From assembly GCA_033439295.1 (NCBI GenBank), contig JAVTLE010000015.1, positions 806,001 through 870,000 on the forward strand: DNA of 64,000 nt, written 5' to 3'. This document shows, in pieces, positions 1-64,000 of the stretch (position 1 is its first letter; each line of letters begins with the position of its first letter). Made by a program: the position numbers and the translations under genes. The DNA is from Deuterostichococcus epilithicus (lineage: Eukaryota; Chlorophyta; Trebouxiophyceae; Prasiolales; Stichococcaceae). Under the pieces are notes generated by a model that worked only from the letters and a program-made list of their open reading frames with translations, did no database searches and was not told where the DNA came from.

Positions 1-3000
1 ACCTTCTTCGCTGATGGCGTACGACGCCTCAGCCTCTGCCAGGTTGGGTGCGTCCGCAACCTGAATGCATGATGAGGTAGGCAGTTTCACTTCATAATGA
101 GAATTTTGTCTCAAGTGAAAGGTGCTCATCATCCTACTGCAGCAGGCCGCCGGGCGGGACGACATGAAACGGCATGTACGGTACGAGTGTTGAGGCCACA
201 TCATATGTTGGAGAAAGGTGACATGCATCGTGCCTTCATGACGCGCTGCTCTGCCTTGCCCTTGCGCAGAGACAGCCGGATGGTGGACGCATGCGCAATG
301 ACGTGCCCGCCCACCTGCGCAGCCGTGCGCACATGACATGCTTGACCGCAGGACGCTGAATGCGCAACTAACCTGAAGATGCAGGCTGACCAGCATGGCA
401 GCCTTTGTACAGCATGAGATCGTCGGCAGCGAGTCTCGGGTGCGACACATTTGGAGGCTTTGCAGCGTGGCAGGCTCTGTCAGTTGCCCCGGCCGTCAGC
501 AGCGTGCACGGTGCGAACTCACCGGCTTCTTGGGGTCGGCAACGAACATGGCGCCGCCAGAGGGGTCGGACATGACCTGGTTGGTGATGACCACCGCCAC
601 ATTAAACTCCTCCGAAATCTGCGGCAAGCAGGCATGGAGAAGAGGATGCCAAAGACGCTCTCCTGGAAGCGTAGTACAACTAGCGCTGCACTGGCAAGGG
701 GTGCACACACGATGGAAGCGTGGCAGACAAAGTGTGGACCAGCCTGTGGTCAGCGGGCTGCACCGAGCGTGCTACAAAGTGAGGCAAAGCAATTGGTCAG
801 GCACCTTCTTGAGCCGGTTCATCATCTGGCCCAGCTTCTGCTGCCTGTGGTGGCGGCCGTGTGAGGAGGTGTCAGGACGCAGTTGCAGCACCATGCAAAA
901 TCTGGCACACCTCCGCCAGCTGTCGTAAAGCCCAAGTGGTTCAATGCATGCAACACTGCTGACGATGCCGTCAACGTGCACGGTGGCAATCAGCCTGGGT
1001 GATCCATGCGGTGTCCGGACGGGCAGCGCCACCTTTCCGCGAGCTCGCCGCGGCCGGAGAAGTCGACACGCAGGTTGGCGGTGATGGAGTCCATGATGAG
1101 GAGCTTGAAGGGCTCCTCCGCCATCTTGGCCGCCAGCGGCGTCAGCAGCTCTGCGGATGCACCGGCTTGTCAGAACTTCGCCCGCGCTGCGGACGCATCG
1201 TCTGTCATGCGGTGAAGTCTGATGGCCCCCCCAGTGGCGTCAGCAGTTCTGCAGATGCAGATTCGCTGACAGCAGGGCTTCAATGCCCTGCGCATGGACG
1301 ACCAGCAGGTTTCAGTGGCGCACAATGCATTGGTGACAATGTATTGTGTGATGGGCGTCAGCGGCGTCAGCGGGCCTGCGGATGTGACCCTGATGGAAGG
1401 CAAGGCGTCAGCAGTTCAGCGAATGCAACGCCGGGAAGCGGTCGGCAGCAGCAGCTTAGCTGATGCCAACTGTGAGAACCACACGCATCAGCAGCTCTGC
1501 AGTCAGCATGCTCCACGACCGTCGCCTGTGCAGCGACTGAGCTTGTCGTGTCTGTACATTCGCAAGCAGGTGCAACGGGCCACTTGCAGCACGTGGCGCC
1601 GACGCAGAAAAGAGGCGTCCAAACAACACAGGATCACATAAACAAAACACAACATCTCGAAAGCGAGGGCGGACGCACCCATCTGCTGCTCGTGCGTGTA
1701 CGCCCGCGCATGCACGATCTGCAAGGGGGAGCAATTGCCAGCATCAACCTCAATTCCCTCTGCCTGCGCTAAACATTATCGGCTGAGGCCTGCAGCACTG
1801 CACCGCTCATGCAAGCAGGCGCGACGAGGGTGTCACAGAGGCTGTCAGATCAAGACACACAGATACCGTCTTCGGTCTTGAAGGTCAAGATAAACGCTCA
1901 CGTTCTCCAAAACGGCCTCCTCGTCCAGATTGAAGCGCGCGGCGATGGGTCGGATGCGATTGGGCCGGAAGGTGCCCTCGGTGTCGATGAACGCCACCTT
2001 GCCGGCCCCGCCGCCCATCTCCGTCGGCATCTGGTGCGCCAGGGTAACAGTGCGGCGTCACAGACCGCCATTTGGACGCCCAGAGTGGAGAGACTTTGCC
2101 GTTCAAAAGTATCTCATGAAGATGCAGGCGCACCCGCAATGCCGTGCCCCTGACACGTCCTTCAGCGCCTGTGCATGTGCTGCCAACGGGCGAACTGTAC
2201 TAGCCTGAAATGAAAGACCATGCGCAGCATGTCGAAATGCAGCGCGGCCTCTTCGTACCTGGGTCGTGACGCACAGCGTCAGACAAATCTGCGTCTTGCC
2301 AGTCCTGCAGTGAAGATGTCATTATAAATTGAGAAGCATTGCAGAGATGTATCCCGTTTAATTGCGTGGCAGGCGATGAATGTGCGCTCTATAACGAAGA
2401 GGCGCTGGTGGCTTGGCGGTCGAGACTACTGGAGACGGCATTCCAATGTCGTAAGAAACCTCTGTCACCTGTACTCGCCGAAGATCTCGGTGATGCTGCG
2501 GGACTCGATTCCGCCGCCAAGCAGCTCATTGACAGCCTCGGAGCCCGTCGAGATCTTCACCAGATCCTTCGCCCTCTGCAGCCGGAGTCGAGCGGGTGCC
2601 ATACATCAAGACTGGTGAGCGTGTTTGGGCGGGGCCACACGCATGTCAACGTCAACCAGCAGCTCCTTCTGTCACAAGCCTTGCAACTGCTTGACTTGTT
2701 AGCGGCCCAGCGGCACTTCTACTCAGTATGATCAAGTCTGGTACAGCTGGACCGAACTGCACGATCATGGTCGGCGTTTTCATCAAGGCCGCCGGGCGTT
2801 TTCGAGACTAAAGGGCAGACCTGGCGCTCGACCTCCATGGCGGACTGCCACCCGAAGTTGGCACACATCTTCTTGGCAGCGTCCAGCAGCTTGTCGACCT
2901 TGGCCTCCGACAGCCCCCGGATCTGCGACAGGTTCTGCACCGCCAGGGGCCACCACAACTGCATCAGGGCTTCAGTGATGCAACTCCTTTGATCCCAAGC

Positions 3001-3027
3001 AACCTGCATTTCATCGAAGTATCGAAC

Positions 3028-3060
<33 letters not shown>

Positions 3061-3413
3061 CCTGACAGCACCACAGCGGCGCTGGCAGGCGGGGCTGTGT
3101 ATGCGCACCTTTTTCGTGTTCATCATGAGGCCCTGGCAGGTGTGGAAGCCGGCGTCCTTTGCCTTTTTGATGTCGCCTGCAAGATGATACGGGCGCCCGC
3201 CGTCAGCTGATATGGTCGATGATGTTCGTCTGCCATCCAGCTGCTGCACAAGTGGCTGACAGTGATCAGGTGCTGGTACAGCACATGAGGAAGGTGGCAT
3301 GCAGCAATTCTAGACGAACAGCGTGCACCGCGGTTGATGCCAAGCTGCTCGAGCTTCTCGATGGCATCAAATTCATCGTCCGCCTCTTCCTCCGCCACCT
3401 CCTGCTGCTGCAC
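1..3413 (-). CDS. DMC1: DMC1 meiotic recombinase (RecA/RAD51 family), partial at both ends
   Basis: DMC1 forms filaments on single-stranded DNA and performs strand exchange between homologues in meiosis. Twelve exons were traced, with frame kept throughout: 3329-3413, 3109-3176, 2821-2934, 2469-2575, 2259-2304, 1902-2030, 1679-1718, 1033-1150, 805-844, 523-618, 234-314 and 1-60. The order is an N-terminal HhH domain ([10 protein letters not shown]), a Walker A written GEYRTGKTQ, then [19 protein letters not shown], a Walker B region ([20 protein letters not shown]) and [25 protein letters not shown] and [11 protein letters not shown] identify DMC1; RAD51 has GGN and DSPCLPEAEA. The last few C-terminal residues lie beyond position 1. 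The short first exon was not found: 3413 is a splice acceptor followed by GTG, not a start. The intron at 61-233 begins with GC. No disabling change was seen. Confidence 0.93.
1131..1510 (-). repeat. Degenerate copies of a DMC1 exon 5' edge inside an intron
   Basis: The exon starting at 1150 reads, on the minus strand, acceptor then AGCTGCTGACGCCGCTGG. Upstream in the same intron the same pattern recurs near 1262-1230, 1390-1350, 1430-1400, 1470-1440 and 1500-1485, each centred on a CTGCTGACGCC-like core. The first two copies also keep a CAG acceptor. Similarity tends to weaken with distance from the exon. The spacing is irregular, about 30-120 bp. Confidence 0.7.
3029..3059. repeat. CAG/CTG trinucleotide microsatellite
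   Basis: About ten uninterrupted CAG units lie in the DMC1 intron between the exons at 3109-3176 and 2821-2934. The tract is non-coding in the gene model. Confidence 0.9.
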
Positions 3414-4305
3414 CTGCTGACTTGCGCTGCATGCAGCGGCAAAAGAGCACTGACAACGACAGCCCCGACCATTATGTGCGCATGAAGTTTGCGGCCGTCA
3501 AAGATCGTACACAATCAATCCGTGCAGAGCAAGTCAGTCCAAGCATCCGCCCGAAATTACGCCGTGTACCAAAAGACCAGCGTGCAATTGACGAGTGGGC
3601 TGCAAGGGTGCACCTTTTGGCCAGCTGCTCAGCCATCCTTGCGAGTCGATGCAAGGAGACGGCTGGAATGCGACCTGAGGCCTCCGAAGGCTGCAGAATC
3701 AGCGCAGCCTGCGCCAGCCGAAGCACCTGCGGTGAGCTTTCGGCAGCGGCACTGCTGACGGAGTGTACAACAGTTCTGCAACGTGGCAGCAGCCTCTGGC
3801 CAGCGCAGGCGCTGCAGCCGCGCACTCAAGAAGAAGCCTGGTCAAGTTGCACAGGGTACTCGCTGCTGGCAGACCAGCTGTAACAGTGGGCCAAAACTCG
3901 TTCGACAGCTGCTGAACACCAGCGGCGGGTCCTGCTTTCGCTGGGCGATGTGCAAGCAGGAGGCAACCAGCTGAGCTGTTGCGGAAGCTGGGAGTGTATG
4001 TGCTGGCGTATAACGGCTGGCGATGAGGCTGATGGACATCCTCTCCTCGGCCATCCGTCGTTCATATTGCGAATCTGCCGGGGGAGTCTCCCGCGGAAGG
4101 GTCCCACCGAATAAACCGCCTTCTTGTACACAACTCTGCCAACACGTTGGAGCCTGTTCTCGTGCATTACAGTTGGCTGCGTTCGGGTGCAACAAGGTCT
4201 TGAGCGCATCATGCCGGCGATGCAAGACAATCAAATCGCGGAAACTAATGGGTGTGCCGCCAGCCTCACAACCGGCAGCTGTGTCCAGCACGTCCAGCGC
4301 CCAGA
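3414..4305. other. Spacer between NAA15 3' end and DMC1; should hold the missing DMC1 first exon
   Basis: Both neighbours are transcribed on the minus strand. The spacer should contain the NAA15 3' UTR, the DMC1 promoter and the short DMC1 first exon. A TGTAA element (the usual green algal poly(A) signal) lies on the minus strand near 4166-4170, about 140 bases past the NAA15 stop. I could not choose among several possible first exons for DMC1. I see no other gene. Confidence 0.5.
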
Positions 4306-7300
4306 CTATGTCAACTTCAGGCTTTCGACGCCGTTGGCCAGCCCATTGGCTGCCGCCGCCGCCTCCACTGCCTTCTCCAGCGGCAGCCGCTTCTGGCCGT
4401 CAAAGTATGGAGACCACGCAAACTTCTCGCTGCACCGCTGCTTCCAGGTGTCTGCCGCTGCCGGCGCCGCCAGCTGCTCCCGCAGCAGCTGGTGCACCGT
4501 GACACAGTCATCGTGCTGCAGCGGCAGCGCCCCCGACTTGGTGCCTGCATGCAACCAGTTTGCTGTCCACATCAGCACTGCGCCTGGCACCCTTCAAGAT
4601 GCAGTTGGTGTGCGCCGACTTTGGGGTGGAGAGTGTGCCATTATGAGAGGGGCATGCATCTTGCTGCGGGCCATTCTGCACCATGCATGCAGATGCACAC
4701 CAGCTATGTGACACACCGCTCCTTCACCGCATCGCTGTGCCTCAAGCATCACCTGAGAGGATGAGCTGTGCTGAGGCCTCCTTCCGGCTGGGCTCCAGCA
4801 GGGCGGCCGCCTCCGCGGCCGCTGCCAGGTGCAGCAGCGACGCAGAGCTGTGCTGCTGCGCGTACTGCGCCTGGTACTCTGGCAGCGGCCGGCTGCCCAG
4901 CACCTGCTGCAGCTGCGCACCGATCACGCGCTGCACCACCTCCGGTGACGCCTGCAGACAGGAAACCAACTGAGAACCACCCTCGCAACAACGTACCGCC
5001 ATCAGCAGGTGAGAACACCCACCAGCGACCAAAGGGTGGCAGAGAGCAGTACACACGCTGCATGCATGCGGCCGCGCGATGCCCACTATGCCCAGCGTGC
5101 TTTCAACGCCAGTAGAGCGGCGACAGGAGTGCAGTAGACGGTCACCGGGGCGCTGCCGTCCGCCGCCTGCGCCTTGAGGGCGAAGCGCACGACCATGCGG
5201 TGCGCCGTCGGGTGGCCCGCGCCGCCGAGCGCGAGCGCGCGCTTGACGGCGGACAGCGCCAGCAGCAGCTTCCCCTTGCGCAGGTACACCTCGAAGGCCC
5301 AAAGCTGCGTCTCCAGCCTGCAAGGCGATTGCAGAAGCTGGTGGTCCTCTTGTAGAGCAAAAGCTCATATGAGATGGGAGCAGCTGCTCTTGCGCTGGCG
5401 CAGGTACACCTCGAAGGCCCAAAGCTGCACTTCCCGCTTGCGGGGCGATTGATGCAGATGGAGAGCGAAGCGACTGCCACCAATGAACCAATGAAAAGAT
5501 CGATGAACCATGCACCCGCCACCACACACGAGTGCTCCTCCCACAGGCGTCAGCTGCTTGCGAGGCGTGCTCGCACGCCCACCTGGTGTCTGCATGCTGC
5601 TTGAGCTTCTCCAGCAGCTTTGTGGCCTCGCCCAGCGGGTCGGTGGTCGCCGCCAGCTGCTTGCCGTCTGGGTCCGGGTCCGCCTTCCTGCGTCAGAGGC
5701 AACAGGGCGACGTCATCGCCAGACAGCAGCAAAACCACATTCAAAACTGAGCCGCAAAGCCGTGTTGGGAGAGCTGCTGGCAGGATCCCTTTGCGGTCTC
5801 GAGCTGCAGATCAAAACAAACCTTGCGGATGCCACCTGTGGCGCTGCCACACAGCACCCCATTCTGCGGCGTACCTCTTTGCTGCGGCTGGCTTCTTCGC
5901 GGCTGCCTTCTCTTTGGCAGCGGCCTCGGCAGCCGCCGCCTCTTTGGCCCGCGCCTCGTCCTCCCGCTTCTTCTGCTTTGCCGCCTCCTTCCGCTGCTGC
6001 TGCTTGTGCTTCCGCCGCTCCTCCGCCGACATTGCCTCGACCCGGTTGGCCTCCTCCTGTGCGCCAGCGGACAGAAGTCTTGCAGGGGTGTTTTAGGCGG
6101 GTTTCGGGGGAGAAGATGTGCTATACTAGCAGTCATCCTAATCCAGACAGGTTTGCAGGGGTTTAGGTTCATGTTTGGTGCAGCTTCTTTCCTGGGTGCA
6201 TGCAGCCTGCCGGTGTGAGCCGAGGATTTTGGGCAGGCACATTTTGGGCAGGCACAGCACACAGCAGTCACTCTGCGGGAGTTCAGCCAGCGACTATGGC
6301 CGACACACTTGAAAGCCGAGCTGCTGCTGTCGGCACCTGCGTCGAGCCGGATGGCTTGTCATGAAGGTGCACGTAGGTCTGGATGGCGCAGTATGCCGCC
6401 TTCACGTATGGCACCGCCGAGTGCAGCGAGTCCTCCTGCAGGCGGCAGAGCCACAAAAGTCTTGAATGCGAGTGACTTGCTGGCAGACTGCTTTCAGTGT
6501 GCGGTGACGACGCCACCAGCCGCCCTGTGTGGCTATGGTGTGCCCCACGGGACCTTGTGCTGGCACGCACCATGCGCAGCATGTCGATGTAGGCGCGCAG
6601 CGTCATCTTGCGGATGCAGTAGCCGTGGAAATCGAACTGGTCCTCGTTGATGTCGAAGAAGTGCTTGCTCACCGCCAGGAAGTTCTTCAGCGCCTGCGCA
6701 TCAGTTTGAGGCAAAAAGGGTCAACGTGCTGATGAGGCTCTGCGAGATCAATGCATGCAAGTGAGACGGTCGGGGTATGACTACGAGATTCATTGTAGGG
6801 CCAAAGAAAGACAGAGGCGGGTCCCAGCGTCAGATCGGATACAGTGTACAGCGGCATCCGTCAGGCAATAAGCGGAAAAGTAGGACTCATTTCGCTGTGA
6901 GGCGATTGATTTGCATAGTGATCATCATAGGACACGCCGTTCATGGTTGCGAACCAAACCGCAACAGGTTGCTTGCATGCAGGAAGGCGCTAGAGCCAGT
7001 ACCAAGCTCAACATCAGCTTGCTCACAGCATGACAAAGGTATGTGGCGTCCGTCAGGCAATAAGCGGAAAAGTAGGTCTCATCTTGCCGTGAGGCAATTG
7101 ATTCGCATAGTGATCATCACAGGACTCGCCATATGCACCAGGAGCCAGTTTGGTGAGGGCTGCAGCAGTGGGGTGTGTTGTTGTGGCACAAGAAGTTGTA
7201 AGGCAGGACCGAAAACTCACCTTGCCATACTCGCTGCGCCGCAGCCAGGCGCGGCCGCACTCGATTTCGTACCAGGTGCACTGCATGTCGAAGAGGTTGT

Positions 7301-10300
7301 TGACCTGGTCCCCGTCTTTGGTGAACATCGCCGCAGTCGCCTCCGCGCCCTCCACGTCGCCCGCCCGGAACTTCCACTTGGCTGCCGTGCTGTTCAGGAA
7401 CCTGCACATGGAGTGCGGGTCAGACAGTCGAGTGGACGTTGAGTGCACTGTATGACGTACGTGCGCTGTTTGGCTGATCGAAAACAGGGCATGCTGTTTC
7501 GCCAGCCGCGAGGCTGCTCCACCAAACTCGTCCGCCGCTGTGTTGTGCTGCCGCCAGGACAGCAGGCCTGCAAGCGATCAAACTGACAGTGCCCAGCTGT
7601 CACTGCGAAAGGAGACGTCGCTCTTCAGGCCACCCGCAGGCAAAGTTCCTAGCCTGCAGGATGTCCAAGAATGTGAAGCCCACCTGTCGGCAAGGTCCAT
7701 GCTGCGAGCCTTGTCGGCGGCCGCCGCCGCGCCCTCCACATCGCCGGCGTGCTTCAGGATTTTGGCCTTCACCATGTACAACTCGATGAGCGTCGGCGTG
7801 TGCTCCGTGCACTGCTGCAGCAGCTCCAGCGCCTTCCCTGTGCGGAGCACAGCAGAGCGTACAGCAGAGAGCCGGGCGACGATGCCCCTTCCCTGGACCC
7901 GCCGCTTGAACGATGCACGGTTGCCCTGACGACTCCTCACCTCACTCACAGCATGGCATATGAGGACCTTGCGGAGCTCGGGCGTGCCGGTCCGTGCTGT
8001 GGCGTGCCTGCTGGAGCAATGGTGCTGCACCTGTGTCGCCGAGGCGGTCGTGGTGCTGCGCCAGGTACACAAGGGTCCACAGCTGCGCCTCCGGCGAGGC
8101 GGGCGTTGCCTGCGACTCGCCGGCCAGCTGCGGGAAGGCGCTGTCCGCCACGAGCGCGTCCAGTAGCCGCTGGAACAGCGCGCCCAGCGCCTGCGGGGCG
8201 GTCGGGAACGGGTGTCTGCGAAGCTGAGCCGCCAGGGATGGGGGGAGCCAGCATCCAGCGACTGTCTGGACAGAGGCCCCGTTCCAGAGAAGGCCTGGCA
8301 AACAAAGGGCGACACGACTGATTGGGGTTGGTGGCATGACAGTCATGCCAGGACGACAGGATGGTGACCATATCAAACTGCTCACCTCTGCCTTCGCTGT
8401 GTCCACATACAGGGACTTGAGGTCCGTGAACAGGCTGGGGATGCCCTTCTGCAGGAAGCGCCGAATGTACGCCTCTGCTGCGGCTGTGAACCCGTCTCCC
8501 ACCTGCACGCAGGCCGGATGATCGGGTGAGAAGGGTACGGTGCTGCAATTGTGCTCTGCTGGCGCTCCCTGGGGCAGTGGCCCCACAGTGCTCATGCACG
8601 CCTCTTCATACTGACTGTGGAGGCCGCAGCCGCCTCCTGTCTGGGCAGCCAACTGCTGATTCTGGCAGCCAGCCTTCCCAGCCGGCCAACCCGCAGGAAG
8701 CTCTGCTCTCGTGTGCTCGATTCTTCCCCTGTCCACCACGTTTGTCTGGCACTGAGGGAGGCCCGGCATGCCATCGCATGCCACCCACCTCAAAGTCGAG
8801 TGGGATGCGGAAGGCGGCGGAGCTCCTTGGGTGCGCCGCCTGCAGCTGGACGTACAGCTCCCGCAGCCGCGCCCGCTGCTCGTCCGTCAGCGCCGCCGTG
8901 CTGTCGCCCGGCAGCCCGAGCGCCTCCCGCAGCGAGGTGTGGTACCGGTAATTGTCTGGCGTGTCCGCCACTAGCTCCCTGCGGAGTCCCATTCCAACAA
9001 ACGTTGCATGGACTGCATGGCCTGTGTGCCGGTGCTGACGTTCCCGGAGCATCCTCAAATGCAAAGTGAAGCGCCAGCCAGCAGGTCGCAACTAGCAGCG
9101 CAAACCTGTTGTGGCATACAGAACCTGCTGTATGCCGGGCCGGGCCTTGAGCAGGAGCTGCGAGTGGCACCTGTACAGCTTCTCGGCCTCGGCGCTGCGC
9201 CCCAACTGCAGCAGCAGCTGCGCCCTCATCTCCCGCGCGCTGAGTGCGTCCAGGATCTTGTCCTGCGGCACAAGCAATGGGTGTTGAACTGATACCTGTT
9301 GATTTGTGTCCAACCTGGCTGCTGCCCAGCTGCGGGAGGATGTTTTGTATCAGCTGCCCCACAGCACGATGGATGACCTTTTTGCGACCGGGACGCCTCC
9401 TTGTCTGGTGCCTGACGCTCTCAGCACAAGCGTGATTGCTGAAGAAGCAGAGCCTGGCTCGCAGCCAGCAGCGCGATGCGCCCCAGACCGCCAGCATCAC
9501 CCACTGGATCCCCGATAGCTGTCCGGCTCGAGCAAGCGCGACTGCTCCTCAAGGTCCACACCCGGCTGGCGTCCGCCACCGGAGTGCTTCGGCGCTCGCC
9601 GGCCCTCCAGCAAGACGAACACTTGCTGGTCACCCCCGGCGCCCGCCTGTCGGTTGGACCCTTGCGGTGTTGAGACACGAGCACGACCCGCTGTCGACCC
9701 GCACCTGGCTGGAGTTCAGGAGCGCAAGCGCCTCGGCGGCCTTGCCGCCCTCGGCCAGCACGGAGGCCTTGTAGAGCACCAGCTCGCTGCGCTCGTAGGC
9801 TTCTGAGGCCGGCTCCTCCTCCTGCGTGTTCTCGTACGCGTCCAGCACCTGGGCGGCACAACGTGAACCACAAGATGTGGGACCACGGCCAAGCATGCCA
9901 CCCTTTGCCGCTTGATTGCAAAGTCCTTAGACAATATCTGCGACCGCCAGTGCAGTGCAGGCATGCGCAAGGCACCCCTCTGGCATCACAGGTCCTTGGC
10001 CGCTGACCATCTGCTGCCCAGCATGCCAGGCCCGCAGCTGCGTTGACAGGCAGCTGTGATGGAAGGCGCACGTTCACGGCCAGCTCGTAGTTCTTGTTGA
10101 GATGGTGTGCCACGGCAAACGAGATCCAGTTGTTCCGGTTGGCAGGCTTCAGGATCAGCAGCTGGTGCCGCGTCTCCACAAAGCCGGAGATGTCCCGCAG
10201 CTGGATCTGTGTCCGGAACCAAGGTGACCGCATGAGGAAACGTCGAAGGCTGGGGCGATTTGGTTGGTAACCAGGTCAAGACTTGCTGCAGCCATGTTGC

Positions 10301-10989
10301 TCTTGACGTGTTGAGCTCAGCAGCTTCGTTATTATCACTTGCCTGCAGGCCAGCCAGGTCGCGCAGGACTTGGATGCTCTCCTTTTCCATGCGCAGCGCA
10401 TTCTTGTAGCACTTGATGGCCTCGTCGTATTCGGAGTACGAGCGGTACAGCAACCTGCAGGCATTGGGTGCGCTGACTGTGATCAAAAGATCGGTCATTC
10501 GGGCAGCATGCGCCGTGCCCATTGCCATGCCGATGCGGCTGCACATACATTGAGTGCACCAGCGCATCAGTGCAGTGCCCGCTTGGAAGCCCGCTGAAGC
10601 TCACCCGTAGACATGCCAGCACACGTGGCTTTTGAGGTTGTGCTTCAGGCCCTTGCGCACGAGCTCAAAGGCTTCGTCTTTGCGCTCCTCGCTCATGCAG
10701 TTGACGATGAGGCCCTTCATGGCCAGCGTCTCGCCATGCTCCGGATTCTTCTTCAGAATCTGAGCACCAAAAGGTCACAGTCGCATAAGCCTCGACGAAA
10801 GCATGTGACGACTGGCGCCGCCGCCGCCGCACACACAATGATGCACACCATGGCACTGACGTCGGTGCACACCTGGTCCGCTGCTTTGATGCCCTTCTTG
10901 TATTGCTTGCTCTCATAGAACTTGACCAGCTGCCGAAACAGGGTGGCGTCCTTCGACGCCAGCACCTGGGCATCAGGCTGGGGCGCCAT
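4306..10989 (-). CDS. NAA15: NAA15, auxiliary (ribosome-anchoring) subunit of N-terminal acetyltransferase A
   Basis: NAA15 is the TPR scaffold that holds the NAA10 catalytic subunit at the ribosome exit tunnel for co-translational N-terminal acetylation. Eighteen exons were traced and total 2676 bases (891 residues), close to the usual 850-900: 10873-10989, 10605-10759, 10343-10454, 10072-10206, 9705-9848, 9171-9262, 8789-8978, 8386-8502, 8031-8190, 7684-7837, 7221-7401, 6571-6693, 6337-6435, 5875-6056, 5583-5687, 5146-5317, 4753-4951 and 4306-4544. Family signatures run in order: [15 protein letters not shown] near the start, [55 protein letters not shown], a Lys/Ala/Glu-rich helix, then DPDPDG. 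The start is the ATG at 10989, the only ATG in good register. The third intron (10207-10342) has a GCAAGT donor. The gene looks complete. Confidence 0.95.
5279..5441 (-). repeat. Tandem duplication of a NAA15 exon start, 120 bp apart
   Basis: Bases 5280-5308, within the exon at 5146-5317, are identical to 5400-5428 in the intron just upstream of that exon in transcription. The offset is exactly 120 bp. Weaker similarity continues about 25 bases beyond on the intron side (GGCGATTG shared). The exon copy encodes LWAFEVYLR; the intron copy is not used in the gene model. Confidence 0.85.
6853..7128 (-). repeat. Pair of ~80-bp direct repeats inside a NAA15 intron
   Basis: About 6855-6937 and 7046-7128 are direct repeats with roughly ten differences, sharing GTCAGGCAATAAGCGGAAAA and GCATAGTGATCATCA. 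They lie about 190 bp apart in the intron between the exons at 7221-7401 and 6571-6693. On the minus strand both contain a GGCAAGATGAG- or GGCGAAATGAG-like stretch that resembles the donor of the preceding exon (GGCAAG then GTGAG), but this match is short. Confidence 0.85.
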
Positions 10990-11876
10990 CTTGTCTGCAA
11001 CCAGGGGTGCAGCCCGCACCCCAAGCTGCCTCTTAACGCTGCGCCTGCTGCTGATGGGTTGCCGGGATAAAACGGCAGCTGACTCGACGTGCGATAGGTG
11101 TCGACAAGCTAATGTAGCATTTGTGTGTGGCAACGATCTAGCTCATCGTTTTGCTTAACAACTTCCTCAGTGGCGGCTGTCGCACTGATCAATTCTTGCG
11201 GTTGTGCAGCAAAACGCACATCAATATCATGCGTCGCAACCGACTGTCTGCGCGGCTGCACGCCAGCATTCGCCGTCAGACTCACAGCTGATTAGCATCG
11301 GTTGGCAATTCCGCTTGGTGCTAATAATTGAGATCATGAATGCACTGTCAGTCTTCATTCAAGCGCCCCTTTGCCGACATCAGTACGCCACTTGCTAAAG
11401 GGGCCACACACCCTCGCCACACAGGCGGGCTACGCCACGCGCTGGCCCGGCCCGCCGCTTGCCTTGCGGCAGCGGCAGTGCTCGCTGTTATGGATGTCCC
11501 GCCGCCCCGCTGGGCACCGCTGCCCTTGACGCCAAACATGGCTATCGCTCATGGTCAGTGGTCCGCATACCAGCCCTTGCGTACACAGCGGCCCAGCTTG
11601 GACCCTCGATTCAGCGGCTTGACTTGACTACAGCATTCCGCCGCTTGCCGCCGCTCCCTCGCTGTTTCAGCTTTATCGCCAACCCCCTACTAGTTGCTCA
11701 TGCCTCGCTGAGCCAAGGGATGAAATGCCGTGCTAATCTGATCATCAGTACGTCAACTTCAGGATGTCAAGGAGATGAAATGTTTCAAGAGCAAAGGCGG
11801 TGATAAATTGCAACAGCCTTCAGCCCCAATATTGATGGTGCTTCCGCCGGGCATTCCGCAGCCGGCACCACTGAAG
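10990..11876. other. Spacer: NAA15 promoter and glycosylase 3' region
   Basis: About 890 bases separate the NAA15 start from the stop codon of the glycosylase gene, both on the minus strand. It should hold the NAA15 promoter and 5' UTR and the glycosylase 3' UTR. Short open frames exist on the plus strand near 11340-11800, but they show no recognisable domain and no splice support. I see no RNA gene. Confidence 0.5.
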
Positions 11877-13760
11877 CTACGGAGTCAAAACAGGCTCCAC
11901 AGCAGCAGCCACCGCCTTCTTGACCTTCTTGACCTTTGTGGGCGACTTTCTGCCCTCTGCCTCCGTCAGCTTCCACATGTACCAGCTACCAATGCTGCGC
12001 CATGGCCGCCAGCTTGCTGCGAGCGCCTCCATCTTTGCAGCGTCTGGAAGCTCCTGCGCAGAGGTTGCACCGGCGTGTTGTCTAAGCAGGCAGCACGACA
12101 AGAGCTTCTAGTTTCTAATAAGGGGCAGGCGGGAGGGGAAGATTTGATGATTTGTGGCCCTCATTCGACTGATGAAGAGACAGCAAATGCGCCTTACCTT
12201 CAAAGAGAACAGGATCTGGAAGCCCTTGCGCACTCCCAGGTCGCCCACTGGCAGCACGTCTGGCCGGCCCGCGAAGAACATCATGAACATGTCTGCGGTC
12301 AAACACGGAAATGTTGTCGACGAATCTCATATTGAAACGTGATCTCATTGAAAGTTGAACGACTCCAGAAATTTAATCATGGGCACCTGCGGTCCATGGG
12401 CCTATGCCCTTGACGCTCGTCAGTGCCGCCACGAGCTCTGCCTCGTTCATGCCTGCAAACAACAACAAATCTGCTCGCACCCGACCCTCTGCCGCACACA
12501 CATGCAGGCGTACTTCAGCCATGGTGCTGCAGAAGCATGCAGACATTGGCAACAAGCTGAATTGTTGCACCAGTTAGATCGGCGCTTCCCGAGACACGTG
12601 CGGGTCTCGCCTGCGAGCGCGGCGTCTGTGATGCGGCCATCTGCATAGTGAGCAGCCAGATCCGTGATGTAGCCGGCCTTCTGCCCCGATAGGCCGGCCG
12701 CCCGCAGCTCTGCCAGAGGAGTTGCCAGCACGGCTTCCGGCGATGCCTCCGTGTCACACTGCAGAGCCATGGTAGGATGAATCATCCGCTCGGGCATCAG
12801 GTGTACATGGCAGCGCATACATGCAGCTATGTGTCATGATGTGACATCCACCTGTCACCCCAACCCTGATCCGGGTCAAATGTCCTCCATGCGACACATT
12901 TGTAGACCACCTTGCACGCCAGTAGGAAGCGGCCGAATATGGTGCGTGCGGCACCGGTAGCCAGCTGCTGCGACACGATGCTGTGTGCCAGGCTTGCAAA
13001 GGTGCTGCCCTCCGTTCCGGCCAGCGCACGGGGCGGTCCATACTCAGTCACGAGCTGCGCCAGGCCTGCACAGCATCCAGTCAATGAACCTGCACGATTG
13101 CCAAGCGCGCAATCGCCATGCCGTTTCAGGGAAATTTGTGCGCCAGGCCCTGCCAGAAGGCGCGACAAGGTGTCCACTCCATATGGCCTTCACGCAACAC
13201 CCCCAACTACGCACAGCATTCCCCATTTCACGATGCAGGGCATCTGATGCATGATGAGGGTCCTGGGAAGCACAGAGAACGGACGCACGGGGGTGGGCGG
13301 ACGCTATGTGAGCCATGCCAGTCGCGATGCTGTCGTGTGTCAGCGGCGGCAGCGCAGGGGTTGCAAGCGCATCAGGGGCAGCTGCGTCCACTGCTGCAGT
13401 TGCTTTCGCAGTCCGTTTTCGCCGCTGCGGCGACTTCTTCGCTGCAGATGGACCATTCGCCTCCTGTGCTGCAGTCCCGTCTGCTTCCGCCAGCACAGGC
13501 TCTGGCGCCGGCACTGCATTTGGCGTCCGCTTGCGCGCAGCACTCTTCTGAGGCGAGAAGCCGTCCACCGCAACGGAGACGGCGTGCGATGTCTCTGTGA
13601 TTGTCACTCGTGACGTCGTGACATTGCCTACCGCTGTCTGCACTCGCACCGACTTCCTCGCCCGAAAGTGGTCCGTCAAGGCCCTCACGCCAACACGCGC
13701 GACCTTCATCGGCTCGGCAATCACCTCAACTGTGACTTGCTTTCGTTTGCGCAATTCCAT
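11877..13760 (-). CDS. DNA-3-methyladenine glycosylase, AlkA/MAG type (HhH-GPD)
   Basis: This is a base-excision repair enzyme that removes alkylated purines. Six exons were traced and total 1113 bases (370 residues): 13289-13760, 12911-13065, 12611-12758, 12387-12452, 12198-12292 and 11877-12053. An N-terminal Lys/Arg-rich, Ala/Pro-rich region of about 150 residues probably carries nuclear targeting. The HhH-GPD domain follows: [33 protein letters not shown], then the hairpin [16 protein letters not shown]. Next comes [15 protein letters not shown], whose Asp after PVG is the expected catalytic residue. [13 protein letters not shown] lies near the end, with a basic tail. The start is the ATG at 13760 (MELRKRKQ). 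The third intron (12453-12610) has a GCGAGA donor and no usable GT donor nearby. The gene is divergent from the SDR gene across 234 bases. Confidence 0.92.
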
Positions 13761-13994
13761 GGTGACGCCTGCCTTTCTGCAACCTCCTTTTGCACGAGAT
13801 ATGCGCGCATGTCTGTGCTGTGCGTGTTTGGGTTACGTGATCAGACCTGCACAAAACGCTGAGGTGCAGCAGGAATAGATGCAGCTTTCGGAGCAATCTC
13901 GTGGACGCGTCGTTCATTTGACCTGGTCTGCATCGCCTCTTCTCACGGCTCAGCTGAGTGCTGTCGAGTTGAGCTGGCCATCCGACAGGCTACC
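13761..13994. promoter_or_regulatory. Divergent promoter region shared by the glycosylase and SDR genes
   Basis: Only 234 bases separate two start codons facing away from each other, so both promoters and both 5' UTRs must share this space. I recognise no TATA box or named factor site. This is inference from gene layout. Confidence 0.6.
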
Positions 13995-15986
13995 ATGAGC
14001 AGAGCAGCTCTGGATTTAGCTCACAAGTCCTTCCTGGTCACAGGTGCTATGGACTTTTGGACACACACTGCTTGCTCTGTGATGTGCGGATGTTGCGCAT
14101 ACGCACAGGATGCAGCCGGTGGCGGTGCAGCTGTGGCGCAGCTGCATCATGTGCAGCTCCGTCTGCGTGATGGCGATCACATGGCAATGCGTGCAGTATG
14201 AGCACCTGTTGTTCGACGTCAATCCTCTATTGCTCCCAGGCGCGAGCGACGGTATCGGCAAGCATACAGCGACGAAGCTTGCCAAGGCCGGGGCGACGGT
14301 CATCGTGCATGGCAGGTGCTACAGAAATTCTCGCTGCACAGTGCAACCCGTGAGCAGGCTTAGAATGAAGGGCTGTCCTGACTCACATCTGAAAATCTGA
14401 GCGTTTGCACATGTATGATCGTTGGAGGCGCATCCTGGCATGCATGGTCATCAGCCTTGACTTGACAATGGCGTATCTTGACTGCAGAAATGCTGAAAAG
14501 GCACAGAAGGCGGCCGACGCCGTCATGTCAGCGTCCGGCAGTTCAGCGGTTCACGCTGTGTCAGCAGACCTGTCCTCGCTGAAGGAGGCAAGGGTTTTTT
14601 ATGTGGGAAACAGCTTAGCTGCTGCGTCTGAAGCGACGGTGTGTTAGATGCCATCGAAGTGGGATCGATGTGCGAGTCACTTTTGCTTGCCACGCTGCGC
14701 AGGTGCGGCGCCTAGCCGATGACGTCAAGACGGTGGCAGGCAGCCGAGGCTTGGATGTGCTCATAAACAATGCAGGTGAGCTTTCCGTGGCTTTTCCCCT
14801 TGCACACACGTCGACTGGGTGCAGGACCTGCGCTTGGCTGACGTCCTGGTGCTTGGCAGGCTTATTCTACCTCAGATTAGTATATTTGCACCCTTCTCCA
14901 GTGCACTGCGGCAGAGCGCCTGTCTTCGCCCCACTTGCACTGACTCTTCTTCATGGCTTTGACAATGCGCAATTGTGCGCAGCTGTGCAGGCATTTTTGC
15001 AGAGCGCAAGCAGCTGTCTGCAGACGGGTACGAGATGACATGGGCGGTGAACGTGCTGGCGCCGTTCCTATTGACATCCTTGCTACTCAAGTCGGTGCGC
15101 CAACAGCAAACTAAGCTGTCATGCGCAACCCATATGCTGCGCACATGGCTGGTGCCTCTCAGATGCTGTGCCCTCTGGCTTCTAGGTGAACGAGCGGATC
15201 GTGAATGTGTCGTCGATCAGCGCCGGCAGCAGCATTGACTTTGACAACCTCAACCAGGAAAAGGGCTTCTCCAGCCACAGGTGCTGCTTGCCTTGGTTCC
15301 GCCTGCTGTGCTGCATCATGCGAAGCCACTGTCAGCATCTTGGCTGCAGATTTCACTGACCTTCCTCGGTTTTCCCACAGCTCCTACTCGCTCTCCAAGC
15401 TGGCGATGCAAATGTTCAATGTCGAGCTGGCAAACAAGCTGCAGCAGGCGGGCTCCAAAGTGACAGCCAACGCCCTGGACCCAGGTGCACTTCGAGTCAG
15501 CTGTGCCCGCACATTCGGCCCGCGCTCTGGCCTCGCATCAACCTGCTTCGGAATCGAGACACAGGCTGCAGACACTGGCCAACCAGTACCAATGGCCACT
15601 TGTCCTTTGCAGGTACCGTGAACACAAAGATGCTCATCCAGGGCTGGGGCGCGTGCGGCATTGACATCAAGGTAGATCGTGTCTCGACTGCTTCTCCCTG
15701 CAAGTTGCCAGCCCTTCATGCGGCACAGACTGAGGAGTGTGGCCGATCTGCAACCTTTGGTTCATGTGCCTCGATTCTGGTTCCTCATCACGATGTCTGT
15801 CCGCAGCAAGCGAACGACGAGTTCTTTCTGGCAGCGGACCCCTCGGTGGCAGGCGTCAGCGGCGAATTCTTTGTATCCTCGCGGCGCACCGGCGTGCGGC
15901 AGCCAGCAAAGGACGCACGGTTGCGGCGCCAGCTGTGGGACACGCTCGTGGAGCAGACGGGCGCCGAGTGGCAGTTCGAGTCATAA
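13995..15986 (+). CDS. Short-chain dehydrogenase/reductase (SDR), retinol-dehydrogenase/WWOX-like
   Basis: An NAD(P)-dependent oxidoreductase of unknown substrate. Nine exons were traced and total 840 bases (279 residues): 13995-14043, 14240-14315, 14488-14587, 14703-14775, 14991-15094, 15186-15280, 15381-15484, 15613-15671 and 15807-15986. It has the nucleotide-binding TGASDGIGKHTA (Rossmann TGxxxGIG), DVLINNAG, the helix-4 Asn in WAVNVLAPFLL, the Ser of VNVSSISAGSS and the catalytic YSLSK. DPGTVNTKML follows the active site as in SDRs of this group. The length is normal for a classical-to-extended SDR. No transit peptide or membrane segment is evident. The intron 14588-14702 probably uses a GCAAGG donor; a GTTTTT donor six bases downstream is the alternative and would add two residues. 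Confidence 0.9.
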
Positions 15987-16310
15987 AGCGTATTGCCTGA
16001 AAGGTCTAAATTGATGGTTGAGCGAGGGGACTCCGCGCAAGCTTGACATTAGCTACGGGGGTTTCGTTGAGCGGGTGTGTTTCAGCATTTGGTGACGTGT
16101 GATTGGGTAGGGATCGTTGAGCGTTTGATGATGTCTCCGACATTTTGTGCACCTCGCAACGAAAAAGCGGCGCCCGTGGAACATGTCATTAGTTTTAACA
16201 TCGTCACGTGTGATCGAGCTTGGAGCTGTCATCTGGCAAGGAGACGTAGGGCAACTTGCTCGTAGTCGAGCCTCATGAGCCCGAGATTGTAGATGTCATC
16301 GGACTGCCAG
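15987..16310. other. Convergent 3' spacer between SDR and ABC ATPase
   Basis: Here 324 bases lie between two stop codons on opposite strands. The space should hold both 3' UTRs. It is less GC-rich than the genes. ACGTGTGAT recurs twice (near 16094 and 16205). No gene is visible. Confidence 0.5.
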
Positions 16311-18808
16311 CTAGGAACTTGCCAGCGCACTGCGCCAGTGTGGACGGTGCTGCAGCTTGCCCCCGGGGAGCATTTCCCATGCCGTGTCCACCTGCACAGA
16401 GGCAAGACCTGAGTGAAGCCATTTCGTAGGCCCACAGAACAACAGTTCACACGAGCTGAGGTGAGCAGCCTTGCGAGACATGCACCTTGAAAGTATGCAT
16501 GGCAACAGCGCCGCACCTGATCCGACAGCTCGTGCAGGTCGTGGGAGACGACCACTATGGTGCACTCCTGCTTCAGCTTGCCTGCACAATCCACACGGCG
16601 GCACCGCTCAGGGCCAATGCGCATTGTGGCAAGACTGTCGCACACGTCATTAGTCCATCTGCCTTTGAGCAGCAGCTAAGAGCGAAGGCAACTGATTGTA
16701 GCACGAGGACGCGGCGCAGGGCAGGTGGTCGTCAAGAATGCCTCGGCGCCTGCACTGCAGCGTCAAGCTCGCGCAGCGGCGCGCACCCAGCAGGTCGGCG
16801 ATGTCAGCGCGGCCGCGCCAGTCCAGACCTGCAAGCGGCTCGTCCAGCAGCAGGACTGACGGTCCGCGCGCCTGTAGACGCAATCACAAGAATTCGACTT
16901 CAAGGGTCGAGCGCCGATGAGGATGCGCAAGATCGCACATGGAGTCAAATCCGAGGCTGGCGCGCGGGCTGCGGACAGCCCTGCGGCACAGCGCCCTTGG
17001 GCGCGCAGGGAGGTGGGGCGCGAACTCGCTCCGGGACTCTGCATCGACCAGGCGGGGATGATAGCAAGCCTGACACGCCGCTGGCACCAAGCAGCGGAGG
17101 GAAGGCCGTCGCCGGGCGCCGCACCAGCTGCACGGCAAGTGCCAGGCGGCGCTTGTAGCCATCCGACAGCGAGTTGGGCGACGCCTGCAGGTCCAGCCCG
17201 TCCAGCCTCACTGCCGCCAGCACCTGGAGTCGAATTCACAGCCGAGTCCATTCTCGTGGACCATGCAATGATGGATTGTGTCCTGCTGTGACTCCTACTG
17301 GCGCCTGCAAGTCCAGCCTGTCAAACCCCTGGAATCGACTAGGATTAATCAGAGCGAGCAAGGGCATGGATGATGGTTCGACATCCATTGTGTCAGGAGG
17401 GCACCGCGGACGTCGTGACACGTGAACAGAGTCCGACACGTCCACAAGCCAGGTGAGCGGCGCCTGGGCGGGTGGCAGCAGCATTGGCATACTTGAGCCG
17501 CCATTGCCTACCTGCTGGTGGCCTGTGTGCTGCTGCGTCCGTCCCAGAATCAGTGCCACACATGCCGCGCTACACTTGTCGAGGCTGCTCCTCGAGGAGC
17601 CCGCTGCAAGGANGGAAGNNNNNCCTTGCCCAGGCGCAGCGACAGCTGCTGGCGGGCGAACAGGTCCTCGGGGCGGCCCGGCCAGCCGAAAGTCAGCTCC
17701 TGCTCGATGGTGCTGCCCAGAAAGTGGCGCTCTGGAAACTGAAACACCAGCCCTGTCTGCGCCGAGCGCGCCGCTGCGGCGAGCCCGCTGCCGGCTGTGG
17801 CGCCGCCGCCCGCGCTGGCGGCGCCGGCTGCGCCAGCGCCGCTGCCATTCATGCCGCGGTTGCCGCCGCCGCTGCCGCTGGCGCCATTGCCGACGACAGC
17901 TCGGCCCGCAGCCGCGGCTGCCACGGCCGCGACCGCCGCAGGACCAACAAACACGTCCCCGCTGTCGTGCTGAGCCAGGCCGCCGATGATCTTCAGCAGC
18001 GTCGTTTTGCCCTGTGCATCAGAGCTGAATGGACTTGAGCAAGATGGCAAGATGGCAATGGCCAGCATGGACCCTCACGCGAGGCTGCAAGTCCACCGCA
18101 TCATGTGATCGCCACAATCATGCAACCGATAGCTTGTGCATGAAGTACTCAATTCGTCACGTGGGCTTCTGGAATGCACACCGCGCCGCTGCGGCCGTAA
18201 ATGAGACCCATGCGGTTGGCGGGCAGCTGCATGTCGACACACTGCAGCAGCGGCGCGCTTGTGCCTGCACACAGCAGCCGAGATGTCCCATCACCACACC
18301 TTTGGTCCTGTCTGTGTCTCCAGCCTGCCCATCTTGGACGCCGGATTTGTGGGGAGTAACATACCCACATTGCGAACAGGACAACTGCGGTCAACACCAA
18401 TTGCAAGGGACAAGCCGAGGGTGCACCTGGCGGCTGGTACGTCAGGTCGCTGACCGTCAGGGCTGAGCCGCAGGGCGCCTGCCTGCTGTTCTGGCTCTGC
18501 TGCATCATCTGGCTGAGCATGTTGAGGAAGCCGCCGACGGCGTTGGTGTCTGCGCCGCCGCCGGCCGCGCCGCACGCCACGCCGCCCCGCAAGCCCGCCA
18601 CTGTGCCGCCGGCACGGGCTGCCATCACGCCGCGGGTGCGGGGCGTCGCCGTGTCGGCAGCAGCAGGGCAGCGTTGCCGCTGCGGCGGCAGTGCTGTCTG
18701 CAGCGGTGCCGTGCTGCGACTGTAAAGGCTCGCTGTTCGACGTCCGCCTTGTGACTGATGCTCAAGCTCCATCTGCCGGCGCGGCGCCGCGCTGCTGAGG
18801 ATCGCCAT
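16311..18808 (-). CDS. Plastid ABC ATPase, ABCI11/NAP14-like (ECF-type)
   Basis: A soluble ATPase of the plant/algal ABCI group, like Arabidopsis ABCI11 (NAP14), implicated in plastid metal or transition-metal homeostasis. The start ATG at 18808 opens a Ser/Ala/Arg-rich leader (MAILSSAAPRRQ) that looks like a chloroplast transit peptide. Then come GSALTVSDLTYQPPG, Walker A IYGRSGAGKTTLLK (split by an intron), the Q-loop region VFQFPERHFLG, the signature SLSDGYKRRLALA, Walker B SVLLLDEPLAGLDW and the H-loop VVVSHDLHELSD. The end is DTAWEMLPGG, with the stop at 16311. Oddities are an inserted Ala/Gly-rich stretch of about 45 residues between Walker A and the Q-loop, and Asp for the second Gly of LSGG. 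An N run at 17613-17623 sits on a probable splice donor just after SLRLGK. The gene lies 58 bases downstream of the next gene on the same strand. Confidence 0.88.
17190..17335 (-). repeat. Partial copy of an ABC-ATPase exon edge in the adjacent intron
   Basis: The exon part encoding RLDGLDLQA (about 17190-17215) has a relative at about 17300-17328 in the intron immediately upstream in transcription. On the plus strand both read GGCGCCTGCA/GGCGACGCCTGCA followed by AGTCCAGCC or GGTCCAGCC. The match is short, roughly 25 bases with a few differences, so this is less certain than the other cases. Confidence 0.45.
17613..17623. other. Undetermined bases (assembly ambiguity)
   Basis: There is one N at 17613 and five at 17619-17623, at the exon-intron boundary of the ABC ATPase gene. 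Single Ns also occur at 48384 (subtilase intron) and 57533 (coding, Gln-rich gene). Confidence 0.99.
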
Positions 18809-18866
18809 GTGCGCACCTGGCCGCCCGCTGGTGCGCGGCGGCGGCCTGGCACCAGGCGCGCTGCAG

Positions 18867-19424
18867 TCACCCAAAGAGTGCCACGAGATCCTCGTCTGTC
18901 TCCTTTGGCAGCGGCGTCGCGCCCTCTGGCAGGCCGAGAGCCTGCGCAGCATGATACAACGCTCGAGCCACCCCAACAGCGACGAAGGCCTTAGCAAACG
19001 CCGAAATGCCCCAGTGCAGCCGCGCTTGCAGTCGAGCTGCGCTCGCTGGCACAGAGCGCAACGGCCCCGCACCTTGCTCATCAGCTGCTGCACGTGGGCC
19101 TCGTGGCGGCTGACGGCGGTCAGGTACTTGAGGTTCCGCTCGCGCCGGGCCGCTGCGTCGACCGCGGGAGCGGCCACCGCCTTCAGTTGGTTGCTCCTCG
19201 CCTTCTGGGCCTTCCGCTGCTTCTTCTTGCCGAACTTGCCACTGTTATTCTGTGGAACAAACAGATTGGGCCGTCGTTTCGTCAGGGCCTGGTGGACACT
19301 GAGCATGCGGGTGGGCGCATGCAAGCACTGTGCCCACCTGCTTGGCAGCGCCGTCCTCGGCGGCGGCGTCACTGTTGGCAGCTGCTAGCGCCCTCAGCTG
19401 CTGCTTCACGGCACGAGCTGACAT
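18867..19424 (-). CDS. Small basic protein of unknown function (about 110 residues)
   Basis: I do not recognise this family. Three exons are proposed: 19338-19424 (MSARAVKQQLRALAAANSD), a second starting at the acceptor before NNSGKFGKKKQRKAQKAR and ending at VQQLMSK, and a last exon encoding ALGLPEGATPLPKETDEDLV with the stop at 18867. The middle part is rich in Lys and Arg, consistent with a nuclear or nucleolar protein; the C-terminus is acidic. Splice sites are canonical and the frame is continuous. It is transcribed toward the ABC ATPase gene with only 58 bases between, and is divergent from TFIIF-beta. No membrane segment or signal is visible. The function is left open. Confidence 0.65.
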
Positions 19425-19814
19425 GGATTGATCGCTCCGGCTTGCAAAGCTGTGGCCCTGCGCGTGGGCTGAGCGGCGCAATCCTCCTTGAAGTGGCTGG
19501 AACTAACTGCCGGCCTGGGCCGTGATGCCGAGTGAGCTAGCAAACTGATGGGCAATGCAGATTAGATGCGCAGCTCGCAGATCATCGCCCAGGGTCCGGT
19601 AAACCCGCATGCCTCGCTGCAGAGCTGTTGTCTTGGCGGATTCCAGCTTACCTGCAGGAGGCCAGTCTCTGCCATTCCGTCGAGATATTGCCTCCGACTG
19701 CAAAGTAGCAAGGCACCCGCTACCGGCACACGGCGCAGTAGTTCTGTTCCATCCAGTTCCATCTCCCTCCGAGGCAGCACATCGCAGCCTGTGCAGGGCA
19801 CAAACGTGGCCAGG
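19425..19814. promoter_or_regulatory. Divergent promoter region: small basic protein and TFIIF-beta
   Basis: These 390 bases between two divergent ATGs must contain both promoters. No named motif was recognised. Inference from gene layout. Confidence 0.55.
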
Positions 19815-21509
19815 ATGTCGGCCGCCAGCAGCCTGGACGTGGCTCAGTCAGAGAAAAAAATGTGGCTCGTAAAGTTTCCGCCCATGGTGGCGCAGCGCCT
19901 GCATGCACTCGCAGCGCAGGCGCACGCCGGTGGTGATGCACCTGGCAGGCCCATCGGGCGCGTGCGATGTACGCAGAACGCCACGCAGGTAGTCGAGCTA
20001 TCCTGCCTGACCGGGCAGTTGTACCCTGTCTGGACATGCTCAGTGACGCTCGAATGGGGTATTGGAGATCGGAGGCGCTTGAACCGCGCACTTCCAACCA
20101 CCCATCGTCAGGAAAGCGTCATCAGGGTGCGCGGTCTCCAGGTGCCGTGTTTTCTGCGCTGCAGACCGCGGCGGACTTCAGGCTAGAGCTGAGCCCCGAG
20201 GAGTTTGCCAACATACCAAAAGACTTCAACATGCGGCCGCACGCGGACGGCGCGCAATCGGCATACAGCTTCGGCCAGCAGGGCGGCAGTATTGGTGAAC
20301 CCCGATGCTCAACATGCGCATCAGTACAGGAGTACCTGCAGTGGCTATCCAATGTCATAACTGGGCTGCTGCTCGCGGAGGCGGCGACTCTGCCGAATGG
20401 CTTATCCCATTCCGTATGCCACTTGAAAGGGCGACAATGTTCTGCCTCAGGCGTGGAGGGCCGTGTGGACCAGCGCTTTGACGTGGAGATGTTGCGGGGG
20501 ACGCAGCGCCAGGTGAGGGGCTGTGCTGCGGTCACGTCAGCGTCTGGAGCTCCCGCTATGACCATCGATTGATACATTTGCTGCAGCCACTGTCATGGCA
20601 TGAGCCCCATGTGACTTGCTCCACAATGTGCCAGGATTGTCTGTTGCATCACAGGGATACACCATCAAAATCAGTTCTGCGTCTGCGCAGATGGACCCGC
20701 AATACCGCTCGCTGACGCGGGACCGGCAGCATGCCGCGGCCACCAAGACGCGGGTGATGCAGGTCATCGACGACCCGCGTAACCTGCTCATGCGACCGCT
20801 GCCGTCGGCATATACCAAGCGCAAGGTACGGCAAACTGCTGAAGTTTTGTGCCCAGCTTGTCCTTCTGCAGTGAGCTTGATGCACGGGAGGACCTCCCTG
20901 CAATTCAGACGAGACCAGCCCGGTGCATGCTGGAGCTAGCAGCATTGCAGATGGTCCTGCGGCATGACGCACTTACCTATACTGTGCAAACAGGCAGAGA
21001 AAGTCACGGACAACAAGCGCCTACGCATGGAGAAGGACGAGCTGGAGAACAATCTTTTCGCGCTGTTTGAGAAGCAAACGACGTGGAACTTCACCCAGCT
21101 GCAGCGGGAGACCAATCAGCCGGCGCCCTGGCTAAAGGTGCGGAGCGCATGCTGCATGCGGCTCTACGAGGGACCGAGTGCAGTATGGACGGCTACACTT
21201 GCGGAGCCACATGTTTTGCATGCAGCCTCATGGTGTGACTGACAGACTGAGTCTGGCCGCACGTGTGCGGGGCCGCCGAGCGACGACAATCCGCCCATGC
21301 CACAGGAGGTGCTGAACGAGGTCGCGATCCTCAACAAGACGGGCCCCAACCGGGACAAGTGGCAGGTCAGTAGTCTAGCATGTCTGCCTGTTCCATCAAT
21401 GTGTTGTCATGCTGCCGCCGTCCACGCCATCTCTGGCGCCGTGTGACGGTGCCGCCGCCGCCGTTCGCAGGTGAAGGCGGAGTATCGGGGACAAGAACGA
21501 GCGAGCTGA
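19815..21509 (+). CDS. Transcription initiation factor IIF, beta subunit (RAP30/GTF2F2)
   Basis: A general RNA polymerase II factor that binds polymerase with TFIIF-alpha and helps promoter loading. The first exon, 19815-19961 (49 residues), carries the family opening KKMWLVKFPPMVAQRL. Later exons encode FRLELSPEEFANIPKDFNM, VEGRVDQRFDVEM, QYRSLTRDRQHAAA with NLLMRPLPSAYTKRK, then the winged-helix domain KDELENNLFALFEKQTTWNF, EVLNEVAILNKTGPNRDKW and the end VKAEYRGQERAS. This is the RAP30 order: dimerisation domain, linker, C-terminal winged helix. The stop is at 21507-21509. Seven exons are proposed; the boundary after the second (near 20293) is the least certain. The central part is shorter than in animals. 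Confidence 0.88.
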
Positions 21510-21713
21510 GTGGTGGAGAGGCCGGCATTGCACTTGACATGTCGGAAGCTGACTGCATTTTGACAACCTACCATGCTCTTGTGGTCTATCTAGGGCATGA
21601 CAAAGCATGACTGGACACGAGCGGACCTCACGATGCGCATGCCTGTCCACACAAGCTTCACATTGCGTTTTCCGAGCTGTGAATGCGAGGTTATCTCCTA
21701 GCGTGCCAGCACC

Positions 21714-22832
21714 ATGGACGGCGACCAACCGCCCGAACTGCGATGCCCTGCAGTGCGAGTCACCGGCTTCCAGCCGGCGAGTACGGACGTCAGCCCGAAT
21801 TCGCACTGCAGCACAGCATTTTCAGATGCGTCCAGCCCCACCAGGCGTCGGGTGCCGGCCAGCCCGCTCTCGGCGCTGCTTCGCAACGGCACCGGCGGCA
21901 GCAACGGCATGGTTGTCGGGCATCAAGGCCTGCCGAAGCTGCGCCTGGGCAGCAGAGGCTTTGGCGGCAGCACAGGGGGTGACGGCATGAGGAAGAGCAG
22001 CAGCTGCCTGCAGCTGCAATCGCTTTCGGAGCTGGCTCCTGCGGACGATGGCCCTCTTCGTTCCGGATCCTGCGTATTCGGCACAGCCAGCAGCCCCAGC
22101 GTCTCGTGCCCCGTGGACATACCCACACCCAGGTATAACTCCCCTACATCGTGTTGGCGGTGGTGGAATATGTGCACCGCCTTCGCTTGCCGTCACGTTT
22201 TGGAATTGGCCCCCCAGGTGTCGATTCAGTTTGTGCAACCTGTTGGTCGGTACCATTCGGCGGCGGCGGCGCATGCAGCTGGCAAGCATGCTTTCTGCGT
22301 GCTGTGAAGCGGATGTCGTGCCTGTCTTTGTTTACAACATCACGTTGTTGTGGACTTTCAGGGCGCCGTCATCCGGGCGGGCGGCGTCTGATGGCTCTTA
22401 CTCGGAGGAGCACCACCATGCCGCGGCCTTCGCCCAGCCTGTGGCATTTCATCAGCAGCATCACCACTGGCAGCAGGCCGCCTTTCAGCAGGTCTGGATG
22501 CACGCATGCATGCATGACTGACATGAAAGCAGCCAACATGATTTTAGGTCATCTGGCATGCATGAGAATCCGCAGAAAGGTCCGGCTCTGCTCCGCAGGC
22601 CCACGAGCAGCATGAGGCGCAGAATCTCAGCCAGCGGCAGACGGACAGGAGCTGTGCAGACAGCCCGGCACGGCAGAATGCCACCGAGCGGCGACACTCA
22701 GCCAGCGGCATCCTGCCGGACGGCGCGGTTTTCGATCTGGAGCCGTCATCGCTGCCGCGCTTCGGCAGCGGCCGCCTACATTATGGACGCGCCCGGTCGC
22801 AGAGCGCTGCCGTGCTGTCCGCCTACGCCTGA
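21714..22832 (+). CDS. Unknown protein, Ser-rich N-terminus and Gln/His-rich centre (260 residues)
   Basis: No family is recognised. Three exons keep frame: 21714-22132, 22362-22491 and 22599-22832, 783 bases in all. Residues 1-140 are low-complexity Ser/Pro/Gly (for example SNGMVVGHQGLPKLRLGS). The centre is a His/Gln run (EEHHHAAAF, QQHHHWQQ). The C-terminal third contains SASGILPDGAVFDLEPSSLP. No signal, transmembrane or catalytic motif is evident. It begins 205 bases after TFIIF-beta on the same strand. The composition resembles disordered regulatory or RNA-binding co-factors, but this is only a guess. GT-AG sites and unbroken frame across 1.1 kb support a real gene. Confidence 0.6.
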
Positions 22833-23636
22833 CAAGGACGGGCGTCAGCGCGCCCCGGCGCGGCACATGTAGCACCACCGTTTTGCGATTGGGCGGCAGC
22901 ATGCGAGCGCGGCGGGGCGAGCATCGCCTCGCCCCACCTATTCTGGAATGTACATATCTAGGCTACGCCACGGGCTGGCACATGGGAACCCTGCTTGCAG
23001 CAGCGATTTACAGCTTTGCCCCCAAAACCCTATGTGGCGCCACGCCTTTGGGCGTGCTGCGTCCTCAGCTCAGGAGGAAACCGGCACCAGTGCTCTCGCA
23101 TGCCACTCGGTAGTCTGATGCCCGAGCTCGGCACGGATTTTGTCAAGCACATCGCATTGATTTTTCAGCCGAGCTTGCAATTTTTGTATGGATGTCACGC
23201 CGTGTTCGACACGGCGAGCATGGACATGGATTGTGATTGCCTCTTGTGATTGCTTGTGCATCGCCTTGTAATGCACACCAGCGTTGTTCCCAGTGAGGAG
23301 CAGATGTCAGCAATGTGTGTTGGTGGGCAGTATTCGTACACCAAACCTGACGCCATCTGTTTTGACTGGAGGTCAATACCCTACGCGTTTTCCATCTCCA
23401 AGGGGCAAGGCTGACTGGACCCGAGCAGACTCGCACTTTTTTGGGACGAGTGATTGCACGGATACGCACCCGAGCTGATGGCGCTCGTTGCTCCGGCTGG
23501 AAGATCCATGCCGCAAGTGGCCCGTTGCTGAGCAGTGGCCTCGTTATCTGGCTGCTGAACATTCAGATTGCACATCGGCTGCCATACCCGGTCGGCCTGG
23601 TGGCGGCACAGGGCTGCGAGCCCCCCTCGGCTCACC
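22833..23636. other. Spacer upstream of the trehalose gene
   Basis: About 800 bases lie between two plus-strand genes: 3' UTR of the unknown protein, then the promoter and 5' UTR of the trehalose gene. No open frame with recognisable content and no RNA gene was seen. Confidence 0.5.
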
Positions 23637-26600
23637 ATGATGAAGTCGATGGGGGGGTCCCTCGGAGGTTCATTCAGAGACTTGCAGGCCCTGGCGAGCG
23701 GCAACTACGGAGGGCCTGCTGGAGGCATGGACCTGGATGGAGGAGGGCCCCTGTCTTTCAGCGGGCCGCGCGCCCGCGGCTCCAGGACTTCAATCGACAG
23801 CGGCGACGCCAGGCCCAAGAAGCGGTGAGCCGCGTGGTGTCACTCCCTGCGACCTAGGCGCTCCCATGTCAGCCACCAGCGCGGCGTGCCTGAGCCCTGT
23901 TGCCAATGCTTCGCAGGCTCATACTAGTGTCAAATCACCTGCCGATCAAGTCCAAGCAGTCGGAGGACGGCGGCATCTGGGACTTTGAGTGGGACGAGGA
24001 TGCGCTCATCGCTCAGGCGCACGTGCGACTGTTCACGACTCCATTGCAGCGGCAAAGCAATGTCTTGCATATTTCTATAATGATGGTTCGTCATCGAGTT
24101 ACACACAGCCCACTCCTTGGCCATTGACTGGCTCTGTTGAAATCATGCCTCCTGTGATGCAGGAGGGTCTGGGCGCGGACATCGAAATCCTGCACGTTGG
24201 CACGCTGACGGTGGAGGTTGAGCCGGAGCAGCAGGAGGTAGTTCGTGTGTGTGTTGGGCTAATAAGCCGGCATATTCACAAACCCATATGAGAAGGCCTC
24301 GCTGAACATCGCTATTGCCAGACCTATCACACGCTGGGGTGCCTGCGGCTGCAGGCGGTGGCGGTGGAGCTCTTCAGCACCTACCAGTGCTACCCGGTGT
24401 TTCTGGGCAAGGAACTGAAAGAGGAATACTACAAAGGTGGGCCATACGCAGTTTCACATGCTTTTCCTCTTCACAGACGCTGGACGCTTGCCTCTGGATG
24501 TGTGCCATCCTGTGCCGCATGTGGCACCCAGCCGCTAAGGTCGATACTACTCAAGGTCCTTGAGCGTTGTCCCGCCCTCACATATCTGCAGGCTTCTGCA
24601 AGCAGCAGCTGTGGCCGCTCTTTCACTACGACCTGCCGCTGTCGCCGGCCAGCTCGGGTCGCTTTGACCCGGCCCTCTGGCAGGCCTATGTCAAGGCCAA
24701 CAAGGTGCCTGATTGTTCCCTGTGGCTTCTTTCCTTGTATTTCCGTTTTGTTGCGGAACTTGTTCGAACAGTGAACATCTTGCTGACGGACAGTTGCAGC
24801 CTGTTCAGCAACCATACCTCGCCCATCCTCTGCCTGAGTTCTTTGGCCGCCGCTCATCCTGACGCCCCAAAACCACTTCCCCCTCTGCAGGCCTTTTCGG
24901 ACAAGCTGGTGGAGATCGTGAACATGGACGACGACTATGTGTGGATCCACGACTACCACCTTATGGTGCTGCCGTCGCTGCTGCGCAAGCGCTTCAACCG
25001 CGTGCGCTGCGGCCTATTCCTGCACTCGCCGTTCCCGTCCTCGGAGATCTTCCGTACGTTCCCCAAGCGGGACGAGGTGCTGCGGTCGCTGCTCAACGCG
25101 GATCTCGTAGGTAGGCAATACAACGCAGCCCGCAAGAGTCGTATTTACGGGGCGTCTGCCCCTTGTTGCGGACACACACCCATGACTCGCAGCACCTGGG
25201 TGCTGCTGAGACGGCGCCCTGCTTGCATGGACGCACTGAGCAGCAGGGGTTGCACCCGATCGGCATGCCACTTGCAGACACGCCGGTGCAGACGCGCCGC
25301 ACCAACCCTGCAGGCTTCCACACCTTCGACTACGCGCGTCACTTCCTGTCCTGCTGCTCGCGGATGCTGGGCGTGGAGCACGTCACGTCCCGTGGCGCCA
25401 TCATGCTGGAGTACTACGGCCGCAACGTTGGTGTCAAGATCATGCCCACGGGCGTCAACTGCGACCGCCTGCTGGCGGGTCTGCGATGGCGGGACACCAT
25501 CTGGCGGCGCGGCGAGCTGAAGGTGCCGCGCTGCTGCCTTATCTCTGTGCCTGCTCTTGGCCGCCGGTTGGCCGGGCGGCCAACTGCGTCAGTGTATGTA
25601 TCCGTTGCGTATGCTGTCCTTGGGCTGCCCAGTGCCCAATTCTCAACCTGGGGGTGCCTCCTAGCTGTTAACCGCCTGACGCCTGCATGGCAATGACATT
25701 CCCGCTTCAGGAGGAAATGTTCTTGTAAACAACCGGCGCTGATCTGGACAGACGGCGTGATTGGTGTGATGTCTCCCGACAACCACAGTCGCAATTGCAA
25801 GGAGCAGACGGTGCCGATCGGCGTGGACGACATGGATCTGTGCAAGGGCATCGAGCTGCGCCTGACCCTCCTCTTCAACTATGAACTCGCAGGCGCAGTT
25901 CAAAGACCAGACGGTGCTGATTGGCGTGGACGACATGGACCTGTTCAAGGGCATCGAGCTGAAGCTGCAGGCGGTGGAGCGCCTCCTCGAGCAGCACGCC
26001 GACTGGCGCGGCAAGCTGGTCCTGGTGCAGGTCACCAACGCCCCCCGGTGAGCACAGGGGTTCTGGTCCACCCTCTGCGGTTCGACACGCTGGGCAGGTC
26101 AGGCAGTCGTGTGTGTGTGTGTGTGTACGCCCTGCAGCGCACCGCTGCGCATCTTTAGCTGGCTCTGGCAGGAACGGCAGGTGCGGCCAGGCCAATGCAG
26201 GCGCTGAGGGCGTGGGTTGGCAGTGCCGGAGCAGCGGGCGCCGCAGGCCATGTTGGTGGTGTGTCTCAGCAGAGGAAGATGCTGCTGTCGCAGGTCCTCG
26301 GGCGCGGACATCACGGAGCTGCATAATTACTGCGTGAAGCTCGTTGAGGATATCAACAGGCGGTGCGTCCCAGGCTGTGCCGCTGGCCCTTCCTGCGCAG
26401 CCGCGTGACCAGTGTTTGGGCGAAGTGCTCCAGTGCCATGAAACGAGTGGGGCAATGTTAACTCACGAGTTGGGCGATGTGAACTCGTTTGGCACCCTGC
26501 GCTACAGCAAACAACCTGCCTGAGGCCCTGTTCTGACTTGCCTGATGCTCGCAGCCTGATCTGAAAGCACACGTTCAGGGTTACTCGCAGCAAAGCCGAC

Positions 26601-29600
26601 ATGCGTCGCCGCAGGTATGGCACGCCGACATACAAGCCCATAGTGTGGCTGGAACGCCCAGTGCCGCTGTACGAACGCATTGCGCTGTACAGCATCGCGG
26701 ACGTGGCGGTGGTCACCGCCACGCGCGACGGCATGAACCTAGTCCCCTACGAGTACATCGTCTGCCGCCAGGGCGCCGATGTGAGCAGTCTAGCATCTTC
26801 GAGAACCTAGTTCTGATGCTATCCATGTCAGAATGAACTTGCAGCCTACGTTCGCCTCCTGGTGCCATCGCATGACATCTGTCGTGGCCTCAGCGGATGG
26901 CTATTCTGGCGTCCCAGCCTTGCATCGCTGTCCTTGTTGAGGGTGCCTATGCAGCTGCCTCGTGAGTTGACAAGCCGCTTTCAGCAGCGCAGCTGCCTGT
27001 CATGTGGCGCAGGAGGCTGACAAAAACAAGGAGGCGACATCGTCCATGGTGGTGGTCTCCGAGTTTGTGGGCTGCTCGCCGAGTGTCAGCGGCGCGATTC
27101 GTGTCAACCCCTGGTCCATTGACAGCGTGGCAGACGGCATCTACACAGCCATCCAGGTTGGTTGTCTAGGGTTGGGGGTGAACACCCTGTGCCACTCAAT
27201 CAAACCACTCACCCATGCACCTGCCGGCTTTGCTTCGACATGGCAGCATTGCGGGACCCCCCGGGGGCGCCTTGACTCAACAGCCGACGAGCTGTTACTG
27301 ACCCAACCTAATGCTGTGATCCGCCATCCAGATGCCCGCGGGCGACCGGCATCTGCGCCACGAGAAGCACTGGCGCTACATCAGCCAGCACACCGTGGGC
27401 TACTGGTCGCAGGTGCGGTCGCTGTTGCCTGTCCACTCATTCCATCATGGAAGCGACTGCCTTGGTCGCTGTGGCATCGATTGCCTCTGGTCCTGCAGGC
27501 AAAGGCTTGTGAACGGCAGCCTGCATCACGACTGCCCTGGCGCGAAATTTCCAAGGTGTTTGCCACCAAGCTTGCTTGGCCCCCCACGGATGTTGCGATG
27601 AGTGCAGAAGCTGTAAGCTCGCAGCTGCTGCTTCCCAGCGCTGACTTCCTGCGCCGCTGCAACCTGACGGGCATTTTCCGTGCTGTGTCCGCCGCGCAGT
27701 CGTTCACATCGGACCTGCAGAAGTTCACGCGGGAGCACGGCAAGATGAAGTGCTACGGCCTAGGCCTGGGCCTCAACACCTTCAAGATGGTGGCCCTCAC
27801 CGAGCACTTCCGCAAGCTGGAGCTGCCGCACCTGCTCACCGCCTACAGCCGGTGGGGCTTCCACCTGCCGTTTGCCGCTCCCACACCGCGGGACGCTGGC
27901 TGTTGCAGTTATGCCCTTACACGGCTGCTTGTTGCTGAACGCCAATGTGCCCATTTTCCCAGGAGATTGTGTGCGAGCACTACTGAGTGATTGTCCTCTC
28001 AGGCCAAGAAGAGAAATCTGTCTTGCGCTCACTCACGCACAATCGTGGTGCTGACCCGCAGGTCCAACCGGCGGCTGTTCCTGCTGGACTACGATGGCAC
28101 GCTGCTTCCAGCTGCCAGCATCTCCACCAAGCCCAGCCGCGAGGTGCTGGACATTCTGCGGGGGCTGACGGGCGACCCCAAGAACGACGTGTTCATCATC
28201 TCGGGACGAGGCCGCAACGAGCTGGGCGACTGGTTTGCGTCCGTGGTGCGTGTTTCCTGCCCCCTCTCGTTTCAGCTACCGTCAGCTACTGTCACAGGAG
28301 TCAGCACATGATCCCTGCCTCGTGTTGGCAGCCTCGGATGCGGAGCCTGGCTGCCCCTGCATGGGCCCCTCGAGGGCTGCGCAGGGCGCCGTCGGATGTT
28401 GGCCAAGTCTCAGGGCTGTCAGACTCGCATCGTTGCCGCTCTCCAGACCTCAATCACCTTCATCGTCGCCCACTTTCTGCGTCCTGAAGACACACCCGGC
28501 TGGGGCTGGCAGCAGAGCACGGCTTCTTTCTGGTCGCCGTGTTGAACTGGAATCATATGAGAGACTGGCCATTCAGACACAGGGCCGGCTGGGGCTGGCG
28601 GCTGAATTTGAACAGCTCGTGTTAAGATTGACGGCAGGAAGGCAACCACTGCAACGTGCAGGACCGGCTGGGGCTGGCGGCGGAGCATGGCTTCTTCTTC
28701 CGGGCACCAGGCGCGACCGAGTGGGAGGCACGCTTTGGGGAGCCGGACGAGCAGGCAGCGTGGAAGGAGATGACGCGCCCAATCCTGGAGCTGTACACCG
28801 AATCCACCGACGGCTCCAACATTGAGGCGAAGGACTCGGCGCTGGTGAGTGCGAGAGACATGCGTACCGCACCAGAAGGATAGCCACTGAAGCAGCTTGG
28901 CTGTTGATGAAATGCCCCGTCCTGGAGCTGTACATGAAGACTGACGGCTCCTGTATGGAGGCTGAAGACTGTGCGCTGCAGCAGACTCTGCGCAACTTGC
29001 TCCCCCCCGCGTGCGGCTGCTCTCCGAGACTTCAATCCGCGACTTCTTCTCCCTCCGGTCATGGCGCTGCAGCGGGTGCAGGCCCTGGGGCCCTGGGCAC
29101 CAGCAACCCAAAGGGGACTACAGCAGGTCAAGGGCACTCAGGCTCACCCTCGTGGCAGCCGGAGGAGACCTCAAGTGCATCAGGCCGCCGCACTCGACCG
29201 TGCCGCCCCCATGACGATGCCTGGATCATGGAACCCTGCCGCTGCTGCGCATGTATGGCACTACAGGGAGGCGGGGAACGCTGGCCGGAGGACCCCGGGG
29301 TGCTCATTGTGACTTGTTCGTCGCCTCCGGCGTCGCTGTTGACACTGTGAACTCCACATCTGCCGCAGGTGTGGCACTACCGGGAGGCGGACCCAGACCT
29401 GGGCGCCTGGCAGGCCAAGGAGCTGCTGGACCACCTGGAGGGGGTGCTGGCCAACGAGCCCGTGGAGGTCATCTCTGGCCAGTCCATCGTGGAGGTCAAG
29501 CCCCAGGTGCGCATGCGTGCCCCTTCCGCGCCTTCAGTCTTCTTTCCACACTCTGCTCGGTCCGTCGTGAGGCCAACGAGCCCGTGAGGTCATCTCCGGC

Positions 29601-30993
29601 CAGTACATCGTGGAGGTCAAGCCCCAGGTGTGCATGCGCGGCCCCTCCGCGCCTTCAGTCTTGCTTCCTTCCCTACTTTTCTGGGCCCCTCTCGAAAACC
29701 CACGAGCCTGTGGAGGCCACCTCGGGCCCGGTCCATCGTGGAGATCAAGCCCCAGGTGCAGCTCTGCCCCTGGTGTCCACCTCCAGCACTGTGCACTCTC
29801 AGGGCAACCTTCCACCCTCCTTCCACAAGCGCAAGCGTTTGTTGACCCAAAGCACGTCTTCTGCGGCCACCAGACGACCTGCTTTCGATGCTGGCCTTGC
29901 AAGCATTCGTGTCCTCTGGAGGCAGGCCTTCGACCGCTGATCTGAGCTAGGTTGAGCTGCCAGACGCCGGGCATTGAGGGCGCCCGCTCTGAGGCGTACG
30001 TCCGACCATGCCATGGTGCAGGGTGTGCACGCTCAGCTCCTGGCACCACTCTCTTGCTGGTGCCGTGCTATTCCAGCAACAGAGCAACAGAGACTTATGC
30101 TCTTGTTGACTCTCACTCCTGTCGTCCACCTCGCCTCCGGCACGGTCAGCTCACCACCAACAGTGTCCCACCGTTGCGCAGGGCGTGAGCAAGGGCGGCA
30201 TGGTGGAAGCCATCCTGACGACGGCGGCGAAGACGGGCAACGCGCCGGAGTTCGTGCTGTGCATCGGCGACGACCGATCTGACGAGGACATGTTCACCGC
30301 CATGGAGCACGTCACCTTCTCGCCGCACCTGCCCGCCGAAGTGGGTTTTGACAAGTTTTCTGAACTCTGAGAGGTTGCTTAGCTGGATTTCTTTCCAGGC
30401 GTCTCAACTGCAGTCCTACCCTCATGAGAGCCCTCCATCTCGGCAACCAACGCTCGGCCCGCTGCACGGCGGCTGCAGACTGCCTTCCACATGGGTATGT
30501 TATATGCCTTTCTTTCCTTTTGTTTTGGTGGTGTTTGGTTTGGTGCATCAACAATGCTGGTGTTCCTCCACAGGTGTTTGCATGCACGGTCGGGCAGAAG
30601 CCGTCAAAGGCGCCCTTCTATGTCAACGACACGGTAAACACATTCACAGGCGTTACAAAACCTGCCGCACGCATGACTTCAGTGTGCACAGCGTCGCACT
30701 GCAGCCGACAACTGCAGCCGAGAGACCTCTGCGATCACCAGCCTGCACGTCGCCTGCTCCTGCTGTTCTGCTGCGCTTGGATTCTTGGATGGCTTGCGGC
30801 GATATGGGAGTTCCCTGATCTTGCCACTCATCCCCCCATCCTGGCCCTGCAGGAGGACGTGCTGTTCACGCTGGCGCGGCTGGCGGAGGCGTCGGGAGCG
30901 TCGCCGCTGAGCCTCAACACCGTGCCGTCCGGCCAGTACGGCCTGGTCCAGCGTACAAGCATGTCCGACGGGCGCGTCCCGCAGTCCGCATGA
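23637..30993 (+). CDS. TPS: Class II trehalose-6-phosphate synthase/phosphatase fusion
   Basis: A GT20 synthase domain is fused to a HAD phosphatase domain, as in plant TPS5-11. Nineteen exons were traced from ATG 23637 (MMKSMGGSLGG) to the stop at 30993. Synthase part: LILVSNHLPIKSKQSEDGG, GFCKQQLWPLFHYDLPL, WIHDYHLMVLPSLL, FLHSPFPSSEIFRTFPKRDE, MPTGVNCDRL, IGVDDMDLFKGIELKL and DGMNLVPYEY. The DDMD-type segment is the class II form; class I enzymes have an Arg two residues after the Asp. Class II synthase domains are often catalytically weak and regulatory. Phosphatase part: LFLLDYDGTLLP (nucleophile Asp), IISGRGRNEL, AAEHGFFF and CIGDDRSDEDMF, so all HAD catalytic motifs are present. VNDTEDVLFTLARL lies near the end. 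Several introns carry copies of neighbouring exon edges, listed separately. No stop or frameshift was seen in the exons. Confidence 0.95.
25745..25975 (+). repeat. Duplicated exon segment ahead of trehalose exon 8
   Basis: Exon 8 starts at 25893. About 104 bases upstream, 25790-25866 is a near-copy, with GGCGTGGACGACATGGA and AAGGGCATCGAGCTG identical. A third, weaker relative lies near 25745-25775 (AGACGGCGTGATTGG against AGACGGTGCTGATTGG). The middle copy translates to IGVDDMDLCKGIELRL without a stop, but in a different frame relative to exon 8. Confidence 0.88.
26109..26126 (+). repeat. GT dinucleotide microsatellite
   Basis: Nine GT units in the intron after trehalose exon 8. Confidence 0.9.
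26443..26486 (+). repeat. 22-bp tandem repeat, two copies
   Basis: ACGAGTGGGGCAATGTTAAC and its next copy ACGAGTTGGGCGATGTGAAC, each followed by TC, lie in tandem in a trehalose-gene intron. Confidence 0.85.
28493..28700 (+). repeat. Three copies of the 5' edge of trehalose exon 15
   Basis: Exon 15 begins at 28662 with GACCGGCTGGGGCTGGCGG. Copies lie in the intron before it at about 28497 (CGGCTGGGGCTGGCAGCAGA, followed by GCACGGCTTCTTT) and about 28583 (GGCCGGCTGGGGCTGGCGGC). They are about 80 bp apart. The farther copy retains the AEHGFF-encoding part. Confidence 0.88.
28778..28990 (+). repeat. Copy of the 3' edge of trehalose exon 15 in the following intron
   Basis: The end of exon 15 (about 28783-28842, encoding ILELYTESTDGSNIEAKDSA) has a diverged copy at about 28920-28980 that would read VLELYMKTDGSCMEAEDCAL. 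The intron copy is offset by about 137 bp. Confidence 0.82.
29251..29395 (+). repeat. Copy of the 5' edge of trehalose exon 16 in the preceding intron
   Basis: Exon 16 starts near 29370 with GTGTGGCACTACCGGGAGGC. About 117 bases upstream, near 29253, the intron has GTATGGCACTACAGGGAGGC, with an AGGACCCC stretch after it. Confidence 0.82.
29460..29770 (+). repeat. Three tandem ~122-bp units derived from the 3' end and donor of trehalose exon 16
   Basis: Exon 16 ends with CATCGTGGAGGTCAAGCCCC then AG and donor GTGCGC at about 29508. Copies containing the same end, donor and about 30 intron bases lie at about 29582-29660 and 29708-29775. The second copy matches closely (GGTCAAGCCCCAGGTGTGCA); the third is more diverged. 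Confidence 0.9.
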
Positions 30994-31901
30994 GCAGCAG
31001 CCGACGGCATGGGGCTGGATTCGGTGCCGACGGCCCGAGGCTGGGGAACCGGAGGTCGCGCCCCTGCCAACTGGAGGCCCTGCAGTGTGTTCCGGTGCGC
31101 GATCAGCCTGGCGGCGGCGGCGGCCATGCAGCGACATGCGGTGGCGGCGCGGTCGGACAGCAGCGGCGATACAGCCGCGCTCACTTGCGCAGGCAGGCCT
31201 GCACCCCTGGCGTGATGTGGAGTCGGTGTGGCCCGAAGTGGCAGCAGGTTCATGAGGCCTGATGCCTGGCCGGAGGCGGTCCTCATCGCAGTGCAGCAGT
31301 ATGCCACTCCTGCTGGCACACTTGCTCCAAAGGCGGCCTAGCAGACTGACGAATGTGCCGGCAGGATGCTGCCGCATTGCATGCGTCAGATCCACCCAAT
31401 TTTGGAGATAGCGAGACGTGCATTGGCGGCAGGTCTGCCTCCCACACCTGCTCCATCAGCCACAGGCCAGATCTCTTTTCTTGCGTTGTCAAGTTGAGGT
31501 GCCAATGGCTTTTTGTGCAAGCGAGTGGTTTGAATTCATGACACTGAGAGCGACAGCGGTTTCAGACGGCAGCGTGGTTTGGGGCCGTGGCTTGCATGCT
31601 TCCACGCAGGGTGCAAGTGCCTCTCCTGGCCAACGGAGACTCTGTGCCCTTCGGTGCCCCACTCGTAGTTGGAGGCTTTCTACAATATGTGTCGTCACTT
31701 TCCAGAATCGAAGGGAAAGCGAAGGCCACGACAGCCTGTCGTGAGGACTGCAGATCCGATGTGCCGATAAGATCCTCGTCCGGTTTTGCCGAAAGGGTTT
31801 TCCGCACGATCACTGCGCCTCGCATTGCGCCAGGCCTGGATCCCATCGCGTGCATCCCTTTACAGCTTCCTCGCGTCAGACCCTGCAGCATTTGCGGCAC
31901 T
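30994..31901. other. Spacer: trehalose 3' UTR and NAB1 promoter/5' UTR
   Basis: About 900 bases between two plus-strand genes. A long minus-strand frame crossing into NAB1 has no recognisable content and is treated as chance. No RNA gene was recognised. Confidence 0.5.
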
Positions 31902-34508
31902 ATGGAGCAGGCGCAGCCCAGCGGCGCGGATGAAGTGGCTGCGGAGCTTGCGAGTCTGAGCATGGAGCAGCGCGAGGAGACCGGCGGTCCGCATATGCCA
32001 TGCCACAGGCTTGTTGTTTTCGCTCCACCACACGCGAGCGACTTCTGAGGCCGCTGCTGTGCATCGCTGCAGAGGAGCCGGCGCAGCGGCTTCGTGGGGT
32101 GGTGCGCTGGTTCAACGCGTCCAAAGGCAAGACCCCGTGCTCTGTCCGCTACAGTAGTTGGTCTTTGACACCGGGAATAGAATCCATACGATATCAGCAT
32201 GCGTTTGCCGCCGGTCGCAAGCCATGCCGGCTGTCCACAGCTCGAGTGCTGCGCCGGTGTTCCGCAGGCTTCGGCTTCATCCAGGCGGAGGGTGCGCCGG
32301 AGGAGAGCGAGGGGGCTGCTCAGCACGACCTTTTTGTACATCAAGTGAGTTGTAATTGCATTGCGCAGGCGCTGTTTGTCGCTCGATCGCACGTTGTGCG
32401 ACAGGATAGCTGGCCGTTCCGGGTACAACCTCCCTGCGCTGTGAGCGCCTTGGACGTCATGCGCACCAGGTCGCAGGACAGCCAGAAACTACTCAGTCGC
32501 TGCACGTTATGTGAGAGCGGCTCGATTGTGCCCTCAAGGGCAAAAGTCTTGTTGGAGCTTGGCTCCACGGCCGGTTGATGGCTCGGCACTAAGACAGGTT
32601 CTTCAGTGCCAAGGCGCATGCACAGCCATCTTATATGCATGTTTGAGATCTCTAGCATATTTACATGGCGGTCCGAGAGGAGAGCTGCACGCAATGATCG
32701 CGGATGTCAGCTGACATTTTATTGGCACCCCAGAGGGCCAAGATGGCAGAAGTGCCGGCTTCGCCTGTGTTAATAAGCAGCTGCCTGCCTCGAGGGTATG
32801 ATAAACAGCAGGGACTGAGGTCTGCTCATTCAGGGCGTCGCTGGGCAATGGTAGGATTTTGCTGACAGTTCATCCGGCAAGAGGACGGGTTGGGGCGCAC
32901 AGAGCGGTCCATGCATTAAGGTTGTTGCAGAACACCAATTCGGCGTGCAGTCGTCACAGGCGTCAGTTGATCTGGGAGAGAAGGAAAGGCGACCCAAGGG
33001 CAGCACTCAGCTGAGCGTATGCAGGAGGCGGGCATGCATGTCTTGGAGCGATGTGCGGCGGCCAGAGATGCTGCCGAGATCCGAGATCCTGTGTGTGCCT
33101 GCAGACATCGATACGCGCCGAGGGCTTCCGCAGCCTACGCGAAGGCGAGCCGGTGGAGTTTGATGTGGAGCCGGGGGAGGATGGTCGGAATAAGGCCATC
33201 AACGTCAGTGGCCCTGGCGGCGCGCCTCCCCTGGTAAGATTCGCATATGGTTCATGTGTCATAGTTTAGAGGTGCATCTCGAACCGGGATCAGGAGTCAC
33301 CGACAGCTTCTGTTCTGCGCATGCGTGCTCGGTGCCACTCCTTGATGTGTGGCGTGGGCCTTTGTAACACAGGGCGCGCCGAAGCGGCCACAGCTGCAGC
33401 AGCGGCGGGGGCAGCTGCAACAGCAGCAGCCGCCATCGCCGATGATGCTGCCGTCGGCGGCAGCGCAGCAGCAGCAGCTGCAGCACCAGTACGCCGCAGC
33501 AGCGCAGTATGGATACCCCCATATGTATTCTGGCGGCTACCCAGGAGCTGGCAGCTACCCGCCGGCGCCGGGCATGGCGGGCATGTACCCGCCGCAGCAG
33601 CGGCCACGGGGCATGCCGGGCGGCGGCATGCCCGGCATGCCCGGCGGCATGCGGCCGCCGCTCGTGCCGGGTGGCATGGGTGGCTACGGCTATCCTGGTC
33701 AGCAGGAGCAGCAGCAGGGGGGCCGCGGCGGCGGCCGCTGGCCGGGCGGCGGCGTCGCAGACCGGCGGCCGCCGCCGGGCACTCCCGGCGTCTCCAGCGG
33801 TCTACAGGTGGGGCGCCGGCTGCAGCAGACAGAGCTGTCTTTGCAAAAGCCGCAGCAAAGGGAGGCACCCGGCGGGCCGGCGCATCTGTTTTCGCCAGTA
33901 GCCGAACACTGGGATGCCGCCACCGCCTTGCCACTTGTTCAGCTCGCCTGCAGAGCGCCGCTGGCAAGCAGCCGTGCCGACACAGCAAGCGCCGGCGCGG
34001 ATGTGCGACGCGTGCAGGCGGCCGCCATTCCTTACAAAGGCTGTACAGTAACCTTGGAAGCTGATACCCGCAGGTGGTTGTTCACAACCTGCCATGGACG
34101 TGCTCGTGGCAGCAGCTGAAGGACGCGTTCGTGGAGGCGGGCGTTGCCAACATCGAGCGCGCTGACGTCATCATCGACAGCAGCGGCCGGTCCAGGTGAG
34201 CATCACCGCAGCATGCGAGAGGCCCCCTGCATTGGAGGTGGCCTCCGGGTGTCGCCCGTCAGCCCGGTGGCAGAAGGCTGCGCTTCGCAGCGTCGTGCGT
34301 TCACTGCTAGTTGCAGGTGCCGGCTGCTTCGTGCCACGCCATGGGCCTGATGTCCCATGCTGATGCGGCGTCGGGCGCCCCGCACTGCAGGGGCTTCGGG
34401 ACGGTGTCGTTCCCCACGTCGCAGGACGCAACAGCAGCGGTCGAGACGATGAACAATGCAGACATCGGCGGGCGGGCCGTCACTGTCCGCATCGACCGCT
34501 TCGCCTGA
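31902..34508 (+). CDS. NAB1: NAB1-like cold-shock domain / RRM RNA-binding protein
   Basis: In Chlamydomonas, NAB1 is a cytosolic repressor that binds light-harvesting (LHCBM) mRNAs and adjusts antenna size. Seven exons were traced (1020 bases, 339 residues): 31902-31986, 32073-32126, 32268-32344, 33105-33233, 33373-33807, 34074-34195 and 34391-34508. The cold-shock domain has [22 protein letters not shown] and [18 protein letters not shown] Gln-rich then Gly/Met/Pro-rich linker of about 145 residues follows ([10 protein letters not shown]-like runs, some RGG). The C-terminal RRM has [30 protein letters not shown] and VRIDRFA at the very end, exactly as in NAB1. The linker is much longer than in Chlamydomonas (247 residues total). 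Of the two redox cysteines of Chlamydomonas, the first is kept (PWTC) and the second is Val. Intron 32127-32267 has a GCAAGA donor. The first donor (GTCCGC) is weak. Confidence 0.93.
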
Positions 34509-35296
34509 TGCATGGGCGGCCGGCAGCCCTGCGCCATGCCCATGGCGCCTTTTTTGCAGCTGGAACCGGATGGCAGCAGTGCCGGCGCCGCTGCGAGAGG
34601 CGGTGCACATGTGGATTGCGCGCCGTGGGCTCCCTGCAGCTGGCGGCGGGGCGGCCGCCGGGGTGGGCGCGCTGCTGCGGCACTGCACATCGGCCCAGCC
34701 CTCGTTCCCTCCAGAAGTACACCTCTGAGCCAATAGTTTGCGCCTGATGCTTGGTAGGATGTCCTTGGGCAGCGCCACAAGAATTGTCTCTAGGAACCCC
34801 CGTTTCCTAGTATCGGGTTTGAACGTCGAGTGGCTCGACCCAAGAATTTTTTGCTTGATTTCGGAGGACCATCATGCAGCACGCATGTATGGCTCAGAGG
34901 TCTGGCCCGTCATAATGGATTGCCTGGACAGACCCTCCCGGGCCAGGGTCAGATCAGTTTCAGCAGTCTTCGTCCTCTTGCATGATGTTGGCAGTGCGGG
35001 CAGACCTTGGCGATCGATCTGTGTATTCTAGGTTTGCCCGCGCAGCCACAGTGAACGAAAGTTTTAAAAACAATCAGATGACCAATGAAACGTCGCAGAC
35101 ATGATGGATATACAGGACGGTCTCGCCCCTCTTTTTATTCGCGCAGACGGTATCCTGCGGTACACACCGCGGCAGCAGCAAGTGCTATCCATTCATCTAC
35201 ATGTTTTGGGCTGACATACTCATCCTCAGGCAATCCTCGCAGCTACCATCCGCTCGCCGTCTTCCCTGGCCACCCTTCACCTCCACCCTTCACTCA
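34509..35296. other. Convergent 3' spacer between NAB1 and fibrillin
   Basis: About 790 bases lie between two stop codons on opposite strands, so they should be 3' UTRs. The middle (34730-35200) is less GC-rich. Nothing coding was recognised. Confidence 0.5.
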
Positions 35297-37993
35297 TCAC
35301 GTGCGCACAAAGACGCGGATCTCGTTGCGGTCGCCGCGAGTCACCCGCAGGTCCTGCAATACCACCGCCAGCCACTCACTACCCACGCCGGCCACCGTGT
35401 GAAGTCAAAGGGGCGCAAGTGTGTTCAAATCAGGTGCCGCATCGCGCGCAGGTCCGAGAAAGCGCAAGAGAAACGGACCTCGTCCAGGAACAGAACGTCA
35501 AATGTGGCGGCGCGCATGCCGCTGCTGGGCCGCATGCCCTCAGGCAGCTCTGGCAGCGTGAACTCCGGCACATTGTTCAGCAGCCCGGCGATGCCGCCTG
35601 CGGTGGCGAGTGGGAACCGACCGGCAATGATTAGCCGGCCTTCCGAGAGCCCTTGTCGGTGCTGTTCGCTGACACGCTCACGGGGGCCTCAAGGACACTG
35701 TGCGTCTGGAGGTGGGTGCACTCCGGAGGTGGATGCACTTCAGAGGTGGGTGCACTCCCGAGGTGGGTGCAGTCGGAAGGCATTGAGGCGTGGGCAAGCG
35801 AAGCCAGCCTCTGCATGTCAAGACGCAGGCGTGTGCTTCCATTGCGCAACCACACAGTCACGCTTCCACACACGCTTGTGCAGAATGCTCTTCGGGACCG
35901 CAGCGTGCAGCCTGGGAGGGAGGGACGCCACCCACCCTGCAGGCTGACGTCGGTGCCAGTGAAGGTGATCTGCAGCGTGCGCGGCCCCGTGACCTCCAGG
36001 CTGTGCTTCAGCGTTAGCAGCGCCTCGGCCGCCTGGTTGCGGGGCGCAAAGGGCAGCGACGGCAGCGGCCCCCGCGTCAGCTCGACCACATTGTCGAGCC
36101 GCCCCAGCGCCGTGTCGATGCCCTGGTACACCTGTGCCAGAAGGAATGCATCTTCATCAGAGTCCCTCGAACACAGGAGCTGCTGTAAATCTCCCGGCGT
36201 CGGCTCCAGCACATTGTCATTCTTAGCATATCGTGGCTTCGCCCCGTTCAGCTGCTCCCAGGGTCTTGGAAGGAGCAGGTCCCAGCAACAGGATGGACGG
36301 GAAGCAGAAACTGTCTACGAAGTCAGAGGCTGCGCGAGCGGAACACATTGGGGAGTCAGGGGCTCAGGAGGGAGGCGGGCGCGCCTGGCCGAAGTCGGCG
36401 GGCAGCAGCTTGAGCGGCACGCCCGGCCGCCGGCCGCCTGTGGACCGGCTGCCAGCAAAGCCGCTGGAGTAGACCAGCCGCCACACGCCGCCGAGCAGCT
36501 CCTTCTGACTGCTGCTGCTCTTACCATCGCCGCCGCCGCCGCCGCCGCTGGCACCGCCGGTGGTGCCGATCGCGCCGGGGGAGCCCGGCGCCGCGGCGCC
36601 GTCCGCAAGTCCCGCGCCCGGCGGCGGGAGCGGCAGCCCCTGCATGGCCACATACCACACTCACTGAGCGCCTCCCCGATGATCACGCTGCGTGATCCCA
36701 GACACGAGCCGAGCATGGCGCTGAGCATGGCGCAGAGAGTTGGATGGACTGCAAGAGGCTCTAGAGGTGGCCTCGGGCATTTCACCTGCTGCGGCACGGG
36801 GCTGGACCCTGAGGCCCCGGGTGCGGCCGGCTGCAGCGGCGGCGGGCTGCCGGGCCCGGCGGCGCCGGGGGTGACGCTGTCCGCGGCGGACGGCGAGATG
36901 CTAGTGACGCCAGGTGAGATGGAGGTGACGCCGGCGGTGGAGATGGACACAGGGGTGGACACACCCGAGGGCGGCGGCCGGCTGGCGCCAGACGACCCTG
37001 TGCAGGGGGGACCAGGGTCGCTGCATGCCGCCAGGTCTGTGCAGGCTAGCAGCGCAGGACCGCGGCAGGTTCCTGGCCCGTGCACGCTGCAGCGCTTGAA
37101 GTGCTGGTCGACACACGAAAAGCCAGCAGAAACCCTCGTGAACCACGTTGGTGCGGACGCCATGAGGAGCGTGCTGCAGTGCGCATGCGCACCTGAGGAC
37201 GAGGCCGTCAGGTTGACGGGGCCGGCGGCAGAGGCCAGCGCCTGCACCGCGGCCTCCACAAGGTCCGCCTGCGGGTTCAGGGTTGAGTTTAGGGTTTCGG
37301 GCACCAGCACGGCAAACACATGGTCACCAGAGTCGATAGTTATTGATTGCACGCCAGGGCACCACAGAGGCAGGCTGAGTGGTCCTGTCACGGCCGGCGA
37401 GTGCCGCGCTCAGAGGCTGGAGATCGCACGCGGATGCACGCTGAGCAGGCCCCCGATCTCTGGGTGGCATCCAGTCCCAGGCACTGGCACGAACAGGATC
37501 TCGCAATGCATCGCTCTTCTGGCGCGGGAACCGCAGGCCACCAGCAGGGGCTGAGGCAGCACCTGGCGGCCAGTGGCGGCAAAGCCGCGGTCCAGGCCGG
37601 CCACGCTGGCGAGCAGCCGCGTCTTCAGATACGGCACCGCATCGTCGCCAGAGTCGCCTCCAGGCGCCGACTCCGACATCGCCGTCAGTGGCGCGGTGTT
37701 GGAGATGAGCTCCCGCCCACGGCGGTACGGCGACCCTGCACAGCATGGCAGCAGCGGCATCAGGGCCAGCAGGAGCAGCGAAGGGCTAGGCCGTGTGCCT
37801 GGAATATTCTGCTGGAAGCATTTGATCTTTAGGGATGGGGCACACGAGTCAATGCACAGCTTCAGCAGCAGCTGCACCGGAGGCGCCGGCTGCACCAGCA
37901 CTGCAAGCTTGCACCACTCGCGCAGGCGAGCATCGCACATGGGACCCACAGCAGCAATTCGTGCGCCCAATTGCAGGTGGCAACGGAGCTCAT
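35297..37993 (-). CDS. Fibrillin / plastid lipid-associated protein (PAP family)
   Basis: Fibrillins are lipocalin-like proteins of plastoglobules and thylakoids that bind lipids or quinones. Exons on the minus strand encode, in order: YLKTRLLASVAGLDRGFAAT (37600s); ADLVEAAVQALASAAGPVNL (37200s); KELLGGVWRLVYSSGFAGSR (36450s), the PAP hallmark; VYQGIDTALGRLDNVVEL and TLQITFTGTDVSLQ (35930-36140); VPEFTLPELPEGMRP and ATFDVLFLDE (35490-35600); and DLRVTRGDRNEIRVFVRT with the stop at 35297. The proposed start is ATG 37993 (MSSVATCNWAH), joined by a GTGCAA donor to SPYRRGRELISNTAPL. This first exon is uncertain, though a plastid leader is expected. A Gly-rich run precedes KELLGG. Internal exons fit the family well. 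Confidence 0.82.
35709..35776. repeat. 17-bp minisatellite, four copies
   Basis: Unit GAGGTGGGTGCACTCCG is repeated four times in tandem with a few substitutions, inside a fibrillin intron. Confidence 0.92.
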
Positions 37994-38065
37994 CTCAGGC
38001 CTGCCGCTGCAGGCCAGCTGCAGCAAGCCAGAGGGTATGCCGGCTGCAGCGTGCACGGCAGGGGT

Positions 38066-40460
38066 TTAGGCAGTTGGCGCGAGTGCCGGCGCAGCGTGCG
38101 AGAGCTCACCCCGCTGCACGTTGTCGGCGGCGCGCTGCGCCTCTGCCGCAAACTGCTTCGCCGCGTCGCCGGCCTGGTTGAGGCCGTCCTGCAGCTGCTG
38201 GCCCGCCTGCTGCGCGTTCTGCTGCAGGTCCGACGCAAAACCCTCCGCGCCCTTCTGGAGGTCCTCCGCCACCTCAGACGCCTGGCCAGCGGCCTGCAGA
38301 GCGACCAGGGCATTGTGAGGTTCGAAACTGCATGGTGATCCCACCAGCAGTTGTGCAGCGCAGGCGTGCGTAGACATGCATCGCGGACAGCTCTGGGGCT
38401 GAGCGTGGTCGACCGGCGCGGGCGCATCCAGCTGCGGACGCAGGGCGGCGCCGCTTGCCGCAAGCATTACCACACATGGCCCTGATGGCACTATCACTAG
38501 TATCAAACTATTATTATCAGCAGTGCCGATGTGACTGCTCTGTGCACCCTGCCAGACGGGGCGCCCCAATCTGTGAGACCACAGACGCACCTGGCCGGCG
38601 CCCCTGATGGCGTCGGCGGCGCCGTCCGCCGCACCCTGCACCGCCTCCGCGGGTGTGGGCACACTCTCCACAGTCTCCGCCACCACCTGTGCGGCCTCCG
38701 AGGCCTGGTCCCTCACAGCGTCGGGGACGCTCTCCACAGTCTCCGCCACTGCCTGTGCGGCCTCCGACGCCTGGTCCCTCACTGCGTCCTCCGCCCGCGC
38801 GGCACCCTCCTGACGCAGCGCGAGGGGACGCCGGTGACATGTGTCCCACGTTGGAGGCTTCCACACAGGAGACTTGGCCACGGGCGGCTGGGCTCAGGAC
38901 GTCTGAGCGCCTTTTTGCGAATATGCAAGGCATCGCGGCGCCTCCCAGTGTGCTCACATGTGGCTGCTACGACCGGCGGCGTCAAGCCGCTTGTTCCGGC
39001 TGCAGCTACAGGCTGTGGGCAGACCCTGCTAGTATGTGAGAAACAGCCGCTGCTGGTGAGCGTCCAAGGCCCGACCCGCCCGCACCTTCTGCTGGCCGCG
39101 AGTCTGCGCTGAAGCGGACGTCGCCATGCGGCGTGCGTCAGCAGCACCCGCTGACGCCTCGACGGCGGCTCGCCGCGTCTCAGGCGACGCCGCCTGCAGC
39201 GAGCTGTCGCCGAGTGCCACGTTCTCCGTGCTGGCGGTGTCAAAGAACGCCACGTTCTCTGTCCTTGCGGCGGCCCCCTCGGCAGACTCGTCTTCGTTTG
39301 TGGCGAAAAAGCCATCCGCCGCCGTCACATCCGCCGCTGCCACCTTCTGTTTGCTCGCCGCCCCGCCTGCCTTCTCCTTGCCCGGAGCCTGCTTCGCCTG
39401 CAGTCATGGAGCAATGCGTCTCGGGTGCCGAGACACCGAAAACCCAGTGCCCGCTTTGGCACTGCTGACCAGCTGCAGCAGAGCTTCCTCAGGGCCTCCT
39501 CACATGAGGTGAGCGCCTGCCTGGCCTGGCCCCTGCAACAAGCAGAGCCCAGGCAGCGCCCGGCCTCACTCCCCATGCCCCGCCCACGCCCAGGGCATTG
39601 TACAAACCAGGCATCGCGGGAGCTGCAAGAGTTGCAAGGGCGTTCAGATCTGCATGGGCGTCAGATGTGAGGGTGAGCGAGTCGTCAGGACTTGCAGCCT
39701 GCAGCATCTCAGGGCATGACATTGCGCGAAGGCTCAGCAATTCGGAACGACAACTTGGCAAGAGCCTTGCAAAGAGGCTGTGGATGGTGCACTCCATGAC
39801 TGACTTCTTGTCGCTGTTTCCCAGCGTCCATGGACAGTGCCGGCAGAGGCAGGGCCGTGAACCCACCGCAGCCTGGGCCTGCGTATCAGCAATGGCGCCC
39901 TCCGCATTGTCCACGCCGCTGCCAATGGCGTCCGCCAGCTGGTCTCCGGCATCCTTGACAGCGTCGGCGGCGGCATCTGCGACATCTGCACGCGTCTCCG
40001 CTGCATCAGCCTGCGGCGAGTCTGGGCCTGCATCACGAAAGCAGGCCGGCACTCAGCGGCCCCGGTTGACAAGGAGCTGGGCTCAGATTTTCATGTCAGT
40101 TCATTCAGTTCAGTTCAAAGTTGGCCAGGCCGTGCTGCTTGACGCCCATGCCATCGAACAGGGCGCAGAGCGGCACCTGAGCTTGAGGCAGCAGCCTTTT
40201 CGGCCTTCTTCTTGCCGCTGCCCTTTCCCTCGCCCTTTGCTTTAGCAGCGCAGTGCACATGAGGTCTGCAACGCAGGATGGAGAGCGTTCGATGCTGCTC
40301 GTCTCACGGTAGTGCTGCGGGCCGCATAGTGCATGTCTACAACCGCTGCCTACCTGCTGATGAGAGCACGCTGCGGCGCCAGCTGCCGAGCCTGCTGGTG
40401 CAGACTGATTCGGGAGACTAGCCCCGGCGGTGTCAGGTTGAGCACGCACGAAGGCATCAT
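38066..40460 (-). CDS. Plastid-targeted LEA-like / apolipoprotein-like helical protein
   Basis: Six exons were traced and total 1116 bases (371 residues): 40354-40460, 40177-40265, 39867-40027, 39086-39397, 38591-38809 and 38066-38293. The start is the first of two adjacent ATGs (MMPSCVLNLTPPGLVSRISL). The first ~45 residues look like a chloroplast transit peptide, ending near VHCAAKAKG. A Lys/Gly-rich stretch follows, then long Ala/Asp/Glu/Gln-rich amphipathic helices (ADVADAAADAVKDAGDQLAD; DLQQNAQQAGQQLQDGLNQA) without membrane segments. A 22-residue unit beginning DAVRDQASEAAQ is present twice in tandem (a 66-bp coding duplication near 38670-38800). Such repeats resemble LEA group 3 or algal desiccation/cold proteins, which protect membranes or enzymes. 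That role is inferred, and the exact family is uncertain. Confidence 0.8.
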
Positions 40461-40982
40461 GCTGCCTGCAGAACATTAACAGATTTGACATCATCTTTTG
40501 ACAGCAACAAGGCATGAGTTTGGTAATGAAGCACGAGCCAGTCCTTCACAATGTTTCATGAGGTTGTGCGGGACAGGTAGCATCAAAGACGTCTGGATTA
40601 GGGACCGTACTCACGGCTGCTGCACTGATCTGCTGGATGCCAGCCGTCGCTGTGGGCTGGACGCTTTTGGGAATGCACAAGCAGCTTTGAATATCTAATT
40701 CTTGCAATACGATGTTGCCTTACCAATAGGCTGCTTGTGATTTCTGTGCTCAGAAGTGACACTGGAGGCGACGTGTTCATGTCAGCTGCCACCAACCTTC
40801 GCGTAGCACGTGCTCATATGGTAATCTTTACCAGAGGGTCAGGGTGAGAGAATTTCGAACTACCCGTAATTACAGCTGCTTCAACCAGGCAGAAATACAT
40901 TCCGGTCGGTCATGCATCGCTTGCGCCACCGGCTGACCTAATGTCCATGAACGCAGCCTGGCGCGAGCCTCGCGGCAGCGCC
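40461..40982. other. Spacer: LEA-like promoter and KIN17 3' UTR
   Basis: About 520 bases between two minus-strand genes. It is AT-richer than its surroundings around 40680-40890. No coding or RNA gene was recognised. Confidence 0.5.
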
Positions 40983-43662
40983 TCATGCGGCGCGGAACTT
41001 GCACACGTCCTCATACTCTGCCGCCACCTCCTCCGCCGCGCCGCCCGCGCCCTGAACGCGCACGCGCGCCTGGAAATTGGCCTCGTCGATGGAGACCAGC
41101 GTGCCGGTCGCGCCGCGGTGCGGCCCGGCCAGCAGCAGCACGCTGCCGCCCGGCTGCGGGATGACGGTCTCCAGCTGCGACTGGTGCACCTGCACAGTGG
41201 CGCTGCCGTCCGCGAGCTCCACCTCGCCCACCTGCGGCTCATTGCGAGCGACAGCATCGTGAGCAGGCGTGCAGGGCTGCTTCGAGAGCCCAGCAGGTCC
41301 GCCCGCATCCCGCAGCGGGTCGGGTTTCGATGTTCCCGGGTCATGCGGCAGTCACCGCCTGGCGAAGCATGCAGTGCGGCGACGGCGGCGGCGGGCTGTC
41401 ACTGGGTGGTGATGCGCGGCGACCGGCACAGCCTGCGGGACAGGCGAACTGTGACGAAAGTAGCTAGCTATGTCTTTTAGCAAAACTTTTATTCCCACCT
41501 GGTCGTTGACGAGTCGCACAACGGAGCCCTTCTTCTTGTACAGCCCCTGCGCCTTGAGCTCCGGCGCCATTATCTTCACCACCAGCCCCTTCCGCAGCCA
41601 GAAGCCCCTGCGGTGCCAACCTCCAATTTCACGTCCATGACAGCTGGTTGTAGCGTGGCTGATGCGCACGAGGTGTGCTGTCCGAAACATGACAGTAGGT
41701 GCTCAGCAGAAACGTCTGGGTTTGCATGACACCAACAGTGCACAAGCACTGAGGCACGTGCCAGCCAAGGAAAGTTCGCCGCGCCGCTGACACATGCCGA
41801 GGCCGCGAGCCTGGTGTGCCACACCTGTTGCCGGCCTGCTGCCGCTGCTGCGCCTGCTTCTCGCGCTCGGCCTTGGCCGCCTTGGCCTGCTGCTCCTGCT
41901 GCATGAGCGCCTCCAGCTTGCTGCGCGGCTTTGCAGGCGGCGCCGCGCCGTTGCTGCTGCGCTGCTTTTTCCTGCAGCGCAGCCGGTGCGCCCTCAGCAA
42001 CCGCAGTCCGCTGAATGGCTGCTTGTGGCGCAGACAGATTCAAGAATTTGGGCAGCCACTCTTGAGTGAGAAGCCTTTCAGCTTGCACGCCGGCTGCATG
42101 CGGTCGCAGCAAGAGTCACCTCTCCCGCTCCGAGTCGTCTGCATCGAAGGCGGGCGCCGCCTTCGGCTTCGCTGCAGGAGAGGCTGCCAGCACCCGGTTC
42201 GCCTTCGCCAACCCGCCGAATGCCAAAGGCTTATCGTCCTCCTGCAGCAGACTAGGCACTACGCTCAGGCAACCATTCTCGACGACGGCCTTGACGAACC
42301 CAGGTGATGCAGCTGGCATGATTGTGTGCAATGGCAGCAACACATTCTGAGCGCGCCTGTTGGTGGACCACCATGGTGCAAGAGCGCCCGCAGGTGCCCA
42401 GGGGGCAGCTGATTCGCTTGCCCACCGACGTGCAGTCGTAGCATGGTTTGAAGGAGCTGGCTGCGCTCCTCGAAGCTCCGAGGGTTCAATCAGATGTGCT
42501 TCTGGGTCACCCACCTGCCGCTCCAGCACGCCGCCGTTCGACGCCGGCCCCGCCTCGCTGGGGGGCTCTGCGAACTCCGCCGCTCGCTCGATCTGTGCCT
42601 GCAGCGCCCGCTGGTGCCGCTCCTCCTCCTCCCTCTCCGCCCTGCATGTTGAACGTCGCGAACATGCATCGCACTACATGTTCTGGAGCCGTCTGCTGCC
42701 CGCACACTTGGATGGCCCGATGCCCCCTGCCCCCCCATGCGTACACGATCGAGAACAGCTGTGCAAGCACGTTTGCGCACAGCTCAGTGCTGAGCATGCC
42801 CCACACCGTGGGAAAATCGGCAGCGCACCGGTCGCGCTTGACGCGGCGCTCGGTGGACAGCTCCGCCATGGGGTCGTCCTGGATGATGGAGATGAACCAC
42901 CCTTTCGGCGTCTCGTCCACGCGGCACTTCCCCGTGCGCCCCAGGTACTTGATGAACTCGGTCAGCGACAGCCACTTGGTGGAGTTCATGTGGATGTGGT
43001 CCCTGCGGCCACATGACCATGCTCAGTGCGGTTGCATGCGAGCTTGGAATCCTCGATTGCTGCGCCAGCCGCACTGCTTTCCTGTGCTCCGGCGCCGCGT
43101 CTCTGACAATATCGCAGGCACATATGCACCACGGCGTGCCCGCTCCCTGCCGCTCTCTGACCAGGAACACCGTGTGTGGCAGTAGGACACGACCTCGGAG
43201 GCGTGGGACCTCACTTGTCCGCAATGAAGTCGTTGTAAACGGTTTTGGCGGCGACACGGGAGAAGGGGTGCGAGCGCCGCAGCAGCTCCAGGAAGTTGGC
43301 CTCAAACTCCTCCGAGAAGCCCTCTATGACGCGGTCGGGCGCCTCGCCGAAGACCATCATCTGGCGCTTGTGCGAGTCCGAGTCCAGGTGGCACTTGAAG
43401 CCGTTCTCGTCGCGGCACTGCTTGCCGCACATCTGGCAGTACCAGCGCAGCTTCTGCAGGCCCTTGGACTTGATGCGGTTGGAAATCTGCGGGGCCAGGG
43501 CAGGAGCATGATTGGTCCTTGGTGGATACTTCACAGCGGCAGCAGTGCTGGCAGCAGCGCCGGCAGCATCATGCTACCAGGCATGGTGGTGTCCGTTGAT
43601 GCCGCCGTAGTTAAGCGTAGCGACCCTACCGCTTTCGGGCTGAGGAAGTCATTCTTTCCCAT
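40983..43662 (-). CDS. KIN17: KIN17 DNA/RNA-binding protein
   Basis: KIN17 is a conserved nuclear zinc-finger protein linked to DNA replication, repair and pre-mRNA splicing. Eight exons are proposed. The start ATG 43662 gives MGKNDFLSPKA, the family N-terminus. The next exon (43215-43486) carries KGLQKLRWYCQMCGKQCRDE and GFKCHLDSDSHKRQ (C2H2 finger) plus FLELLRR. The exon 42829-43002 carries HIHMNSTKWLSLTEFIKYLG and CRVDETPKGWFISI (winged-helix region). Middle exons encode Glu/Arg/Gln-rich helices (AEREEEERHQRALQAQIERA). C-terminal SH3/KOW domains follow: WLRKGLVVKIMAPELK, GSVVRLVNDQ, then SQLETVIPQPGGSVLLL and HRGATGTLVSIDEANF, with the stop at 40983. The order and length match the family. 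It is divergent from the subtilase gene. Confidence 0.94.
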
Positions 43663-44166
43663 GCTGCCTGCCCTTTTCCAAGCTCCGGTGGCAGCGCCTC
43701 GGCAGGCCGCAGCAGCGGCTTTTGGACCTGGCCAGCCGTTGTGCTGTGGCTATCAAAACATGGTTCGATTGTGTGTCGCTTCTGAGGCTGAACCTGCACA
43801 CGGCTCGGCCTGTGGACGAGGCTTTAACCAGGAGTGGTACCCGGCGTATGGTGATGGCCTTTCGCTGTCGACGCGAAGTTTTGCAGGTGTAGCGTTCTGC
43901 AAGGGCTCGTTGGCAGTTTTTGTCTGAACGTGCTTGTTCTGAATGTGGTATGCGCCTATGCGAGCATGACAGGACCCAACAAAGTTTCTGGAAGACAGGG
44001 GAGGTGCTTGTGGATGCGGTGAGGAATGTTCGGTCACTTTTGCGCGCGCCACATCGTGCGCTGGTGCAGGCGAGCGACAAGACGGCTCGTTCAGATGTTA
44101 CTCTGCATCAGATATGTTCTGCTAGGCTGCCTCGCGCGAACGACGCGGCCGTTGCCATTTCGTCCG
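43663..44166. promoter_or_regulatory. Divergent promoter region: KIN17 and subtilase
   Basis: 504 bases lie between divergent start codons. No recognisable core element was found. Inference from layout. Confidence 0.55.
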
Positions 44167-47100
44167 ATGACTTTGCCGCCGCGGTTTCGGCGTGTGCAGC
44201 TTTTCGTTCTGTCGGTTTTGATCGTCTTGCAGGTGGCGTTCAGTGTAGACACAAATGCAAGTTGCAGTCAACCACGGACCGTCATCAGGCTGCGCAGTGG
44301 ACACCTTGATCCGTGCGATGCCCCAGCAAGGTGCGTCCGACAGCACTTGTTGACCTCGTGCGCTACCGGATCACAGCGAGATGCTTTCCTTGAGCAGCTA
44401 TGACTGCGACAAATCTAACTGATACTGTTCTGTCCCTGCTGCAGGCCGAGGCGCTCGCTGGCACAGGCGTCGACACAGGATGATCCACATATAGCCGCTG
44501 CAGACTTGCATCAGGTGCAATTGTTTCTGGTGGCCCGCACAGCAAGCGGGGTCGTCTTAAAGTGTTGAATTGTGAACATGTCATCATTTTCAACGAGGGG
44601 GAAATGCTTATGCTGGGCTGTTCCCTGGTAGCTGACAATTTCCTATCATGGGCCGTGCGCAGTTTATCATCGCCTTTGGCGAGCCGCTGTCGTCCGTCTC
44701 CCTCGCAGCCTTCGATGCCGAACTGTCCAGAATTGGAGGAAGATCCATCAGCTATCTGCCGGACAATGCGGTGCTAGCGCTGCTGCCACTGGCCGCAGTC
44801 ACCGAAGTAGATGCGCTCCCCAGTGAGCACGAGCTTTTGCTTAACGTCGCCATGTCAGTCACAACACGTCTAGCATACAAGCTGAGCGTGACACGTTTCG
44901 AAACACCTGAGTCACCCTGACGCACCCCGGCTTTGCCTGCAGGCGTGACTTGGGTCGGCGATTGGCTTCCGGCACAGCGGCAGGCGCCAGAGCTGGCAGC
45001 GCTGCGGCAGGCGGTGCACGAGCAGGGGATCGACAGCGTGCGGCGATCCCTGGAGACAGCGACTGCAAATGCGGACCTGCGGGCGCAGTCGCCGGCGCAG
45101 GAGATGCCGCCAGCTGCCTGGCACGCAGTGGACCTGGACTATGCCGCTGACGCCTTTGGAGTGAGAAGCGCGCGTGTGGCACTGGACGTCATGCTAGTGC
45201 ACCAGCTGCTGCCGCTGGCGGCAGGTCTGTCGGAGGCGGGCAAGGCCAGCGCCCAGGCGCGCATTCTGCAACTGGTGGCCGGCGGCAGCAGCCCTGGCGA
45301 TGCCGGTTATGGCGCAGACGCTGCGGAGCTGGTGCACATCGTGCACACCATTCAGGTCTACTGCACTCGACTGAATTTCGCAGGCTATCTTCTTGTGGCC
45401 ATGTCCGCAATCTATCAGGGCTGCTTGCTTTCGCTTTTGCATGAGCGAACTACAGACTGCAGACACACAGCTGTCGTCCAAACTTTCCAGGGTGGCCTGG
45501 CGGCGGTCTGCGGCGGCGAAAGCTGCCCCATCACGCAGATCGCCGAGACGCTGCTGATCGTCAAGGTGCCACTGCGGCACCTGGACGCCGTTGCCTCGCT
45601 GCTGGCGGCGCAGCCGGACGTCCACTGGCTGACGCTGCACTCCTCGCCGCGTGCGGCAAACTATTATGGCACCGCCATCTCGCAGTGCGGCACCTCGGAG
45701 ACCACCTACGACGTGGGCAACCTGGCCAATGGCGTGTATGCCTACAATGGCGAGGGCAAGCACCCGCTGTGGGACGCGGGCCTGAGGGTGAGCACACCAG
45801 GTCACTACAGGTCGCTCCAGAAGTGAGCTTAATCGGCGCAGCTAAGTCGTCTGCAGGTATCATGATATGTGATGCCATGGATGCTGCTGACTTTTGATGT
45901 TGCCACTGGTGTAGTGAAATGTTTGGTGATGTCTGGACAGGGCGCCGGGCAGATTTTGGGGATGGGCGACACCGGCATTGACCTGGACAGCTGCTTCTTT
46001 CGGGACGCCAACCTGCCGGACACCAGCGCTGGCAACTGGCCGCTCGACTCTTCGAGCCGGAAGCTGTTCAACAGCACGGAGCATCGCAAGGTTGCAATGT
46101 ACCGGGTGCTGCAGGACACCGTCGATGGCAACGGCCACGGCACCCACTGCGCCGGCAGCGCCGCCGGCTCGTTCCAGAACGGTGGGCGAGTTTGCAGCTG
46201 CTTCAAATTTGTGGATGACTTTTTGCACATTGGCAGAGTGTAATCATCATCTATCATGCGAGTCGTGGAGATCTGTCGACGGGAATCAAACCGCCGTGCT
46301 TTCGCCTGGCGGGAAACAACATGTCATGGAACCTCGGTGTGCAGGCGTGCTGTCGTGGTGGGTGGGCATGGCACCAGAGGCGAAGCTAGCATTCTCGGAC
46401 ATCGGGGCTGGGAGCACGGGAAGTTTGGGTGGCGTGCCCTACAACCTGACCACCGGCTACTACCCTTGGCCATACGTCAGGTCAGGACCTGTTCGGCCAC
46501 CGCAATGACAGCAAATGGTTCAGCGAGTGACGAAAGACTTCTTGCGGAAGACGATTCCACCTGCTGACTGCTTCTTGTGTTCCGCATGACGTACCTCAAA
46601 CAGCGGTCCCATGCTCATGGGCTTGCAGGGGCGCAAGGGTGCATTCGGATTCATGGACAACGGCCGCCTCGGTTTATGACACCAACTCCCAGAGCGTGGA
46701 CCTTTTCTCCTGGCTGTTCCAGGACTTCCTTCCAGTCTTTGCTGCCGGCAATTTTGGAGCGCGGTTGGTTGACGGCACCATTTGCTCCCCATCGACAGCC
46801 AAAAACTGCATCTCTGTCGGTGCGGTTTTGTTAGCTTCTTTTGATAGCGGCGGCGCTTCTGCGGCCCAAGCAATGTGCGACAGCAAGCCTGCAGTACTTG
46901 GCATGATGCGCGGCCTGCAAGCTGTAATGCTGTAAACTGTTCCCTGCCGCTGCTGCGGCATGTGATGATGTGAGGCAATGCTTGGAGGCCATGCGACTGA
47001 AGCTGCCCCCTCACCTGCAGGTGCTGGGCTGACATCGCTATACACAGACAGCAGCTCATTCCCTATTTACCAGCCACTGCTCAACATCAACAGCGTCGTC

Positions 47101-50100
47101 TTCACGATCACTGTCACTGGCGGTCTCAAGGTGCTGCTGGTCAGAACCACGCAAAGACGCACCACCAACAGCATCATCAGCATCCAGGCCAAAATGCTAC
47201 TCCAAGACTTTGTCTGCCGCATCTGCTACCTCTCCAGGGCATGCCACCGCTCTGTGAACAGTACAGGGCATATGCCCTTGTCCTGATAATCTCTGCTCAC
47301 GCTGTAGGTCGGATATGGAAGACCACCTAAGGACTAGCTGAAGTTTGAAGATCCGAGTCCTATCAGCAACCTCTCTGCTGCTCGCTGCTTGCACAGGGCA
47401 GCGGCGCAGACGGCAGGTCATGCACCGTCATGCTCGCCAACTTTGGGCCGTCGCTCTCCCGCCTCGTCTCCTCGACGGCGTCGGCGCCGCTGACGCTGGT
47501 GGCCGTCGACCCGCTGGACGGCTGCACGCCATTCAACCGGCCGTCCTTGTACAGAAACAACGCAGTGCTCGTCCAGCGAGGCAACTGCTCCTTCGAGGCG
47601 AAGGTGTGCCTTCGTTGAGCTTGCAAAAGTAGCTGGAGCTTGCAGCTTAAACCCTGAAGTCATGATGTCTGGGCACGACCTGAAGCAAACAGGGTCAGTT
47701 CGCTGTGTAACAGCGGCCGTCTATCCCTCCAACTTGACGCGTGCGTTGCTCGCATTGGAGACAGTCGCGTGCGGTTGCCGCAGTGCCGCTGTGCGCACCT
47801 CTCGCAGGTGGTGAGCGCCATGGCCGCCGGCGCGGCCGCCGTCCTGATCAGCAACAGCGACAACACCGGCTTCATGCGCATGAAGCCCGACGACCCGACG
47901 CCCGGCTTCGACCCGCCGTCCATCACCATCCCCGCTGCTTCCATGCCCCGCAACTCCGCCACGCCGCTGCTCGCGGCGCTCGCCAGCGGCCAGGTGCGGC
48001 ATGTACCACAATGCTGCCTCGGCCCCTGCTGCGACCGCGCATCCAGGCACAGGGCTGTATTACGACTGCACACGCATGTCAAAGCTGTGTGTCCAGCCGG
48101 AAATCGAGTGCTGTCCTCTCGGCATAGACGAAACGACTCGTGCATGATGATGGGACATTCGAGCATGGCCGCCGCAGGTGCTCAAGCTCGTGGTCACGGC
48201 GGCGGTGCTGCCTACAGAACGCTTTGAGAGCCTGGCGTACTTCACCAGCATTGGGCCCACGCTCGACGGCCGCATCAAGCCGGACATCGTGGCGCCTGGC
48301 ACCACCATCTCTGCACACCCGTGAGCCCACCGCACCAGCCTGCATGTCAGCCTCTGGTGCAGCTGGGACGGCCTCCTTTGGTGNCAGTGCAACGCCGCCT
48401 AGCCGGGGGAGGGCAAGCCCTTGCTGCAAATTCCCAGCAGCTACTCCTTCCAATCCACCCGTCCGGACCAGCCGCCTGTGCATGCCATGCACCAGCTGCG
48501 CAGCGGAGGGCCTGCTGATATGGGCTCAATGATCTCAACTGCAGCTGAAACCATATGTGCTGGTGTGCAGGGGCACCGGCGCGGTGGGGCAGGCCAGCTG
48601 CCAGGTGGGCATCGACATGGGCACCTCCATGGCAACGCCCATCGTCGCCGGCGCCGCGGTGGTGGTGCGGCAGTACTTCCAGCAGGGCTGGTATCCCTCC
48701 GGCGCCGCAGTGCCCGGCAGCGGCTTCAATCCCTCCGCGTCGCTCATCAAGGCCATCATGCTGGGTGGGCGACCTGCTACGAGTGTCTGCTGCGAATGGC
48801 TCCTCGTGTTTCTCGATACTCGACGCCACCCCTCGTCATTGCGCCAGGAGCTCGTGACCCAGTGTAGGGGTACCCATCATGCATGTAGGCCACCAAGTAC
48901 ACTCTTGATGCTGCCGTGGTTTCAACCGCTCCTGCCTCCCAGCAGCATTTCAGACCGGCCCAGCCAGGTCATTGTCACGACCAGGCATGTGTCGTTGCTG
49001 CAGGCGGGGCTGCATCGATGCAGGGAGTGACTCCTAGTGACAATGCGCTGTATGATGGGGTGCCGCTTGAGCCAGCGCCGTCCGTCCGACAAGTGGGTGT
49101 CAAAGTCCAGCAACACGCAAAATATGCAGGCGTGGTGTCCGTACTCATGTGACCTGCAAGGAAGAGAGCATTGCCACATCTGCCATGCATGCCGCCAAAC
49201 ATGCAGATCTAAATGGAAGGTTGTGCTTCATGCCACAGGGCTTCGGCAGACTGCAGCTGGACAATTCGCTGCCACTTGCCGGCTCGTCCAATGGCCTGAG
49301 CCTGCAGGTTGGCAAATGACTCGTGTGCCACAGCTTGATGCACGCAGCATTGAATATTTCCACACCAGATGCGGCCGTCCCATCTTGTACCCTGTCAAAG
49401 CACGAGCCTGCTGCAGAGAGGGGCGTCAATTCACTGAGTGTTGTTTGCACAGGTCATCGACCAGGCGCCATTCACGGCGCCGGGCCAGACACACAAGTAC
49501 TGTCTGCAGTCGACCGGCGGCCCGATTGCAATCACGCTCGTCTGGGCGGACTACCCCTGCAGGTGACAGAAAGTCGCCAAGTGCGGCGCACCAGCTCCAC
49601 TGCCACACGCATGCAGTCGGAGTCCCAGCCTGTAATCTCCGCCCCGCGACCTCAGCCCCACCACAATTTCAAGCCTCTGCAGGTGCTTTGCAGGCGAGCG
49701 TGCCACGCTGGCATTGGCATGCGTCTAGAAGCCTACAGGAAGAATGTTACGGGCGACCTGCAGCTTTTCCAGCACTGCCAATGCTGAAGCTTCCTGCCCT
49801 CTGGTGCAGCCCCTCGGCGGCGACGTGCCTGGTGAACAACCTGGACCTGGTGGTCCAAGCCAGCGGCCTGGCAGGGTACACGTTGTACGGTAACGGACAA
49901 CCCGATGCCGTCAACAATGTCGAGCGGGTGGGTCGGCTCCTGCTCCCCATTTGAGCTGGATTCTTGCGTCGGTGCCGCCTGACCCGCTGATGCGCTGCTA
50001 CTTGCTGCATCGCTGGGGGTGCAGCAGGAAATTGCAGCACACCCGGCGCACCCACGGTGCTCCCGCAGCCGCCACCCCAATCTCAGCTGCGGGTTTTGCC

Positions 50101-53100
50101 GCTGCTCATCGGCGCAGCAAAGCTGAGAAGCAGCGTGGATGTGCTGGCCTCCAGGTGACCATCGACGACCTGGACCCGGGCATCGTGGTCATCAGCGTGG
50201 CCGCGGCAGTGCTGCCGCTGGCGCAGACGTACTCCCTGACGGTGCAGGGCGCCTTTTCCGGCCAGCTGGCCAGCGCCTACAACCCGGCCTGGGACCAGTC
50301 CGCTTCGACGGTGGGAAGCAACAATGCAACCTCGCCGCAGCACACTTTGTGCTAAGCAGTGGGACGTCTTGGTGCGATGGAGCCTTGCACCATGCCGGAT
50401 GGGATTCCAAGATGTTGCTCGAGGCCCCATGGCTGTGTTTGTACCCGGCGGCTGTGTAGACCAGATTCTGGATTTGCCGGTAGTCAGCAGCTGCTGCTTC
50501 CGGGCAAGCGCACTTGCCGTCCTGCATCACTACAACCTTGCAAGTTGCGACCTCTAGCAGCGCCTGACACTTGGCTGCCCATAATGTGCAGCTGTGCGCA
50601 GAGCCCACCTTCAACCTCACCGGGCCATCCGGCACGATCGGCACCCGCGTGGGCGCCTTCAATTTCGTCGCAAATGGCGGTGTGTTCTTGGGGACCTTCT
50701 GTGGTGTGCTGGACACGGCCCCACTGCCATAAAGCCACACTGAAACGAGGTTGCCATGTGTGCCTTTGTCACCGAAATCATTGTCGAAGCACGCGTTGGT
50801 GTCGATCTGTGTCAAAGGCGCCTTTGGCTGCCGCAGTCACCCCCAGCGGCGCCCAGTGCCGGCTGGCGACAGTAGCGGCCGCCATCGCCCCGGGGCCGCT
50901 GCACAGCTGGATCGCCTGCACCTCGCCACGCGCCTACACCGCCCTGCCCGACGCCTCCTATGTCTTCAGCGTCCGCGCCACAGGTGAGGTGCATGGCTGG
51001 CAGCTTGCCTCACATCCCAGGAGCCTGCTGGCGCGCCCAGCGCCTCCCTTTTAGGAAGCAGCAGAGGACCCGACAGGAATCGCCAGACTGGGTGTAATCT
51101 GGGCCCCCACTGTAGCAGGAGCCGCAGCAGGCCACATAGCTAGTGTGTTGCGACACATCAGGGAATGCAGCTCAGAGGCAATGCGGCTTGCGCCTGCAGG
51201 CTTTGCGTTGCAGACGTCGCAGCTGTTTGCCGTCGACGTCACGCCGCCCAAGATCACGGTGACCTCCTTCACCGCGACCGCGCGGCGCGCCGCGACAGTC
51301 TTCACTGGTGTGGACGCCTCCTCCGTGGCCTTCCGCTGCAAGCTGGACCGCACGCCGACGACCGCCAACACGGCGGCGGTGCCGCTGGCGCCCACAGACC
51401 CGCCGGCGGCTCTGAGCCAGTTCCAGCCGTGCGCAAGCCCTGTGGTGAGCTTTGACACGGAGCACTATGTAAGAAGATCATGTTCATGGGTGTGTTCCTG
51501 CGCCAAGCGGTGTGCCCCTGCATGCTCTCGGGCCTCCAGCGACCGCCGGCTGTCGCCGGCCGTCGGGAAAAGGCACTGCAAGGCGGCGCTGGTACGTCTG
51601 CCATATTTGGTGCCCTGGTCATGGCTGCCAAACTACGTCTGCAACCCTGACAAGCGAGCATTCCGTGATCCCGATAACCGTCCAGGCCCTCGTGCTGTGA
51701 CATTTGTCAATTCACCTGTAATTCGAACATGCGAGCATCGCCATGTGCATCAGGTGCACGCCTCGCTGCCGGACGGCAGCTACACGTTGACGATTCAAGC
51801 CGTGGACGGCGGCGGCAACACCAACGGCGCGCCGGTGACCCGCTCTTGGACGGTCAGCATGGCGTCCTACGCCCAGATCACGAGCGTCGACGCGAGCGCC
51901 GGCCGCATCGCCTTCGCGGCCTTCCGGACGGCGGCCGGCGGCGGTGCAGCCCCAAGCCTGCAGTGCCGCGTCCAGCAGCAGAGCGATGCGAGCAGCGCCA
52001 GCGTGGATGCCACGACAGGCTACTCCGCCTGCACCAGCCCCCAGGCAAGGCCCTCCTCTGCGCAGTCTTGTGCAGTGCAGCTCCATGTGCCTCCAATGCT
52101 TTGCAAACGCGACCCTATGCAGCTCAGCTGCGTTTCTTCAGTCGAGCAGTGGCTGGCCTCTGGCCTGCTGGCTGGCCGCTGAGCCTGGGGGCTGAGGCCT
52201 CACGAGCCTCCTCTGACGCGGCACACGCTGTGCAACCCTTGATTGATTGGGCTGATTGGGCTGAAGTGGCAAGGGTGCTTCGTACATGCAGACATTCACG
52301 ACCCTGGCGGACGGCGTGTATGTCTTTTCGACGCGCACCGCCGGCGCCGCCGCCGGCTTCCAGGCGTCGGTGCAGTTCACAGTCGGCGCCGCGGCGCCGG
52401 GCGTGGCGCTGGTGTCGGCGCCGTCCGCCGTGCTGCGGGTGCGGACGGCGCAATTCGCCTTCGTTGGCACCGGCGACGTGGGATTCCAGTGTAGCCTGGC
52501 GCGCGACGGGCGGCCCATCGACTACAGCGCATGCACCAGTCCCCAGTGCGCCAGATACAGTACTCCGCAAAGCAGTCATGCAGAAACTCCTGATGATATA
52601 CTACGAGTGACTTTAGTGTTTAAAACATATTACACTAGATGCATTTGATAAACTGTGTGTGCATTCTCACTTCTGGATACGCATGGTCTCGGTGCGTCGA
52701 AGCTGGCCAGGTTCTGGCATTTAGCGAGGGAATAGCCTGCTGATCTGCGACAGTCAAGGTAGCATCACTCGCACCCATGCATATGAAGTCGAGTTCAGGT
52801 CTGCGAGCTGAATGTCTGCCTGCTGCCGCTGCTTGTGTCACAGGCAGGCTGTGACACGCTGTCTTGCCGCACTGGTGTCTCACTCCTGACATGCGCACCG
52901 CACGCAGGTCGTACACAGGTCTGGCGGACGGCCGCTACATTTTCGTGCTGCTGGGCAGCAGCAGCGCTGGCGTGGCGGGGGTGCCTGCGCGCGCCACCTT
53001 TCTCGTGGACACCACACCGCCGGAATATGACATCAGCTTCTACTCGCAGTGCGTAGTCCTCTTGACATTGATGGTGCCTCGACTTGATGGTGCCTTGTCA

Positions 53101-54222
53101 GGGATGCGGCACTGCCATGGCTGCGGGGACAAGGTGAGGGACTGCATCCATGGCCTGTGGGACAAGGGCTTCGGAATGTCGGGCAGAGGGCAAGGCGCTG
53201 CTCAGCTTCACAAGCCGCCCCATTGTGTCGAGCCACAGCTGCAGCCGCCCGTGAAAGTGTGCCGTCGTGCATGCCGACCGACGAGTGCTGCGCCACTCGA
53301 CAATGGGCTGGTGCCCTGTCGAGCCTGAATCAGCCGGTATGCTACCATGTCGAAGCGACTGTCGCTCTGATGGGGCTCTGCAGGGATGATGCAGCGCCGG
53401 CATCAATCAGCGGACCGCCGGGTCAGCGGCAGGTCGCCATAGCCACCAACACCTTCACAATCTTTTTCACTGCGAGCGATGGCGCTGACGGCGCCGGCAT
53501 CGACCAGTGAGCCATTCTTCTGCTTCAACTCTGTCAACTGGCCTAAACGTCTGCAACGTCTGTGCTGCGCACCAGACAAGCAGCATCACATGGCCTGTAC
53601 AGCACCACAAGAGTGTATCCCCACCCGCCCGGCAGCGGCTGTTGCGGAGCCTGCAGAGTCTTGAAGCTTGCGATGGTCAGCATCAATGCACTGGAAGTGT
53701 TCAGCACGTCCCTGTGGTTGCAGCGTGCTCGGGCGGCTGGCGCCGATGTCGTCAGTCTCGACCCGCAGCTTCCAGATTGGCGGTTGGCACACCGAGGTTC
53801 TGAGCGTGAGACAGGGCCTCGCAGCATGGCTCAGGGCAGCAGGCAAGGCAGCGATGCGGAGGTCGCCCTTTGCATCGGCGGCGGCACAGGCGGCGGCAAC
53901 GGCCAGCGCCTCCACAGCGTTTCACGCCATAGTGTCGCCGCTGGATGTCACCCTCGCTGACGGCACCTACACCTTTGCGCTGTATGCCGTCGACCTGGCG
54001 GGAAACACCGGCAGCACGGGGGAGTTCAGGATCACTGTCGGCTCCGGCGTCTTTGCGCCGCAGACGCCCAGTCCGCCTCTGGACCCTGGGTCAGGCGACG
54101 ATGCACCGGCGCCAGAATCGTCGGCGGCGGCGCGCCGCAGCAGCAGCCAGGGCGGCGGTGCGATTCTGGTAGGGCTGCTGTGCTGTGCAGTGACAGCGGT
54201 GACGTGGACTTGGGCAGTGTAA
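44167..54222 (+). CDS. Secreted/membrane-anchored subtilase (S8, KP-43-like) with PA domain and bacterial-type C-terminal repeats
   Basis: A serine endopeptidase of the secretory pathway, over 20 exons in 10 kb. The start ATG 44167 opens a signal peptide (LFVLSVLIVLQVAFS). A propeptide (FIIAFGEPLSS onward) and a helical region follow. Catalytic triad: Asp in LGMGDTGIDLD (~45960), His in GNGHGTHCAGS (~46135), oxyanion Asn in FAAGNFG (~46745), and Ser in DMGTSMATPIVAG (~48620). A PA-type insert (VLVQRGNCSFEAK ... MAAGAAAVLISN) lies between Asn and Ser. Behind the protease is a jelly-roll like KP-43 (CLVNNLDLVVQASG, YGNGQPDAVNNVE). Then about five repeats follow with CTSP and LADGxYxF motifs, and a final hydrophobic helix (ILVGLLCCAVTAVTWTW) before the stop, suggesting a membrane anchor. 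Some small exons between 46.2 and 47.3 kb and 48.8 and 49.2 kb remain unresolved. Intron 52045-52291 has a GC donor. Confidence 0.88.
50840..54035 (+). repeat. Five diverged coding repeats of a bacterial-like Ig-type module in the subtilase
   Basis: Each unit has a Cys strand (FQCSLARDG, LQCRVQQQ, FRCKLD, QCRLATV), then CTSP or CASP, then a (L/A)LxDGxYxF strand, then a VxAxDxAGNT-like turn. Examples are CTSPRAYTALPDASYVFSVR, LPDGSYTLTIQAVDGGGNT, LADGVYVFSTR, LADGRYIFVLL and LADGTYTFALYAVDLAGNT. In units 2-4 an intron falls immediately after the CTSP/CASP residues. Confidence 0.8.
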
Positions 54223-54816
54223 GCGGGCGGCCGGCAGTCGCAGGCAGGTGATTGTAGCAGGCTAGCACATGCTGGTTTTGTAGCTATGGGTTTGACGAGT
54301 AAATCTGAGTGGTGGCTTGCAGCCGGAGTGATGAGGTGGTAACGCTGAGTGTGTGAGTGATAGTGGGTTTGATACATGCCAAGGACAAGGACATATCGTA
54401 GAGGACGGGCTCATTGAGGCTCTGCCAATGAACGAAACTGCAATTATTCACTTGTCAAGATTGACAACATGCTGGGACAGGTAGGTACAGCAGTGCCATC
54501 ATCAGTACGGTATGACAATTCAGTCTTGCCCAATCAACTCGGAGTATAGCAAGAAAATTCTGTGGCACCCACACATGCCAAGGCGCAAGCAATGAACAGA
54601 ACCGTACGGGAACAAATGAGACAGCAGCATCGTCACCGAAGTCCTCCCGAAAATTCGTAGTCAGCCAGGTCTGCAAACCCTCGCCTGCCCAATTTGCTTG
54701 GGCTGACCCAACTTGCTTGGGCCCCCATCGCGAACACAATTGCACGAATACCAACAAATTCTTGCGTGACATGTATGGAGTTGTGCAGCGCTCGTCCAAA
54801 GCCCCACACAGGCGGC
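54223..54816. other. Convergent 3' spacer: subtilase and Gln-rich gene
   Basis: About 590 bases between two stop codons on opposite strands, AT-richer than the genes. A short minus-strand frame extends the Gln-rich gene's last exon in another phase but has no support. Confidence 0.5.
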
Positions 54817-57800
54817 TCAGCAGCAGCCGGAGAACGAAAGAAGGATGCCCGCGGCCGACTCCAGTGCGGCAGGCGGGTGTGCAAACTCAGGGTCGTTGAT
54901 GATATCGCCGTGCTTGGATGCCCTGCAGCAGAGCGCGTGCCATGTGAGTGGTGCTGATCACCGGCAGGCTGTGACAGAAGAAGTGGCTTCTGCGTGGGTG
55001 GGAGGAGTCGACAGCTGCACAACAGCGGAACACCAGGGCGGCTGCGATAGGATGCATCAAGGCGGGCGGCTTGATGGTTGCACGGCTGGTGGGGAGACAC
55101 ATCCTCCAGTAGCACCTTGCAAAAAAAACTGTTGTGTTCGTGTCCAGCGAGCGCGCTTCCAGGTCAAAGCGTGACAGGCACAGGAGACCCCAGCAAGTGA
55201 GGCTTCAGTGAGGGTTTGCCAAAAAAAGCTCACCTCTCGAGGCCCGCTTTGGAGCAGCCGGAGCTGATAGAGTCGGCGGCCCGCTTCTTGCCGGCAGCGC
55301 CCGCGCGTTGCCTGACGTGGTGCTTCTGCGGCGACAGCGGGCACACGGGTCAGTGCGAGGGAGGCAACAGACAGACGGCAGCAGCAGGGGCCACAGGTTA
55401 TGCCAGCGGATGCCGCCGACTGTGTAGGCCTTGAACAGTGCCGGCAAGCAAGGGATGCAGTCGGCGACAGGGTAGCCCCAGCCCCACAGGATGCTTTGCC
55501 GTGCAACCGTGCTTGCGCCCTGACCTTGGCCTTGGTGGCGGGCGGCGATGGCCGCCCAGCCGTCGGGCGCGAGGCGCCGGGCGCAGCGCTCGTGCCATTG
55601 CGGTCGGGGTCGCTGTTCTGCCCGATGTGCTCCTGCAGCCATGCACACAGCAGCCACTGAGTTGCTGGGTTTGGAGATGGGGCCCCTCGTGCATGCACAG
55701 TGTGGAGGGGGGAACTGGGAGAGGGGAACCCACAGAATCTGCAGACATGACGGCACAGGGACAGACACCGCAGGGAAGGACATGCTAGCCGACCAGGACA
55801 GCGCAGAAGATAAGGGCCCCGATGAGAAGAGAAATCGAAAGGAAGATGGTCGAAAAGTGCATCGCATGGAAAGTGCGCCACACCTCGCGGGAGGAGTGGG
55901 GTGACGAAGTCGAGCGTGCCCGCTTTCTTGGCGACGCCAGTACGTCTGACACCACGCGCTTCAGGCCCGCCGCGGAATGCACCGGCCTACCGAATCCAAC
56001 AGCAAGGTCAAACTTTAGTTGCCCATGGAGGAGCGTCAGGCAATGGCTATCCGACACTGCACGGCACGCTGCCTGCGCCACGCCGATGTGCTGTGATGAG
56101 CGGGGCCATTAATGCAGATCCGATGCGCAGCCCCCAGACAGCAAGAGTGCCACATCACGGTACTTGAGACCGGCTGCCCTGATAGCCATGATGACAGGGC
56201 CGCAGAGCAGCGCACGCACCTGGGGGCAGAAGGCTTGGGCTTGGGGTGTGCCGGCGCCGGCGACGCTAGCGGGGCGATCGACGGCGCCGTAGCGGGTCGA
56301 CCGACGCCAGCGGCCTGGCCGCCATAAAAGGCGTTGGCGCTGTCGACGCCCGACAGCAGGGCGGCGGGCCCAAACGTCGTCTGCGAGTCGCGCCACCACT
56401 TGGCGGGCTCGCCGCTGGCGCCCGCGGCCTGCTGCTGCTGCTGCTGCTGCTGCTGCGGCATGCTACCGCTCGGCTGCTGCTGGCCACCGGCAACGCCCAC
56501 TAGGCACGGCTGGTACAGCGGGCCAGAGTACAGCACGGACAGGTGCTGCTGCGAGCCCTGCGCCTGCAGCGGCGGCGGCACGAGCTGCAGCGGCGGCGCG
56601 GGCGGCAGGCTCCCGTACGCCATCTGCTGCTGCGGCGGCTGCTGAAAGTACGCCTGCTGCTGCACGCCCAGCGGCTGCTGCACGCCCATCGGCGCGCCGT
56701 AAAACGGCTGCGGCTGGCCAGCGTAGCCCTGCTGCATGAGATACGCGGGCTGTCCCGGGGCATACCCGGGCGGCGGCATGGCGCCGCCGCGGCCAAACTG
56801 CGAGCACCAGCCAGACATTGGGTCGAATGCCCCAGAGGCGCCGTAGGGCGCCATGCCGTGCGCCGCAGCCTGCGCCGAAGCCTGCTGCTGCATCACGAAG
56901 GCCTGCTGCTGCATCACGAAGATCTGCTGCTGCTGCTGCTGCTGCATGTTCAGCGCCTGCATCTGCGGCTGCTGCTGCGACTGCGAGGGCTGGGCCGACT
57001 GCTGCCGCTGCTGCGCCGGCGGCGACGACTGCTGGGCGTGCGCGGCAGCACCGGCCGCACCCTGCGCCTGCTGCAGTGCCGGCTGCCGCGCAGCCGGCGC
57101 TGCGGAGGGTGCCGCGGGCAACACCGCGGCGGCAGCGGCCAGCGCCGGCGCCTTGGACATCTCCCGAGCCAACCCCATCTGCAGTAACTCCGGCTCCTCG
57201 CAGGCCGCGACCAGCTGCTGCTGCCGCCGTGCGAGCGCGTGCAGCGAGTAGATCTGAGAGTTGAACTGCCCCTGCTGCGCCAGAAGCGTGTCGCGGACCG
57301 CCTTGTATGAGACCGGCCCCAGGCGCTGCTTCGTGGCGGATGCCGTGGGAGCGCGGCCAGCGGTGGTAGGGTGCTGGCCAGCGGGCTGCCGCTGCGCAGG
57401 GGGCGGCCGCGGAACTGGCTGCTGCTGCTGCCGCTGCGCGGCTGTGGCCTGCTGCAAGGCCGCCAGCTGCTGCTGCGGCATCGGCGGTGGGACAGGGGGC
57501 TGCCGTGCCGCTGCCGCACCGCCAGGTTCGGCNGCCGCGGCGGGGCTTGGGCGCTCGCGGCCAAGGGCCGGCGCCGCGGCCTGCGGCGACGCCTGGCTGG
57601 CGGCAGGCTGCTGGCCCACCAACGCCGACGCGCCCGCGGCCGAAGGCCTGCCACCCGCCGCAGCACTGTTGGTGACAGTGACGCTGTCGGCGGGCTGTGC
57701 AAAGGATGTGTACTTGCCCGCCGGCCGCAGCAGCCGCAGGAGGTATTCGTCCTTCTCGTCAGACTTGTGCTTGCGCGCAGGCATCTGGTTTGCGATCTGC

Positions 57801-58904
57801 TCCAGGCCCCTGGTGAAGGTGCCCACGCTCGAGGCCTCGCGTGCTACACGACCGTCCTGCACAGCATGTGCCACTTGCGATCGGGTGGGTGCAGGAGAGA
57901 CAGGCTTGCGAGCAATAAGAACAAGAAGAAGGGGAACGCCACAGCGGGCATGTCGGTCAGGGCAAAACCCAGGCAAAACCCTGACCCCAGCATAGCCCGC
58001 CAGCGCCCCGCCAAAGCGGGTGTCTGCACGGGCATATACTGCGAAAGGGGCTGGGCCGCGGAGACGCCTTCAAAGCTCAGCGACTCGCTCCGCTTTTCGG
58101 TTGGGGACTTTGGGATGGGACGGGTTTTCCGGCACCTTTTCAGATAAAAAGCTTCTGGAATAGGATCAGCTCTGCACCTGGCCTGCGGGCCGGGAGGCCC
58201 AGGAGATGTCGCCCAGCGACTGCCCCGGGCGGTGCTTTGATGCTGACGGGCCCTCGAAGCCGTCCGCCACAAAAGCGCTGAGCTGCGGGATGCTGGACAG
58301 CTCGCCGGGTGCAGAATCGCAGGAGCCCCGCCGGAGCTCCGTGTCACCGTCCCCGTCGGCGTTTTTCTGCTGCTGCGGCACGAATTGCGCGTCTCCTGGG
58401 GGCGACGTGGCTTTCGGGCCGTCTGTCTGCGGGTTTGACCAGTTGTGTGCTTTCTCGAGCCAGGCGCCGCTGTGCCCCTGCAGCCAGCCAGACACGGCAG
58501 CGTCAGCTTTGAATGGCCAGCTCAGGAGCAGAACAGCTGCGAAAGGCACCGGCGCAGCAGTGTACCGCAGCCTGTGGTCTAGCAGGCCAGCTGCCCGCAG
58601 AGGGCAGCAACAAAGTCAACGCGGGTGGCGCTCGCTCGCAGCGGGGCAAATACGACGCGGCTCGAGCGGGGTGAGAAGCGATCAACGACCAACACAGCGG
58701 CGGGCCGAGTGCGTCCGCAACTGCTGCGCTTTTGACCTGCCCTTTCTAAACCTGCAAAAAGCGCACCACCCCCACGGCCGGGGGCTCAAACGATCCCCCG
58801 CGTGCTGCTGGCTTGCAGCATAGCAGCGAAGTGCGCACCTGGGCGAGCATGGGGACGGACAGCAGATCACAGGCGCCGCGCGCGTTCGGCAGTATGGACG
58901 TCAT
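54817..58904 (-). CDS. Large Gln/Ala/Pro-rich protein, possibly ELF3-related
   Basis: Function is not established. The proposed start, ATG 58904 (MTSILPNARGACDLLSVPML), is spliced to an exon at 58170-58470 (GHSGAWLEKAHNW ... LGDISWASRPAGQ), then to a 1.6-kb exon (about 56230-57860). This encodes EASSVGTFTRGLEQIANQMP, long Gln and Ala/Pro runs, and a more conserved segment, SYKAVRDTLLAQQGQFNSQI followed by YSLHALARRQQQL. Later exons give EHIGQNSDPDRNG, KHHVRQRAGAAGKKRAADS and a C-terminus ASKHGDIINDPEF then AALESAAGILLSFSGCC, with the stop at 54817. The QFNSQIYSLHALARRQ pattern resembles the QVFELHRLIKVQ motif near the ELF3 C-terminus (plant circadian evening complex), and prion-like Gln tracts are also typical of ELF3. 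The link is suggestive only. One exon join near 55.6-56.2 kb is unresolved, and one N lies in coding sequence. Confidence 0.6.
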
Positions 58905-59440
58905 CCCCGCTTGTCAGGACCGTCGGTGGGCACCTGCTTTCCAGCGGCTCCGGCCGTGCCTCGCGACCAACATGCGTCGCGTTTTTCAGGCTGGTTCCGC
59001 ACGAAACCAGTTCGAGGAAAATAGGAACGGAGCCGGAAGTATCATTCGAGTTGGATTTGCGCCGATCTTGCGGGCAATATTCGTCTGGGGACGCTGAGTT
59101 GGACAGGAATACAGGATTCCTACCTGAATCCTTCTCCTCACAACAGAGACCAGAGGACTCCCAACTCCTCCACAGAATTTTCGGGTACTCACGCCAGACG
59201 GCCAGAGCAATTAGCCAAGCGAGGCCAGATTCCCACCCCCGGAGACTGACGACACAACTACGTCCCCCGACGCTGGCTCCCTCAGCAAAGGCATGGATTG
59301 CGACCGAGCAACTTCAAACGGTCACGTTCCAGTGGTGCATTCCCGACGGTGTGCAGCCAAAAAGCGAGGCGCCACTCCCCTGTTGCCGCGTATGTCTGCA
59401 CGGCAGCCCCTAAGCAAGTCGGCACTCGCTCAGATCGAGA
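58905..59440. other. Spacer: Gln-rich gene promoter and HAD 3' UTR
   Basis: About 540 bases between two minus-strand genes. Nothing coding was recognised. Confidence 0.5.
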
Positions 59441-61637
59441 TCACCTTGCCAGTGCGCCCATCGGCTCTAGCACGAAGCGCTCGATTGCCTGTGCCACACC
59501 GTCCTCGTTGTTGGTGCCTACAACTTCATCCGCCGCCGCCCGCGCCTGTCACCATTGGCAGTGGCACCATCAGCGTGGCACACCTTGTTTTGGCTGGGTA
59601 CACAGCCGGCGCGAGGCGGCGGACTTGGATGACAATGGGTTCTCTATTCAGGTGGCTTGCCCCCTTGCGTACAGGCAACGCTCACTGCTGTGCGAGGTAC
59701 TTGCAATGGAAACTGGTAAGCTCACCTCTGGGACGCAGTTGCCCATAGCGACCGCCAGCCCCACCATCTCCATTGCCTCGACGTCGTTCTCGCCTGCGCA
59801 AAGCTTCTGGAAAGGACTGAGCGACTCATCTTCAATCAGCACAGGCACGCATCCCGCCTGATGCGCATTGTCATGGCTTTCCTCAACAAAGGCATACCCC
59901 CTCACCGTCGCCCATCATCATGACGTTTTGCGGGTCCACTTCCATCAGGTCGAGCAGCCGCCGCAGGCCGTCGCCCTTAGATGCGCCCCTGGGCAGCACC
60001 TGCCGGCCGAAGAGCGCACAGGACTTGGCTGAGCAGGTTCGCACGTTCGGCGCTGGCAGCAGCACGCCCTGGATCCAGGGTGTGGAAGTCACAGCACTCC
60101 AATGGGTTTTGCTGGAGCCGGACGCCGCCCGGCGGAAGTGCATTGTGGCCACACCTCCAGCATGCCGGGCAGGGCTGTGGTAATTGAGGCCCGGTCGCCC
60201 AGCTGCGCCTCTATCTCTGGCCGCACCTCCTGCAGGTCGGAACCGGCATGTGACCAGATGTGTCGCTTTCAATGGCTAGGCATCACCAAATGTCGGTGTT
60301 TTGGGTTCTGGGTTGTTGGGTCACGGGCACACAGCACACGAAGGCCGCCGCAGAGCACCTGTGTGACATGCAAGAAGTCCAACCTGTCTCGCAACACATT
60401 GCCGCAGGCAGCCAAGGTTTGGTCTTCGTCGCCGCACGCGCCTGCGTTAGGGCATGCATGCTCCTGCCGAAGTGACGTACCTGTATGCGATCTGGTTCTG
60501 CAAGCAGGATGTACTTTTGCAGCGGCAAGGCGCTGCCGACGACGTTCTCAATGCCCTGCGTCAGCTCAGGCGTCGGCTCGCCATAGAAGATGAGTCGATC
60601 CGTGTGCTCGTTAATCACCTCCGACAGCACCCGGTTCCCGCAGTACGCCGCGAACGACAGGCCTGCAGCCACGCGGACGCGGCGGGTGCATGCAGTGCGA
60701 ATCAGACCGGAAGATTCGTGATGGATGTACCGTCCTTAGACACATTGCAACGTCTGCAACGACGCCTGGTGCCCGTCCTGGAATGAAAACATGTGCTAGG
60801 GCGGCTGGATGAAGCTGCTGGCTCTCCAAGCAGGTGGCTGTCGCAGCAGCAGGATTGCTGCCGCAAACGCACCGAGTCGTCGCGCGATCTCAATGCCCTC
60901 GACGGCGATGTCACGGTCCAGATCTCTCGAGTACAGTGTGTTGCCCTCCCCGTCAGTTATTACCAGTCCCTACAGGAGGCGACACTTGCCTGTGAGCCTG
61001 TGAGCTCTCTGATGTGGCCTCTGTACGCTTCAGATGTCCTCAGTGTCGACAAAGGCGCACGCACAGCAGCGCAGCGGCAACGCCTGTGGCACAACTCTTG
61101 ACAGAGTGGAGGCGCGCCTGCATGAAGACGCCGGGCACGGGCTGACCCATGCGCGGCAGGATGGACGCTGCCCACGGGCCGCGCGGCTTGCCAGTTGCAA
61201 CCACCACCTAGCACAGCGTCAAAGACGGCGATGTCAAGGACACGCCAATGCAAGGTATTCCTTCAACTGCTGATCTCCCGTGGAGCCCTTGAGTCCGCGC
61301 CCTTGAGTCCGCATTGCATCCCGTTGTCGCCTCCTGCCTTTCCCGCATGCCGCATGGAAATTGCGACTCTTCCGGACAGTTGGAGCGCTTAGGGACAACA
61401 AGCTGCAGCGCGCACTGGAATGCCGAGCTCTGCTGCAGCCCGGACCGCTTTCTCCGTCCTCGCGGTCAGCTCCTGCTCTGAATTCAGAAGGGTGCCGTCC
61501 ACATCTGTGGCGATCAGTTTGATGTCCCTTGCGCCAGCCGCACAGGTGACGCGTACAGCCACCCTCTGCGTACGCTGCCGCGGTACCTGTGGCCATGACG
61601 AGAGTGGTGTCACGACCTGCTTCAAGGGATAGAACAT
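59441..61637 (-). CDS. Plastid-type Cof-like HAD phosphatase
   Basis: A HAD-superfamily hydrolase with a Cof/SPP-type cap, probably dephosphorylating a sugar phosphate or similar small molecule; substrate unknown. The start ATG 61637 (MFYPLKQVVTPLSSW) opens a leader ending near VRVTCAAGA, a typical algal chloroplast cleavage context. Motif I is LIATDVDGTLL (both Asp present). VVVATGKPRGPWAAS supplies motif II in the usual place. Then come GLVITDGEGNTLYSRDLD and SFAAYCGNRVLSEVINEHTD (cap), LPRGASKGDGLRRLLDLM with the motif III Lys, MMGDGENDVEAM (motif IV, rebuilt across an intron) and VGTNNEDGVAQAI near the end, with the stop at 59441. Exons 61416-61637, 61118-61207 and 60873-60969 keep frame. 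The second exon fits the family best if its donor is GCGCGC, which is unusual and uncertain. Confidence 0.87.
61285..61312. repeat. Exact 14-bp tandem duplication in HAD intron 1
   Basis: GCCCTTGAGTCCGC occurs twice in immediate tandem. Confidence 0.95.
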
Positions 61638-62566
61638 GGGCTTGCGATCACTTGGCCAGCATGTCTCAAGAGTAGGCTCCGGCACGACTCTACTTGAGAT
61701 CGGCTGACATGAAATGCCGAACAATCACTCGGCATGACGAAGTAGGGTCGCATCTCATCCTAGCTCCATTCACCCTGATGAGTATCTTCGAAGCTTACCG
61801 ATCGAAGCTCAGACGCTGCAGAAATAAGAAATTTCCCCGGATTGCGGAGGCAGCGTGCCACCATGATAACAAGCAGGCGATATCGAGAAACGCTTGTCTA
61901 CAAGCGTCTATCTCAGGAGAAACAGGTATTGAGTCTGGATCTTTGCTGCTGAAGGCGCGGATCCGGGCTTGCTGACGCACAGTTGACAATGGAGTGCAGG
62001 CACAGTGCGCAAGGGAAGTGGCTGAGTCTGTGGCAGCGCAGTGATCGTGATCGAATGTGTGCTTTAAACACGATGGGATTGTTGATGGGATATGTCACTG
62101 TAGGCGGTGCACCGCTAGATGCTTAGGCCTGGGAAGGACGCATCAGTCATGTTTGTGTTGACGTCAGCACCAGATATACTGGCGGAGTTTGAATTTTGGG
62201 GCCAATCCCCGGTTGCCCCCAGAGCACCAGGGTCCTCGATCACCTGAAGGGTTCGCCAAACCACCGGTATGAAACCGCAGCGGGGCAAATGATGCTGTTG
62301 GCCGAAAGAGCGACGTAGAAGCCTCTTCGAACACGTTGCGCTGCCACCAACAAATAGATTCGTTATGAGCGGCGCATGCATGACTCTGAAAACATGCGTA
62401 TACGTACGCATCAACCCATCGCGGCAAAATTAGCTTGTTAGCAGAGAGCCCCGCTTGCGCATCATCAAAGGACACTGAAACGCCTGCCATGTGCGGCACG
62501 AATAATCGCCGCCCGCCGGCATGCACCGCCATCCACCAGATGCATGAGTTGTCGCCGCAATGCTCA
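61638..62566. other. Spacer: HAD promoter and histone H2A 3' region
   Basis: About 930 bases between two minus-strand genes. I looked for the conserved histone 3' stem-loop shortly after the H2A stop and did not recognise one. No coding gene is evident. Confidence 0.5.
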
Positions 62567-64000
62567 TCAGTACTCCTCAGACTCCTCCGCCGCCTTCTTC
62601 TTCTTCGACTTGCTGTTCTTCGGCAGCAGTACCGAGTGTATGTTCGGAAGAACTCCACCATGCGCGATCGTCACACTGCAAAGCGAAGTGATGGTCGTTT
62701 CGGTATGTGCAGGTCCGCGGAATACGTATGTTAACAGCGGCAGGCAGCCTCCCATCACCGCAGGCGTTGACCATGTTGCTGATGCCTCGCAGAGCCTCGA
62801 AGCTTGTGCTGCAGCTGGCTCAGAGCAAGCTGTCAGATCCCGCCCACCCCAACGAAAGCAGAGGTGGTGTGTTTGTAGAGGGCTGTGCTTCGTGCAGTTG
62901 CCACAAAGAGGCGCAGCAGACACAAGCTGTGCACATGTGCTTCTTGGCATCGACAGCTCTGCTGCAGCTGGGAGGTGGGTGGGGAAGTTTGGACTCACTC
63001 GCCCAGCAGGCGCGACAGCTCCTCGTCGTTGCGGACCGCCAGCTGAATGTGGCGCGGCGAGATGCGCGACTTCTTGTTGTCGCGGGCGGCGTTGCCGGCC
63101 AGCTCCAGGACCTCGGCTGTGCAGAAACTGACTGAATTCGAGCAAACTCGAACTCGACCAACAGTTGGAGACACTCGCCTAACAGCACGCACCCGTCAAT
63201 CGGCTGATATCGTGGATGCAGATTGCTGGTCTGAGGAATGGCTGACAGAGATGCAGAGCTTCGACCAAAGCGCCTGCTTTCGCGGATCCAACAAGCTTCA
63301 GCAGGAAGGGCAGCAGGCAACGCAGTGGCAGCGCAGAGCAAAGAGGTAGCACCCACCCGCAAGGTACTCCAGCACGGCTGCCAGGTAGACCGGCGCGCCG
63401 GCGCCGATGCGCGAGGAATATTTTCCCTTCTTGAGCTGCGAGCATCCTAGCCGGGTCGTCAGCCTCCGTCATGGCATGAACATGTTGCGTGCAGACAGAG
63501 TCTGCGCCTGGCGTTCCTGACGCATGGCGGGCACCAACAGGTGCTGCCATCGTGGGAGCAGCTGTGCAGCAGAACAGGCACGCACGTAGCGGGCGACACG
63601 TCCCACGGGGAACTGCAGCCCGGCCTTGGAGCTGCGGGAAACTTTGCAAAGAACAAGAACACTTCATATCGCGTCCGTCTGCGCCGGCGCAGGCGCCTTT
63701 CGAGGGCACAGAATGCAGGTCATGCCGTGTTGTCGGAACATCGAAAATGACGAGGACACCATGGTGTCGAGCATCATGCAAGTGAAAACCCTGAGAAGGG
63801 CAGCACAGGCGGGACATCTGCGCTCATTGCTTGCTCGCCTGCAGTCTTCCTCTGCGTCCCCTTGCCTCTGCGCGAAGCAAACCCAAAGAGAGGGTTGCTC
63901 CAGTGAGCTGCTCTTCATATCAAGAGCTGCAGTGGCACAAGGACAGTTCTGGGACAATTCAGATAGCTACACAAGTTCAAACGTCTCACCGCCCACTCAT
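62567..64000 (-). CDS. Histone H2A, six exons, C-terminus SEEY
   Basis: Core histone H2A, 133 residues. Six exons sum to exactly 402 bases including the stop: 63990-64000, 63839-63867, 63586-63641, 63357-63435, 62999-63116 and 62567-62675. The ATG is the last codon of the window (63998-64000). The sequence begins [20 protein letters not shown], then [72 protein letters not shown] and [10 protein letters not shown]. The tail is Ser/Lys-rich and ends ESEEY. H2A.X ends in SQ(E/D) plus a hydrophobic residue; here Gln is Glu. Docking-domain and acidic-patch residues fit canonical H2A or H2A.X, not H2A.Z. The intron at 63642-63838 has a GCGAGC donor. Five introns suggest a polyadenylated, replication-independent histone gene. 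Its promoter is outside the window. Confidence 0.95.

Follow-up and report, generated by a model that had tools for sequence, protein, structure and literature searches.

Within a 64,000-nt window, the whole stretch of DNA that was analysed and which we take to be algal, a minority of the introns carry copies of the edges of their own flanking exons. The phenomenon is real and it is ordinary. The copies are most probably the decayed remains of random short local duplications that were harmlessly spliced out, and no special intron-growing process is needed to account for them. They illustrate a way of lengthening for this minority of introns, and their apparent outward direction can stem from splicing, selection and detection alone.

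Gene models and test design

The window was described by our own set of 15 gene models, comprising 148 exons and 133 introns. The earliest models were rich in spurious tiny exons and were tightened, and merged models were split by hand into genes; exons below 34 bp and stretches without a stable model (e.g. 21.4–23.7 kb) were excluded before any test. Introns were compared with exon ends of 60 bp inside the window, and distant exon ends and the inverted own ends were used as controls. Robustness was checked under six settings, which differed in end length and in scoring, an end being said to stand out when it beats every control, a rule expected to select about one of the 266 ends by chance in each setting. 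Queries with NAA15 and the trehalose gene (TPS) found no relative in viral_contigs. The NAA15 query of genome_contigs returned four loci, in three archaeal records and one bacterial record, at 25–28% identity, and no algal relative.

Exon-edge copies in the window

Scores of at least 30 were reached by 8 of the 266 pairs of an intron with its own exon end, where the distant pairs (16 hits among 32,012) predict 0.13, and by none of the 266 inverted own pairs; at score 26 the inverted own pairs numbered 2 of 266. All eight cases named in the first-pass annotation (DMC1, NAA15, an ABC ATPase and five places in the trehalose gene) were recovered as local copies in the same orientation, and each outscored every distant exon end on the same intron with 60-bp ends. 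In total, the ends that stand out number nine and belong to 8 introns: they are the eight named places and one more in the intron 36132–36384. The ends in NAA15 and in the TPS introns beginning at 25523, 28246 and 29507 stand out in six of six settings; that of 36132 and both ends of the TPS intron beginning at 28845, in four; and those of the ABC ATPase and DMC1, in three. Three further ends (35354–35478, 3177–3328 and 60970–61415) do so in one setting each.

The copies lie near their source exons, at offsets of 79–266 bp and in the same orientation. Same-strand BLAST segments of at least 35 bits numbered 12 within 500 bp, several of them from one family, and 4 at all larger distances. When exons were cut into 40-bp tiles, intron matches scoring at least 26 were obtained for 8 of 266 tiles at 0–40 bp from the edge and, in the successive classes farther away, for 4/218, 1/137 and, beyond 120 bp, 0/152; inverted tiles gave 1, 0, 0 and 0 matches in the same four classes. 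Two of the 13 tile matches (score 27, introns 60970 and 42242) fall outside the nine cases, and tiles of this size fail to pick up the case at 36132.

Shared composition or a shared splice motif is ruled out by the distant-pair and inverted controls. A dispersed repeat or mobile element is disfavoured within the window, because distant matches at score 30 are rare there. Duplication of whole exons is also disfavoured, the matches being partial and the source exon being longer than the nearest offset in 8 of the 9 cases; the sole exception is the ABC ATPase (120 against 99 bp).

In DMC1, which has a Rad51 Pfam match (8e-106), the source is the 5′ edge (1124–1150) of the minus-strand exon 1033–1150 plus about 11 bp of intron. 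Three minus-strand copies of it, at 1218–1293, 1352–1384 and 1404–1430, lie in the intron 1151–1678 with 70–85% identity, and two of the three retain the AG acceptor. The NAA15 copy (5379–5461, minus strand, intron 5318–5582) matches the 5′ edge of exon 5146–5317 at 80% identity and an offset of 118, and has lost the acceptor AG. The ABC ATPase copy is weak (17302–17375, minus strand, intron 17224–17629, source exon 17125–17223), with a best core of 21 bp at 17302–17322. The additional case, in a PAP/fibrillin gene, is a minus-strand copy at 36193–36218 of positions 36070–36095 in exon 35936–36131, at 85% identity.

The TPS copies are all on the plus strand. The copy at 25781–25858, in the intron 25523–25892, repeats the 5′ edge of exon 25893–26047 at 86% identity and retains AG. 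Two copies in the intron 28246–28661 repeat the 5′ edge of exon 28662–28844, AG being lost at 28488–28538 and retained at 28575–28605. The intron 28845–29368 holds two cases, one per end: 28892–28978 derives from the 3′ edge of exon 28662–28844 (74%, donor GT lost), and 29215–29298 from the 5′ edge of exon 29369–29506 (67%, with a 27-bp core at 89%, AG lost). The 3′ edge of this last exon and its donor recur at 29571–29685 and 29699–29800 with a period of about 122–125, so that 29449–29800 forms a near head-to-tail array of three units running into the intron 29507–30181.

All copies had been described as containing or adjoining splice sites. This was not confirmed throughout. The junction could be compared in 11 copies (three in DMC1, one in NAA15 and seven in TPS, one solely through its sister copy); in the ABC ATPase and 36132 the seed matches stop short of the junction, by 21 and 36 bp respectively, and clear alignment is found within the exon only. 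The proposed decay away from the exon was not confirmed, as identity was unrelated to offset over 13 copies (rho −0.01) and the multi-copy families were mixed. From near to far, pairwise alignments gave 92 and 82% at 28.5 kb, 86 and 77% at 29.5 kb, and 70, 85 and 85% in DMC1; the BLAST segments gave 92 and 91%, 82 and 87%, and 88, 85 and 85%, respectively. Differences between copy and exon are nearly even over the codon positions (22/180, 19/179 and 30/179; p 0.25) and indels are present in 8 of 13 alignments, from which the decay of the copies looks neutral.

Generality and intron length

The first-pass annotation had presented exon-edge copying as a general pattern of introns in this DNA. 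When real intron–exon pairs were set against random ones in the window, the excess was confined to 9 of the 266 ends. Exon-edge copying is not general here, because the other 257 ends behave as expected by chance, without excess over the controls, only 8 of 133 introns are affected, and four of these eight lie in one gene. Over all 266 ends the mean p was 0.53, and 5 ends fell at 0.005–0.05 where about 12 were expected. The concentration in the trehalose gene has p 0.012, or 0.07 when the choice of gene is allowed for, and the acceptor-side cases (7 of 9) are not in significant excess (p 0.18).

The affected introns have a median length of 411 bp, against 192 bp for the others; subtraction of the duplicated length brings the median to 264 bp (p 0.07 in comparison with the unaffected introns). 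It is thus likely that local duplications reaching over exon edges added to their length. This part of the intron-lengthening claim stands, but a general rule of lengthening is not supported and a special mechanism directed at exon edges is hypothetical; about 5% of the intron bases in the window are involved.

Origin of the copies

Short local duplications in the same orientation would arise at arbitrary genome positions, through a putative break-repair or slippage step, and in most cases would probably be head to tail at birth. Where a unit overlapped an exon–intron junction and a frame-keeping junction was spliced, the second copy would be left within the intron; the protein would be unchanged, the intron would be one unit longer, and the surplus copy would decay neutrally. 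Units wholly within exons would mostly be purged by selection, and those wholly within introns would fade faster, because both of their copies drift. Survivors would look "outward" because the protein survives only if the extra copy is spliced out, and detection would favour pairs with one conserved copy.

The sizes involved agree with this random placement, since units of 79–192 bp will often overlap an exon edge where exons measure about 120 bp and introns about 195 bp. Simulated random placement with decay and detection gave 62–67% edge cases among the detected events. The observed share, 9 of 11, is not significantly above the model (p 0.12 at 60%, 0.20 at 65%); with a borderline interior pair left out, 9 of 10 gives p 0.046 at 60% and 0.086 at 65%, and p 0.018 against the 53% of plain geometry without decay. 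There may therefore be a mild edge preference, the 9/10 share being borderline against the model. This comparison used the best self-match of each intron only, and left out three introns with an edge-derived self-match as well as short-period self-matches (offsets 21–22 and 34 bp, in 35598–35935, 2935–3108 and 26363–26614), whose addition would lower the edge share. A duplication of similar size interior to an intron is present in NAA15 (6825–7135, in the intron 6694–7220; self-match score 127), as fits random placement. It includes no exon and its copies, with a core of 6853–6938/7045–7130 at 90% identity, are not head to tail. The longest-period tandem repeat reported by TRF is an in-frame coding unit of 66 bp.

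That duplication directed at exon edges is the general way in which introns here lengthen appears improbable. The high edge share, with its low p against plain geometry, and the doubled length of the affected introns speak for it, but at 9 of 11 that share lies within the simulated model, identity shows no overall decay with distance, the other 257 ends are at chance, and few introns and intron bases are involved. It seems to us quite improbable that short duplications in this lineage favour exon–intron junctions, for instance because breaks are coupled to transcription or splicing, and that exon-edge duplication is a notable route of lengthening whose hotspot is the trehalose gene. If true genome-wide, an edge bias would tie local duplication to the places where splicing occurs and would provide material from which new splice sites could arise. 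We consider it doubtful, though compatible with random placement, that the copies were born spaced rather than in tandem, for example as templated insertions during break repair. Local same-orientation pairs with a spacer have been described, and the NAA15 intron pair resembles one: its 86-bp match has 90% identity, most of what is left of its 192-bp offset shows little or no similarity, and none of 17 simulated tandem pairs was as short. Even when score-matched, 7 of 8 edge cases have match lengths below the median of the simulated tandem units. Without score-matching, simulated tandem units align over nearly their whole length (median 2–4 bp unaligned), whereas the observed pairs other than the 29.5-kb array leave some 30 to 105 bp, or more, of the offset unmatched. 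However, that array is itself near head to tail, and in the score-matched simulation with larger indels decayed tandem units can account for the match lengths of the 8 edge cases tested (P 0.07–0.82).

The copies had also been seen as a source of new alternative splice sites. AG or GT is retained in 6 of the 11 comparable copies, but no sign of use of the copied sites is seen, because splicing at any of these six would shift the reading frame or bring in a premature stop. It is very unlikely, as judged from the DNA, that the copies persist because they function as decoy or alternative sites, for example in poison isoforms tuning DMC1 or TPS; the six retained dinucleotides and the three acceptor copies in one DMC1 intron would suit that role, but the dinucleotide is lost in 5 of 11 copies and the differences by codon position look neutral.

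Comparison with known systems

The first-pass annotation knew of no standard description of such copies; tandem duplication across an intron–exon boundary is already in print for potato. In PMC4974935, a tandem genomic duplication in the RdRp gene spans the 3′ end of an intron and the start of the next exon, and an 83-bp duplication in the same gene lies entirely within an intron. The surplus copy in potato gave rise to a new intron together with an inserted piece of exon, whereas here it lies inside a longer intron. Among the literature matches listed (titles and beginnings of abstracts, from a collection lacking most subscription papers), none names exon-edge duplication as a rule of intron growth.

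Intron gain by tandem duplication of an exonic AGGT segment (Rogers 1989, Gao and Lynch 2009, and Hellsten 2011, as cited in excerpts of PMC3443670 and PMC4974935) likewise involves a short duplication within a gene that interacts with splice sites, but it creates a new intron and its geometry is opposite to that of the copies seen here. That the introns themselves were born in this way is hardly credible, even though similar events are known from other eukaryotes, going by the PMC3443670 excerpt. By reasoning, under that model the 5′ end of an intron should repeat the beginning of the downstream exon, and its 3′ end the last part of the upstream one, whereas each copy here corresponds to the exon end on its own side, with its splice junction where alignable.

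A parallel to random local duplication is offered by small tandem duplications, reported to be more frequent than any other short insertion (Messer and Arndt 2007, via the accessible text of PMC2654908), for which break fill-in is given as a mechanism in the visible part of PMC8355091. As far as these partial texts go, they concern human and mouse cells and duplications irrespective of exon edges, and the mechanism is putative here; they describe a general mutational class that, like the copies in this window, is local, in the same orientation and below about 100 bp.

Gene models and other repeats

GC content of the window is about 0.61 overall and ranges from 0.57 to 0.71 in 2-kb steps. Genes were modelled with a self-trained gene finder, after which models were filtered and merged ones split by hand. 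The predicted set comprises 15 genes. Their 148 exons have a median length of 122.5 bp and their 133 introns one of 195 bp; every intron is GT/GC...AG, as the gene-finder model itself requires. The models are supported by the Pfam matches of their proteins, found for 10/10 in a first batch and 3/6 in a second. The first includes Rad51/DMC1 (8e-106), the NatA auxiliary subunit NAA15 (5e-180), the trehalose synthase and phosphatase domains of the trehalose gene, TPS (5e-154 and 1e-75), and ABC, SDR, HhH-GPD, KIN17, TFIIF-beta, CSD/RRM and subtilase; the second, PAP_fibrillin, HAD hydrolase and histone H2A. Together with the style of the genes, the presence of a PAP_fibrillin gene hints at a green lineage with plastids.

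Several other repeats were also recorded. An exonic tandem duplication of 66 bp (22 codons; 38657–38788; 90% matches) lies in a low-complexity protein that has no Pfam match at E 0.001. Two introns carry short-period repeats: one in the PAP/fibrillin gene model has a 17-bp minisatellite of 3.8 copies (35708–35771), and one in DMC1 has roughly ten consecutive CAG (3029–3059). Neighbouring NAA15 exons share a 27-bp match (7338–7364 and 7722–7748) encoding similar GDVEGA motifs, which perhaps reflects TPR repeat similarity and not recent duplication.

Copies of exon edges within introns

Self-BLAST of the window at 35 bits or more gave 12 same-strand segments at most 500 bp apart, several of them from one family, and 4 at all larger distances; of the three inverted segments, one lay beyond 500 bp, and the two nearer ones were self-palindromes. 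In a window-scale version of the test suggested by the first-pass annotation, each of the 133 introns was compared with the 60-bp ends of both its own exons (266 tests), using as controls exon ends at distances above 3 kb and, secondly, reverse complements. At score 30, 8/266 own pairs matched, against 16/32,012 distant pairs (0.13 expected) and 0/266 inverted own pairs; at score 26, the counts were 9, 112/32,012 (0.93 expected) and 2. Nine ends beat every one of their controls: one each in the introns of DMC1 (1151–1678), NAA15 (5318–5582), the ABC gene (17224–17629), TPS (25523–25892, 28246–28661 and 29507–30181) and the PAP/fibrillin gene (36132–36384), and both ends of TPS intron 28845–29368. 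Varying end length and scoring gave 6–11 such ends, with 0–2 inverted and about 1 expected; four stood out under all six settings. The remaining ends were at chance level in the 266-test comparison. The first-pass annotation had proposed growth by outward tandem duplication of exon edges as a general pattern of introns; its generality is rejected for this window only, the sample being one 64-kb window with nine events and exons predicted from sequence.

The copies are 66–92% identical to the exon edges. TPS 29449–29800 consists of three units of about 122–125 bp in a near head-to-tail array, each with a donor site; TPS 25884–25961 is repeated as 25781–25858, spanning the acceptor; and the DMC1 acceptor region is present in three copies. 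Where the junction was comparable, the splice dinucleotide was kept in 6/11 copies (two in DMC1 and those at 25.8, 28.58, 29.63 and 29.75 kb in TPS) and lost in five. The retained acceptors, if used, would add 98, 225, 103 or 79 nt; the 98-, 103- and 79-nt additions would shift the frame, and those of 98 and 225 nt contain a stop codon. Use of either retained donor, 29627 or 29755, would also bring in a stop. Exon/copy differences at codon positions 1, 2 and 3 were 22, 19 and 30 (p 0.25; copies sharing one source exon were each entered separately), a pattern as for a neutral copy next to a constrained one.

Results on the proposed decay away from the exon were mixed. In detailed alignments of the three multi-copy families, farther copies were less alike in two, which favours the proposal, but not in DMC1; over 13 copies, identity showed no relation to offset, the distance between exon source and copy (rho -0.01). 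In the BLAST segments, the 29.5-kb array showed no drop in identity farther out.

Affected introns have a median of 411 bp against 192 bp (p 2e-5), a comparison in which the higher match chance of longer introns is uncontrolled, whereas the 266-test comparison controls it per intron. Without the duplicated bases, their median is 264 (p 0.07). Summed offsets amount to 1,400 of 29,002 intron bases. In TPS, 4/18 introns are affected, against 4/115 elsewhere (p 0.012; 0.07 after correcting for gene choice), and a local duplication hotspot in this gene is possible.

Placement and arrangement of the duplications

Matches to introns were found for 13/621 of the 40-bp exon tiles in the first 120 bp of exons (two being single weak matches not among the nine cases) and for 0/152 beyond; this reach is that expected for units of such size. 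When units of the observed offsets are placed at random, 43% straddle an edge and include 20 or more exonic bases, 9% straddle one but include fewer, 28% fall within introns and 15% within exons. After simulated decay and detection, edge events formed 62–67% of detected edge-or-interior events. At score 28, nine edge ends were observed, against two intron-interior pairs with offsets of at least 70, a strong one in NAA15 intron 6694–7220 and a borderline one (score 28) in H2A intron 62676–62998. For shares of 60% and 65%, p is 0.12 and 0.20 with 9/11 at edges, 0.046 and 0.086 with 9/10, and 0.17 and 0.26 with 8/10, counted by introns. Geometry alone, without decay, gives a 53% share (p 0.018 for 9/10), and doubling edge detectability in that model gives 70% (p 0.14). 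Judged against these random-placement models, a preference for edges is therefore not established, and a mild one is possible.

As to arrangement, tandem units in a pooled simulation align nearly end to end, and most real pairs do not. In a score-matched simulation, which permitted larger indels and had targets for two weak cases chosen by hand, the 8 tested edge cases were compatible with decayed tandem units (P 0.07–0.82; 7/8 below the median). The NAA15 intron-interior pair (6853–6938 and 7045–7130; 86 bp, 90% identity, 192-bp offset, neither head to tail nor exon-derived) was incompatible with such units (0/17 score-matched simulated pairs); spaced copying or interruption of a tandem could account for it.

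Comparison with known duplications

A report on a potato gene describes a tandem duplication across an intron-exon boundary and a second duplication inside an intron of the same gene (PMC4974935), and tandem duplication as a route of intron gain is covered in a review (PMC3443670). The window cases are therefore classed with the known local duplications over splice junctions, which most of them probably span; their outcome here is a longer intron.
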